From Acanthornis magna (taxonomy: Eukaryota > Chordata > Aves > Passeriformes > Acanthizidae): 64,000 nucleotides of DNA. Under the pieces are notes generated by a model. The model was not told the origin of the DNA. It saw only the letters and a program-made list of their open reading frames with translations, and did not search any database. The number at the start of each line of letters is the position of its first letter. Position 1 is the stretch's first letter. The DNA lies in the NCBI GenBank assembly GCA_036785705.1, contig JAWUZG010001067.1:26814-90813 (forward strand), given 5' to 3'. The position numbers and the translations under genes were made by a program. Shown here in pieces: positions 1-64,000 of this stretch.

Positions 1-545
1 ACCATTCCCAGTAACTCCCAGTAACTCCCAGTAACCACTGGGACCATTCCCAGTAACTCCCAGTAACCACTGGGACCATTCCCAGTAACACCAGTAACAC
101 CAGTAACCCCTGGGACCATTCCCAGTAACTCCCAGTAACACCAGTGATCCCCCAGTTCCCCTCCCAGTCCATCCCAGTCCCTCCCAGTTTAATCTAAATG
201 CCCTCCCAGTCCCTCCCAATCCCCTCCCAGTCCCTCCCAGTTTAATCCCAATCCTCTCCCAGTCCCTCCCATTCTAATCCAAATCCCCTTCCAGTCCCTT
301 CCAGTACAAACCAGTAACCCCAGTTACCCTCCCAGTCCCTCCCAGTTTAATCCCAGTCCCTCCCAGTATAAACCAGTCCCCCCCAATCCCCTCCCAGTCC
401 CTCCCAGTTCAATCCCAGTCTCTCCCAATCCCCTCCCAGTCCCTCCCAGTAACCCCAGTTCCCCCCCCAATCCCCTCCCAGTCCCTCTCAGTCGCTCCCA
501 GTAACCCCAGTTCCCCTCCCAGTCGCTCCCAGTCGCTCCCAGTAA
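1..545 (+). repeat. CCCAGTCCCTCCCAGTAAC minisatellite
   Basis: C-rich array before the Ig6 exon, 10-base CCCAGTCCCT core with CCAGTAACC and CCAGTATAAACC variants. Reverse complement of the array after the same exon. Confidence 0.85.
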
Positions 546-560
546 CCCCAGTTTCCGCAG

Positions 561-733
561 GACCCGCGGCTCGCCGCTCCCGCCAAGCCCCGCCCCCCAG
601 GGCGCGGTGTGGGCGTGGTCTCGCCTCGTCCTGCAGGGGGCGCTGTCCCTGCAGGGTGCGCGGGTCACGTGCCGAGCCTGGAGCGGGGGGATGGGCACGG
701 CCGTCAGCGGCAGCGCCACCCTGCGGCTGTGGC
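561..733 (+). CDS. NPHS1: NPHS1 exon: second half of Ig6
   Basis: Acceptor tttccgcag before 561, donor gtgagac after 733. One leftover base at each end. Reads SRLVLQGALS then ARVTCRAW, the F-strand cysteine half of an Ig domain; corresponds to human SVLLQVSSRD and RVTCRAHS. First exon visible in the window. Confidence 0.8.
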
Positions 734-3700
734 GTGAGACACTGGTTATACTGGGATATACTGGGAGGGACTGGGAGGGGCTGGGAGGGACTGGGAGGGG
801 CTGGGGGGAGAAAACGCGGGGGTTTTGGGGTGAAAAATGGGGATTTTTGGGGGGAAAATGGGACTGGTTTATACTGGGAGGGACTGGGTTATACTGGGAT
901 ATACTGGGAGGGACTGGGAGGGACTGGGGGGAGAAAACGCGGCGGTTTTGGGGTGAAAAATGGGGATTTTAGGGTTAAAAATGGGGGTTTTAGGGGAAAA
1001 AATGGGGATTTTTAGGGGGAAAATGGGACTGGTTTATACTGGGAGGAGACTGGGAGAGACTGGGATATACTGGGAGGGACTGGGAGGGGCAGGGAGGGGT
1101 TGGGGGGAGCAAACGCGGAGGTTTTGGGGTGAAAAATGGGAATTTTAGGGGAAAAAATGGGCATTTTTGGGGGGAAAATGGGACTGGTTTATACTGGGAG
1201 GAGACTGGGAGGGATTGGGATATACTGGGAGGGACTGGGAGGGGCTGGGGGAGAAAATGCGGAGGTTTTGGGGTGAAAAATGGGAACTTTAGGGGAAAAA
1301 ATGGGACTGGTTTATACTGGGAGGGACTGGGAGGGGATTGGGTGCAATTGGTTTATACTGGGATGAACTGGGAGGGACTGGGATATACTGGGAGGGACTG
1401 GGAGAGAAAATGCAGCGGTTTTGGGGTGAAAAATGGGGATTTTAGGAAGATAAAGGGGACTGGTTTATACTGGGAGGGACTGGGCAAGAACTGGGAGGGT
1501 GTTGGGAGGGGACTGGGTTGTACTGGGATATACTGGGAGCGACTGGGAGGGGCTGGGGGGAAAATACACGGTGGATTTTGGGCGAAAAATGGGGATTTTA
1601 AGGAAAAAATGGGACTGGTTTATACTGGGAAGGACTAGGATTGAACTGGGATGGAACTGGAACTGGGACTGAACTGGGTCAAACTGGTCCAAACTGGTCT
1701 GAACTGGTCCAAACTGGTCTGAACTGGTTCCAGACGCCCCAGTTCTCACCCCTGGCCCCTCCCCCGTGGTGGTTCCGGAAGGTTCCGAGGCCTCGCTGGG
1801 GCAAACTGGGATTGAACTGGGACTGAACTGGGATTGAACTGGGACTGAACTGGGTTATACTGGTCCAGACTGGTCTGAACTGGTCCAAACTGGGTTATAC
1901 TGGTCTGAACTGGTTCCAGACGCGCCGGTTCTCACCGCCAGCCCCTCCCCCGTGGTGGTTCCGGAAGGTTCCGAGGCCTCGCTGGGGGAAACTGGGATTG
2001 AACTGGGACTGAACTGGGTTATACTGGTCCAGACTGGTCTGAACTGGTCCAAACTGGTCTGAACTGGTTCCAGACGCGCCGGTTCTCACCGCCGGCCCCT
2101 CCCCCGTGGTGGTTCCGGAAGGTTCCAAGGCCTCGCTGGGGTTAAACTGGGATTGAACTGGGACTGAACTGGGTTATACTGGTCCAAACTGGTCCAAACT
2201 GGGTTATACTGGTCTGAACTGGTTCCAGACGCGCCGGTTCTCACCGCCGGCCCCTCCCCCGTGGTGGTTCCGGAAGGTTCCGAGGCCTCGCTGGGGGAAA
2301 CTGGGATTGAACTGGGATTGAACTGGGATTGAACTGGGTTATACTGGTCTGAACCAGTTCAAACTGGTCTGAACTGGTCTGAACTGGGTTATACTGGTTC
2401 CAGACGCGCCGGTTCTCACCGCCGGCCCCTCCCCCGTGGTGGTTCCGGAAGGTTCCGAGGCCTCGCTGGTGGTGTCGGTCCAGGCCCATCCCCCACCCGA
2501 GAGCTGCACCTGGAGCGTGCGGGGGAGGGGCATCAGCCCCGGTACTGGGAGCACTGGGAGGCACTGGGAGGGACTGGGAGGGGATTGAGAGGTCATTGGG
2601 ATGTTATTGGGATCACTGGGACAAACTGGGAGGCACTGGGAAGTCACTGGGATGGACTGGGAGGGACTGAGAGTTACTGGGATGTTACTGGGAGCTCATT
2701 GGGATGTTACTGGGATGGACTGGGAGGGAATTGGGTGGCACTGGGATGGACTGGGGAGGGATTGGGGGGGACTGGGAAGTCACTGGGAGCACTGGGATGG
2801 ACTGGGAGGGGATTGGGTGGCACTGGGATGGACTGGGAGTCACTGGGAGGTCACTGGGACAGACTGGGACGAACTGGGAGGCACTGGGATGAACTGGGAG
2901 TCACTGGGAGCACTGGACGGGAACTGGGAGGCACTGGGAGCACTACGATGTCACTGGGATGTTACTGGGATGTACTGGGAGGGTATTGGAATGAACTGGG
3001 ATGGACTGGGAACACTGGGAGGGCACTGGAGGGTTACTGGGATGGACTGGGAGTCACTGGGATGGACTGGGAGGGGATTGGGATGGACTGGGAGCACTGG
3101 GATGGACTGGGATGAAGAAACTGGAAGTCACTGGGATGTTACTGGGAGGGACTGGGACAGACTGGGAGACACTGGGATGGACTGGGACAAACTGGGAGGG
3201 AACTGGAACAGACTGGGATGGACTGGGAGCTCACTGGGATGAACTGGGAGTGTACTGGGATGTTACTGGGATGGACTGGGATGTTACTGGGAGCACTGGG
3301 ATGTTACTGGCACAGACTGGGATGCACTGGGAGGGGATTGGGAGCTCACTGGGATGAACTGGGAGTCACTGGGATGGACTGGGATTCACTGGGATGGACT
3401 GAGATTCACTGGGATGAACTGGGAGGGACTGGGATGGACTGGGAGGCACTGGGATGAACTGGGAGCTCACTGGGAGTCACTGGGATGAACTGGGATTCAC
3501 TGGGATGAACTGGGAGCTCACTGGGATGAACTGGGAGTCACTGGGATGGACTGGGAGCTCACTGGGAGTCACTGGGATGAACTGGGATTCACTGGGATGA
3601 ACTGGGAGGTCACTGGGATGAACTGAGAGTCACTGGGATGGACTGGGAGTCACTGGGAGGGACTGGGATGAACTGGGAGTCACTGGGATGGACTGGGAGG

Positions 3701-6700
3701 CACTGGGAGGTCACAGGGACAGACTGGGATGAACTGGGAGGTCACAGGGACGGACTGGGAGTCACTGGGAGCTCACTGGGATGAACTGGGATTCACTGGG
3801 ATGAACTGGGAGCTCACTGGGATGAACTGGGATTCACTGGGATGAACTGGGAGTCACTGGGATGGACTGGGAGGCACTGGGAGGTCACAGGGACAGACTG
3901 GGATGAACTGGGAGGCACTGGGATGAACTGGGAGCTCACTGGGATTCACTGGGATGAACTGGGATTCACTGGGATGAACTGGGAGCTCACTGGGATGAAC
4001 TGGGATGAACTGGGATTCACTGGGATGAACTGGGATTCACTGGGATGAACTGGGAGGTCACAGGGACAGACTGGGATGTTACTGGGAGGCACTGGGAGCT
4101 CACTGGGATGAACTGGGATGAACTGGGAGCAGCCCAAAGGCCTGCAGTGGGCGTGGCCTGGCTGACCCCGCCCCCTCCTGGCCCCGCCCCCAGAGGGCTC
4201 CCCGCGCTTCCGCCTCTCGCCAGGGGGCGCCCTCGTCATCGCCAACGTCACCAGGGCCGACAGCGCCCCCTACCGGCTGAGCTGCCGCAGCGCCGAGGGC
4301 GTGGCCAGCGCTGACGTCACGCTGCTCGTGCAGGGTCCGGGAGCCCCCGAAATCCCCCAAAATTACCCCAAAATCATCCCGAAATTACCCCGAAATTATC
4401 CTGAAATTATCCCGAAATTATCCCGAAATTATCCCGAAATTATCCCGAAATCATCCCGAAATTATCCCGAAATTACCCCGAAATTATCCTGAAATTATCC
4501 TGAAATTATCCCGAAATTATCCTGAATTTATCCTGAAATTATCCCGAAATCATCCCGAAATTATCCCGAAATTATCCTGAAATTATCCCGAAATCACCCG
4601 AAATTACCCCAAAATTATCCCGAAATTACCCTGAAATTATCCTGAAATTACCCCGAAATTATCCTGAAATTATCCCGAAATTACCCTGAAATTATCCTGA
4701 AATTACCCCGAAATTATCCTGAAATTATCCCGAAATTATCCTGAAATTACCCCGAAATTACCCCGAAATTATCCTGAAATTACCCCGAAATTACCCCAAA
4801 ATTATCCCGAAATTACCCCGAAATTATCCCGAAATTACCCCGAAATTACCCCGAAATTATCCCGAAATTATCCTGAAATTATCCTGAAATTATCCCGAAA
4901 TTATCCCGAAATTATCCCGAAATTATCCCGAAATTATCCTGAAATTATCCCGAAATTATCCCGAAATTATCCCGAAATTACCCCAAAATCATCCCGAAAT
5001 TACCCCGAAATTATCCTGAAATTATCCCGAAATCATCCCGAAATTATCCTGAAATTATCCTGAAATTATCCTGAAATCATCCCGAAATTACCCCAAAATT
5101 ATCCCGAAATTACCCCGAAATTACCCCAAAATTATCCCGAAATTACCCCAAAATTTATTCGGAAATTATCCCAAAATTATCCCGAAATTATTCTGAAATT
5201 ACCCCAAAATTATCCCGAAAATATTCTGAAATTACCCCGAAATTATCCCGAAATTATCCCGAAATTACCCCGAAATTATCCTGAAATTAGTCTGAAATTA
5301 CCCCAAAATTATCCCGAAATTTATTCTGAAATTATCCCGAAATTATCCCGAAATTACCCCAAAATCATCCCGAAATCACCCCGAAATTACCCCGAAATTA
5401 TCCCGAAATCATCCCGAAATTATCCCGAAATTATCCTGAAATCATCCCGAAATTATCCCGAAATTACCCCGAAATTATCCTGAAATTATCCTGAAATCAT
5501 CCCGAAATTATCCCGAAATTACCCCAAAATCATCCCGAAATTATCCCGAAATTATCCTGAAATTATTCTGAAATTATCCTGAAATTATCCCGAAATTATC
5601 CCAAAAATTATTCTGAAATTATCCCGAAATCATCCTGAAATTATCCTGAAATTATCCCGAAATTATCCCGAAATTATCCCCAAATCATCCCCAAATTACC
5701 CCAAAATTTATTCGGAAATTATCCCGAAATTACCCCGAAATTATCCCCAAATTATCCCGAAATTAGTCTGAAATTACCCTAAAATTATCCCGAAATTATC
5801 CTGAAATCATCCTGAAATTATCCCGAAATTATTCTGAAATTATCCTGAAATCACCCGAAATTATCCTGAAATTATCCCGAAATTATCCCGAAATTACCCC
5901 GAAATTATCCCGAAATTACCCCGAAATCATCCCGAAATTATCCCAAAATTTATTCTGAAATTATCCCGAAATTACCCCGAGATTACCCCAAAAATTATCC
6001 CGAAATTATCCCGAAATCATCCCGAAATTACCCCAAAATTATCCCGAAATCATCCCGAAATTACCCCGAAATTATCCTGAAATTATCCCGAAATTACCCC
6101 AAAATTATTCTGAAATTATCCCGAAATTACCCCGAAATTATCCTGAAATTATCCTGAAATTATCCTGAAATTATCCTGAAATCATCCCGAAATTATCCCG
6201 AAATTATCCCGAAATCATCCCGAAATTACCCCAAAATCATCCCGAAATTATCCCGAAATTATCCTGAAATTATTCTGAAATTATCCTGAAATTATCCTGA
6301 AATTATCCCGAAATTATCCCAAAAATTATTCTGAAATTATCCCGAAATCATCCTGAAATTATCCTGAAATTATCCCGAAATTATCCCGAAATTATCCCCA
6401 AATTATCCCCAAATTACCCCAAAATTTATTCGGAAATTATCCCGAAATTACCCCGAAATTATCCCCAAATTATCCCGAAATTAGTCTGAAATTACCCTAA
6501 AATTATCCCGAAATTATCCTGAAATCATCCTGAAATTATCCCGAAATTATTCTGAAATTATCCTGAAATCACCCGAAATTATCCTGAAATTATCCCGAAA
6601 TTACCCCGAAATTATCCTGAAATTATCCTGAAATTATCCTGAAATTATCCTGAAATTACCCCAAAATCATCCCGAAATTACCCCAAAATCATCCGAAATT

Positions 6701-9700
6701 ACCCCGAAATTATCCTGAAATTATCCCGAAATTACCCCAAAATTATTCTGAAATTATCCCGAAATTACCCCGAAATCATCCCGAAATTATCCCAAAATTT
6801 ATTCTGAAATTATCCCGAAATTACCCCGAGATTACCCCAAAAATTATCCCGAAATTATCCCGAAATCATCCCGAAATTACCCCAAAATTATCCGAAATCA
6901 TCCCGAAATTACCCCGAAATTATCCTGAAATTATCCGAAATTACCCAAAATTATTCTGAAATTATCCCGAAATTACCCCGAGATTACCCCAAAATTTATC
7001 CCGAAATTACCCCGAAATTATCCCAAAAATTATTCTGAAATTATCTCGAAATTACCCTGAAATTATCGCGAAATTACCCCGAAATTACCCCGAAATTATC
7101 CCCAAATTACCCCAAAATTTATTCGGAAATTATCCCGAAATTTATTCTGAAATTACCCCAAAATTATCCCCAAATTACCCTAAAATTATCCCGAAATTAC
7201 CCCGAAATTATCCCGAAATTATTCTGAAATTATCCCAAAATTACCCAAAATTTATTCGGAAATTATCCTGAAATTACCCCGAAATTGCCTGAAAATTGTC
7301 CCGAAATTATCCCGAAATTAACCCGAAATTAACCCAAAATTACCCTGAAATTGCCCTGAAATTACCCCAAAATTGCCCCAAAATTACCACGAAATCATCC
7401 TGAAATTATCCCAAAATTTTCCTGACATTATCCTGAAATTGTCCCGGAATTACCCCAAAATTATTCCGGAATTACCCCAAATCTCTCTCAAAATCCCCCA
7501 AATCCCTCCAGGACCCCCCAAACCCTTGACCCTTGACCTCTGCCCCCCCCAGTGCCCCCCAGCATCGTGCGCGCCCCCCAAACCCTCCCCAAATCCCTCC
7601 AGGACCCCCAAAACCTCCCCAAATTCCCCCAAATCCCCCCAGGACCCCCAAAAACCTCCCAAATCCCCCCCAAATCCCTCCAAGATGCCCCAAAATCGCT
7701 CCCAAATTCCCCCCAGGACCCCCAAAATCCCCTCAGGACCCCCCTGACCCCTGCCCTGTGCCCCCCCAGCATCGTGCGCGCCCCCCAAACCCACCCCAAA
7801 TCCCCCCAGGACCCCCCAAAACCTCCCCAAATTCCCCCAAATCCCCCCCAGGACCCCCCAGATTCCTCCCCAAATGCCCCAAATCCTCCCCAAATCCCTT
7901 CCAGGACCCCCAAAATCCCCCCAGGACCCCCCCAAACCTTCACGAAATTCCCCCAGGACCCCCCAATCTCCCCAAAATCCCCCCCAGGAGCCCCAAACCC
8001 TCCCCAAATTTCCCCCAAACCTTCCAAATCCCCCAAAAATCCTTCCCATTTCCCCAAATCCCCCCCAGGACCCCCCAAATCCCCCCTGACCCCTGCCCTC
8101 TGACCCCCCCCAGTGCCCCCCAGCATCGTCCGAGGCCCCGAATCCCCCCCAGGGACCCCCAAATCCCCCCCAAATCTCCCCAAATCCCTTCCAGGACCCC
8201 CAAAATCCCCCCAGGACCCCCCAAAATCTCTTCCAAATCCTTCCCGGACCCCCCAAAATCCCCTAAATCCTCCCCAAATCCCCCCAAATCCCTCCAGGAT
8301 GCCCCCAAAAACCTCCCCAAATCCCCCAAAATCTCCCCCAATCCCCCCCAAACCCACTCAGGACCCCCAAAATCCCACCAGGACCCCCCGAATCCCCCCC
8401 AGGACCCCTCAAATCCCTTCTGGGACCCCCGAAACTCCCCCAAAATCCCCCCAGGACCCCAAAAATCCCCTCCAGGACCCCCCAAATCCTCCCAGGACCC
8501 CCCAAATCCCCCCCAAACCTCCCCAAATCCCTTCCAGGACCCCCAAAATCCCCCCAGGACCCCCCAAAAATCCCCCCAGGACCCCCCAAAATCTCTTCCA
8601 AATCCCCCCCGGACCCCCCAAATCCCCTAAATCCTCTCCAAATCCACCCCAAATCCCCCCAGGACCCCCAAAAACCTCCCCAAATCCTCCCCAAATCCTC
8701 CAAGATGCCCCAAAATCGCTCCCAAATTCCCCCCAGGACCCCCAAAATCCCCTCAGGACCCCCCTGACCCCTGCCCTGTGCCCCCCCAGTGCCCCCCAGC
8801 ATCGTGCGCGCCCCCCAAACCCTCCCCAAATCCCCCCAGGACCCCCAAAAACCTCCCCAAATTCCCCCAAATTCCCCCCAGGACCCCCAAAAACCTCCCC
8901 AAATCCGTTCCAGGACCCCCAAAATCCCCCCAGGACCCCCCAAAATCTCTTCCAAATCCCCCCCGGACCCCCCAAAATCCCCTAAATCCTCTCCAAATCC
9001 TCCCCGAAATCCCCCCAGGATGCCCCAAAAACCTCCCCAAATCCCCCCCAAAATCCCCCCCAGGACCCCCCAGATCCTCCCCAAATCCTTCCAGGACCCC
9101 CAAAATCCCCCAGGACCCCCCAAACCTTCACGAAATTCCCCCAGGACCCCCCAATCTCCCCAAAATCCCCCCCCAGGAGCCCCAAACCCTCCCCAAATTT
9201 CCCCAAACCTTCCAAATCCCCCAAAAATCCTTCCCATTTCCCAAATCCCCCCCAGGACCCCCCAAATCCCCCTGACCCCTGCCCTCTGACCCCCCCCAGT
9301 GCCCCCCAGCATCGTCCGAGCCCCGAATCCCCCCAGGGACCCCCAAATCCCCCCCAAATCTCCCCAAATCCCTTCCAGGACCCCCAAAATCCCCCCAGGA
9401 CCCCCCAAAATCTCTTCCAAATCCTTCCCGGACCCCCCAAAATCCCCTAAATCCTCCCCAAATCCCCCCCAAATCCCTCCAGGATGCCCCCAAAAACCTC
9501 CCCAAATCCCCCAAAATCTCCCCCAATCCCCCCCAAACCCACTCAGGACCCCCAAAATCCCACCAGGACCCCCGAATCCCCCCCAGGACCCCTCAAATCC
9601 CTTCTGGGACCCCCGAAACTCCCCCAAAATCCCCCCAGGACCCCAAAAATCCCTCCAGGACCCCCCAAATCCTCCCAGGACCCCCCAAATCCCCCCCAAA

Positions 9701-12700
9701 CCTCCCCAAATCCCTTCCAGGACCCCCAAAATCCCCCCAGGACCCCCCAAAATCCCCCCAGGACCCCCCAAAATCTCTTCCAAATCCCCCCCGGACCCCC
9801 CAAATCCCCTAAATCCTCTCCAAATCCACCCCAAATCCCCCCAGGACCCCCAAAAACCTCCCCAAATCCTCCCCAAATCCCTCCAAGATGCCCCAAAATC
9901 GCTCCCAAATTCCCCCCAGGACCCCCAAAATCCCTCAGGACCCCCCTGACCCCTGCCCTGTGCCCCCCCCAGTGCCCCCCAGCATCGTGCGCGCCCCCCA
10001 AACCCTCCCCAAATCCCCCCAGGACCCCCAAAAACCTCCCCAAATTCCCCCAAATTCCCCCCAGGACCCCCAAAAACCTCCCCAAATCCGTTCCAGGACC
10101 CCAAAATCCCCCCAGGACCCCCCAAAATCTCTTCCAAATCCCCCCGGACCCCCCCAAAATCCCCTAAATCCTCTCCAAATCCTCCCCGAATCCCCCCAGG
10201 ATGCCCCAAAAACCTCCCCAATCCCCCCAAAATCCCCCCCAGGACCCCCCAGATCCTCCCCAAATCCCTTCCAGGACCCCCAAAATCCCCCCAGGACCCC
10301 CCAAACCTTCACGAAATTCCCCCAGGACCCCCCAATCTCCCCAAAATCTCCCCCCAGGAGCCCCAAACCCTCCCCAAATTTCCCCCAAACCTTCCAAATC
10401 CCCCAAAAATCCTCCCATTTCCCCAAATCCCCCCCAGGACCCCCAAATCCCCCCTGACCCCTGCCCTCTGACCCCCCCCAGTGCCCCCCAGCATCATCCG
10501 AGGCCCCGAATCCCCCCCAGGGACCCCCAAATCCCCCCCAAATCTCCCCAAATCCCTTCCAGGACCCCCAAAATCCCCCCAGGACCCCCCAAAATCTCTT
10601 CCAAATCCTCCCCGGACCCCCCAAAATCCCCTAAATCCTCCCCAAATCCCCCCCAAATCCCTCCAGGATGCCCCAAAAACCTCCCCAAATCCCCCAAAAT
10701 CTCCCCCAATCCCCCCCAAACCCACTCAGGACCCCCAAAATCCCACCAGGACCCCCCGAATCCCCCCCAGGACCCCTCAAATCCCTTCTGGGACCCCCGA
10801 AACTCCCCCAAAATCCCCCAGGACCCCAAAAATCCCCTCCAGGACCCCCCAAATCCTCCCCAGGACCCCCCAAATCCCCCCAAACCTCCCCAAATCCCTT
10901 CCAGGACCCCAAAATCCCCCCAGGACCCCCAAAATCCCCCCAGGACCCCCCAAAATCTCTTCCAAATCCCCCCCGGACCCCCCCAAATCCCCTAAATCCT
11001 CTCCAAATCCACCCCAAATCCCCCCAGGACCCCCAAAAACCTCCCCAAATCCTCCCCAAATCCCTCCAAGATGCCCCAAAATCGCTCCCAAATTCCCCCC
11101 AGGACCCCCAAAATCCCCTCAGGACCCCCCTGACCCCTGCCCTGTGCCCCCCCAGTGCCCCCCAGCATCGTGCGCGCCCCCCAAACCCTCCCCAAATCCC
11201 CCCAGGACCCCCAAAAACCTCCCCAAATCCTTTCCAGGACCCCCAAAATCCCCCCAGGACCCCCCAAATTCTCTTCCAAATTCTCCCCGGACCCCCCAAA
11301 TCCCCTAAATCCTCCCCAAATCCCCTAAATCCTCCCCAAATCCCCCCAAATCCCTCCAGGATGCCCCCAAAAACCTCCCCAAATCCCCCCCAAATTCCCC
11401 TAGGACCTCCCCAATCCCCCCAAATCCCTTCCAGGACCCCCAAAATCCCCCCAGGACCCCCCAAATCCCCCTCAAGACCCCCCTGACCTTTGACCTTTGA
11501 CCCCCCCAGTGCCCCCCAGCATCGTGCGCGCCCCCGACCCTGTGGTGGTGGACGAGGGGGGGGAGGGGCAGCTGCAGTGCGAGGCCGAGGGGAGCCCCCT
11601 CCCCCCAGGGAGCCTGCGCTGGGGGCGCCTGGTGAGGGGCGGGGGTCCCGGGGGGGTTTGGGGGGTCCTGGGGGATTTGGGGGTCCTGGGGGGGTCCTGA
11701 GGGGGTTTTTGGGGGTCCTGGGGGGATTTGGGGGTCCTGGGGGGGTCCTGAGGGGGTTTTTGGGGGGTCCTGGGGGGGTTTGGGGGGTCCTGGGGGGGAT
11801 TTGGGGGGGTCCTGGGGGTGATCTGGGGAGGTTTTTGGGGGATTTGGGGGGATTTGGGGGGTCCGGGGGGGATTTGGGGGTCCTGGGGGGGTCCTGAGGG
11901 GGTTTTTGGGGGGTCCTGGGGGGGTTTGGGGGGGCCTGGGGGGGATTTTGGGGGGTCCTGGGGGGGTTTGGGGGGTCCTGGGGGGGATTTGGTGGGTCCC
12001 GGGGGGATTTGGTGGGTCCTGGGGGGGTCCTGGGGGGGCCTGGGGGGTCCTGGGGGGATTTGGGGGTCCTGGGGGGGGTCCTGAGGGGGTTTTGGGGGGT
12101 CCTGGGGGGGTTTGGGGGGGCCTGAGGGGGTTTTTGGGGGGTCCTGGGGGGTTTGGGGGGTCCTGGGGGGGATTTGGGGGGTCCCGGGGGGATTTGGTGG
12201 GTCCTGGGGGGGTCCTGGGGGGGCCTGGGGGGTCCTGGGGGGATTTGGGGGTCCTGGGGGGGTCCTGAGGGGGTTTTTGGGGGGTCCTGGGGGGATTTGG
12301 GGGTCCTGGGGGGTCCTGAGGGGGTTTTTGGGGGTCCTGGGGGGGTTTGGGGGTCCTGGGGGGGATTTGGGGGGTCCTGGGGGGTCCTGGGGGGGATTTG
12401 GGGGGGCCTGGGGGGGATTTTGGGGGGGTTCCTGGGGGGATTTTGGGGAGTCCCGGGGGGATTTGGGGGGTTCTGGGGGTTCCTGGGGGGGATTTGGGGG
12501 GGCCTGGGGGTGATCTGGGGCGGTTTTTGGGGGGATTTGGGGGGATTTGGGGGGTCCTGGAACGGATTTGGGGGGTCCTGAGGGGGGGATTTGGGGGGGT
12601 CCCGGGGGAGTCCCGGGGGGGTTTGGGGGGTCCTGGGGGTGATCTGGGGAGGTTTTTGGGGGGATTTGGGGGGATTTGGGGGGTCCGGGGGGGATTTGGG

Positions 12701-15700
12701 GGTCCTGGGGGGGGTCCTGAGGGGTTTTTTGGGGGGTCCTGGGGGATTTGGGGGGTCGTGGAAGGGATTTGGGGGGTCCTGGGGGGGTCCTGGGGGGAAT
12801 TTGGGGGGTCCTGGGGGGATTTGGGGGGATTTGGGGAGGTTTTTGGGGGGATTTGGGGGGTCCTGGGAGGGTCCTGAGGGGGTTTTTGGGGGGTCCTGGG
12901 GGGGTTTGGGGGGGTCCCCGGGGGATTTGGTGGGTCCTGGGGGGGTCCTGGGGGGGCCTGGGGGGATTTGGGGGGTCCTGGAACGGATTGGGGGGTCCCG
13001 GGGGGGTTTGGGGGGTCCTGGGGGTGATCTGGGGAGGTTTTTGGGGGGGGTCCTGGGGGGGTCCTAGGGGGGTCCTGAGGGGATTTGGGGGGTCCTGGGG
13101 GGGTCCTGGGGGGATTTGGGGGGGCCTGGGGGGGTCCTGGGGGGATTTGGGGGTCCTGGGGGTTTGGGGGAAAATTGAGGGGATTTGGAGTGGGTTGGGG
13201 AGGTTTTTGGGGGGTCCTGGGGGGATTTGGGGCTCCTGGGGGAGTCCTGAGGGGGTTCAGGGGTCCTGGGGGGGGTTTGGGGGGTCCTGGGGAGAATTTG
13301 GGGGGGATTTAGGGGAGATTTGGGGAGGGTTTGGGGGGATTTGGGGGGTCCTGGGAGGATTGGGGGGGATTTGAGGGGAATATTTTGTGCATATTTTCGG
13401 GGCTATTTTTGGGTTGATTCCGGGCTATTTTCAGGCTATTTTTGGGCTATTTTTGGGCTAATTCCGGGCTATTTTCGGGCTAATTCCAGGCTATTTTCGG
13501 GCTAATTCCGGGCTATTTTCGGGCTAATTTCGGGCTATTTTCGGGCTAATTCCGGGCTATTTTCGGGCTATTTTCGGGCTAATTCCGGGCTATTTTCGGG
13601 CTAATTTCGGGCTATTTTCGGGCTAATTTCGGGCTATTTTTGGGGCGATTCCAGGCTATTTTTGGGTTGATTTCAGGATATTTTCGGGCTAATTCCGGGC
13701 TATTTTGGGGGCGATTCCGGGCTATTCTTTGGTTGTTATCGGGCTAATTTCGGGCTATTTTTGGGTTGATATCGGGCTAATTTCAGGCTATTTTCGGGGC
13801 TATTCCGGGCTAATTCCGAGCTATTTTTGGGTTGATTCCGGGCTATTTTCGGGGCTATTTTCGGGGATATTCCGGGCTAATTCCGGGCTATTTTCGGGCT
13901 AATTCCGGGCTATTTTTGGGCTGATTTTGGGCTAATTCCAGGCGATTTTTGGTTGATTCCGGGCTATTTTCGGGTCGATTCCGGGCTAATCCCGGGCTAT
14001 TTTTGGGTTGATTTCGGGCTAATCCCGGGCTAATTCCGGGCTATTTTCGGGTCGATTCCGGGCTAATCCCGGGCTGATTTCAGACTCATTCCGGCCGTCC
14101 CCGTCCCCTCCCCGCAGGGTGACTCGGGCTCGGCGCTGGCGCTGCCCCCGGAGCTGCTCCCGGGGGGTCCGGGGCTGTTTTGGGATAGTTTGGGATAATT
14201 TCGGGATATTCTGGGATATTTTGGGGATATTTAGCGCATATTCTGGGACATTTTGGGGTAATTTCGGGATATTTTGGTGAATATTTTTGGGAATATTTCG
14301 GGATAACTTTGGGATATTTTCCACATATTTTTGGGGCGACTTCGGAATAATTTCAGGATATTTCAGTGCATATTTACGGAGCTATTTCCGGATAATTTGG
14401 GGCTATGTTTGGGGATATTTCGGGCTATTTTCGGGCTGATTCCGGGCTATTTTCGGACTAATTTAGGGCTATTTTCGGGCTATTTTCGGGCTATTTTCGG
14501 GCTGATTCCGGGCTATTTTTGGGTTGATTCCGGGCCATTTCCGGGCTAATTCCGGGCTATTTTCGGGCTAATTCCGGGCTATTTCCGGGCTGATTCCGGA
14601 CTATTTTCGGGCTAATTTCGGGCTATTTTCGGGGCTATTTTCGGGGCTATTCCGGGCTAATTCCGAGCTATTTTTGGGTTTATTCCGGGCTATTTTCGGG
14701 GCTATTTCAGGCTATTTTTGGGTTGATTTTGGGCTACTTCGGCTATTTTTGGGTTGATTCGGGCTATTTTCAGGCTATTTTCAGGCTATTTTTGGCTATT
14801 TTCGGCTAATTCCGGGCTAATTTCGGGCTAATTCCGGGCTGATTTCGGGCTATTTTTGGGGGTGATTCCGGGCTATTTCGGACTAATTTCGGGCTATTTT
14901 CAGGCTAATTTGGGGCTAATTTCGGGCTATTTTTGGGCTGATTCCGGGCTATTTTTGGGCTGATTTTGGGCTAATCCCGGGCTATTTTTGGGTTGATTTC
15001 GGGCTAATCCCGGCTAATTCCGGGCTATTTTCGGGTCGATTCCGGGCTAATCCCGGGCTGATTTCAGACTCATTCCGGCTCTCCCCGTCCCCTCCCCGCA
15101 GGGTGACTCGGGCTCGGCGCTGGCGCTGCCCCCGGAGCTGCTCCCGGGGGGTCCCGGGGGGGCCCTGCAGCTCCGGGGGGCGCGGAGGGACCTGGGGGGG
15201 CCCTACGAGTGCAGCGTGGACTCGGGGGTGCCGCCCCCCGCCCGCGCCATCGTCAGGCTCATCGTCAGATGTGAGAGGGGCGGGGCTTAACCGGGAGGGG
15301 CGGGGCTTAACCGGGAGGGGCGGGGCTTACCGGAGTGGGCGGGGGTTAATGGGAAAAGGGGCGGGGCTTAATGGGAAAGGGGCGGGGCTAACGGGAAAAG
15401 GGCGGGGCTAAAGGGGGAGGGGCTAATGGGGTGCCGCCCCCGCCCGCGCCATCGTCAGGCTCATCGTCAGATGTGAGAGGGGCGGGGCTTAACTGGAGTG
15501 GGCGGGGTTAATGGGAAAAGGGGCGTGGGCTTAATGGGAAAGGGGCGGGGTTAATGGGAAAAGTGAGGGGCTAAAGGGGGAGGGGGTCAATGGGGTGCCG
15601 CCCCCCGCCCGCGCCATCGTCAGGCTCATCGTCAGATGTGAGAGGGGGCGGGCTAAGGAAAAGGGGCGGGGCTAATGGGAAAGGGGCGGGGCTAATGGGA

Positions 15701-18700
15701 AGGGGAGGGGTTAATGGGAAAGGGGCGGGGCTAACGGAGAAAAGGGCGGGGCTAAAGGGGGAGGAGCTAATGGGGTGCCGCCCCCCCCGCGCCATCGTCA
15801 GGCTCATCGTCAGATGTGAGAGGGGGCGGGCTTAACTGGAGTGGCGGGGTTAATGGAAAAGGGAGGAGCTAAAGGGGGCGGGGCTAAAGGGGAGGGTGGA
15901 CTCGGGGGTGCCGCCCCCGCCCGCGCCATCGTCAGGCTCATCGACAGATGTGAGGGGCGGGGCTTAAAGAGAGGGGGCGGGGCTTAACGTGATGGGCGGG
16001 GCTATTGGGGGAAACGGGCGAGGCCAATGCTAAAGGGGAGGGGCTAAAGGGAAAAGGGGCGGGCCAAGGAGAAATGGAGGGGTCTATGCGGGAGGGATGT
16101 GGCTAAAAGGAGGGGTCAAGGGGGCGGGGCCAAAGAGGGTGTGGCAAGGAAGGGGTTAATGTGGGAGGGGCTAAAATGGGTGGAGCCAAAGGGGAGGAAC
16201 CAATTGTGGGCGTGGCCATAACGGCCACACCCACTCAGTGGTTTAACAGAATCAGCCAATGGCGGCGTCAGCAGGGGGCGCCCTCCCCTTGACCCCACCC
16301 CCTTTTCCTTTCCAGATGGGCCCGAGCTGGAGGAGGAGCTGGGGGCGGGCCATCGCAGGGGGCGGGGCCAGCGCAGGAGGCGGGTGCTGGTCCGGAAGAG
16401 GGCGGAGTCAGCAGAGCTCCGGTGCCGAGCCCGGGGAGTGCCGGGGGTGGAGCTGAGCTGGGAGAGCCTCGGGAAAACCCTGAGCACTGGGGAGCCCGGG
16501 TGAGGCACTGGGACATACTGGGAGGGACTGGAGGGGATTGGGGGGAACTGGAGGGGATTGGGAGGGACTGGGAGGGAGTGGGATTAAACTGGGAGGGACT
16601 GGGGGAGACTGGGAGGGACTGGATTAAACTGGGATGGGATTGGAAGGGACTGGATGGAACTGGGAGGGACTGGGAGGGACTGGACTCAAGCTGGGATGGA
16701 CTGAGGTGGACTGGGATGGACTGGGGGGTTTAGATGGATCAAACTGGGCCAGACTGGCACAAACTGGGATGGACTGGAGAAACTGGGCAAACAGCCACTC
16801 CATCCCAGTCCCTCCCAGTTGGTTCCAGTCCGCCCTGAAATCCATCCCAGTCCTTCCCAGTTTATCCCAGTCCCTCCCAATGCCCTCCCAGTCCATCCCA
16901 GTTCCCTTCCATTCCCCCCGAATCCCTTCCCAGTCACTCCCAGTTGGTCCCAGTCCTTCCCAGTGCTGTCCCAGTTGCTCCCAGTCCATCCCAATCCCTC
17001 CCAGTCCATCCCAGCCCATCCCAGTTCCGTTCCAGTCTATCCCAGTCCCTCCTAGTCCCCCCCAGTCCCGTCCCAGTCACTCCCAGTTGGTCCCCACTCC
17101 CCTTCCAAATCCCTCCCAGTCCTTCCCAGTGCAGTCCCAGTTGCTCCCAGTCCCACCCAATCTCCTCCCAGTCCATCCCAGTCCCTCCCAGTTCATCCAA
17201 TCCCTCCCAGTCCATCCCAGTTTATCTCAGTCCCCTCTCAGGCTATCCCAGTCCATCCCAGTTCACTCCCATTTCCCCCAAATCCTTTCCCACTCCCTCC
17301 TAGTCCTCCCAGTTCCTCCCAGTTCAATCCCAGTCCCTCCCAATCCATCCCAATCCCCTCCCAGTTCCTCCCAGTCCCTCCCAGTTCAATCCCAATCCCC
17401 TCCCAGTTCCTCCCAGTCCCTCCAGTCCATCCCAGTTCCCTCCCATTTCCCCAAATCCTTTCCCAATCCCCTCCCAGTCCCTCCCAGTCCTTCCCAGTGC
17501 CCCCTCATTTGCTCCCAGTCCTTCCCAGTGCCGCCCAATCCCCTCCCAGTCCCTCCCAGTTCAATCCCAATCCCCTCCCAGTTCAATCCCAATCCCTTCC
17601 CAGTCCCTCCCAGTCCCTCCCACTCCCTCCCCACCCCTCTCCTGACCCCCTCCCCCCCCCATACTGGTCCCAGTTCGCAGTTCCAGGAGCTCCAGTGGCG
17701 CGAGGGGCCCTGGACCAGTTCGGTGCTCACCCTCACCAACATCACCGGGGCTCGGCTGCGCCTGCGCCGCCTCTTCCTGCGCGCCCACCCCTCCTCCCAG
17801 TCCTCCCAGTCCGCCCAGTCTGCCCAGTCCCCCCGGCCCCGTTACCGCTACCACAACGAGCCCCCGCCCCCGCCGGACTGGGAGGACTGGGAGGACTGGG
17901 AGAGGCGCAATGGAACCGTGGGAGTCTTCGTGTGTGTGGCCACGAACGAGCGCGGGAGCGTCAGGAGGAGCTTCCGGCTGAGGCTGGCGGGTGGGGCTGG
18001 GGACTGGGGGGACTGGGAGGGACTGGGAGGGGCTGGGAGGGGACTGGGGGGACTGGGAGGACTGGGAGGGACTGGGAGGGGGACTGGGAGGGACTGGGAT
18101 GGACTGGGAGGGATTGGGAGGGGATTGGGATTTACTGGGAGGGACTGGGAGGGGGACTGGGAGGGACTGGGAGGGATTGGGAAGGGACTGGGAGGGGATT
18201 GGGATTGAACCGGGAGGAGACTGGGAGGAACTGGGAGGGGATTGGGATGGATTGGGAGGGACTGGGAGGGACTGGGGGGAACTGGGACAGGATGGGGAGG
18301 GACTGGGTTTGAACTGGGAGGGACTGGGAAGGGATTGGAAGGGAATGGGTGGGGATTGGGAGGACTGGGATGGAGTGGGACAGACTGGGATGGACTGGGA
18401 GGGACTGGGAGTGGACTGGGAGGGATTGGGGGGAACTGGGACAGGATTGGGAGGGACTGGGTTTGAACTGGGAGGGATTGGGAGGGGATTGGGAGGCTAC
18501 TGGGAGCACTGGGATTATAGTGGGAGGGCTTGTGGAGGCACTGGGAGGATACTGGGAGCACTGGATTATACTGGGAGGGTTTGGGGAGACACTGCGAGCA
18601 TACTGGGAGGCACTGGGAGCATACTGGGAGCACTGGGATCATCTCCCCCCTCCCCAGACCGGCCGGACCCCCCCCGGGCCCTGCGGCTCTCGGGGGTCTC

Positions 18701-21271
18701 GGGGACCTCCCTGAGCCTCGAGTGGAGCCCTGGCTTCAATGGGGGCCTCCCGCAGCACTTCCTGATCCGGTAGGGGGCGCCTTCTCCCTCCCCGACCCAT
18801 TTCCGGTTCGCGTGACGTCTCTTCCGGCCCTCCCACAGCTATTTGCATTCAACCCGCATACATTTCAGGCCCTCACACACTCACTTCCCGGTCCATCCCC
18901 GCACACTTCCGGTCCACCCACACTAATTTCTATTCAATCCGCACTCACTTCCGGTCCCCACACACTCACTTCCGGTCCATCCGCACACACTTCCGGTCCA
19001 CCCCCAGAAATTTGTATTCAATCCACATACATTTCTGGTCCCCACACACTTCCGGTCAGAGCCAGAGCAACTTCCGGTCCACCCGCATTCATTTTCGGGC
19101 CCCTGACCAGTTCGCTGCGGCACTTCCGGGTCCCCAGCACTGCCCCTCCCCCATTGTACCGCTCCGACCCCGCCCACTTCCGCCCCGCCCCCGTTTCACT
19201 TCGCCCCCTCCCCCAGCGCGGAAGCCCCGGGACGCCCCCTCCCCCACCCGCCGCTCTCGTCACTTCCGGTTTCTCCCTCACGGTGAGCGGACTCCTCCCG
19301 GCCACGCCCTATGACGTCACCGTTCGTGCTCGCAACGCCCGCGGCGACAGCGCCCCCGCGCGGCTGAGGGCGGAAACTTCCGGTAAGGACCGGAAAATTG
19401 GTGGAAATGGGGGGGGCGGAAGTGGGCGGGGCCTGGGGATGACGTCAGAGCGTTTAGCAGGACTGAAATCGCCACCGGATGTGGTCCGGGGTTGACTTCC
19501 GGTTCTTAACGAAAGTTGTGCTTTGGTGTGGGGGGAGAGCTGAGAACCGGATGTGCCCGGCAGCGGAACCGGAAATGGAATGGGGGAAGGGCCGGAAGTG
19601 GGTGGGGCTAGGCCGGAAATGGGGTGGGGAAAGGACCGGAAGTGCGGTGAGGACAGGCCGGAAGTCGCGGCCTTTGGCATCGGAAATTGGGGTGAAAATG
19701 GGAAGTGCAACCGGAAGTCTTAGCATTACCGGAAGTGGGGATAGAACCGGGAAAAGCGGGAAACATGGCGGGGGGGTGGGCGTGACCGGAAGATTAAAAC
19801 ACGATAAGATCGGACAAGGAGGCCAACGGAAGTGACATAAAACCTGACCGGAAATGCTGCACTTTACCCCTCCCTCAGCCCTTCCGAGGCCTCGCCCCCG
19901 CGCGGGAGGAGCCGCCGGCAGCGCCCCCTGGCGGCGCGGAGGACTCGGCCCCGCCCGTCCTGGTGGGGGGCGCTCAGTGCTCTCGGGGGGCTCCTCCTGC
20001 CTGCCCTGGGGGGGGCGCTCTGCTACTTCCGGTTTCGGCGGAAGCTCCACCCCCTGGCGGCCACGGCCGCGTCTGAGAAGGTGAGGGGGGGAGGGGCAAG
20101 GTTGGGTGGGGGGAGGGGCTTTTTGGGGTGGGGGAGGGGCTTTTTGGGGTGGGGGAGGGGCTTTTTAAGGTATGAAATGTGGTGGGGTTTGGGGATTTTT
20201 TGGGGTGGGGGAGGGGCCGTTTTGGGGATGAAAGAGGGGAGGGGCTTGGGGTGGGGGAGGGGCACTTCTGGGGTGGGGGAGGGGAATTTCTCGTGGGGGA
20301 GGAGCCATTTCAGGGTGGGGGAGGGGCGGCTTTAGGATGGGGGAGGGGCAATTGGAAGAACAATTCCGGGTGGGGGAGGGGCGTTTTAAAGAGAGGGAGG
20401 AGCCATTTCAGGGTGGGGGAGGGGCGGCTTTAGGATGGGGGAGGGGCAATTGGAAGGCCAATTTCGGGTGGGGGAGGGGCGTTCTGAAGGTGGGGGAGGG
20501 GATTTTTAGGGAGAGGCTTTTTGGTGGGGGGAGGGGCAGTTAATGGGCGGGGTCTGACCCCGCCCCGCCCCTCCCCCACCCCCAGCCCAGCTCCGAAGGC
20601 TCCCCAGCAGAGGCTCCGCCCCCTGGGAGCTCCCCAAAGGTGAGTGTGGGGGGAGGGGCGGGGGAGGGGTAGGGGCAGTGCCCATCCCCCACCCCTCACC
20701 TGCGGCCCCGCCCCTCCCCCCCCAGGTGTGGAGCCTCACCCGTACGAGGAGGTGGAGCCGTGGGGGGGCTACGAGGAGGTGAGGGGGAGGGGGCTTGGGG
20801 GGTGGGGGAGGGGCTTGGGGGGGGTGGGGGAGGGGCTTGGGGTGGGGGAGGGGCTTGGGGGGGGCGGGGGAGGGGCTTGGGGGGGAGCGGCTGAAAGGCC
20901 ATCCGGGGTGGGGGAGGGGCTGGGGGAGGAGCCCAATGGTGGGGGAAGGGGTGGGGGGAGGAGCAGATTTGGGCTTCGGGTGGGGGAGGGGCAATGGGAG
21001 GGGTCTTGGGGTGGGGGAGGGGTACGAATGGAGTGGGGGAGGGGCCTGAGGTGGGGGAGGGGCAGTAGGCGGTGATTTGGTGAGGGGGGGAGGGGCAGAG
21101 GAGTAGGCCCCTGATGTGGGGGAGGGGCCCCAGGAGGTGGGGGAGGGGCAATTGGTGGGTGGGGGAGGGGCTGGAGGGGCACGTGGGGTCCCCCGACCCT
21201 TCCCCCACCCTCCCCTCCCCCCCCAGGTTCCCCCGGAGCCTCTCGTGACCCCCCAGGGGGAGCTCGTCTGA
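561..21271 (+). CDS. NPHS1: Nephrin, 3' part (13 exons, Ig6 to C-terminus)
   Basis: Nephrin is an immunoglobulin-superfamily adhesion receptor of the podocyte slit diaphragm; its cytoplasmic tail signals through Nck and podocin. Exons: 561-733, 2404-2541, 4194-4334, 11510-11631, 15102-15270, 16316-16499, 17674-17990, 18658-18769, about 19225-19382, 19879-20080, 20591-20639, 20726-20778, 21227-21271. Phases agree at every junction except 19382/19879. In order they give the end of Ig6 (RVTCRAW), Ig7 (ANVTRAD then LSCRSAEG), Ig8 (QLQCEAEG, then YECSVDSGVPPPAR), the last Ig (AELRCRARGVPG, FVCVATNERG), FN3 (RPDPPRALRL, GFNGGLPQ), a hydrophobic membrane segment, and a tail ending GELV. The segment order and many residues match mammalian nephrin. 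Ig1 to mid-Ig6 and the signal peptide lie left of the window. The tail is about 70 residues, roughly half the mammalian one. Introns are almost wholly tandem repeats. Confidence 0.9.
740..1640 (+). repeat. ACTGGGAGGG plus GTTTTGGGGTGAAAAATG composite array
   Basis: Units of about 110-170 bases: ACTGGGAGGG runs, AGAAAACGCGG, GTTTTGGGGTGAAAAATGGG, GGACTGGTTTATACTGGGA. The same composite occurs in CTU1 and RBM42 introns. Confidence 0.85.
1641..2403 (+). repeat. ACTGGTCTGA array carrying four Ig7 exon-start copies
   Basis: AACTGGTCC / GTTATACTGGTC repeats, with exon-edge copies at 1734, 1920, 2074 and 2229, each from ggttccag through about GAGGCCTCGCTGG. Confidence 0.8.
2404..2541 (+). CDS. NPHS1: NPHS1 exon: first half of Ig7
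   Basis: Acceptor ggttccag before 2404 and donor gtactg after 2541. Reads APVLTAGPSPVVVPEGSEAS, then PPPESCTWSVRGRGISP. Four upstream partial copies of its 5' edge (1734, 1920, 2074, 2229) each keep the acceptor but lose the coding match after about 70 bases, so 2404 is taken as the true exon. Confidence 0.8.
2542..4130 (+). repeat. ACTGGGATGAACTGGGAGTC minisatellite
   Basis: 10-11 base ACTGGGA-type units over the whole Ig7 internal intron; G-rich in sense strand throughout. Confidence 0.85.
4194..4334 (+). CDS. NPHS1: NPHS1 exon: second half of Ig7
   Basis: Acceptor cccccag before 4194; donor gtccgg after 4334. Reads GSPRFRLSPGGALVIANVTR, then APYRLSCRSAEGVASADVTL. Matches human nephrin [20 protein letters not shown] closely. 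Phases 1/1 fit both neighbours. Confidence 0.88.
4340..7480 (+). repeat. GAAATTATCCC 11-bp satellite-like array
   Basis: About 285 units of 11 bases with TACCCC, TCATCC and TTATCCT variants; contains a roughly 718-base internal duplication (the TTAGTCTGAAATTACCCTAA variant at 5765 and 6483). Confidence 0.9.
7490..11509 (+). repeat. C-rich higher-order repeat with eight Ig8 exon-start copies
   Basis: AAATCCCCCCAGGACCCCC units nested in an approximately 1,183-base higher-order repeat. Exon-start copies begin at 7553, about 7769, 8114, 8790, 9300, 9973, 10482 and 11156. Confidence 0.85.
11510..11631 (+). CDS. NPHS1: NPHS1 exon: first half of Ig8
   Basis: Acceptor cccccccag and donor gtgagg. 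Reads PPSIVRAPDPVVVDEGGEGQ, then LQCEAEGSPLPPGSLRWGRL. Eight partial upstream copies of the 5' edge (from 7553) carry PPSIVRAP and then run into repeat; only this copy carries the cysteine strand. Confidence 0.85.
11640..13370 (+). repeat. G-rich GGGGGGTCCTGGGGGGATTT array
   Basis: Exact reverse complement in motif to the array before the same exon. Long G runs every few bases; strong G-quadruplex potential on the coding strand. Confidence 0.88.
13380..15085 (+). repeat. GGGCTATTTTCGGGCTAATTCC array
   Basis: About 22-base unit. Interrupted at 14118-14172 by a partial copy of the next exon's start with its acceptor. Confidence 0.85.
15102..15270 (+). CDS. NPHS1: NPHS1 exon: second half of Ig8
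   Basis: Acceptor ccccgcag, donor gtgagagg. Reads DSGSALALPPELLPGGPGG, then YECSVDSGVPPPARAIVRLI; human has [20 protein letters not shown]. One partial 5'-edge copy lies upstream (14118) and four 3'-edge copies downstream. Confidence 0.88.
15275..16255 (+). repeat. GGGGCGGGGCTTAA array with four exon-end copies
   Basis: Sp1-type GC boxes in tandem. Copies of the exon end CATCGTCAGGCTCATCGTCAG with donor end at 15472, 15637, 15815 and 15949. Confidence 0.82.
16316..16499 (+). CDS. NPHS1: NPHS1 exon: first half of last Ig
   Basis: Acceptor ctttccag, donor gtgagg. Completes a tyrosine codon with the previous exon, then GPELEEELG, an Arg-rich patch, and AELRCRARGVPGVELSWESL; human has ATLHCRARGVPNIVFTW. 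Ends with two bases that join the T at 17674. Confidence 0.86.
16500..17640 (+). repeat. Self-complementary intron: ACTGGGAGGG then CCCAGTCCCTCC
   Basis: 16500-16780 is G-rich, 16797-17640 is its C-rich reverse complement. The intron can fold on itself. Confidence 0.85.
17674..17990 (+). CDS. NPHS1: NPHS1 exon: second half of last Ig, with low-complexity insertion
   Basis: Acceptor ggtcccag, donor gtgggg. Reads SSVLTLTNITGARLRL, then an insertion of about 45 residues relative to human (Ser/Gln run, YRYHNEPPPPP, DWE repeats), then FVCVATNERGSVRRSFRL. The insertion DNA contains the same CCCAGTC and GACTGGGAG motifs that make up the flanking introns. Confidence 0.83.
17995..18645 (+). repeat. 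ACTGGGAGGG minisatellite after the last-Ig exon
   Basis: 10-base unit with GATTGGGAGG variants; follows the donor directly. Confidence 0.87.
18658..18769 (+). CDS. NPHS1: NPHS1 exon: FN3 domain, first half
   Basis: Acceptor ctccccag, donor gtaggg. Reads DRPDPPRALRLSGVSG, then LSLEWSPGFNGGLPQHFLIR. Human equivalent is RPDPPSGLKV and [20 protein letters not shown], so assignment is secure. Confidence 0.9.
18795..19870. repeat. ACTTCCGG / CCGGAAGT array on both sides of FN3 exon
   Basis: About ten ACTTCCGGTC units before the exon (18795-19215) and about fifteen CCGGAAGT/CCGGAAAT units in opposite orientation after it (19380-19860). The motif is the high-affinity ETS/GABPA site. Confidence 0.75.
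19225..19382 (+). CDS. NPHS1: NPHS1 exon: FN3 domain, second half
   Basis: Reads AALVTSGFSLTVSGLLPATP, then YDVTVRARNARGDSAPARL; donor gtaaggacc. Two acceptors are possible, after 19216 and after 19224. Only the second keeps frame with the previous exon (CG plus C). The end phase (one base) does not fit the membrane exon. Confidence 0.75.
19879..20080 (+). CDS. NPHS1: NPHS1 exon: membrane segment
   Basis: Acceptor ccctcag, donor gtgagg. One frame gives WWGALSALGGLLLPALGGAL followed by CYFRFRRKLHPLAATASEK, matching human FALGGLLLL and RRLRRLAEGISEK. The frame needs two bases from the previous exon, which supplies one: either a short exon is missed or there is a one-base error, possibly in one of several G runs. 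Confidence 0.75.
20591..20639 (+). CDS. NPHS1: NPHS1 exon: cytoplasmic tail, first small exon
   Basis: Tandem acceptors at 20585 and 20590 (cccagcccag). Use of the second gives LRRLPSRGSAPWELPK and keeps frame with the next exon; the first gives a 54-base exon that would break it. Donor gtgagtg. Confidence 0.6.
20726..20778 (+). CDS. NPHS1: NPHS1 exon: tail with YEEV motifs
   Basis: Acceptor cccccccag, donor gtgagg. Reads GVEPHPYEEVEPWGGYEE; the next exon starts with V, so two Tyr-Glu-Glu-Val motifs arise. These resemble the YDEV tyrosines of mammalian nephrin that bind the Nck SH2 domain after Fyn phosphorylation. Confidence 0.75.
21227..21271 (+). CDS. NPHS1: NPHS1 terminal coding exon
   Basis: Acceptor ccccccag, reads VPPEPLVTPQGELV then TGA. 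Human nephrin ends LPFELRGHLV, so the C-terminus is preserved. A polyadenylation signal follows 35 bases later. Confidence 0.78.
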   Translation, partial: VPPEPLVTPQGELV

Positions 21272-21305
21272 GGGGGAGGGGCCTCGGACACAAGCCACGC
21301 CCACA

Positions 21306-21311
21306 AATAAA
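21306..21311 (+). terminator. NPHS1 polyadenylation signal
   Basis: AATAAA, 35 bases after the nephrin stop codon, inside ccacaaataaacc. No other AATAAA is close by. Confidence 0.75.
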
Positions 21312-21364
21312 CCACACCCCAAAGGGGGGAGGAGCTTCCTTGGATCTGTGTCGTCATGGGGAAT

Positions 21365-21985
21365 GGCCATGCTCCCTCCCAGTTCAAACCAGTCCCTCCC
21401 AGTTCCCCCAATTCCATCCTAGTCCTTCCCAGTTAGTCCCAGTTCAATCCCAGTTCTCTCCCAGTCCCTCCCAATTGCTCCCAGTCTGTCCCAGTCCAGT
21501 CCCTCCCAGTTCCCCCCAATCCCTCCCACTCCATCCAAATGTGTCACAGTCGCTCCCAGTTCTTCCCAGTCTGTCCCAGTCCATCCCAGTTCCCTCCCAG
21601 TCCCTCTCAGTGTGCCCCACTGTCCTCCCAGTTCTCTCCCACTCTATCCAGTGTGTTCCAGTAGCTCCCAGTTCGTCCCAGTCCCTCCCAATCCCCTCCC
21701 AGTCCCTCCCAGTCCCCTCCCAGTCCATCCCAGTTCCTCCCAGTCCCCCCCCAATCCCCTCCCAGTGTCCTCCAGTTCATCCCAGTGTGTCCCAGTCCAT
21801 CCCAGTTCTCTCCCAGTCGCTCCCAGTCTGTCCTAGTCCATCCCAGTTCCCTTCCAGTCCCTCCCAGTCCCCCCCACTCACACCCCAACACTCCATACAG
21901 CCCTAAAATCTCCTTTATTGCCATCCCAATCCCTCCCAGTTCCCTCCCAGTCCCTCCCAGTCCCTCCCAGTTCATCCCAGTGCTC
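21365..21985. repeat. CCCAGTCCCTCC minisatellite between NPHS1 and RBM42
   Basis: Fills the whole convergent intergenic space including the RBM42 3' untranslated region around its polyadenylation signal. No gene seen. Confidence 0.85.
21914..21919 (-). terminator. RBM42 polyadenylation signal
   Basis: TTTATT on the plus strand is AATAAA on the minus strand, 77 bases past the RBM42 stop. The signal faces that of nephrin about 600 bases away: the two genes converge tail to tail. Confidence 0.75.
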
Positions 21986-21995
21986 CCAATCGGGG

Positions 21996-22108
21996 TCATC
22001 TCAGACCCAGTTTCTTTTTCTCGCGCTGTTTGCGCCTCACGACCTCCAGGTTCCGGTCCTTCCATTGGCTCTTGCGCAGCTTGATGGGACGGCTACCCAC
22101 GTACTTGC
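21996..22108 (-). CDS. RBM42: RBM42 exon 10, C-terminus
   Basis: Acceptor cccgcag. Reads KYVGSRPIKLRKSQWKDRNL, then EVVRRKQREKKKLGLR and TGA at 21998-21996. Near-identical to human KYVGSRPIKLRKSMWKDRNL. Confidence 0.93.
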
Positions 22109-25100
22109 CTGCGGGAACTGGGCTTACTGGGAGCACTGGGAGGGACTGGGAGGGGATTGGGAGGACTGGGAGGGACTGGGATTAAACTGGGAGGGACTGG
22201 GAGGAAGTGGGAGTGGATTGGAGAGGAATGGGAGGGACTGGGAGGTAATTGGGAGGGACTGGGAGGGAATAGGGAGGGACTGGGGAGGGAATTGGAGGGA
22301 CTGGGAGGGACTGGAAGGGGACTGGGAAGGACTGGTAGGGACTGGGAGAGAATTGAGATAAACTGGGAGAGAGCTGGGAGGGACTGGGAAGGGATTGAGG
22401 GGAACTGGGTGGGACTGGGAGGGACTGGGAGGAGACTGGGAGGCACCGGGAGTTTGGGGGTCCACAAAGTTCCCACCATGACCCAAATCCTCCCCCAAAC
22501 CCCAAATCCTCCCAATGTCCCCAATATTCCCAATGTCCCCAATATTCCCCATGTCCCCAATATCCCAAATGTCCCCAATATCCAAATCCTCCCAATGTCC
22601 CCAATATCCAAATATCCCCAATATCCCAAATATCCCCAATATCCCAAATCCCCTCAACATCCCCAATCCCCCCAAATATCCCCAACTACCTCAACCGCCC
22701 CAAAACCCCAAATCCCCCCCAAACCCTAAATCCTCCTCAAAACCCCAAACACCCCAAAACCTCAAATCCCCCCAAATTCTCCCCAAAACCCCAAATCCCC
22801 CCCAATGTCTCTAATTCACCCAAAACCCCAAACCCCAAATCCCCCAATGTCCCCAACCTCCCAAAAACCCCAAACCCCCCCAAATCCTCCCCAAATCCCC
22901 CGAAAACCCCAAACGCTCTCACCGTTCATCTCCCTCATGGCGCGCACGTAGTCGTTGGGGTCCTTGAAGGACACGAAGCCGTAGCCTTTGGTCTTCCCCG
23001 AGCGCTTGTCCCGAATGACCTTGGCCTTCAGGAAGGACGGGAAGCGCCCGAAGGCGCGGCCCAGGGTCTCGTCGTTGACCTCGTTCCCAGATCGCCGCAG
23101 AAAATGCGGAAATCGTCTGAGATTTGGGGGTGGAAAACGGAGATTTTGGGTCATTTTGTGGTAATGGGGTCACTAGAAAGCTATAGGATCACTATGACCA
23201 TATAAGATTATTATTGGTTATTGGGTCACATAGAAACCCCAAAGGTCACAGCCCAGCCCAGGGTCTCGTCGTTGACCTCGTTCCCCAAGTCCCCGCAGAA
23301 AATGTGGAAATCATCTGAAATTTGGGGTGAAAAACAGCGGTTTTGGGTCATTAGGGAATTATGGGGTCACTACAAAGCTATGGGGTCACTATCACGTCAT
23401 GGGGTCACAGGAAAACCCCAAAGGTCACAGCCCAGCCCAGGGTCTCGTCTCTGACCTCGTTCCCCAAATCACCGCAGAAAATGCGGAAATCGTCTGAGAT
23501 TTGGGGTGGAAAACGGAGATTTTGGGTCATTTTGGGGTTATGGGATCATTACAAAATTATGGGATCATTATGAGTTCATGAAGTCACAGAGACCCCAAAG
23601 GTCACAGCCCAGCCCAGGGTCTCGTCGTTGACCTCGTTCCCCAAATCGCCGCAGAAAATGCGGAAATCGTCTCAGCTTTGGGGTGAAAAACGGAGATTTT
23701 TGGGTCATTGTGGAGTTACGAGATCATTATAAAGTTATAGGATCGCTATGAATTTATGGGGTCACAGGAAAACCCCAAAGGTCACAGCCCAGCCCAGCGT
23801 CTCGTCGTTGACCTCGTTCCCCAGATCCCCGCAGAAAATGCGGAAATCGTCTGAGGTTTGGGGTGGAAAACGGAGATTTTGGGTTATTTTGAGGTTATGG
23901 GGTCAGTATGAGGTCACGGGGTCACATAGAAACCCCAAAGGTCACAGAGACCCCAAAGGTCACAGCCTGGCCCAGGGTCTCGTCGTTGATCTCGTTCCCC
24001 AGATCCCCGCAGAAAATACGGAAATCGTCTGAGATTTGGGGTGAAAAACGGAGATTTTGGGTCAAAAACAGAGATTTGGCTCATTAACAAAGTTATGGGG
24101 TCACTCTGACTTCATGGGGTCACTGTGGGGTCACAGCCTGGCCCAGGGTCTCGTCGCTGACCTCGTTCCCCAAATCGCCACAGAAAATGTGGAAATCGTC
24201 TGAGGTTTGGGGTGAAAAACGGAGATTTTGGGTCAAAAACAGAGATTTTGATTCATTATAAAGTTACGGGGTTAGTATGAGGTCATGGGGTCACACAGAA
24301 ACCCCAAAGGTCACAGCCTGGCCCAGGGTCTTGGCATTGACCTTGTTCCCCAAATTGCCGCAGAAAATGTGGAAATTGTGTCAGGTTTGGGGTGAAAAAT
24401 AGCGATTTTGGGTCATTTTGAGGTTATGGGGTCAGTATGAGGTCATGGCGTCACACAGAAACCCCAAAGGTCACAGAGACCCCAAAGGTCACAGCCCGGC
24501 CCAGCGTCTCGGCGTTGACCTCGTTCCCCAGATCGCCGCAGAAAATGTGGAAATCGTCTGAGATTTGGGGTGAAAAACGGAGATTTTGGGTCAAAAACAG
24601 AGATTTGGCTCATTAACAAAGTTATGGGGTCACTCTGACTTCATGGGGTCACTGTGGGGTCACAGCCTGGCCCAGGGTCTCGTCGCTGACCTCGTTCCCC
24701 AAATCGCCACAGAAAATGCGGAAATCGTCTCAGCTTTGGGGTGAAAAACGGAGATTTTGGGTCATTATGGGGTCATAGACTCATTACAAAGTTATGGGGT
24801 CACACAGAAACCCCAAAGGTCACAGAGACCCCAAAGGTCACAGCCCAGCCCAGGGTCTCGTCGCTGACCTCATTCCCCAAATCGCCGCAGAAAATGCGGA
24901 AATCGTCTGAGATTTGGGGTTAAAAACGGAGATTTTGGGTCATTTTGGGGTTATGGGATCATTTTAAGGTCATAGGGAACTCCTCAGAGTCATTGGGGCA
25001 CCCTAAAAGTCACCCGGAGACCCCAAAATCCCCTCCCAGTCTTTCCCAGTCCATCCCAGTCTGTACCAGTATAAACCAATCAGCTTTTACTCTCTAAAAC

Positions 25101-28100
25101 TTTCATTTTCCCCCCTAAAATCCCCATTTTCCCCCCTAAAATCCTCCTTTTTCCCCCCTAAAATCCCCGTTTTTCACTGTAAAACCGCCGCGTTTTTTCC
25201 TCCCAGTCCCTCCCAGTATAAACCAGTCCGTCCCAGTCCGTACCAGCGTCCCACTCCAGCAGGCTGGGGTCCTCCCAGCTGCTCCCGGCCGCCGTTCGGA
25301 TGCAGCGCTTGAGCCTCTCGCCCCTCCCCTTGCGCTTGTCCTCGGCCGCAGGCTCCGCCCCCACCTGAGGGACAGCTGTCAATCAATCGCATGGCCACGC
25401 CCACACCCTCCCCGGCCACGCCCACCCCTCCCTGACCACGCCCACCCACACCAAACTGAGGCCACGCCTCTTTTCGAATACCCACGCCCCTTTCGGGGGG
25501 ACACCTGTCAATCACTGGGACACGCCCACACCCTCTGGCCACGCCCACACAGCAGGAAACAGCCCCAAACCAAAGCCACGCCCCCTTCCCAAAGCCAGGC
25601 CCTTTCTGATGGACACATGTCAATCACGGGGACACGCCCACCCCCTCTGACCATGCCTACCTCTCTCTGGCCACGCCCCACAGCAGAAAACAACCCCAAA
25701 AGCAAAGCCACGCCCCCTTCCCATAGCCCCGCCCCTTCCTAATGGGCACCTGTCAATCATGGGGACACACCCAACCCCTCAGGCCATGCCCACCCAGCAG
25801 GAAATAGCCCCAAAACCAAAGCCCCACCCCCTTCCTGTAACCACGCCCCTTTCTAATGGACACCTGTCAATCACTGGGACATGCCCACCCCCTCTGACCA
25901 CGCCCACCCACACAAAACGGAGACCACGCCTTTCTACTCTTAGCCACGCCCCTTTCTGAGGGACACCTGTCAATCACAGGGACACGTCCACCCCCTCTGG
26001 CCACTCCCACCTCTCTCTGGCCACGCCCACCCCCTCTGGCCATGTCCACCCCAGCAGGAAACAACCTCAAAATCAAAGCCACACCCCCTTCCCATAGCCA
26101 CGCCCCTTCCTAATGGGCACCTGTCAATCATGGGGACACGCCCACACCATCTGGCCACGCCCACACAGCAGGAAACAGCCCCAAATCCAAAGCCACGCCC
26201 CCTTCCCAAAGCCACGCCCCTTTCTGATGGACATATGTCAATCACGGGGACACGCCCACCCCCTCTGACCACGCCCACCTCTCTCTGGCCACGCCCCACA
26301 GCAGAAAACAACCCCAAATCCAAAGCCCCGCCCCCTTCCCAAAGCCACGCCCCTTTCTGATGGACACATGTCAATCACAGGGACACGCCCACCCCTCTGA
26401 CCACCCCACCTCTCTCTGGCCACGCCCCACAGCAGGAAACAACCCCAAATCCAAAGCCCCGCCCCCTTCCCAAAGCCACGCCCCTTTCTGATGGACACAT
26501 GTCAATCATGGGGAGACACCCACACCCTCTGGCCATGCCCACCCAGCAGGAAATAGCCCCAAAACCAAAGCCCCACCCCCTTCCTGTAACCACGCCCCTT
26601 TCTAATGGACACCTGTCAATCACTGGGACACGCCCACCTCGTTCTGGCCAACCCCACCCACCCCAAAGTGAGGCCACGCCTCCTTTCTCACAGCCACACC
26701 CCTTTCTACTGGCCACCTGTCAATCAATCCTCTGTGGCCACGCCCACCCCCTCTGGCCACACCCACACAGCAGGAAACAGCCCCAAACCAAAGCCCCGCC
26801 CCTTCCAATAGCCACGCCCCTTTCTGAGGAACGCATGTCAATCATGGGACGAGCCCACCCCCTCTGGCCACGCCCACTCAAGCCACACCCCTCCCTTTAG
26901 TCCCACCTACCCTTTAGCCCCTCCCCATAAGCCCCGCCCACCCTAATTTACACAGACCACGCCCCCTTTCCATAGCCCCGCCCCCTTAGCCACACCCACC
27001 TCAGGCACAGGGAAGGGCGGGTCCTGTGGGCGTGGCCTGCGGAGTGGGCGTGGCGCCGGCGCGATGTGGGCGGGGCCGGGGCGTGGCTCCGGAGGGGGTG
27101 TGGCCATGGCGGGGGGCGGGGCCGGGAGGCTCGGACCAATCCGGGGCTCCTCGGGGGGCGGGGCCCGGGGGGGCGGGGCCTCCTCCTGTGGGGGCGGGGT
27201 TAAAGGGGGAGGAGTTAAAGGGGGAGGGGACATTGGGGGGGCCCTGGAGGGGTCACAGGGACACCGAGGGTGGCATTGGGGACATTGGGGACAATTGGGG
27301 ACACTCACGGGTGGCCTCAGGGGCGGGGCCGGGTACACGGTGGGCGTGGCCTGGGTGGCACTGGGGTGGCACTGGGGTGACACTGCGGATACTGGGATGA
27401 TACTGGGGTGACACTGATGGCATTGGGGACAATTGGGGACATTTGGAGACACTTGGGGACATTGGGGACACTCACGGGTGGCCATCGGGGCGGGGCTGGG
27501 TACACGGTGGGCATGGCCTGGGTGGCACTGGGGACACTGGGGACACCGAGGTGACACTGGGGTGACACTGAGGACAATTAGGGACACTGAGGACATTTGG
27601 GGACATTGGGGACACTCACGGATGGCCAACGGGGCGGGGCTGGGTACACAGTGGGCGTGGCCTGGGTGGCACTGGGGTGGCACTGGGGTGACACTGCGGA
27701 TACTGGGATGATACTGGGGTGACACTGATGGCATTGGGGACAATTGGGGACATTTGGAGACACTTGGGGACATTGGGGACACTCACGGGTGGCCATCGGG
27801 GCGGGGCTGGGTACACGGTGGGCATGGCCTGGGTGGCACTGGGGACACTGGTGACACCGAGGTGACACTGGGGTGACACTGAGGACAATTAGGGACACTG
27901 AGGACATTTGGGGACATTGGGGACACTCACGGATGGCCAACGGGGCGGGGCTGGGTACACAGTGGGCGTGGCCTGGGTGGCACTGGGGTGGCACTGGGGT
28001 GACACTGCGGATACTGGGATGATACTGGGGTGACACTGGTGGCATTGGGGACATTTGGGGACATTTGGAGACACTTGGGGACATTGGGGACACTCACGGG

Positions 28101-31100
28101 TGGCCATCGGGGCAGGACTTGGTACACGGTGGGCATGGCCTGGGTGGCACTGGGGACACTGGGGACACCGAGGTAACACTGGGGTGACACTGAGGACAAT
28201 TAGGGACACTGGGGACATTGGGGACATTGGGGACAATCACGGGTGGCCTTCGGGGCGGGGCTGGGTACACGGTGGGCATGGCCTGAGTGACACTGGGGAC
28301 ACTGAGGATACTGGGAAGACACCGGGGTGACACTGGGGTGACACTGAGGACAATTAGGGACATTGGGGACATTTGGGAACACTCAAGGGCAGTCTCTGGG
28401 GCGGGGCTGGGTACACGGTGGGCGTGGCCTGGGTGACACTGGGGACACTGGGGGCACCGAGGTGACACTGGTGACACCGAGGTGACACTGGGGTGACACT
28501 GAGAACAATTAGGGACATTGGGGACACTTGGGGACAATTGGGGACACTCATGGGTGGCCATTGGGGCAGGGCCGGGTACACAGTGGGTGTGGCCTGGGTG
28601 ACGCTGGGGACACTGGGGTGACACTGGGGTGATGCTGAGGACAATTAGGGACATTGAAGACACTTGGGGACACTTGGGGACACTCACAGGTGGCCATCAG
28701 GGTGGGGCTGGGTACACAGTGGGCGTGGCCTGGGTGACACTGGGGTGACACTGCGATGACACTGAGAATACTGGGAGGACACCGAGGTGACACTGAGGAC
28801 AATTAGGGACACTTGGGGACATTGACGACACTTGGGGACAATTGGGGACACTTGGGGACACTCGCGGGCGGTCTGCGGGGCGGGGCTGGGTACACGGTGG
28901 GCGCGGCCTGGGTGACACTGGGGTGACACTGAGGACAATTAGGGACACTGGGGTGGCATTGGGGACATTGAGGACACTTGGGGACATTGGGGACACTCAC
29001 GGGTGGCCTTCGGGGCGGGGCTGGGTACACGGTGGGCGCGGCCTGAGTGACACTGGGTGACACTGGGGTGAGACTGGGGTGACACTGAGGACAATTAGGG
29101 ACACTGGGGTGGCATTGGGGACATTGGGGACACTCACGAGTGGCCGGTGGGGTGGGGCCGGGTACACAGTGGGCGTGGCCTGGGTGACACTGGGGACACT
29201 GAGGTGACACTGAGGACAATTAGCAACACTGGGGACACTTAGGGACACTTGGGGACGCTCACGGGTGGCCTTCGGGGCGGGGCTGGGTACACGGTGGGCG
29301 TGGCCTGGGTGACACTGGGGACACTGGGGACACTGGGGTGACACTGAGGACAATTAGGGACACTGGGGTGGCATTGGGGACATTGAGGACACTTGGGGAC
29401 ATTGGGGACATTCACGGGTGGCCTTCGGGGCGGGGCTGGGTACACGGTGGGCGCGGCCTGAGTGACACTGGGGACACTGGGGTGACACTGAGGACAATTA
29501 GGGACACTTGGAGACATTGGGGACATTGGGGACACTCACGGGTGGCCTTCGGGGCGGGGCTGGGTACACGGTGGGCATGGCCTGGGTGACACTGGGGACA
29601 CTGGGGTGACACTGAGGACAATTAGGGACACTGGGGTGGCATTGGGGACATTGAGGACACTTGGGGACATTGGGGACACTCACGGGTGGCCTTCGGGGCG
29701 GGGCTGGGTACACGGTGGGCGCGGCCTGGATCACGGGCGGCGTTGGTTTCGGGGGTCCCGGGGGTGGCCCTGGGGGTGGCGCTCGAGGTCCTGCGGCCAC
29801 GGGGGGGAGGGGCGGCACCGGGGCCCCTCCCCCACCCGCCTGAGGAGAGATACCGAAGGGTTAAAATCCCAAAAAATTCACCCCCAAAAAATTTAAAAAT
29901 CCTGAAAAAGGTAAAAATTCCCGACCCCAAATTCCTTAAAATCGTGAAATTTTTGCTAAATATCCCAAAAATTACCCAAAATTCAGTCCAAATACACCCA
30001 GAATTCCCCAAAATCCTGAAATTTTTACTCCAGAATTTGCAAATCCTGAAATTCCCACTGAAATTCCCAAAGGTCACCCCAAAAATCCTTAAATTCCCTC
30101 CCAGTCCATCCCAGTCCCTGCCAGTTCCTCCCAATCCCCTCCCAGCCCATCCCAGTTTAATTCCAGTCCCTCCCAGTTTATCCCAGTGCCTCCCAGCTCC
30201 CCCCAATCCCCCCCCAATCCCCTCCAGTCCATCCCAGTCCCCTCCCAGTCCTTCCCAGTTCCCTCCCGATCCCCTCCCACTTTATCCCAATCCCCTCCCA
30301 GTCCCTCCCAGTCCATCCCAATCCCCCCTCCCATTCCCCCTGGTCCCCTCCCAGTCCATCCCAGTTTGTCCCAATCCCCTCCCAGTTTAATCCTAGTCCC
30401 TCCCAGACCCTCCTAGTGTGCCCCAATCCCCTCCCAGTCCATCCCAGTTTGTCCCAATCCCCCCCCAATCCCTCCCAGTCCATCCCAGTCCCTCCCAGTT
30501 CATCCCAGTCGCACTCACCGGGCTGGGTGCTCTCAGGGCGCCCCCCAGCGGCGCCCCCAGGGGGGTGGGGGGAGGTCTCTGCAGAGGGGGCGGGGCCAGC
30601 AGCAGGGGGGGGGCGGGGGGAGCCCCCAGGGGTGGCCCCACCCCCACCATGGCCCCCGGGGGGGGGCGCAGGGCCAGGGGACCACGGGGACCCGCTGGGG
30701 ACACGGGGAGGGGACGCGGGGTCAGGGGGTGGCACCAAGGTGTCCCCAATGTCCCCAACGTGTCCCCAATGTATCCCCAATGTCCCCAATGTGCCCCTAA
30801 CCCACCCAATGTCCCCAATGCGTCCCCAACCCCCAATGTCCCCCCAATGTCCCCAATGTGACCCCAATGTATCCCCAATGTCCCCAATGTGTCCCCAATG
30901 TATCCCCAATGTCCCCAATGTGTCCCCAACCCCCCATGTTCCCAATGTGTCCCCAACTCCCCCAATGCCCCCAATGTGTCCCCCAACCCCCGCTGTCCCT
31001 CCAATGTCCCCAATGTGGCCCCAACCCCCAATGTCCCCAATGTCCCCAACCCCCAATGTCCCCAATGTGTCCCCAACCCCCCAATGTCCCCACAATGTCC

Positions 31101-34100
31101 CCAATGTGTCCCCAACCCCCCAATGTCCCCAATGCTCTCAACCCCCCAATGTCCCCAGCATGTCCCTAAACCCCAATGTCCCCAGTCCTCCCAAGCCCCT
31201 CAATGTCCCCAATGTCCCCAAATGTCCCCAATGTCCCCAACCCCCCCAATGTACTCAATGGCTCCAATGTCCCCACTGTCCTCAACCCTACAATGTCCCC
31301 AATCCTCCCACCCCCCCCCAATGTCCCCAATGTCCTCAATGTTTCCGATGTGTCACCAAACTCTCTATGTCCCCCAATGTCCTCAATAACCCAAATGTCC
31401 TCAACCCCTCCAATGTCCCCAAATGTCCCCAAACCCCCCAATGTCCTCAATGGCCCCAATGTCCCCAATCTTCCCAAGCCCCCAACATCGCCCACTGTCC
31501 CCAACCCCTCAATCCCCCAACGTCCCCCAGTGTCCCCAATCCTCCCAACCCCCCTCAATGTCCCCAATGTCCTCAACCCCCCCAATGTCCCCAACGTGTC
31601 CCCAACCCCCTCAATGTCCCTCAACCCCAACGTCCCCAATGTCACTAATGTTCTCACGGTCCCCAACCCCTCAATCCCCTCAATGTCCCCGGTGTCCCCA
31701 TTGACCCCAAACCCCTCCAATGACCCCCAATGTCCCCACTGTCCCCAAACCCGCAACCCCCACAAAGTCCCCAATGTCCCCAATGTCCCCAACCCCCCCA
31801 ATGTCTCCAATGCCCCAATGTCCCCAAACCCCCACACTGTCCCCAATGTCCCCACTGTCCCCAATCCCTCAATCTCCCCAATGTCCCCGGTCTCCCCAAT
31901 GTCCCAACCCCCCCAATGTCCCCAAGGTCCTCAACCGCCCCAGTGTCCCCAATGTGTCCCCAACCTCCAATGTCCCCAATCCTCCCAACCCCCAATGTCC
32001 CCAACCCTCCCAATGTCCCCAACCCCCTCAATGTCCCCAAACCCCCACACTGTCCCCAATGTCTCCACTGTCCCCAATATCCCCAATGTCTCCTCAATGT
32101 CCCCAATGTCCCAATCCCCCCAATGTCCCCAATGTCCCCCCAATGCCCCCAATGTCCCCAACCCCCCCCAGTGTCCCCAACCCCCCCCAATGTCCCCGCT
32201 GTCCCCAATGTCCCCATACCCGGGCGCTGCAGCACGTGTGGGACGAAGGCCGGCCGAAGGATCGGAGGTCTCTGCGGTGACACTGCGGGGGGAGGGGACA
32301 ATGGGGACACTGGGGACACCGAGGGACACGGGAGGGACGCGGGGGGACAGCGGTGACACCGACCTGGGCCCACGAACGGCACCGGGGGTGTCCCCAAGGG
32401 GGGCACGGTGGCAGCGGCGGCGGCGCGAGCCTCGAGGGACTGCTGGACCTGGGGACAGAGGGGACGTTGGGGACACTTTGGGGACATTGGGGGGACTGGG
32501 GGGGTCGGGGACATTGGGAGGATTGGGGACATTGGGAGGACTGGGGACATTGGGGGGATTGGGGACATTGGGGACGTTGGGGAGATTGGGGACATTGGGG
32601 GGTTGGGGACATTGGCAACATTGGGGACATCGGGGACATTGGGACGTTGGTGACATTGGAAACATTGGGAGGTTGGGGACATTGGAGGGATTGGGGACAC
32701 CGGGGACATTGGGAACATTGGGGACATTGAGGATATTGGGGACACTTTGGGGACATTGGGGCATTGGGGACATTGGAGAATTGGAGGGTCGGGGACACTG
32801 GTGACATTGGGGACACTGGGGACACTGGGGAAATGGGGACATTGGGAATGTTGGTGACATTGGGGAGATTGGGGACGTTGGAGGGATTGGGGACATTGGA
32901 GATATTGGGGACACTTTGGGGACATTGGGGACATTGGAGACATTGGGAAAGTTGGGGACATTGGGGGCTGGACACATTTTGGGGACATTGGGGGGATTGG
33001 GGACATTGGGGACATTTTGGGGACATTACAGGGTTGGAGACATTGGGAAGATTTGGAACATTGGGGGGTTGGGGACATTGAAGACATCAGGGACACTTTG
33101 GGGACATTGGGGAATTGGGGACATTGGAGGGATTGGGGACATTGGAGACATTGGGGACACTTTGGGGACATTGGAGAAATCGGGACATGAGGTGTTCCGG
33201 ACATTGAGGAGTTGGGGACATTGAGGAGTTGGGGACTTCAGGGCACTGGGGACATTGGGGGCTTGAAAGAATTGGGGGGACTGGGGACATTGGAACCATT
33301 GGGGGCCACTTTGGGGGCATTTGGGGACACTTGGGGACATTTGGGGCCATTTGGGGTCATTTGGGGACACTTGGAATCATTTTGAGGATATTTGGGGCCA
33401 TTTGGGGACACTTTAGGGTCATTTAGGGTCACTTTGGGGACACTTGGGGCAATTTGGGGTCACTTGGAGCCATTTGGGGACACTTGGGGACACTTGAGGC
33501 TATTTGGGGACACTTTGGGGCCATTTGGGGTCACTTTGGGGACACTTGGGGACATTCACACCTGCTGGTAGGTGTTGGTGGCGATGATTGAGAACATTTG
33601 GGGACACTTGGGGACACTTGGGGACATTTGGGGTCATTTTGGGTCATTTTTGGGCCATTTGGGGTCACTTTGGGGTCACTTTGAGGACATTTGAGGCCAT
33701 TTGGGGCCATTTGGGGACACTTGGGGCCATTTGGGGACAGTTGGGGCCATTTGGGGACACTTTGGGGCCATTTAGGGTCACTTTGGGGTCATTTGGGGAC
33801 TCTTTGGGGCCACTTGGGGTCATTTGGGGCCACTCGGAGTCACTTCGGGGATATTTGGGGGCATCTGAGGCCATTTGGGGCCATTTGGGGACACTTGGGG
33901 CCATTTGGGGTCATTTGGGGCCATTTGGGGACACTTGGGGATGCTTGGGGACACTCACACCTGCTAGTAGGTGTTGGTGGCGACGATTGGGAACATTTGG
34001 GGACACTTGGGGACATTTGGGGTCACTTTGGGGACACTTGGGGCCATTTGGGGACACTTGGGGACACTTGGGGCCATTTGGAGTCACTTTGGGGTCATTT

Positions 34101-37100
34101 GGGGACACTTTGGGGACATTTGGGGTCACTTTGGGGACACTTGGGGCCATTTGGAGTCACTTTGGGGTCATTTGGGGTCATTTTGGGGCCATTTGGGGAC
34201 ACTTGGGGACACTTGGGGCCATTTGGAGTCACTTTGGGGTCATTTGGGGACACTTTGGGGACATTTGGGGTCACTTTGGGGACACTTGGGGCCATTTGGA
34301 GTCACTTTGGGGTCATTTGGGGTCACTTTGGGGCCATTTGGGGACACTTGGGGACACTTGGGGCCATTTGGAGTCACTTTGGGGTCATTTGGGGACACTT
34401 TGGGGACATTTGGGGTCACTTTGGGGACACTTGGGGCCATTTGGAGTCACTTTGGGGTCATTTGGGGACACTTTGGGGTCATTTGGGGTCACTTTAGGGA
34501 CACTTGGGGCCATTTGGAGTCACTTTGGGGTCATTTGGGGTCACTTTGGGGTCATTTGGGGACACTTGGGGACACTTGGGGCCATTTGGAGTCACTTTGC
34601 GGTCATTTGGGGACACTTGGGGACACTTGGGGCCATTTGGAGTCACTTTGGGGTCATTTGGGGTCACTTTGGGGTCATTTGGGGACACTTGGGGACACTT
34701 GGGGACATTTGGAGTCACTTCGGGGATATTTGGGGACATTTGGGGTCACTTTGGGGTCATTTGGGGACACTTGGGGACATTTGGAGTCACTTCGGGGATA
34801 TTTGGGGTCATTTGGGGACACTTTGCGGTCATTTGGGGACACTTGGGGACACTTGGGGACACTTGGAGTCACTTCGGGGATATTTGGGGTCATTTGGGGA
34901 CACTTTGGGGTCATTTGGGGACACTTTGGGGTCATTTGGGGCCATTTGGGGACACTTGGGGACATTTGGGGTCACTTTGGGGACACTTTGGGGTCATTTG
35001 GGGACACTTGGGGACACTTGGGGACATTTGGAGTCACTTCGGGGATATTTGGGGCCATTTGGGGACACTTGGGGACACTTGGGGCCATTTGGGGACACTT
35101 GGGGACACTTGGGGACACTTCGGGGACACTTGGGGACACTTTGGGACACTTGGGGCCATTTGGGGACACTTTGGGGTCATTTGGGGACACTTGGGGACAC
35201 TTCGGGGACACTTGGGGACACTCGCACCTGCTGGTAGGTGTTGGTGGCGATGATTGGCCGCAGCACAGGGGGCGGGGCCAGAGGGTCCCCGGGGGCGGGG
35301 CCAGGAGCGCCCAGCACCTCCTGCTCGAACCTGGGGACCAGTACGGACCAGTAAGGACCAGTATGGACCAGTATGGACCAGTATGAATCAGTAAGGACCA
35401 ATATGGGCCAGTATAGACCAGTATGGACCAGTATGGACCCATATGGATTACTATGGACCAGTAAAAACCAATATGTACCAGTACGGATCAATAAGGACCA
35501 GTATGGACCAATAAGGACCAGTATGGACCAGTAAGGACTGGTAAGGACCAGTATGAAGGAGTGAACCACCAGTACAAACCAGTATGCACCACTATGGATG
35601 ACTGATCTCCCAGTGTCTCTCAGTAACCCACCAGTATAAACCAGTAAGAACCAGTATGTACTACTGAATCCCCAATGACCTCCCAGTGACCCACCAGCAC
35701 AGACCAGTAAAGACCAGTATAGAATGGTGGCCTCCCAGTGACGCCCAGTGACCCCCCACTGCCCTCCAATAACGTTCCAGTAACAACCGACACAAACCAG
35801 TAAGGACCAGTATAAACCAATGGTCCCCCAGTGCCCTCCCAGTGCCTCCCAGTGACCCCCCAGTGACCTCCCAGTGCCTCCCAGTACACCCCAGTAACAC
35901 CCACACACCCTCCCAGTGCTCCCAGTAACCCCCAGGCCCTCCCAGTGCCTCCCAGTACCACCCACAGATCCTCCCAATGCCTCCCAGTAACCCCCCAGTG
36001 ACCTCCTAGTGCCTCCCAGTACATCCCAGTAACACCCACAGACCCTCCCAGTGCTCCCAGTAACCCTCCAGGGCCACCCAGTAATGCTCCAGCACCTCCC
36101 AGTAACCCCCCAGTATCATCAGTGACCCCCCAGATACCTCCCAGTATATCCCAGTAACACCCAGGCCCTCCCAGTGCCTCCCAGCAACCCCCCAGTGACC
36201 TCCCAGTGCCTCCCAATACATCCCAGTAACACCTACAGACTCTCCCAATGCCTCCCAGTTCCCCCCAGTGCCCCCCAATGACTCCCAGTCACCCCCCAGT
36301 GCTCTCAGTGACCTCCCAGTGCCTCCCAGTGCATCCCAGTAACACCCACAGACTCTCCCAGTGCCTCCCAGTCCCCGCCAGTGCCCCCCAATGCCTCCCA
36401 GTGCCCCCCCAATGCCTCCCAGTCACCCCCCAGTGCTCCCAGTGACCTCCCAGTGCCCCCCAGTAACACTTGCACACCCTCCCAGTAACCCCTAGGCCCT
36501 CCCAGTGCCTCCCAGTAACCCCCCAGTTACCTCCCACTGCCTCCCAGTACATCCCAGTAACACCCACAGACTCTCCCAGTGCCTCCCAGTTCCCCCCAGT
36601 GCCCCCCAATGACTCCCAGTGCCCCCCAGTAACACTGAGTAACCTCCCAGTGCCTCCCAATAACCTCTCAGTGCCTCCCAGTAACCCCCAAGTGCCTCCC
36701 AGTAACCCCCCAGTGACCTCCTAGTGCCTCCCAGTACATCCCAGTAACACCCACAGACTCTCCCAGTGCCTCCCAGTTCCCCCCAGTGCTCTCAGTGACC
36801 TCCCAGTGTCCCCCAGTACATCCCAGTAAGACCCAGTGCCCTCCCAGTTACCCCCAGTAACCTCCCAGTGCCTCCCAGTAACCCCCAGTAACCTCCCAGT
36901 GCCCCCCAGCACATCCCAGTAAGACCCAGTTCCCCCAGTAACCCCAAGCCCCTCCCCGGTCACCATAGCAACCCCCAGACCCCGCCCCTCCCTCCCTCAA
37001 GCCCCGCCCCCGTTGCCACGGCAGCGCCAGGCCCCGCCCCCTCCGGGCCGCCATGACACCCCCGCCGTTCCCCCCTCACAGCGCCATCTCCGCCTCCATC

Positions 37101-37255
37101 TCCTTCAGCCGCTCCTCGCCGCTCTTGGCCGCGGCCCCGCCGCCTCCCGCCGCCGCTCCGGGGCCTGGCCCGGGCCCTGCCGCCACCCCCGGCCCGGGCC
37201 CGGCTCCTGCCGCCACTCCCGGCCCGGCCCCGCCCGGAGCCGCCGCCGCCGCCAT
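21996..37255 (-). CDS. RBM42: RNA-binding motif protein 42 (complete, 10 coding exons)
   Basis: RBM42 is an RRM protein linked to hnRNP K, splicing and stress granules. Exons in order: 37080-37255, 35228-35330, 32364-32448, 32220-32282, 30519-30694, 29684-29839, 27000-27185, 25244-25364, 22923-23116, 21996-22108. Phases agree throughout except exon 9, which is one base short. With that base restored the protein would be about 457 residues, against 480 in human. The N-terminus is Ala/Gly/Pro-rich, then KSGEERLKEMEAEMALFEQE, PIIATNTYQQVQQ, LEARAAAAATVPP, PILRPAFVPHVLQR, a long Pro-rich middle, LKRCIRTAAGSSWEDPSLLE, the RRM, and the basic end KKKLGLR. Start: first ATG, in a housekeeping-type promoter with a CRE and ETS sites. 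Most introns are large repeat arrays. Confidence 0.92.
22113..22915. repeat. RBM42 last intron: ACTGGGAGGG then CCCAATGTCCCCAAATCC
   Basis: 22113-22455 is ACTGGGAGG-type; 22485-22915 is CCCCAATATCCC and CCCCAAATCC. In RBM42 sense the donor side is G-rich and the acceptor side C-rich. Confidence 0.83.
22923..23116 (-). CDS. RBM42: RBM42 exon 9, RRM domain (one base short)
   Basis: Acceptor tctcag, donor gtgaga. Encodes DDFRIFCGDLGNEV (RNP2), FPSFLKAKVIRDKRSGKTKG, then YGFVSFKDPNDYVRAMREMN (RNP1). At about 23087-23090 the plus strand has three C where the frame needs four, so the start and the rest are in different frames. Downstream copies of the same edge (for example near 24526) have four C. 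Confidence 0.85.
23117..24990 (-). repeat. Array with ten copies of the RBM42 RRM exon start
   Basis: About 178-base unit. Each has the exon start (plus-strand CCAGGGTCTCGTCGTTGACC through CGCAGAAAATGCGGAAATCG) with acceptor, plus GGTCACAGCC and TTTTGGGTCATT segments. CGCAGAAAATG-type cores near 23293, 23474, 23652, 23832, 24008, 24180, 24360, 24539, 24711, 24888. Confidence 0.85.
25020..25240 (-). repeat. Composite CCAGTATAAACCAGTCC element after exon 8 donor
   Basis: In RBM42 sense: GACTGGTTTATACTGGGAGG, AAAAAACGCGGCGGTTTTA, GTGAAAAACGGGGATTTTAG. Same composite, same sense position, as in NPHS1 and CTU1 introns. Confidence 0.75.
25244..25364 (-). CDS. RBM42: RBM42 exon 8
   Basis: Acceptor ccctcag, donor gtacgg. 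Reads EDKRKGRGERLKRCIRTAA, then GSSWEDPSLLEWDA; nearly identical to mammals. One base left for the RRM exon. Confidence 0.93.
25375..26960. repeat. CCACGCCC array with 13 TGTCAATCA motifs
   Basis: About 110-135 base units of CCACGCCC/CACGCCCACC boxes, AGCAGGAAACAGCCCCAAA and CACCTGTCAATCA. Lies in the RBM42 intron between exons 7 and 8. Confidence 0.83.
27000..27185 (-). CDS. RBM42: RBM42 exon 7 (Pro/Glu-rich)
   Basis: Acceptor cccacag, donor gtgggtg. 62 codons, phase 0: EEAPPPRAPPPEEPRIGPSL and ends DPPFPVPE. The IGPSLP stretch also occurs in human RBM42. Confidence 0.83.
27230..29683 (-). repeat. Array with 16 copies of the RBM42 exon 6 end and donor
   Basis: Units of about 130-165 bases: exon end (plus-strand GGGTGGCCTTCGGGGCGGGG, CTGGGTACACGGTGGGCG) with donor, then GGTGACACTGGGGACACTGG. 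Most copies keep cactcac (donor gtgagtg); some are mutated (28230, 28380, 28550). Confidence 0.85.
29684..29839 (-). CDS. RBM42: RBM42 exon 6 (Pro-rich)
   Basis: Acceptor ctcctcag, donor gtgagtg. 52 codons in phase 0: AGGGGAPVPPLPP, then PVIQAAPTVYPAPPRRPP. Its last roughly 45 bases with the donor are repeated about 16 times through the following intron. Confidence 0.82.
29865..30515 (-). repeat. RBM42 intron 5: A-rich part and CCCAGTCCCTCC array
   Basis: 29865-30090 is A/C-rich with AAAATTCCC-type repeats; 30095-30515 is CCCAGTCCCTCC, which is G-rich after the donor in RBM42 sense. Confidence 0.8.
30519..30694 (-). CDS. RBM42: RBM42 exon 5 (Pro-rich)
   Basis: Acceptor tccccag, donor gtgagtg. 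Reads AGPRGPLALRPPPGAMVGVG, then proline/leucine-rich sequence ending RAPSP. Human AGPRPMALRPPHQALVGPP is the counterpart. Confidence 0.85.
30740..32215 (-). repeat. CCCCAATGTCCCCAACC minisatellite
   Basis: 9-base CCCAATGTC core over RBM42 intron 4, giving long spurious Asn-Val-Pro and Gly-Thr-Leu frames. G-rich in sense strand. Confidence 0.85.
32220..32282 (-). CDS. RBM42: RBM42 exon 4
   Basis: Acceptor ccccgcag, donor gtatgg. Reads SPQRPPILRPAFVPHVLQRP, close to human APILRPAFVPHVLQR. 63 bases, shorter than the equivalent human segment. Confidence 0.88.
32364..32448 (-). CDS. RBM42: RBM42 exon 3
   Basis: Acceptor tccccag, donor gtcggt. Reads VQQSLEARAAAAATVPPLG and ends PFVGP. Human has VQQTLEARAAAAATVVPP. 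Separated from exon 4 by an intron of only 81 bases, the one repeat-poor intron of the gene. Confidence 0.9.
32450..35220 (-). repeat. GGGGACATTGG and GGGGACACTTGGGGCCATTT arrays
   Basis: Fills RBM42 intron 2: 32450-33290 GGGGACATTGG; 33290-35220 GGGGACACTTGG / GGCCATTTGGGG. Contains two exon 2 end copies at 33562 and 33961. Confidence 0.85.
35228..35330 (-). CDS. RBM42: RBM42 exon 2
   Basis: Acceptor ccccag, donor gtgcga. Reads FEQEVLGAPGPAPGDPL, then RPIIATNTYQQ. Two partial copies of its 3' end with donors lie downstream in the next intron (plus-strand 33562 and 33961). Confidence 0.9.
35335..36955 (-). repeat. GGACCAGTAT and CCCAGTGCCTCCCAGTAACC arrays
   Basis: RBM42 intron 1: 35335-35720 is GGACCAGTATGGACC; 35720-36955 is CCCAGTGCCTCCCAGTAAC. 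G-rich after the donor in sense. Confidence 0.85.
37080..37255 (-). CDS. RBM42: RBM42 exon 1
   Basis: ATG at 37255-37253, MAAAAAPGG then three Gly/Pro/Ala blocks and KSGEERLKEMEAEMAL. Donor gtgagg. The frame stays open upstream but has no earlier ATG. Ends with two bases of a leucine codon. Confidence 0.9.
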
Positions 37256-37345
37256 CGCTGTGAAGGCGCCGCGGCCACTTCCGGTTTCCTCCTGAGGGGA
37301 GCTTCCGGCGCGCCGCGATGACGTCACAACGCCGCGACAGCGCTC
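37256..37345 (-). promoter_or_regulatory. RBM42 core promoter
   Basis: A perfect CRE, TGACGTCA, at 37319-37326, and two ETS-type sites (acttccggtttcc, gcttccggcg) lie within 75 bases upstream of the start codon, with no TATA box. Typical of a CpG-island housekeeping promoter. The 3' end of TYROBP is immediately upstream. Confidence 0.65.
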
Positions 37346-37414
37346 CCCCCACCCAAGCGATCAAAAATGAGGCGAAATTTGGGGTGAAATCGCTTCAAAA
37401 AGGGCAAAAAGCGC

Positions 37415-37420
37415 TTTAAT
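37415..37420 (-). terminator. TYROBP polyadenylation signal (ATTAAA)
   Basis: Plus-strand TTTAAT gives ATTAAA on the minus strand, 29 bases after the TYROBP stop. It lies only about 160 bases from the RBM42 start codon. Confidence 0.6.
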
Positions 37421-37448
37421 ATCGAGAAAGGACGGGGGAGGGGCGCGC

Positions 37449-37540
37449 TCAGCGCTTGAGTTCGCTGTAGAGGTCCCCGCGCGCGCCCTGCAGCTCCTGA
37501 TAGGGCGAGTCCTGCTCCGGGGGGCGGGGCTTGGGCGGGG
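37449..37540 (-). CDS. TYROBP: TYROBP exon 4, ITAM
   Basis: Acceptor cctccag. Encodes PPKPRPPEQDSPYQELQG, then ARGDLYSELKR and TGA. Two YxxL units with seven residues between them make a canonical ITAM; human has YQELQGQRSDVYSDL. Confidence 0.93.
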
Positions 37541-38779
37541 CTGGAGGGAGGAGGGGTCAGGGTGGAAACCACGCCCCTTCTGCTCTAAACCACGCCCCTT
37601 TTTGACCACGTGTGATGGCTCCATCCCTCCTTTTTTGGCTCCTCCCTCTCTCTGGTCCCACCCTCACATATGACCACGCCCCATCCCCTTTGGCCCCACC
37701 CCCATCGTGGGCCACGCCCCACATTCAACCCCACCCTTCATTGGCTCCACCCCTTGCCACACCCACTTTGTCTCCCCCCACCCTCCACTGACCACGCCCC
37801 CATTTTGACCCCTCCCCAGCTTGTTTGGCCACGCCCCCTAACCTTTTAACCACACCCCTCCCGCCCCACCCTTGGCCACGCCCACTTCACTCCATGACCC
37901 CTCCCCCTTCCTCAGCCCCACCCACCCTAAAGCCCCTCCCCTCCAACCACGCCCACCTCTGCGGCCCCGCCCTGCCAGCCAATAGGCTCCGCCCGCGATC
38001 AACAGCGTCATGATGACGTCAGCGGCCACGAGCGCTGCGATTGGTCCCGGCCCGGGCAGGCACCCGGAACATTCTGGAACAGGGGAGGGGGAGGGGAGGG
38101 GAGAGACCTCGTGACCCCCACGTGACCTTTTGACCCCCCCGTGACCCCGGGTGGGGGAGGGGCCTCACCTCTCTCTGCTGTCGCTGCTCCTGGAGGGGGA
38201 ACATGAGTGGGGGAGGGGCGGAGCCTGATGAGCCCCGCCCCCCACAGCCCCTCCCCCACCCTTTGGCGGGGTGGGGGAGGGGCTGGGAGGGTTCGCCAAG
38301 GGTGGGGGAGGGGTCGCACTTGGGGTGAGGGAGGGGCTTCTGGGTGGGGTCCGGGGGTGGGGGAGGAGCTAAGAAGGGTGGGGGAGGGGCAAGGTGATGG
38401 GGGAGGGGCACAAGGGTCGGGCCTGGGGGTGGGGGAGGGGATGGAGGAACCCCTCTGTGGGTGGGGGAGGGGCAGAGGGGGAATCCTCAAATGTGGGGGA
38501 GGGGTCCAAAGAGTGGGGGAGGAGCACGGGGGGGTCCCCAGGGGGTGGGGGGAGGGGCCGATCCCCCCCATTCCTCCGCCATTCCCCTCCCCCACCCCGG
38601 CCCGGCCACTTCTGCTTTTGGCCTGGGGGGTGGGGGAGGGGCCCGGGGGGTCCCCGTGGGGTGGGGGAGGGGATGTGAGCCCCGCGGGGTGGGGGAGGGG
38701 CGGGGAGAGACCCCCGGGGTGGGGGAGGGGTCTCACCGAGCAGCAGGAGGACGAGGCCGAGGGTCCATGGGGGGCCCAT
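37449..38779 (-). CDS. TYROBP: TYROBP / DAP12 ITAM adaptor (complete, 4 exons)
   Basis: DAP12 is a small disulfide-linked adaptor that pairs with activating receptors such as TREM and NK receptors through a membrane aspartate and signals to Syk by an ITAM. Exons: 38737-38779, 38169-38189, 37957-38073, 37449-37540; all phases fit, giving 90 residues against 113 in human. Seen: signal peptide MGPPWTLGLVLLLLG, a short ectodomain with CSGC for dimerisation, membrane segment IAALVAADVIMTLLIAGGAY with the aspartate, a Pro-rich stretch, and the ITAM YQELQGARGDLYSEL. The LVAAD stretch also resembles HCST/DAP10, but the ITAM decides for TYROBP. Same strand as RBM42; head-to-head with CTU1. Confidence 0.9.
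37545..37950 (-). repeat. CCACGCCC-rich TYROBP intron
   Basis: Degenerate CCACGCCCC, CCACCC and CCCTCCC motifs, similar to the RBM42 intron at 25.4-27 kb but without clear period. No gene seen. Confidence 0.6.
37957..38073 (-). CDS. TYROBP: TYROBP exon 3, ectodomain and membrane segment
   Basis: Acceptor gttccag, donor gtgggc. Encodes ECSGCLPGPGPIAALVAADV, then IMTLLIAGGAYWLAGRGRR. The membrane aspartate is at about residue 41 of the full protein. Confidence 0.9.
38080..38735 (-). repeat. GTGGGGGAGGGGC minisatellite in TYROBP introns
   Basis: 13-base core as in the nephrin tail introns, here C-rich in gene sense. Confidence 0.82.
38169..38189 (-). CDS. TYROBP: TYROBP exon 2, 21-base microexon
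   Basis: Acceptor ctccag, donor gtgagg. Reads GAATAER with neighbours, the expected signal cleavage region. Human TYROBP also has a short second exon. Phases 1/1 fit exactly. Confidence 0.75.
38737..38779 (-). CDS. TYROBP: TYROBP exon 1, signal peptide
   Basis: ATG at 38779-38777, 14 codons plus one base, a leucine-rich signal sequence. Donor gtgaga. Confidence 0.85.
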
Positions 38780-39347
38780 GGCGGCGGTGGGGGAAGGGAA
38801 AGGGGCGTGGCCGGGTGTGTCCCCTCAGGCCACGCCCCTCGCTGCTCTCAGCTTCTGATTTGGCAGCCAAGCCCCGCCCCCTTCGGACACCCCGTGACCC
38901 CTCCCAAACCTCGTGACCCCCCCAGAACTTCCCAGTAAAGGGGTCCCGCTGTAGCCCCGCCCCTTCCCAACAAGCCCCGCCCCTTCCCACACAACCTCCG
39001 CTTCCCAAAAAGCTCCGCCTCTCCTTTAAACCCCGCCCCTTTTTAAAAGGTGCGCGGGCCCTTTAAGACTCCGTGGGCGGTGCCGCAAGGGCCTTCAGGC
39101 CCCGCCCTCCGCACGCGCTGATTGGTTGAACCGGCCGAGGGGCCGCCCCGCGCGCTGATTGGCTGCAGAGCGCGATTAAACCCGGAAGTCGCACGCTGAT
39201 TGGTCCGTTTTGGCGGGCGGGACTAAGGCTGCAAAAGGCAGGCGCTGATTGGTCCGTGTCCGGCGGGGGTGGGCGGGGCCAGCCGCGCGCGGGGCAGGGC
39301 GGGAAATTGCGGCCTGAGGCGATCCCGAGCGGGCGCGACCACTGCGA
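38780..39347 (+). promoter_or_regulatory. CTU1 promoter with four CCAAT boxes, shared with TYROBP
   Basis: Four inverted CCAAT boxes, all as GCTGATTGG, occur at 39121, 39158, 39199 and 39248, spaced 37-49 bases; an E2F-like TTTTGGCGGG is near 39208. A non-coding first exon of CTU1 probably ends near 39347 (ACTGCGA then gtacgg). The 540 bases between this point and the TYROBP start codon form a head-to-head promoter region. Confidence 0.6.
38790..39060. other. Unremarkable GC-rich spacer upstream of TYROBP
   Basis: CCCCGCCC and CTTCCCA motifs; nothing further recognised before the CCAAT-box region. Confidence 0.5.
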
Positions 39348-39349
39348 GT

Positions 39350-40300
39350 ACGGAGAGGGGGGAAAAGGGGGGCCCGGGGGGAATTTGGGGGTCCCGGGGG
39401 CCTCTGGGGGGGTCTGGGAGGGACCATTGGGTGGGGGGAGAGAATTTGGGGGAGTTCGAGGGGGTCCAGAGGGGTTTGGGGGGCGCTGGGAGGGACCATT
39501 CCTGCCCCGGGGGCCTTAGGGGGTCTGGGAGGGACCATTTGGGAATTTGGGGGGATCCCACATGGATTTTTGGGGTGTCCCAAGGGAATTTTGGGGGTCT
39601 GGGGGGGACCATTTTATGAGGGGAGAGAATTTGGGGGGGTCCACAGAGGATTTGGGGTATCTGGGAGGAGCCATTCCTACCCCGGGGGGAGTTTAGGGGA
39701 TCCGGGAGGGACCATTTGTGGATTTGGGGGGTCTCTAATGGATTTTTGGGGTCCCGAGGGGATTTGGGGTGTCTGGGAGGAACCATTTGGTGGGGGGAGA
39801 GAATTTGGGGGGCTTTGAGGGGATTTGGGATATCTGGGAGGAACCATTCCTACCCCGGGGTGCCTTAGGGGGTCTGGGAGGAACCATTCAGGGATTTGGG
39901 GGGGACCTCCAATAGATTTTGGGGGTCCCGAGGGGATTTGGGGTGTCTGGGAGGGACCATTGGGTGGGGGGAGAGAATTTGGGGTGGTCCAGAGGGGTTT
40001 GGGGGAGTCTGGGAGGGACCATCTGGGGATTTGGGGGGGATCCCACATGGATTTTTGGGGTGTCCCAAGGGAATTTGGGGTGTCTGGGAGGGACCATTGG
40101 GTGGGGGAAGAGAATTTGGGGGCGTTGAGAGGATTTGGGGGGGTCTCTAATGGATTTTGGGGGGTCCCGAGGGGATTTGGGGTGTCTGGGAGGAACCATT
40201 GGGTGGAAGAAGAGAATTCGGGGAGTTTGAGGGAATTTTGGGATTTGGGGATTTCAGAACTTCGGAATTCCGGGATTCCGGAGCCTAATTCCCGTTTTTT
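39350..40300 (+). repeat. GTCTGGGAGGGACCATT array in CTU1 intron 1
   Basis: About 100-130 base units: TCTGGGAGGGACCATTTGGG, GGGGGGAGAGAATTTGGGGG, GATTTTTGGGGTGTCCC. Follows the probable non-coding first exon. Confidence 0.82.
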
Positions 40301-40320
40301 TTTCCCTTCTCCCTCAGGCC

Positions 40321-41806
40321 ATGTCCCCCCCGCGCTGCAGCCGCTGCCCCCTGCCCTCCGCCCTGCTGCGCTCGCGCTCCCTCCAACCTTTCTGCCGCCG
40401 CTGCTTCCTCCGAGCCTTCGAGGCCGAGACCCTCCAGGCCCTGCTGGACCCCGGGAATTTACCCCAAAACCCCGGGATTTCACCTCAAAGCCCTGGGAAT
40501 TTACCCCAAAACCTTGAGTATTTACCCCAAAACCCCGGGAATTCACCCCAAAACCCCGGGAACTCGCAAAACCCCTGGAATTCACCCCAAAATCTTGGGT
40601 GTTCACCCCAAAACCCCGGGAATTTACCCCAAAACCCCGGGAATTTACCCCAAAACCCCGGGAATTCACCCCAAAACCCCGGGAATTTACCCCAAAACCC
40701 CGGGAATTTACCCCAAAACCCCGGGATTTCACCTCAAAGCCCTGGGAATTTACCCCAAAACCTTGGGTATTCACCTCAAAACCCCGGGAATTGCCCCCAA
40801 AACCCCGGGAACTCGCAAAACCCCGGGAATTCACCCCAAAACCTTGTGATTTCACCCCAAAATCTTGGGAATTCACCCCAAAACCCCGGGAATTCACCCC
40901 AAAACCCCGGGAATTTACCCCAAAACCTCGAGAATTCACCCCAAAATCTTGGGAACTCACCCCAAAACCCTGGGAACTCACAAAACTTCTGGAATTCACC
41001 CCAAAACCCCGGGAACTCACCCCAAAACCGCAATAACTCACCCCAAAACCGCAATAATTCACCCCAAAACCCCGGGATTTCACCCCAAAATCTTGCGATC
41101 TCGCCCCAGAACCCTGGGATTTCACCCCAAAACCCCGGGATCTCGCCCCAAAACCCCGGGATTTCACCCCAAAACCCCGCGATCTCGCCCCAAAACCCTG
41201 GGATTTCACCCCAAAACCCCGGGATCTCGCCCCAAAACCCTGGGATCTCGCCCCAAAACCCCGGGATTTCCCCCCAAAATCTTACGATCTCGCCCCAAAA
41301 CCCCTGGAATTCACCCCAAAACCCCTGGAATTCACCCCAAAATCTTGCGATCTCGCCCCAGAACCCCTGGAATTCACCCCAAAACCCCCGGAATTCACCC
41401 CAAAACCCCGCGATCTCGCCCCCAAACCCCGGGATTTCCCCCCAAATTCCCCTCCCGGGCCACGCGGTGGCCGTGGCGGCCTCGGGGGGCAAGGACTCGA
41501 CGGTGCTGGCTCACGTGCTGGCGCGGCTGAACCGTTCCCGCGGCCTGGGGCTGCGCCTGGCGCTGCTCGGCGTGGACGAGGGCATCGGCGGCTACCGCGA
41601 CGAGGCGCTGCGGGTCCTGCGCGGCGTGGGGACGTCGCTGCCGCTGCCGCTCGTGGTGGTGTCGCACCGGGAGCTCTTCGGCTGGGACGTGGACGAGCTC
41701 GGGGGGGCCCTGGGGGGGCGCAGCCGCTGCACCGTGTGCGGAGTGTTCCGCAGGCAGGCGCTGGAGAGGGCGGCGCGGGAGATGGGGGCGGACTGGATCG
41801 CTACTG
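40321..41806 (+). CDS. CTU1: CTU1 first coding exon
   Basis: Acceptor ccctcag before GCC ATG; donor gtgagtgg. Zinc ribbon at residues 1-45, repeat region to about residue 376, then the PP-loop ATPase core to IATG. No stop codon occurs in 495 codons. Confidence 0.85.
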
Positions 41807-44800
41807 GTGAGTGGTGGGGGGGACTGGGAGGGACTGGGAGGAAAAAACGCGGTGGTTTTAGGGTGAAAAATGAGGATTTTAGAGTTAAAAATGGGACTGG
41901 TTTATACTGGGATGGACTGGGAGGCACTGGAGAGGGCGGCGCGGGAGATGGGGGCGGACTGGATCACTACTGGTGAGAACTGGGAGGGACTGGGAGGGAC
42001 TGGGGGGGACTGGGAGGAAAAAATGCAGTGGTTTTAGGGTGAAAAATGAGGATTTTAGGGTTAAAAGTGGAGGTTTTAGGAAGAAATTTGGACTGGTTTA
42101 TACTGGGAGGCACTGGAGAGGGTGGCACAGGAGATGGGGGCGGACTGGATCGCTACTGGTGAGTGGTGGGAGGGACTGGGAAGGATTGGGAGGGACTGGG
42201 GGGGACTGGGAGGAAAAAACCTGGTGGTTTTAGGGTGAAAAATGGGGGTCTTAGGGTTAAAAATGAGGGTTTTAGGGTTAAAAGTGGTGGTTTTATGGAG
42301 AAAGTTGGACTGGTTTATACTGGGAGGCGCTGGAGAGGGCGGCACGGGAGATGGGAGCAGACTGGATCGCTACTGGTGAGAACTGGGGGGGACTGGGAGG
42401 GACTGGGGGGGACTGGGAGGAAAAAACGCGGTGGTTTTAGGGTGAAAAATGGTGATTTTAAGGGGGAAAATGGAGATTTTAGAGTTAAAAATGGGACTGG
42501 TTTATACTGGGATGGACTGGGAGGGACTGGGAGGCACTGGAGAGGGCGGCGCGGGAGATGGGGGCGGACTGGATCGCTACTGGTGAGTGGTGGGGGGGAC
42601 TGGGGGGGACTGGGAGGAAAAAACGCGGTGGCTTTAGGGTGAAAAATGAGGATTTTAGGGTTAAAAATGGGACTGGTTTATACTGGGATGGACTGGGAGG
42701 GACTGGGAGGCGCTGGAGAGGGCGGCTTGGGAGATGGGGGCAGACTGGATCGCTACTGGTGAGAGCTGGGGGGGACTGGGGGGGACTGGGAGGAAAAAAC
42801 GCGGTGGCTTTAGGGTGAAAAATGAGGATTTTAGGATTAAAAATGGGGGTTTTAGGGTTAGAAGTGGAGGTTTTAGGAAGAAATTTGGACTGGTTTATAC
42901 TGGGAGGCACTAGAGAGGGTGGCACGGGAGATGGGGGCGGACTGGATCGCTACTGGTGAGAACTGGGAGGGACTGGGGGGGACTGGGAGGAAAAAACCTG
43001 GTGGTTTTAGGGTGAAAAATGGTGATTTTAAGGGGGGAAAATGGGGATTTTAGGGTTAAAAATGGGACTGGTTTATACTGGGATGGACTGGGAGGGACTG
43101 GGAGGCACTGGAGAGGGCGGCCCGGGAGATGGGGGCGGACTGGATCGCTACTGGTGAGTGGTGGGGGGGACTGGGAGGGACTGGGGGGGACTGGGAGGAG
43201 AAAACATGGTGGTTTTAGGGTGAAAAATGGGGGTCTTAGGTTTAAAAATGGGGGTTTTAGGAAGAAAAATGGGATTGGTTTATACTGGGAGGGACTGGGA
43301 GGGCACTGGAAACAAACTGGGAGGGACTGAGATATACTTGGAGTGGTCTGGGAGGCGCTGGAGAGGACGGCCAGGGAGATGGGGGCGGACTGGATCGCTA
43401 CTGGTGAGTGGTGGGAGGGACTGGGAGGGATTGGGAGGGACTGGGAGAAAAAAACCTGGTGGTTTTAGGGTGAAAAATGAGGATTTTAGGGGGGAAAATG
43501 GGGATTTTAGGGTTAAAAATGGGACTGGTTTATACTGGGATGGACTGGGAGGGACTGGGAGGCACTGGAGAGGGCGGCCCGGGAGATGGGGGTGGACTGG
43601 ATCGCTACTGGTGAGTGGTGGGGGGGACTGGGGGGGACTGGGAGGAAAAAACACGGTGGTTTTAGGGTGAAAAATGAGGATTTTAGGGTTAAAAATGGGG
43701 GTTTTAGGGTTAGAAGTGGAGGTTTTAGGAAGAAATTTGGACTGGTTTATACTGGGAGGCACTAGAGAGGGTGGCACGGGAGATGGGGGCAGACTGGATC
43801 GCTACTGGTGAGAACTGGGAGGGACTGGGGGGGACTGGGAGGAAAAAACGCGGTGGTTTTAGGGTGAAAAATGGTGATTTTAAGGGGGAAAATGGAGATT
43901 TTAGAGTTAAAAATGGGACTGGTTTATACTGGGATGGACTGGGAGGGACTGGGAGGCACTGGAGAGGGCGGCGCAGGAGATGGGGGTGGACTGGATCGCT
44001 ACTGGTGAGTGGTGGGGGGGACTGGGGGGGACTGGGAGGAAAAAACGCGGTGGCTTTAGGGTGAAAAATGAGGATTTTAGGGTTAAAAATGGGACTGGTT
44101 TATACTGGGATGGACTGGGAGGGACTGGGAGGCGCTGGAGAGGGCGGCCTGGGAGATGGGGGCAGACTGGATCGCTACTGGTGAGAGCTGGGGGGGACTG
44201 GGGGGGACTGGGAGGAAAAAACGCGGTGGCTTTAGGGTGAAAAATGAGGATTTTAGGATTAAAAATGGGGGTTTTAGGGTTAGAAGTGGAGGTTTTAGGA
44301 AGAAATTTGGACTGGTTTATACTGGGAGGCACTAGAGAGGGTGGCACGGGAGATGGGGGCGGACTGGATCGCTACTGGTGAGAACTGGGAGGGACTGGGG
44401 GGGACTGGGAGGAAAAAACCTGGTGGTTTTAGGGTGAAAAATGAGGATTTTAGGGGGGGGAAAATGGGGATTTTAGGGTTAAAAATGGGACTGGTTTATA
44501 CTGGGATGGAGTGGGAGGGACTGGGAGGCGCTGGAGAGGGCGGCCCGGGAGATGGGGGCGGACTGGATCGCTACTGGTGAGTGGTGGGAGGGACTGGGGG
44601 GGACTGGGAGGAAGATACGTAGCTGTTCTTGGAGGGAAAATGAGGAATTTAGGATGAAAAATGGCGATTTTAGGGTTAAAAATGGGAGTTTTAGGGTTAA
44701 AAGTGGAGGTTTTATGGAGAAAGTTGGACTGGTTTATACTGGGAGGCGCTGGAGAGGGCGGCCAGGGAGATGGGGGCGGACTGGATCGCTACTGGTGAGT

Positions 44801-47800
44801 GATGGGAGGAACTGGGAGGGACTGGGAGGAGAAAACGCGGTGGTTTTAGGGTGAAAAATGAGGATTTTAGAGGGGAAAACAGGAGCTTTAGGGGAGAAAA
44901 TGGGATTGGTTTATACTGGGAGGGACTGGGAGGGACTGGGGAGGAAAAAACCTGGTGGTTTTTGGGGGGAAAATGGGAGTTTTAGGGGGGAAATGGGGAC
45001 TGGTTTATACTGGGAGGGACTGGGAGGTCATTGGTGGTCACTGGAAGTCACTGGTGGTCACTCATGGTCACTCAGTGGTCACTCTCTGGTCACTCTGGTC
45101 GCTCAGTGACCACTCACGGTCATCATGGTCACTCGGTCACTCATTGGCCACTCAGTGGTCACTCTGTGGTCAGTGGTCACTCATTGGTCACTCTGGTCAC
45201 TCAGTGGTCACTCAGTGTTCACTCAGTGGTCAGTGGTCACTCACGGTCACTCAGTGGTCACTCATGGTCACTCATTGCTCAGTGGTCACTCTGTGGTCAT
45301 TCTGTGGTCACTCATTGGTCACTCACTGGTCACCATTGGTCACTCACTGGTCACTCACTGGTCACTCATTGGTCATTCAGGGTCACTCAGGGTCACTCAT
45401 TGGTCACTCATTGGTCACTCATTGGTCACTCTGTGGTCAGTGGTCACTCATTGGTCACTCTCTGGTCACTCTGTGGTCAGTGATCACTTGGTGGTCAGTG
45501 GTCACTGTCACTGGTTACTCTGTGGTCAGTGGTCATTCATTGGTCACTCTGTGGTCACTCATGGTCACTCAGTGGTCAGTGGTCACTCATGGTCACTCAG
45601 TGGTCAGTCTGGTCACTCAGTGGTCACTCATTGGTCACTCAGTGGTCAGTCTGGTCACTCAGTGGTCACTCATTGGTCACTCAGTGGTCACTCATTGGTC
45701 ACTCAGTGATCACTCACAGTCACTCAGTGGTCACTCATTGGTCACTCACTGGTTACTCAGTGGTCACTCAGTGGTCACTCATTGGTCACTCACTGGTCAC
45801 TCATTGGTCACTCATTGGTCACTCAGTGATCACTCATTGGTCACTCAGTGGTCACTGTGGTCAGTGGTCACTCATTGGTCACTCTCTGGTCACTCTGTGG
45901 TCAGTGGTCACTTGGTGGTCAGTGGTCACTCACTGTCACTGGTTACTCTGTGGTCAGTGGTCATTCATTGGTCACTCAGTGGTCACTCATGGTCACTCAG
46001 TGATCACTCTGTGGTCACACAGGATCACTCAGTGGTCACTCAGTGGTCACTCATGGTCACTCAGTGGTCACTCTGGTCACTCAGTGGTCACTCATGTTCA
46101 CTCATGGTCACTCAGTGGTCACTCCCATGGGTCAGTGGTCACTCATGGTCACTCAGTGGTCACTCCCATGGGTCAGTGGTCACTCAGTGGTCACTCTGGT
46201 CACTCATGGTCACTCATGGTCACTCAGTGGTCACTCATAGTCATTCAGTGGTCACTCATGTTCACTCATGGTCACTCAGTGGTCACTCATGGTCACTCAG
46301 TGGTCACTCATAGTCATTCAGTGGTCACTCAGGGTCACTCATGGTCACTCAGTGGTCACTCATGGTCACTCAGTGGTCACTCATAGTCATTCAGTGGTCA
46401 CTCAGGGTCACTCATGGTCACTCAGTGGTCACTCATGGTCACTCAGTGGTCACTCCCATGGGTCAGTGGTCACTCTGGTCACTCTGGTCACTCATGGTCA
46501 CTCATGGTCACTCTCCGGTCACTCCCCAGGACACAACGCCGATGACGTGGCCGAGACGGTGCTGATGAATTTCCTGCGCGGGGACGTGGCGCGGCTGCGG
46601 CGAGCAGCCAACGAGGCCTCGGGGGCCACCGCGGCCACCAGCGTGGCCACCGACATCACCGGGGCCACCGACGAGGCCTCGGGGGCCACCGCGGCCACCA
46701 GCGCGGCCACCGACATCACCGGGGCCACCGATGTCACCGGGGCCACCAACGAGGCCTCGGGGGCCACCACTGCCACCAGCGGGGCCACCAACGGGGCCAC
46801 CGTGGCCAGTGATGTCACCGGGGCCACCAACGAGGCCTCGGGGGCCACCGCGGCCACCAGCGGGGCCACCGACGTCACCGGGGCCACCAACGAGGCCACC
46901 ATGGCTACTGATGTCACTGCGGCCACCGACGGGGCCACCATGGTCACCACGGCCACTGATGTCACCGGGGCCACCGACGAGGACTTGGGGATCACTGACA
47001 GGGCCACCATGGCCACCGATGTCACTGCGGCCACCGACGGGGCCACCATGGTCACCACGGCCAGTGATGTCACCGGGGCCACCGACGAGGCCTCAGGGGC
47101 CACCAACATCACCGGGGCCACTGACAGGGCCACCGTGGCCACCGATGTCACCGTGGCCACCAACAAGGCCTCGGGGGCCACTGCAGCCACCAACGTCACC
47201 AGGGCCACTGAGGCTACTGATGTCACCGCGGTCACCACCGGGGCCACCGATGTCACCAGGGCCACCAACAGGGCCACCACGGCTACCAGCGTCACCGCGG
47301 CCACCATTAGGGCCACCATGACTACTGATGCCACCAGGGTTGTTGTGGCCACCAACGAGGTCTTGGGGGCCACCAACGTCACCATGGCCACCAGTGTGGT
47401 CAATGAGGCCACCAGGGCCACCGGTGAGGCCACCAGGAGCTGCAGGGAGGTCCCCGTGGACTCGGTGACCGCCGGGAAGGTTCCTCCACCCCCGACAATG
47501 TCCGGTGATCCAACGGAGCCTTCGGAAAATTCCACGGAAATGTCGGGAAACGGAACCGGAAGTGCAGAGAACCCAACGGAACTGTCGGAAAACCCAACAG
47601 AACCGTCGGAAAACCCAACGGAACCGTCGGAAAACCCAACGGAACTGTCGGAAAACCCAACAGAACCGTCGGAAAACCCAACAGAACCGTCGGAAAACCC
47701 AACGGAACCGTCGGAAAACCCAACGGAACCATCAGAAAACCCAACAGAACCGTCGGAAAACCCAACGGAACCGTCGGAAAACCCAACGGAACCGTCGGAA

Positions 47801-50572
47801 AACCCAACGGAAGTGTTGGGAAAGTCAACGGAGCTTTTGAGAAAGTCAACGGAAGCCAACAGGAAATCAACAGAACCCAACCGGAAGCCAACGGAACACA
47901 ACGAGGATGCGACGGAAGCCAATCGGAACCCAATGGAGAGCTCAATGGAAGAACCCAACCGGAACTTGACGGAACCCAACCGGAAGTCAACGGAATCCAC
48001 CGAAAACCCGAGGGAACTCAACCGGAACTTAATGGAACCCAACCGGAACTTGACGGAACCCAACCGGAAGTCAACGGAATCCACCGAAAACCCGAGGGAA
48101 CTCAACCGGAACTTAATGGAACCCAACCGGAACTTGACGGAACCCAACCGGAACTTGACGGAACCCAACCGGAAGTCAACGGGATCCACCGAAAACCCGA
48201 GGGACCTCGACCGGAACTTAACGGAAGCCAACCGGAACTTAACGGAACCCAACCGGAACTTGACGGAACCCAACCGGAACTCAACGGAATCGACCGAAAA
48301 CCCGAGGGACCTCGACCAGAACTTAACGGAAGCCAACCGGAACTTAACGGAACCCAACCGGAACTTGACGGAAGCCAACCGGAACTTGACGGAACCCAAC
48401 CGGAACTTGACGGAACCCAACCGGAACTTGACGGAACCCAACCGGAAGTCAACGGGATCGACTGAAAACCCGAGGGACCTCAACCAGAACTTAACGGAAG
48501 CCAACCGGAACTTAACGGAACCCAACCGGAAGTCAATGGAACCGAATTGGAAGTCAACTGAACCCAACCGGAACTTAACGGAACCCAACCGGAAGTCAAT
48601 GGAACCGAATTGGAAGTCAACTGAACCCAACCGGAAGTCAACGCAACCCAATGAAAATCTAACAGAATTGAACCAGAACCCCATGGAGCCCGGCAAAAAC
48701 CGAAGGGAAGCCAACCAGAACTCAATGGAACCCAACCGGATCTTAATGGAACTCAACAAAAACCCAACCAAACTCATCGAGAACTCAACGGAACCCAATC
48801 AGAACTCAAGGGAACCCAATCAGAACTCAACGGAACCCAACCGGAAGTCAACGGAACCCAACCGGAAGTCAACGGAACCCGAGCGGAACCCAACGGAACC
48901 CGAGCGGAACTTAACGGAAACGAACCGGAAGTCGACAGAGCCCAACCAGAATTCAACGGAACCCGACAAAACCCGAACGGAACTGAACCAAAACCCAACC
49001 AAACTCAACAAGAACTCAACCAAACCCAACAAAACCTCAACCAAACCCCTCAAGAACTCAACCAAACCCACCCGGACCGCACCCAAACCGGCGCCGGCGC
49101 CGTGGCGGGCGGTGCCGCGGCTGAAGCCGCTGCGGCACGCGGCGCAGAAGGAGATCGTTCTCTACGCTCACTTCCGGGGCCTGGCCTACGCCAGCGCCGA
49201 GTGCCGCCACGCGCCGCTGGCCTTCCGCGGCCACCCGCGGGCGCTGCTGAAGGACCTGGAGGCCGTGCGGCCTGCGGCCGTGGCCGCGCTGGCCCATTCG
49301 GGCCGGCGGCTGGCCCTGGGGGCGGCGCCGGGGGCGGGGGCGGCGCCGGGGGCCTGCGGGCGCTGCGGGGCCGTGGCCAGCGGGGAGCTGTGCATGGCCT
49401 GCGTGCTGCTGGCCGCGCTGGACCGGGGCCGGCCGCGGCTGGCGCTGGGCAAGCGCGGCCTCAGGGTGGCTAGCGGGGAGGGGGAGGGGGGCGGGTGGTG
49501 GGGGGGGGGTCTGGGGGGGTGTGGCCAGCAGGATGGGGTCAGTGGCCACTGGGGTGGTGGTCAAGAGGGCTGTGGGTGCAGGAGCGATGGTCAAGGGGTC
49601 AGTGGCCACCCGGAAAAAGGTGGTGGCCATCAGGGTGGGGTCAGTGGCCACTGGGGTGGTGGTCAGGAGGGCTGTGGGTGCAGGAGCGATGGTCAAGGGG
49701 TCAGTGGCCACCGGGATGGGGTTGGTGGCCACCAGGGTGGGGTCAGTGGTCAGTGGGATGGTGGTCAGGAGGGCTGTGGGTGCAGGAGCGGTGGTCAAGG
49801 GGTCAGTGGCCACCAGGGTGGGGCCAGTGGTCAATGGGGCGGTGGCCAAGGGGACTGTGGCCACCGGGATGGGGTTGGTGGCCACCAGGGTGGGGTCAGT
49901 GGTCAGTGGGGTGGTGGTCAAGAGGGCTGTGGGTGCAGGACTGGTGGTCAAGGGGGTTGTGACCACCAGGCTCAGGGCTTTGGTGGCCACAATGACCACC
50001 AGGCCCAGGACATTGATAGCCACACTGACCACCAGGGGCAGGACATTGATAGCCACACTGACCACCAGCCCCAGAGGTTTGGTAGCCACACTGACCACCA
50101 GGCCCAGGACATTGATGGTCACCAGCCCAAGAGGTTTGGTAGCCACGGTGGCCACCAGGCTGAGAGATTTGGTAGCCACGGTGACCACCAAGCCCAGGAC
50201 ATTGATAGCCACACTGACCACCAGCCTAAGAGGTTTGGTAGCCACACTGACCACCAGCCCCAGGACATTGGTGGCCACAGTGACCACCAGCCCCAGGACA
50301 CTGGTGGCCAGCAGCCCCAGCGGTTCGGTAGCCACGGTGGCCAGCAGCCCCAGGACACTGGTGGCCACCAGCCCAAGAGGTTCGGTAGCCACAGTGACCA
50401 CCAGCCCCAGGACACTGGTGGCCACCAGCCCAAGAGGTTTGGTAGCCGCAGTGGGCAGCAGGCGCGGCCAGTGCAGGTGCAGCTCCAGGGTCGCTCTGGC
50501 CGCTCCGAGCGCAGGCTCCTCAGAGGCTTCGGCCACGCCCGGGGGGACATCGGGGACATCTGGGACTTCTGA
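40321..50572 (+). CDS. CTU1: CTU1 cytosolic tRNA 2-thiolase with giant in-frame repeat insertions
   Basis: CTU1 (Ncs6) with CTU2 thiolates wobble U34 of tRNA Lys, Glu and Gln, taking sulfur from URM1. Coding exons: 40321-41806 and 46530-50572, joined in phase (ACT G / GA CAC gives TGHNADD). Conserved parts: zinc-binding CSRC and CRRC, PP-loop [75 protein letters not shown], and the last CGRCG and CMAC pair ending LALGKRGLR. Between these lie three open repeat insertions: about 335 residues before the PP-loop, about 830 after MNFLRGD, and about 365 after the normal C-terminus. The predicted chain would be about 1,840 residues against about 350 in human. Whether all is translated is not known. 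Confidence 0.85.
40450..41448 (+). repeat. CTU1 coding minisatellite 1 (21-bp unit, NLPQNPG)
   Basis: About 47 units of 21 bases, read as NLPQNPG or NSPQNPG, between the zinc ribbon and the PP-loop. Mostly exact multiples of three. No GT or AG lies near its two ends that could cleanly splice it out. Confidence 0.85.
41807..45015 (+). repeat. CTU1 intron array with 15 copies of the exon end and donor
   Basis: Units of about 160-250 bases (mean near 200) each hold the exon tail CGGACTGGATCGCTACTG with its donor gtgag, followed by ACTGGGAGG repeats and a GTTTTAGGGTGAAAAATG segment. Copies of GGATCGCTACTGGTGAG occur near 41951, 42147, 42362, 42569, 42747, 42944, 43140, 43390, 43598, 43796, 43991, 44167, 44367, 44565 and 44784. 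Confidence 0.85.
45020..46520 (+). repeat. TGGTCACTCA minisatellite, 3' half of CTU1 intron
   Basis: Roughly 10-11 base unit, some 140 copies, running up to the acceptor. Several frames lack stops, giving spurious proteins of Ser, His, Trp, Val and Thr. Confidence 0.85.
46530..50572 (+). CDS. CTU1: CTU1 second coding exon
   Basis: Acceptor ctccccag. Starts [19 protein letters not shown], then about 2.5 kb of repeats, then conserved CTU1 sequence 49105-49473, then repeats to TGA at 50570. The frame is open for 1,347 codons. The region after 49473 may instead be removed by a splice or be an extended tail. Confidence 0.8.
46605..49100 (+). repeat. CTU1 coding minisatellite 2 ([15 protein letters not shown] and NRNLTEP units)
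   Basis: Three adjacent arrays: about 46605-47470 rich in Ala-Thr with [11 protein letters not shown] units; about 47570-47815 with 21-base SENPTEP units; about 47820-49080 with 21-base NRNLTEP and NRKSTES units. All stay open in the CTU1 frame. Confidence 0.85.
49495..50455 (+). repeat. Repeats in the CTU1 C-terminal extension
   Basis: First Gly/Trp-free [10 protein letters not shown] and GVSGHWGGG type units, then 33-base multiples read as [11 protein letters not shown] and PKRFGSH. Also open on the minus strand. Confidence 0.6.
50456..50560. other. Non-repetitive island after CTU1
   Basis: A short unique stretch between two arrays. Plus strand continues the CTU1 frame ([20 protein letters not shown]). 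Minus strand reads [20 protein letters not shown] then WPRLLP, which looks more like ordinary protein. No clear splice sites flank it on the minus strand. Not identified. Confidence 0.35.
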
Positions 50573-50574
50573 GG

Positions 50575-52620
50575 GACATTTGGGGACATTGAGGACATCT
50601 GGGACATCTGGGACTTCTGAGGGACATTGGGGACATTGGGGACATCTGGGACTTTTGAGGGACATTTGGGGACATTGGGGACATCGGGGACATCTGGGAC
50701 TTCTGAGGGACATTGGGGACATTCTGGGACTTCTGAGGGGACATCTGGGACTTCTGAGAGGACATTTGGGGACATCGAGGACATCTGGGACTTCTGAGAC
50801 TTCTGAGGGACATCGGGGACATCTGGGACTTCTGAGAGGACATTTGGGGACATCGGGGACATCTGGGACTTCTGAGGGACATCTGGGACTTCTGAGACTT
50901 CTGAGGGACATTTGGGACATTCTGGGACATCTGAGGGACATTGGGGACATCTGGGACTTCTGAGGGATATTTGGGGACATCTGGGACATCTGAGGGACAT
51001 TGGGGACATTGGGGACATCTGGGACTTCTGAGGGACATTGGGGACATTCTGGGACTTCTGAGGGACATTGGGGACATCTGGGACTTCTGAGGGGACATTT
51101 TGGGGACTTTTGGGGACATTGGAGGATTTTGGGGGATTGGGGACTTCGGGGACATTTTGGGGACTTTGAGGACGTTTGGGAACATTGGGGGCTTTGGGGA
51201 TATTTTGGGGACATCGGGGTCAGTTTGGGGACATCTGAGGGGACATTGGGGAGTTTGGGGACATTTGGGGACATTGGGGACATCGGGGTCAGTTTGGGGT
51301 CCTTGGGGACATTTTGGGGGCATTGGGGACTTTGGAGAGCTCGAGGACTTTTGGGGACATTGGGGACATTTTGGGGACATTGGGGTCCTTGGGGACATCT
51401 GGGACTTCTGAGGGGACACCAGGAACATTTTGGGGACTTCTGAGGGACATTGGGGGATTTGGGGGCTTTGGCAACATTTGGGGACTTCTGAGAGGACATT
51501 GGGGACATTTTAGGGACATTGGGGACATTTGGGGCTTCCGAGAGGACATCGAGGACATTGGGACTTCGGGGACATTGGGGACCTTTTGGGGACATTAGGA
51601 ACATTGGGGACATCTGAGGGGATTGGGCACATTTGGGGACATTTAGGGATTTTGGGGACATTTCTGGGGCCCCTTGGGGAGAATTTTGGGTCTCTTTGGG
51701 ACATTTAGGGGTCCCGAGGTAATTTTTGGATCCATTGGGGACAATTTGGGGGTCCCGGGGTCATATTTGGTGACCTTGAGGACATTTTGGAGCCCCTTGG
51801 GGTAATTTTTAGGGTTCCTTGGGGACATTTGGGGTCTCCTGGGGACATTTTCAGGGACCCAGGGTCATTTTTGGGGTCCCGGGGTCATTTTTTGTGACCT
51901 TTGGGGTCCCGGGGTCATTTTCGGGGTCCCTTGGGGACATTTTGGGGTCCCAAAGTAATTTTTGGGGTCCCTTGGAGACATTTTGGGGTCCGTTGGGGAC
52001 AATTTGGGGGTCCCGAGGTCATTTTTGGGTCCCCTGGGGACAATTTGGGGGTCCCGAGGTCATTTTTGGGTCCCCTGGGGACAATTTTGGGGTCCCGACG
52101 TCATTTTTGGTGACCTTGGTGACAATTTTGGGGTCCCGGGGTCATTTTCGGAGTCCCTTGGGGGCATTTTTGGGTCTCTCAGGGACATTTGGGGGTCCCG
52201 GGGTAATTTTTAGGGTTCCTTGGGGACATTTGGGGTCTCCTGGGGACATTTTCAGGGACCCAGGGTAATTTTTGGGGTCCCGGGGTCATTTTTTGTGACC
52301 TTTGGGGTCCCGGGGTCGTTTTCGGGGTCCCTTGGGGACATTTTGGGGTCCCAAGGTAATTTTTGGGGTCCCTTGGAGACATTTTGGGGTCTGTTGGGGA
52401 CATTTTTGGGGTCTTGAGGTCATTTTTGGGTCCCCTGGGGACAATTTGGGGGTCCCGAGGTCACTTTTGGTGACTTTGGGGACATTTTGGAGCCCCTTGG
52501 GGACAATTTCGGGTCTTTTGGGGACATTTGGGGCTCCTTGGGGACATTTTCAGGGACCCAGGGTCATTTTTGGGGTCCCTTGGGGACAATTTTGGGTCCC
52601 TTGGGGACATCTTGGGGTCC
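50575..52620 (+). repeat. GGGGACATCTGGGACTTCTGA and GGGGTCCCGGGGTCATTT arrays
   Basis: 50575-51650 is built of GGGACAT with CTGGGACTTCTGAGG units; 51660-52620 of about 45-base GGGGTCCC...GGTCATTTTTGG units, with a near duplication (51803-51990 and 52207-52390). No gene seen. Confidence 0.8.
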
Positions 52621-52639
52621 CAGGAGAGGCCGAGGGGCG

Positions 52640-53086
52640 TTCCTATGCAAATGAGCCCGCGCGGCCACCAACCAATAAAGCGTGACGAAGCCTTTAATTA
52701 TGCAAATGAGGCTCATTTGTGGGCGGCGCTCATTAAACAGCGGCGGCGAGTTGGGGCGGGGGGGTTAATTATGCAAATGAAGAGGGCGCTTATGCAAATG
52801 AGGAGCACGGGGAGCGCGGAAGCGCCGCGCCGATATGCAAATGAGGGATATGCAAATGAGGGATATGCAAATGAAGGGGTGGGAACGGCAGGCGGGGTGA
52901 TTTCCATATAAGGAGCGGGCGGTGCGGCGCGGACCAATCAGCGCGCGGGATGCAAATGAAGGCGCGCGGGGCGGGAAGGGGGAAGGGGAGGTGGCGCGGG
53001 CGCGTGACGTCACTTCCGTCGCGGCGCGGAGGTGGCGCGGGCGCGTGACGTCACTTCCGTCGCGGCGCTGTGACGTCACCGGAGCA
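52640..53086 (+). promoter_or_regulatory. Promoter of the synaptophysin-like gene: 8 octamers, CArG/TATA, 3 CREs
   Basis: Octamer ATGCAAAT occurs eight times in one orientation at 52645, 52700, 52771, 52792, 52835, 52850, 52865 and 52950. CCATATAAGG at 52904-52913 is a perfect CArG box and contains a TATA-like ATATAAGG. CCAAT at 52934. TGACGTCA at 53005, 53046 and 53071, the first two within a 41-base tandem duplication that also holds ACTTCCG. The start codon follows at 53087. Confidence 0.75.
52674..52679 (+). terminator. Possible CTU1 polyadenylation signal
   Basis: AATAAA within accaataaagcg. It is the first such hexamer noted on the plus strand after the CTU1 stop, 2.1 kb downstream, and lies at the border of the next gene's promoter. 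Confidence 0.35.
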
Positions 53087-53155
53087 ATGGCGGCCCCGCG
53101 GGTGTCGCTGGGGCCGCTGAAGGAACCGCTGGGACTGATCCGGGCCCTGCAGTGG
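53087..53155 (+). CDS. SYPL1: SYPL1-like exon 1
   Basis: 23 codons from GCA ATG G, ending RALQW, donor gtgcgg. The start follows three CREs and aligns with the SYPL1 N-terminus. Confidence 0.85.
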
Positions 53156-56100
53156 GTGCGGAACTGGGAGCACTGGGACAGACTGGGAGCGACTGGGAGG
53201 GGATTGGGAGCGACTGGGGGAGACTAGGAGCGGAACTGGGGAGACTGGGACAGACTGGGAGAGGACTGGGAGGGGATTGGGGGAGACTGGGAGGGAACTG
53301 GGAGCGACTGGGACGGACTGGGAGAGGATTGGATGCGGAACTGGGAGCATTGGGAGCGAGTGGGAGAGACTGGGAGGGGCTTGGGAGGGACTGGGAGCGA
53401 ACTGGGAGAGGACTGGGAGAGGACTGGGAGGGGATTGTTTGTGGAACTGGGAGCGACTGGGGGAGACTGGGAGGGGATTGGGAGGGACTGGGAGCGACTG
53501 GGACGGACTGGGAGCGGATTAGGGGAAACTGGGAGTGACTGGGAGGGGATTGGGTGTGGAACTGGGAGCACTGGGAGGGACTGGGAGGGGATTGAGAGGC
53601 ACTGGGAGAGACTGGGAGACGAGTGGGAGTGACTGGGACAAACTGGGAGTGACTGGGAGAGGATTGGGAGGAACTGTGAGGGAACTGGAAGAAACTGGGA
53701 GGGGATTGAGTGCGGAACTGGGAGCACTGGGAGGGACTGGGACGGACTGAGAGAGGAGTGGGGGAGACTGGGAGGGGATTGGGAGGGACTGGGACAAACT
53801 GGGAGGCACTGGGAGAGGATTAGGGGGAACTGGGAGGGTCTGGGAGGAAACTGGGAGGGACTGGGAGAGGATTGGGGGGGACTGGGTACGGAACTGGGGA
53901 GACTGGGAGGGAACTGGGAGGAGATTGGGAGAGACTGGGAGGGCCTGAGACAAACTGGGAGCGACTGGGAGGGACTGGGACAAACTGGGAGGGACTGGGA
54001 GCGGATTAGAGGAAACTGGGAGAGACTGGGAGAGGATTGGGAGGGGCTGGGTACAGAACTGGGGAGACTGGGAGGGACTGGGTGTGGAACTGGTGGCCCT
54101 GGGAGCACTGGGAGAGACTGGGAAGGACTGGGAGGGGATTGGGGGAGACTGGGAGCGACTGGGAGCAACTGGGAGGGGATTGTATGTGGAACTGGGAGCA
54201 CTGGGAGAGACTGGGAAGGACTGGGAGGGGACTGGGACAAACTGGGAGGGACTGGGACAAACTGGGAGCGGATTAGGGGAAACTGGGAGCACTGGGAGAG
54301 ACTGGGAGGGCATTGGGGATGGGACTGGGGGAAATATTTAAAAATTTCCTGAAAATTTTTAATTTTGTTCCCAAAATTCTCAATTTCTCTCCCAAAAAAC
54401 CTAGAATTGTTTTAAAAAATTTCCTAAAATTTTTGATTTTGCTCTCAAAATTCAAAATTTCCTTCCCAAAACTCCCTTTTTTTTTTTTAAATTTCCCAAA
54501 ATTTTCAATTTTTCTCCTGAAATTCTCAGTTTCTCTCCCCAAAACTTGGAATTTTTTTTGGGAAATTTCCAAAAATTTCCAATCTCGCCCCCAAAATTCT
54601 TCTGAAGTTGTCGATTTTGCTGCCAAAACCCCGAATTTTTTACCAAAATTTCCCCAAAATTTCTAATTGTGCTCTCAAAATTCTTTATTTTCCTCCCAAA
54701 ACCCAATTTTTTTTTTTGTTTAATTTCTCCAAAATTCCCAATTTTTCTCCCAAAACCCCAAATTTTTTCCCAAAACGTCCCAAAATTCCCAATTTCGTTC
54801 CCAAAAACCCGAATTTTTTACCAAATTTCCCCAAATTCCCAATTTTTCTCCCCAAAAACTCAAATTTTTTGGGGGGAAATTTCCCAAAACCCCCGAATCT
54901 TTTCCAAAATTCCCAATTTCCCTCCCAAAAACCCCAAATTTTTATCGATTTTCCCCCAAAATTTTCATTTTTCGGCAGTTTTTCTCCATTTTCGCCTTCG
55001 CCACCTGCGGAGGTTTCGAGGGCTCTGTCACCTTCAGGGTCACCTGTCCAGGTGAGAACGTCTCGGTCAGCGCCGCCTTCGGATACCCCTTCAGGTGAGC
55101 CCGGGAGACCCCGTGGGGGCTGGGTGTGACCCCCAGGTGTGTCCAGGTGTGTCCCCAGGTGTGTTTGGGTGTGGCCCCAGGTGTGTCCAGGTGTGTTTGG
55201 GACCCCCCAGGTGTGCTCAGGTGTGTCCCAGGTGTGTTTGGGATCCCTTCAGGTGAGCCCGGGAGACCCCACGGGGACAGGTGGGACCCCCCAGGTGTGT
55301 CCCCAGGTGTGTTTGGGATCCTCAGGTGTGTTTGGGACCCTTCAGGTGAGCCCAGGAGACCCCGCGGGGCTTGGGTGGGACCCCCCAGGTGTGTTTGAGA
55401 CCCCCCAGGTGTGTTTGGGTGTGGCCCCAGGTGTGGCCAGGTGTGTTTGGGACCCCCCAAGTGACCCCAGGTGTGTCCAGGTGTGCTCAGATGTGTCCCC
55501 AGGTGTGCTTGGGATGCCCCAGGTGACCTCAGGTGTGTCCAGGTGTGTTTGGGATCCCTTCAGGTGAACCTGGGAGACCCCGTGGAGCTTGGGCGGGACC
55601 ACCCAGGTGTGTTTGAGACCCCCCAGGTGTGTTTGGGTGTGGCCCCAAGTGTATCCAGGTGTGTCCCAGGTGTGTTTGGGACCCCTTCAGGTGAGCCTGG
55701 GAGACCCCACGGGGACAGGTGGGACCCCCCAGGTGTGTTTGGGACCCCCCAGGTGTGTTTGGGTGTGGTCCCAGGTGTCCCCAGGTGTGTTTGGGATGCC
55801 CCAGCTGACCCCAGCTGTGTCCAGGTGTGTCCCAGGTGTGTTTGGGACCCCCCAGGTGACCCCAGGTGTGTCCAGGTGTGCTCAGGTGTGTCCCCAGGTG
55901 TGTTTGGGATGCCCCAGGTGTGTTTGGGATGCCCCAGGTGGCCCCAGGTGTGTCCAGGTGTGTCCCAGGTGTGTTTGGGACCCCTTCAGGTGAGCCCGGG
56001 AGACCCCGCGGGGATAGGTGGGACCCCCCAGGTGTGTTTGGGTGTGGCCCCAGGTGTGTCTAGGTGTGGTTGGGTGTGGTCTCAGGTGGGTTCAGGTGTT

Positions 56101-59100
56101 CCCCAGGTGTGTTTAGGATCCCTTCAGGTGAGCCTGGGAGACCCCGCGGGGGGTGGGTGGGACCCCCCAGGTGACCCCAGGTGTGTTTGAGACCCTCAGG
56201 TGTGTCCCCAGGTGTGTTTGGGACCCCCCAGGTGTGCTCAGGTGCGTCCAGGTGTGTTTGGGACCGCTTCAGGTGAGCCTGGGAGACCCCTCGGGGACAG
56301 GTGGGACCCCCCAGGTGTGTCCAGGTGTGTTTGAGACCCCCCAGGTGTGTTTGGGTGTGGCCCCAGGTATGTCCAGGTGTGTTTGGGACCCCCCAGGTGT
56401 GCTCAGGTGTGTCCCAGGTGTGTTTGGGATCCCTTCAGGTGAGCCTGGGAGACCCCTCGGGGACAGGTGGGACCCCCCAGGTGTGTCCCAGGTGTGTTTG
56501 GGACCCCCCAGGTGTGCTCAGGTGCGTCCAGGTGTGTTTGGGACCGCTTCAGGTGAGCCCAGGAGACCCCATGGGCGGTTGGGTGGGACCCCCCAGGTGT
56601 GTTAGGGACTGTCCAGGTGTGTTCAGGTGTGTTTGGGTGTGGTCCCAGGTGTGTCCAGGTAGGTGTTATGTGGCCCTCAGGTGTGTTTGGGACACCTCAG
56701 GTGCGCCCAGGTGTGTTCGGGTGTGTCCCCAGGTGTATTTGGGACCTCTTCAGGTGAGCCCAGGAGACCCTGCGGGGACAGGTGGGACCCCCCAGGTGTG
56801 TTTGGGTGTGGCCCCAGGTATGTCCAGGTGTGTTTGGGACCCCCAGGTGTGCTCAGGTGTGTCCCAGGTGTGTTTGGGATCCCTTCAGGTGAGCCCGGGA
56901 GACCCCGCGGGGCTTGGGTGGGACCCCCCCGGTGCATTTGAGACCCCCCAGGTGTGTTTGGGTGTGGCTCCAGGTGTGTTTGGGTGTGGCCCCAGGTATG
57001 TCCAGGTGTGTTTGAGACTCCCCAGGTGACCCCAGGTGTGCCCAGGTGTGTTTTGGACACCCCAGGTGTGTGCTCAGGTGTGTCCCAGGTGTGTTCCCAG
57101 GTGTGTTTGAGACCCCCCCCAGGTGTGCTCAGGTGTGTCCCCGGGTCTGTCCAGGTGTGCCCAGGTGTGTCCCACGTGTGGCCAGGTTGTTTGGGATCTC
57201 TCAGGTGCATCAAGGTGTGCCCAGGTGTGTCTCCAGTTGTGTTTAGGCTTCTTCAGGTGTGCCCAGGTGTGTCCCTAGGTGTGGTTGGAACCCCCCAGGT
57301 GTGCCCAGGTGTGCTCAGGTGTCTCCCCTCCCCCCAGGTTGAACCAGGTGGTGTTCCAGCCCTCCCTGACTCACCTGTGTAACCACAGCTGGCTGCAGGT
57401 GTGCCTCAGGTGTGCCCAGGTGTGCTCAGGTGTGTCCCTAGGTGAGCCTTAGGTATCCCCAGGTGTCCCAGAAGTGTTTCCAGGTGCGTTTGGGCCTCCT
57501 CAGGTGTGTCCCCAGGTGTGTCCAGGTGTGTTCAGATATGTCCAGGTGAGCCCAGGTGTGTCCCCAGGTGTGTTTGCGACTTTTCAGGTGTGTCCCTAGA
57601 TGATCCTAGGCGTGCCCCAGCTGTGTCCAGGTGTGTCTGGAATTCCCCAGGTGTGTTTGGGACTTCTCAGGTGTGCCCAGGTGTGTCTGGAACTCCTCAG
57701 GTTACTCCAGGTGTGTCTGGAACTCCTCAGGTTACTCCAGGTGTGCCCAGGTGTGCTCAGGGCCTCCCACAGTGTCTCCAGGTGTGTGTTAGGTGTCCTC
57801 AGGTGTCCCCAGGTGTGTTCAGGTGCGTCCCTACGTGTGCCCCAGCTGTGTCTGGACCGTCCCCAGGTGTGTTTGGGACCTCCCAGGTAACCCCAGGTGT
57901 CTCCCCCCCCAGGTTGAACCAGGCGGTGTTCCAGCCCTCGCTGACTCACCTGTGTAACCACACCTGGCCCCAGGTGTGTGCAGGGCCTCCCTAAGTGTCC
58001 CCAGGTGTGTTTGGAGCCCCTCAGGTGTGCTCAGGTGTGTCCCCAGGTGTGTTTAGGTTCTCTCAGGTGTGACCTCAGGTGTGTCGAGGTCTGTCCAGGT
58101 GTGTCTTACCTGTGATCAGCTGTGTGGTGGTGACCCGAAGTGTGTTTGGTCCCCCCCAGGTCTGCCCAGGTGTGCTCAGGTGTGTCCCCAGGTGTGCCCC
58201 AGGTGTATTTGAGACTCCCCAGGTAACCCCAGGTGTGTTTCCAGGTGTGCCCAGGTGTGCTCAGGTGTGTTTTATCCCCCCAGGTTGAACCAGGCGGTGT
58301 TCCGGCCCTCGCTGACTCACCTGTGTAACCACACCTGGCCGCAGGACGTGCACCTGGTCGGGGACTTCGCCTCGGCCGCGCGATTCTTCGTGGCTGTGGC
58401 CGTGGCTGCTTTCCTCTACAGCCTGGGGGCCCTGGGCGCCTACCTGGGCTACCTGCACCTGTACAGGTGCGCCGGCTCACGGCTGCCGCTCATGGTGAGT
58501 GCCTCAGGTGTACTCAGGTGTGCTCGGGGGGAGGCTACCTGGGCTACCTGCACCTGTACAGGTGTGCAGGGTCACGGCTGCCGCTCATGGTGAGTGCCTC
58601 AGGTGGGATTTACCTGTTCAGGGTGGGGCTACCTGGGCTACCTGCATCTGTACAGGTGCGCCGGGTCACGGCTGCCACTCATGGTGAGTGCCTCAGGTGG
58701 GATTTACCTATTCAGGTGTGCTTGGGTGGGGCTACCTGGGCTACCTGCACCTGTACAGGTGTGCCGGGTCCCGGCTGCCACTCATGGTGAGTGCCTCAGG
58801 TGGGATTTACCTGTTCAGGGTGGGGCTACCTGGGCTACCTGCACCTGTACAGGTGTGCTGGGTCACGGCTGCCGCTCATGGTGAGTGCCTCAGGTGTGCT
58901 CAGGTGTGCTCGGGGTGGGGCCCTGGGGCTACCTGGGCTACCTGCACCTGTACAGGTGTGCAGGGTCACGGCTGCCGCTCATGGTGAGTGCCTCAGGTGG
59001 GATTTACCTGTTCAGGGTGGGGCTCTGGGGCTACCAGCACCTGTGCAGGTGTGCTGGGTCACGGCTGCCGCTCATGGTGAGTGCCTCAGGTGTGCTCAAG

Positions 59101-62100
59101 TGAGATTTAGCTGCTCAGGTATGCCCAGGTGTGGTTAGGTGAAGTTTGAGAGCTTGGCCAGGTGGGATTTATTTATCCAAGTGTACTCAGGTGAGTTCAA
59201 ATAGGTGTGGTTTAGTTGAGCAGATGTGCTCAGGTAGGGTTTGATTGTACAGGTGTGCTCAGGTGTGCTCAGGGTGGGGCTACCTGGGCTAGCTTCACCT
59301 GTACAGGTGCGCAGGGTCACACCTTCCGCTCATGGTGAGTGCCTCAGGTGTGCTCAGGTGGGATTTACCTGCCTAGGTGAGCTCAAGTGTGCTCAGGGTG
59401 GGGCCCTGGGCAGTTACCTGGGCTACCTGCACCTGTACAGGTGTGCCGGGTCCCAGCTGCCGCTCATGGTGAGTGCCTCAGGTGGGATTTACCTGTTCAG
59501 GTGTGTTTGGGTGGGGCTACCTGGGCTACCTGCACCTGTACAGGTGTGCAGGGTCACAGCTGCCACTCATGGTGAGTGCCTCAGGTGGGATTTACCTGTT
59601 CAGGGTGGGGCTCTGGGGCTACCTGCACCTGTGCAGGTGTGCCGGGTCCCGGCTGCCGCTCATGGTGAGTGCCTCAGGTGGGGTTTACCTGTTCAGGGTG
59701 GGGCTACCTGGGCTACCTGCACCTGTACAGGTGTGCTGGGTCACGGCTGCCGCTCATGGTGAGTGCCTCAGGTGTGCTCAGGTGTGCTCGGGGGGAGGCT
59801 ACCTGGGCTACCTGCATCTGTACAGGTGTGCCGGGTCACGGCTGCTGCTCATGGTGAGTGCCTCAGGTGTGCTCAGGTGTGCTCAAGTGGGATTTGAAAG
59901 CTCACCCAGGTGAGCCCAGGTGTGCTCACGGTGGGGCTCTGGGGCTACCTGGGCTACCTGCACCTGTACAGGTGTGCTGGGTCCCGGCTGTCGCTCATGG
60001 TGAGTGCCTCAGGTGGGATTTACCTGTCCAGGTGTGTTTGGGTGGGGCTTCCTGGGCTACCTGCATTTGTCCAGGTGTGCTGGGTCTCGGCTGCCACTCA
60101 TGGTAAGTGCCTCAGGTGGGATTTACCTGTTCAGGGTGGGGCCCTGGGGCTACCTGGGCTACCTGCGCCTGTACAGGTGTGCTGGGTTACAGCTGCCGCT
60201 CATGGTGAGTGCCTCAGGTGGGGTTTACCTGTTTAGGGTGGGGCTACCTGGGCTACCTGCACCTGTACAGGTGTGCCGGCTCACGCCTCCCCCTCATGGT
60301 GAGTGCCTCAGGTGGGATTTACCTGTCCAGGTGTGTTTGGGTGGGGCTACCTGGGCTACCTGCACCTGTACAGGTGTGCAGGGTCACGGCTGCCGCTCAT
60401 GGTGAGTGCCTCAGGTGGGATTTACCTGTCCAGGTGTGCTTGGGTGGGGCTACCTGGGCTACCTGCACCTGTACAGGTGTGCCGGGTCACGGCTGCCGCT
60501 CATGGTGAGTGCCTCAGGTGGGATTTACCTGCTCTGATATGCTCAGGTGGGGTTTGAGAACTTGCTCAGGTGTGCCCAGGTGAGCTCAGGTGGGGTCTGA
60601 GAGCTTGACCAGGTGAGAGTTACCTGTCCAGGTGAGCTCAGGTGTGTCCAGGTAAGCTCAGGTGGGGTCTGAGACCTTCACTAAATGAGATTTACCTGTC
60701 CAGGTGAGCTCAGGTGTTCTTCACTTGTGCAGGTGTCCCTTTTTGCTTTTTTCTTGGCTTTATTTTTGGGGTTTTCAATGAAATTTTTGCGTTCTCGAGG
60801 GAATTTTCGGCTTTGCGATTGAATTTTTGGGGTTTGCAATGGAATTTTGGGATTTCCTGGTGAAATTTTGACGTTCCCAATGAAATTTTTTAGGATCCTC
60901 GTAGAATTTTTGGGTAATTTTTGGAGTTCTTAATGAGATTTTTACATTCCGAATAGAATTTCTGGGGTTTCCGACAGAAATTTTGGGGTTTCCGGTGGAA
61001 TTTTGGGGTTTTTTCTGGAATTTTTTGGGGTTCTCAATGAGATTTTTGTGTTCCAAGTAGAATTTTTGGGGTTTCCAACAGAAATTTTGGGGTTTCCGGT
61101 GGAATTTTTGGGGTTCCTGATGGAATTTTTGGGATTTGCGATGGATTTTTTGGGGTTTCCGATGGAATTTTGGGGATCTTTGTGGAATTTTTGGGTAAGT
61201 TTTGGAGTTCTCAATGAGATTTTTACGTTCCGAATACAATTTCTGGGGTTTCCAACAGAAATTTTGGGGTTTCCGGTGGAATTTTTGGAGTTCTTGATGG
61301 AATTTTTTGGGTTTCCGATGGATTTTTGGGTGTTTCTGATGGAGTTTTTGGGGTTCCTGATGGAATTTTTGGGGTTTCTGGTGGAATTTTGGGGTTTTCA
61401 AAGAAAATTTTGGTGTTTCCTATGAAATTTTTGGGGTTTCTAATTGAATTTTTGGGGTTCCTGACGAAATTTTGGGGTTTTTGACAGAATATTTGGGGGT
61501 TGTGGTGGAAATTTTGGGATTTCCAACAGAATTTTTGGAATTTTTGGTGAAATTTTTGGAGTTCCCTATAGAATTTTTGGAGTTCCCAATAGAATTTTTG
61601 GAGTTCCTGATGGAATTTTTGGTATCCTAGTAAAACATTTGAAACCCAGGTGGAATTTTTGGGGCTTTTAAGGCAAATTTTGGAATCAAATTGGGAATTT
61701 TTATGGTTTTTGATAGAACTTTTAGGGTTTTTTGGGTGAAATTTGAAGGTTTTCGGTCAAATTTTGCGGTTCCCGATGGAAATTTTGGGGTTCCCAGTGC
61801 AAATTTTGGGGTTCCCGGTGGAATTTTTCGGTCCCTGGGTGGAATTTTCGGATTCTCGGGGGAATTTTGGGAATTCCCACGGAAATTTTGGGTCTGGGGG
61901 GAGGAATTTTGGGGCTCCCCATGGGAATTTTGGGAGGGGGAGGTTTTTAACTCTTTCCGTTCCTTTTCTCTCTCTGCTGCCCTGGAAGGACCCTGGGTAA
62001 GTCCCGCCCCTTTTTTTGGGAGGCCACGCCCCTTTTTTGGGGGTGCCACACCCCCAAAATTCCCATTTTCCCCCCAAATTCCCAATTTTCTCCTTCAAAA

Positions 62101-64000
62101 TTCTCAATTTCCCCCAAAAATTCCAATTTTCCATCCAAAATTTCCATTTTTCCTCCAAAATTCCCTTTCTTTTTCCAATAAATTCCCTTTTCCCCCCAAA
62201 TTCCCATTCTTCCCCCCAAAAAATTCCCATTTCCTCCCCGAAATTCCCATTTCCCCCAAAAATTCCCAATTTCCTCCCCAAAACCCCCCCTAAAAACTTT
62301 ATTCTTCTCCCCAATTTTGAGTTCTAGTCCCTCTCTCTTTTGGGGTCATTTCTCCCCAAATTTTGGGCCATTTTTCTCAATTTTTGGGCTATTTTTCCCC
62401 ATTTTTTTTGGGGCTATTTTCCCTTTTTTGGGGGGCCTTTCTCTCCACTTTTTGGGCAATTTTTTCTTCTATTTTGGGGATTTTTTTTCTATTTTTGGGC
62501 CGTTTTTTCCATTTTTGGGTTATTTCTTCCCCATTTATTTTTTTATTATTTTTTCCTATTTTTTTCCTATTCATCCCAATTTTTGGGCTATCTCTCGTTT
62601 CTTTTTTTGGCCATTCTGGCCTTTTTTTCCTATTTCTTCCCATTTTTTGGAGCCATAATTTCCCCATTTTTTTCCCCGTTTTTTTGGGCTCTTTTCCCCT
62701 ATTTTTTTTCCATTTTTCCCCACTTTTTTTTTGGGTCATTTCTGCCCATTCTTTTTTCCTATTTCTCACCATATTTTCCCATTTTTGTTTGTTCTTTTTA
62801 CTTTTTTTGCCTATTTTTTCTGCTTTTCTCCCCATTTCCCACCCCTCCCCCATTTCCCACCCCTCCCCCATTCTTAATTCCTCTCTCCCCTCCCCCATCC
62901 CCTGGTGGCCTCAGGGCTCGTGGCCCCTCCCCCATTTTGGGGCCATTTTCCCCCATTTTTTCCCCGTTTCTTAAGGTATTGCTGTCCATTTTTTGGACCA
63001 TTTTTTCCTTTTTTTTTTTGCCATTTCTCCCCATTTTTTTTCTTATTTCTCCCTATTTTTTCCCCCGTATTTCCCCTTTTTTTTTCCACTCTTTTCCCAT
63101 TTTTTTTTCTTATTTTTTTCCATTTTTTGGGTTATTTCTCTCCATTTTTTCACCTTTTCCTGCTATTTTTTTCTCATTTCTTCCCATTTTTTCTCTTTTT
63201 TCCCCGATTTTTCCCAATTTTCTCCCCAATTTCTCTCCATTTCTCCCCATTTCCCACCCCTCCCCCATTTCCCACCCCTCCCCCACTCTTAATTCCTCTC
63301 TCCCCTCCCCCATCCCCTGGTGGCCTCGGGGCTCATGACCCCTCCCCCGTTTTGGGGCCATTTCTCCCCAATTTTTTCCCATTTTCCCCATTTTTCACCA
63401 ATTTTTTCCCAATTTCTCCCCAATTTTTGCCCAATTTTCCCCATTTCTCCCCAAATTTCACCCTTCCCCCACTCTTAATTCCATCTCCCCTCCCCCATCC
63501 CCTGGTGGCCTCGGGGCTCGTGGCCCCTCCCCCATTTTGGGGCCATTTCTCCCATTTTTTCCCATTTTCCCCATTTTTCACCAATTTTTTCCCATTTTTT
63601 CCCCATTTCTCCCCAAATTTCACCTTTCCCCTCTCTAACTCTCCCCTCCCCCAGGACCTGGTGGCCTCGGGACTCGTGGCACCTCCCCCGTTTTGGGGTC
63701 ATTTCTCTCCAATTTTTTCCCATTTTCCCCATTTTTCACCAATTTTTCCCCATTTTTTCCCATTTATTTCCATATTTTAGGCGATTTTTCCCCAATTTTC
63801 CCCATTTCTCCCCAAATTTCACCTTTCCCCCCTCTAATCTCATCTCCCCTCCCCATCCCCTGGTGGTCTCAGGACTCGTGGCCGCGCTGTGGCTCCTGCC
63901 CCTCCCCCACTTTGGGGCCATTTTTCTCCTAATTTTTTCCCATTTTCCCCATTTTTCACCAATTTTTCCCCATTTTTTCCCATTTATTTCCATATTTTAG
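53087..64000 (+). CDS. SYPL1: Synaptophysin-family protein, SYPL1-like, 5' part
   Basis: Four-pass MARVEL-domain vesicle protein. Exons seen: 53087-53155, 54979-55094, 58284-58494, all in phase; the fourth exon begins at or beyond the right edge. N-terminus MAAPRVSLGPLKEPLGLIRA then LQW, FFSIFAFATCGGFEGSVTF, RVTCPGENVSVSAAFGYPFR, HLVGDFASAARFFVAVAVAA, FLYSLGALGAYLGYLHLY. The KEPLG, IFAFATCGGF, FGYPFRL and VGD motifs are those of the family. From memory the closest member is SYPL1 (pantophysin); SYP, SYNPR and SYPL2 fit less well at GGF and LNPLKEPLG positions, but paralogue choice is not certain. Two N-glycosylation sequons (NVS, NHT) and cysteines lie in the first luminal loop. The second membrane segment is in exon 3. 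Confidence 0.8.
53160..54330 (+). repeat. ACTGGGAGGG minisatellite, SYPL1-like intron 1
   Basis: 10-base unit, directly after the donor, with GGATTGGG and GGAACTGGGAGC variants. Confidence 0.87.
54330..54965 (+). repeat. TTCCCAAAATTTCCAATTTT A/T-rich array
   Basis: Pyrimidine-rich 3' half of intron 1 with CCAAAATT and CCCAATTT units of irregular length. Confidence 0.75.
54979..55094 (+). CDS. SYPL1: SYPL1-like exon 2
   Basis: Acceptor ttcggcag, donor gtgagc. Encodes the end of membrane segment 1 and the first luminal loop to FGYPF. Two bases left for arginine. Confidence 0.88.
55095..58283 (+). repeat. CAGGTGTG array with exon 2 end copies and two exon 3 start copies
   Basis: CCCAGGTGTGTTTGGGACC units. 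About eleven copies of CCCTTCAG/GTGAGCC with GGGAGACCCC (for example near 55253, 55345, 55563, 55692, 55990, 56128, 56272, 56439, 56553, 56752, 56889). Exon 3 start copies at 57338 and 57913. Confidence 0.83.
58284..58494 (+). CDS. SYPL1: SYPL1-like exon 3
   Basis: Acceptor ccccccag, donor gtgagt. Reads LNQAVFRPSLTHLCNHTWPQ, DVHLVGDFASAARFFVAVAV, through the second membrane segment to GSRLPLM. The two earlier 61-base partial copies (57338, 57913) lack everything after TWPQ. Confidence 0.88.
58495..60720 (+). repeat. Array with about 18 copies of exon 3 end and donor
   Basis: About 95-145 base units holding CTACCTGGGCTACCTGCACC, TGTACAGGTG and GGCTGCCGCTCATG then gtgagtgcctcagg. Copies run from about 58534 to 60500; fading repeats with CAGGTGAGCTCAGGTG to 60720. 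Confidence 0.85.
60740..61700 (+). repeat. GGAATTTTTGGGGTTTCCGAT array
   Basis: About 27-30 base unit in SYPL1-like intron 3, with a duplicated block of about 240 bases (60895-61130 and 61188-61400). Confidence 0.85.
61705..64000 (+). repeat. CCCCATTTTTCCC pyrimidine-rich array
   Basis: 61705-61960 is GGAATTTTGGGG-like; 62040-62330 is AAATTCCCATTTTCCCCC; 62340-64000 is CCATTTTTTCCCC with truncated exon 4 start copies every 150-400 bases. Confidence 0.8.
63654..63683 (+). pseudogene. Partial copy of SYPL1-like exon 4 start
   Basis: Acceptor cccccag then GACCTGGTGGCCTCGGGACT, read DLVASGLVA; family members have DFVVTLVA here. The match stops after about 27 bases. Similar truncated copies at about 62902, 63317, 63502 and 63860; the last extends to AALWLL. 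The full exon must lie right of the window. Confidence 0.6.

Follow-up and report, generated by a model that had tools for sequence, protein, structure and literature searches.

Introns in a 64,000-nt window of Acanthornis magna DNA (the whole stretch that was analysed) carried direct-repeat copies of the neighbouring exon edges, and copying faded at the exon-intron junction. The explanation that we favour, with good confidence, is exon stuttering by unseeded local tandem duplication, with selection deciding what stays. Within predicted coding exons of CTU1, arrays followed a rule of three-base multiples.

Exon-edge copies and their source genes

Tandem repeats made up 82% of the window, and the contig is probably an avian dot chromosome, judged on its content alone. 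Reading frame and splice signal served to place fifty exon edges by eye. Phase agreed at most of them, with NPHS1 exons h to k and TYROBP less secure. The 5' edges of NPHS1 exons h and i, the last NPHS1 exon, the middle and last TYROBP exon edges, the first CTU1 border and SYPL exon 4 stood outside the edge counts.

In-phase joins without internal stops were obtained for eight NPHS1 exons (451 aa), three SYPL exons and the CTU1 exons, and the RBM42 exons joined cleanly apart from one frame shift, which lies in exon 9. Matches in Pfam and PDB fitted the kinds of gene: Ig domains, RRM, MARVEL/synaptophysin, and PP-loop with zinc ribbon (CTU1/NcsA family). Two of the genes we take to be, by exact name, NPHS1 and RBM42. 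A single 181-base NPHS1 probe matched this contig only in the assembly, and the five best protein matches of CTU1 were birds.

The copied edges and their source exons were as follows.

1704..2403, plus strand: four upstream copies of the NPHS1 2404 5' edge (junctions 1734, 1920, 2074 and 2229; spacing 154-186 bp)
2404..2541, plus strand: NPHS1 exon 'a', with an Ig domain; the 2404 copies derive from it (phase-checked join, Pfam Ig_3)
7553..11509, plus strand: seven copies of the NPHS1 11510 5' edge in an intron array (spacing 508-678 bp)
11510..11631, plus strand: NPHS1 exon 'c' (phase-checked join)
14118..14174, plus strand: exon part of the single copy of the NPHS1 15102 5' edge (local match)
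15102..15270, plus strand: NPHS1 exon 'd', copied outwards from both edges (local matches)
15271..15970, plus strand: four copies of the NPHS1 15270 3' edge with donor (junctions about 15473, 15637, 15817 and 15950)
22923..23116, minus strand: RBM42 exon 9 (RRM), with the one-base frame shift (Pfam RRM_1)
23117..24963, minus strand: ten copies of the RBM42 exon 9 acceptor and 5' edge (23116; spacing 171-180 bp)
27276..29683, minus strand: 16 copies of the RBM42 exon 6 3' edge with donor (29684; spacing 124-178 bp)
33402..33991, minus strand: two copies of the RBM42 exon 2 3' edge (35228; junctions about 33562 and 33961)
41807..44940, plus strand: 15 copies of the CTU1 41806 donor with the last 54 or so exon bp (spacing 176-250 bp)
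55094..56905, plus strand: SYPL exon 2 donor (55094), copied at 11 further sites, each with about 10 bp of exon
57338..58283, plus strand: two copies of the SYPL exon 3 acceptor and 5' edge (58284; local matches)
58495..60524, plus strand: 18 copies of the SYPL exon 3 3' edge with donor (58494; spacing 93-258 bp)

An earlier, sequence-only reading had listed twelve edges as repeated in the adjacent array. Eleven of these were found as direct-repeat copies in the adjacent intron where that reading had placed them, all on the strand of the source edge and contiguous with the junction. Among the 50 edges they comprised ten strong families and one with about 10 exon bases (SYPL exon 2). Local matches in the window gave no such copy at the other 39. 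For SYPL exon 4, acceptor-like edge copies lay near 62888-63883, and the source exon lies beyond the contig end, which is also the window end.

The number of copies ranged from 1 to 18, as had been read before, and the exon part was mostly about 25-75 bp (about 60-70 bp in the NPHS1 2404 copies, where measured). E-values of the matches in the ten families were 4e-12 to 6e-33. An eighth copy of the NPHS1 11510 edge, near 7760 and with a changed acceptor, had an E-value of 6e-6. The 15 copies of the CTU1 41806 edge are 11 among the matches listed and four that were read separately. The short G run of RBM42 exon 9 was also present in its ten copies. Weaker local matches, at 64-74% identity (NPHS1 561, 17990 and 20778, for example), were left uncounted. 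They may represent old copies, or noise from the arrays.

For the splice-site and divergence counts, the copies were re-aligned with fixed ends. The splice dinucleotide was kept in 75 of the 79 copies in this set, or 75 of 80 with the altered eighth NPHS1 11510 copy. The splice site had been said to be always attached; in the ten strong families this held for GT/AG in all but five copies.

In each of 22 introns the first quarter was more G-rich than the last, the unexpanded introns of 81 and 86 bp included (the end of one of the 22, at 18770-19252, is uncertain). This would be expected if the arrays are in-place expansions that kept their order. A pattern of G to the left and C to the right is identical on either strand, so orientation by gene and by chromosome could not be separated. 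One of three intergenic stretches had the reverse G/C polarity, and the difference between donor-side and acceptor-side skew over half-introns was borderline (P = 0.043).

Arrays within predicted coding exons of CTU1

Repeats as common inside exons as at their edges had been named in advance as a finding against an edge preference. This was found in part, as large arrays inside the predicted CTU1 coding exons, where about 4.4 kb ran in frame. A smaller example was seen in NPHS1.

40448..41446, plus strand: 21-bp x 48 array in a predicted CTU1 coding exon, in frame, with an ISPQNPG-like heptapeptide
46611..49089, plus strand: arrays in predicted CTU1 coding exon 3, in a variable loop, in frame
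49515..50463, plus strand: array in the predicted C-terminal extension of CTU1, in frame (the ORF stop ends at 50572)
17792..17902, plus strand: 9-bp coding versions (TCCGCCCAG; GGACTGGGA) in an NPHS1 exon; the same motifs have a 10-bp period in the introns on either side

The first CTU1 array follows the N-terminal zinc finger and precedes the PP-loop. In the CTU1 coding arrays the best self-match lag was a multiple of three at 231 of 232 positions, versus 690 of 2143 in noncoding arrays, and the pattern ended at the stop. The comparison of TRF rows, which leaves out five rows (four non-redundant) straddling coding and noncoding sequence, gave 15/17 for coding and 37/102 for noncoding rows. 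On the other hand, single indel sizes modulo 3, counted in arrays scoring 200 or more with matches of 74% or more, did not separate the two (coding 5/25, noncoding 54/562; P = 0.095). Divergence by codon position in the CTU1 arrays gave no consistent third-position excess, which suggested that amino-acid constraint is weak or absent there.

We consider it fairly likely, from the sequence, that stuttering inside coding exons of dot chromosomes, filtered to multiples of three, adds long and probably disordered insertions to housekeeping proteins. CTU1 is predicted at about 1,840 residues, its arrays lying in the tail and in two loops. The lags in multiples of three would be a genomic read-out of translation. 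Nine other avian records, some of them partial, have 297-455 residues.

The arrays may instead be introns with unusual splice sites, or belong to a dying gene, with the frame open by chance. Long open frames arise by chance in these arrays and are common in the window, so openness alone proves nothing. The middle array contained 65 GT, 100 AG and one GTRAG. The protein searches spanned relatives of about 167-530 and about 1013-3223 aa, and none of the 11 matches in the longer class was named as vertebrate. This alternative is nevertheless unlikely. A chance frame is at odds with lags that keep to multiples of three up to the stop. The stretch 40440-41461, with 5 GT and 6 AG, had neither a GTRAG nor a pyrimidine-rich AG site. 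Searching the assembly with the CTU1 domain gave a single match. Among other birds, the CTU1 record of a cuckoo carries a short repeat of seven residues in the same loop, and in that of a parrot the tail is repetitive.

Splice junctions and the origin of the copies

The copies had been proposed to be either tolerated or useful as decoys. Divergence was 4/158 positions (2.5%) in the splice dinucleotides, 246/3716 (6.6%) in the exon columns and 91/1106 in the intron flank. The lower value at the dinucleotides, like the retention of GT/AG in nearly all copies, would be in line with sites kept for a use, such as slower splicing or regulated isoforms. Compared with random adjacent column pairs, however, the dinucleotides did not differ significantly (P = 0.22). 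There was thus no sign of purging, nor of selection keeping the decoy sites. The copies are also not independent, and in places (RBM42 exon 6 and CTU1) repeated variant patterns suggest that they were homogenised. Selection for decoys is improbable and was rejected as unproven; the copies appeared neither purged nor demonstrably conserved.

The sequence-only reading also inferred that the arrays favour junctions, growing from CAGGTG-like sequence or a GT/AG context, with junctions as preferred breakpoints. Copies at 11 of the 50 edges, up to 18 at one edge, would agree with this. However, the distribution of copies was the opposite. A distant local copy was found for 835 of 1018 intronic 40-mers, for 10 of 50 junction-centred 40-mers, and for 4 of 50 taken 50 bp into the exon. 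Copying thus faded at the junction, from intron to junction to exon interior, and the copy profile over the 50 placed edges had no peak at the exon edge.

In hold-out upstream sequence the peak was again absent (216/245 intronic versus 2/14 junction 40-mers with a local copy). Here, many low-scoring matches at u2 3' and u7 5' were treated as array noise, and the single matches of u1 5', u2 5' and u6 5' fell on different exons within one gene, that of the edge in question.

The motif evidence was mixed. All five strongly captured donors, and that of SYPL exon 2, started with GTG, but so did 14 of 21 other donors. CAG/G was found in one of the five strongly captured donors and in 2 of 22 others, and no clear seed emerged. 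With SYPL exon 2 counted as captured, the numbers were 2/6 and 1/21, which is suggestive of a small effect, with too few donors to decide. CAG/G acceptors, counted by eye, were not enriched (2/5 captured, 9/18 uncaptured).

The attachment of the splice site follows from geometry, as a contiguous tandem duplication cannot extend from the intron into an exon without taking in the border. The comparison with shuffled breakpoints that had been suggested was run as a simulation. With random breakpoints and a splicing filter, 56-99% of edges were captured; the range was 18-82% when tolerance of duplications carrying an edge was cut tenfold. Random breakpoints thus predict more capture than was observed, unless there is a strong bias against edge copies. 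Since simulated capture exceeds or spans the observed 10/50, no attraction to junctions is needed. The simulation parameters were our own inventions and the decay of old copies was ignored, so the under-representation of edges may be overstated, and the simulation shows only that attraction is unneeded. With no peak and no clear excess of CAG/G, junction seeding was rejected as quite improbable.

An assembly or sequencing artefact, with misassembly in GC-rich sequence making the copies, would fit a short contig (90.8 kb) that ends with the window, as well as the one-base frame shift of RBM42 exon 9, but is very improbable, since the copies carry distinct variants at mostly irregular spacing (which argues against assembly stutter), frames join across eight NPHS1 exons, the lattice of three-base multiples in CTU1 is not expected of an artefact, and for the chicken PHF8 introns raw nanopore reads were used to check the general structure, according to the main text of PMC12954441.

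Under unseeded duplication, short, GC-rich ancestral introns would have grown in place through successive local tandem duplications, by slippage or unequal exchange. The duplications would start and end anywhere, without seeking splice junctions. A duplicated segment with one end a few dozen bases into an exon would take the exon edge with it. This copy, lying on the intron side and leaving the working junction intact, would be tolerated, probably because a partial exon with a single splice site escapes exon definition. Duplications that span both splice sites of an intron, or shift the frame, would be removed. In tolerant parts of coding exons only multiples of three would survive, CTU1 being the large-scale example. 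The filter would thus pass anything in introns, an edge with its splice site at borders, and three-base steps in exons.

The repeats would then have no preference for splice sites; splice sites and reading frames would decide what remains. This offers a quick test for any dot-chromosome gene, with the copy profile taken over junctions and the repeat lag modulo 3 over exons. It tells coding repeats apart from noncoding ones with no need for RNA. A caution for gene prediction is that exons may be ended at decoy donors, or coding arrays removed. Translation of the CTU1 arrays, if it occurs, would mean that repeat instability on dot chromosomes remodels proteins directly, which would bear on the reported fast protein evolution and gene loss of these chromosomes.

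Relation to known systems

A minisatellite described in Nucleic Acids Research 23:1854 in 1995 reportedly, by its title, provides splice donors to a transcript. As here, its repeat units carry a donor; in our case this is known from DNA alone.

In the potato RdRp gene, an intron was gained by tandem duplication crossing an intron-exon border, as described in the text of PMC4974935. The border and its splice signals were carried by the duplication as in our window, but one duplication gave a new spliced intron there, whereas here there are many copies. In human genes, minisatellites in coding exons encode variable amino-acid repeats, and those at boundaries affect splicing (De Grassi and Ciccarelli 2009, PMC2812944). 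They were reported in recently duplicated primate genes, with a mean of four 30-bp units. They are not a chromosome-wide phenomenon, and the available text describes no kilobase arrays.

GC-rich 'hidden' avian genes have introns of tandem repeats with G-rich motifs (BMC Genomics 2019, PMC6792250). They share the repeat-filled introns of our window, and exon-edge copying or frame analysis is not described in the available text. In that of PMC9974502 and PMC8449477 there was nothing on edge copies or coding arrays.

The sequence-only reading knew of no described class of such repeats. One has been described in chicken, as exon stuttering (Hron et al. 2026, PMC12954441). In dot-chromosome genes, according to the main text, a lateral exon part with its donor or acceptor recurs in direct repeats through the adjacent intron. 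The source lay within 1 base of the border in over 90% of cases, the exon part was 20-187 bp (median 36) in 1-44 copies (median 4), and 190 of 5,572 dot introns were affected. NPHS1, RBM42, CTU1 and TYROBP are not named in that main text. In our window, too, the copied exon part reached the border with its donor or acceptor, and the introns were heavily tandem-repeated. In chicken, repeat blocks were never seen crossing into exons and coding regions were intact (PMC12954441), whereas here arrays lay inside the predicted CTU1 coding exons, in frame. These in-frame arrays, apparently formed by the same process in three-base steps, seem to be what our window adds to the chicken description.

Gene models and copies of exon edges

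Arrays detected by Tandem Repeats Finder covered 82% of the 64,000-base window. Exons were read from the islands between arrays, and their borders were set by splice signals and, for most, by reading phase as well. Eight NPHS1 exons joined into 451 residues without a stop. The three exons of the SYPL1-like gene (SYPL) and those of CTU1 joined cleanly, as did those of RBM42 apart from a single base in exon 9. Pfam domains found were Ig, RRM, MARVEL, and PP-loop plus zinc ribbon, and PDB sequence matches were to synaptophysin and the NcsA/TtuA thiolases. The exact names NPHS1, RBM42 and TYROBP are presumed from their proteins. A weak match fits one further gene:

38779-37452, minus strand: TYROBP-like gene encoding a transmembrane segment and ITAM-like SPYQELQGARGDLYSEL; Pfam DAP10-family match of 20.8 bits, below the cut-off of 22.9

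In RBM42 exon 9 (23116-22923, minus strand), two frames, both matching the conserved RRM, were parted by a single-base shift within a run of G. The same short G run was present in the ten intronic copies of this edge, so the shift either predates the array or is a systematic sequencing error.

Fifty exon edges were each searched with a query that took in 60 bases of exon and 30 of intron. Strong same-strand copies fell into ten families, each in the adjoining intron, and 39 of the 50 edges had no such copy. Matches of low identity, including some local ones (64-74%), were left out of the counts.

Exon edges with intronic copies
NPHS1 edge 2404: 4 copies
NPHS1 edge 11510: 7 copies and one altered
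NPHS1 edge 15102: 1 copy
NPHS1 edge 15270: 4 copies
RBM42 exon 2, 3' edge: 2 copies
RBM42 exon 6, 3' edge: 16 copies
RBM42 exon 9, 5' edge: 10 copies
CTU1 edge 41806: 15 copies
SYPL exon 3, 5' edge: 2 copies
SYPL exon 3, 3' edge: 18 copies
SYPL exon 2, 3' edge: 11 short copies, of about 10 exon bases each

These results confirmed the sequence-only reading that intronic arrays copy neighbouring exon edges together with their splice sites: 11 of the 12 edges it named stand, and the twelfth, at SYPL exon 4, runs into the contig end. Five acceptor-like edge copies at 62888-63883 were followed there by a possible start of exon 4, whose source exon would lie past the contig end.

In the ten strong families, 75/79 aligned copies retained GT or AG. 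Divergence from the source was 4/158 positions in the splice dinucleotides, 246/3716 in exon columns and 91/1106 in the intron flank, and random adjacent column pairs gave a count as low as that of the dinucleotides in 22% of draws. The decoy sites look close to neutral, and the usefulness suggested for them as decoys was not supported. Splicing may bypass them by exon definition, each partial copy having just one splice site.

Junctions and the origin of the arrays

Junctions had also been proposed as favoured sites of copying, which was not supported. With 24-mers (20/24 matching), a local copy was present for 0.52-0.78 of edges in the intron at a distance of 24 to 150 bp. The fraction fell to 0.22-0.26 at the junction itself and to 0.04-0.13 at 54-66 bp into the exon. 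With 40-mers (32/40 matching, copy at least 60 bp distant), copying dropped from 835/1018 in introns to 10/50 at junctions and 4/50 at 50 bp inside the exon. Exon interiors outside CTU1 gave 6/156, all within captured exon ends, that is, ends having such copies.

The 26.8 kb of the same contig upstream of the window, in which seven further NPHS1-like exons could be placed, served as a hold-out and gave 216/245 in introns versus 2/14 at junctions. Two NPHS1 edges were captured there (contig positions 19058 and 25391). One, an acceptor edge, had 14 short copies, many of them spaced by about 53 bp; the other, a donor edge, had 6. The 53-bp spacing departs from the pattern in the window, where multi-copy strong families were spaced by at least 93 bp, as expected of a unit that has to cover exon, border and intron. 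The 120 non-redundant arrays had a median unit of 22.5 bp, and 25 had units of at least 90 bp.

Random tandem duplication was simulated in compact introns, and events were rejected only if they spanned both splice sites or were wholly exonic. Simulated edge capture was 56-99%, or 18-82% when edge-carrying duplications were ten times less tolerated. Against these shares, the observed 20% calls for avoidance or decay, not attraction. That copies carry the border follows from geometry, since no contiguous duplication can extend from the intron into an exon without including the border.

The first quarter was more G-rich than the last in 22/22 introns examined. This polarity held in 19/20 introns of at least 400 bp with 60 bp trimmed per end, and in 18/20 with 150 bp trimmed; the unexpanded introns, 81 and 86 bp long, shared it. 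It fits a model in which short ancestral introns would have expanded in place with their order kept.

CTU1 arrays in predicted coding sequence

Repeat arrays also lie inside predicted coding exons. The predicted spliced frame of CTU1 runs for 1,842 residues with no stop, and includes three open arrays, all in frame:

40448-41446, plus strand: 48 units of 21 bp, after the N-terminal zinc finger and before the PP-loop, predicted coding
46611-49089, plus strand: loop, predicted coding
49515-50463, plus strand: C-terminal extension, predicted coding

The lag, or distance to the best self-match, was a multiple of three at 231/232 positions in these coding arrays versus 690/2143 in noncoding arrays, the latter being 21 stretches of our own choosing and the positions overlapping, hence non-independent. 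Three further lag settings gave 289/291, 277/278 and 276/276 versus 940/2898, 829/2573 and 748/2399; at the first of these, 45/46 distinct coding lags were multiples of three versus 77/228 noncoding. The pattern was present in 4/4 coding blocks tested. It ended at the exon 3 acceptor, the array upstream giving 21/81, and at the stop codon, beyond which the array gave 16/46. Two results spoke against the coding reading: the excess of multiples of three among single indel sizes in arrays fell short of significance, and third-position divergence in the CTU1 arrays showed no consistent excess.

The stretch 40440-41461 held 5 GT and 6 AG, with GTRAG and pyrimidine-rich AG sites absent, and the middle stretch held 65 GT and 100 AG, with one GTRAG and no pyrimidine-rich AG. 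A CTU1 domain search of the assembly matched this locus only.

Across the window, units were multiples of three in 15/17 non-redundant arrays inside coding exons versus 37/102 outside, and in 5/6 inside when CTU1 was omitted. In an NPHS1 exon (17792-17902), 9-bp coding repeats (QSAQSAQS; DWEDWEDWE) matched motifs running at 10 bp in the flanking introns.

Nine avian CTU1 records, some partial, had 297-455 residues (search range 167-530). That of Cuculus canorus (cuckoo) had a short seven-residue repeat in the same loop, and that of Pezoporus wallicus (night parrot) a long repetitive C-terminal tail, which suggests recurrent coding expansion at these CTU1 sites in birds. A search for long relatives (1013-3223 aa) gave 11 matches, none named as vertebrate. 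In the Strix occidentalis record, the predicted protein seems to run past the donor after WIATG into a repeat array, as would happen if gene prediction went wrong at a stuttering intron.

Comparison with known systems

The sequence-only reading knew of no class described under this name. The available text of Hron et al. 2026 (PMC12954441) already reports sequence stuttering in chicken dot chromosomes, including exon stuttering, in which lateral exon parts are copied with splice sites (236 introns, 115 genes), the source lying within one base of the border in more than 90%. The edge copies therefore belong to a known kind. In the literature searched, this paper alone used the two terms.

As far as the available texts go, CDS repeats are noted for some cases in 2019 work on GC-rich avian genes (PMC6792250), and human minisatellites occur in exons and at exon-intron boundaries (PMC2812944). 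A thin literature search found no report of coding or in-frame dot-chromosome arrays among the papers listed, so the predicted-coding CTU1 arrays with lags in multiples of three are the portion for which it found no description. Of the new points, the view of a selection filter, coding side included, is the most useful. According to PMC12954441, repeat blocks were not seen to cross into exons in chicken, whereas the CTU1 arrays of A. magna lie inside predicted coding exons.
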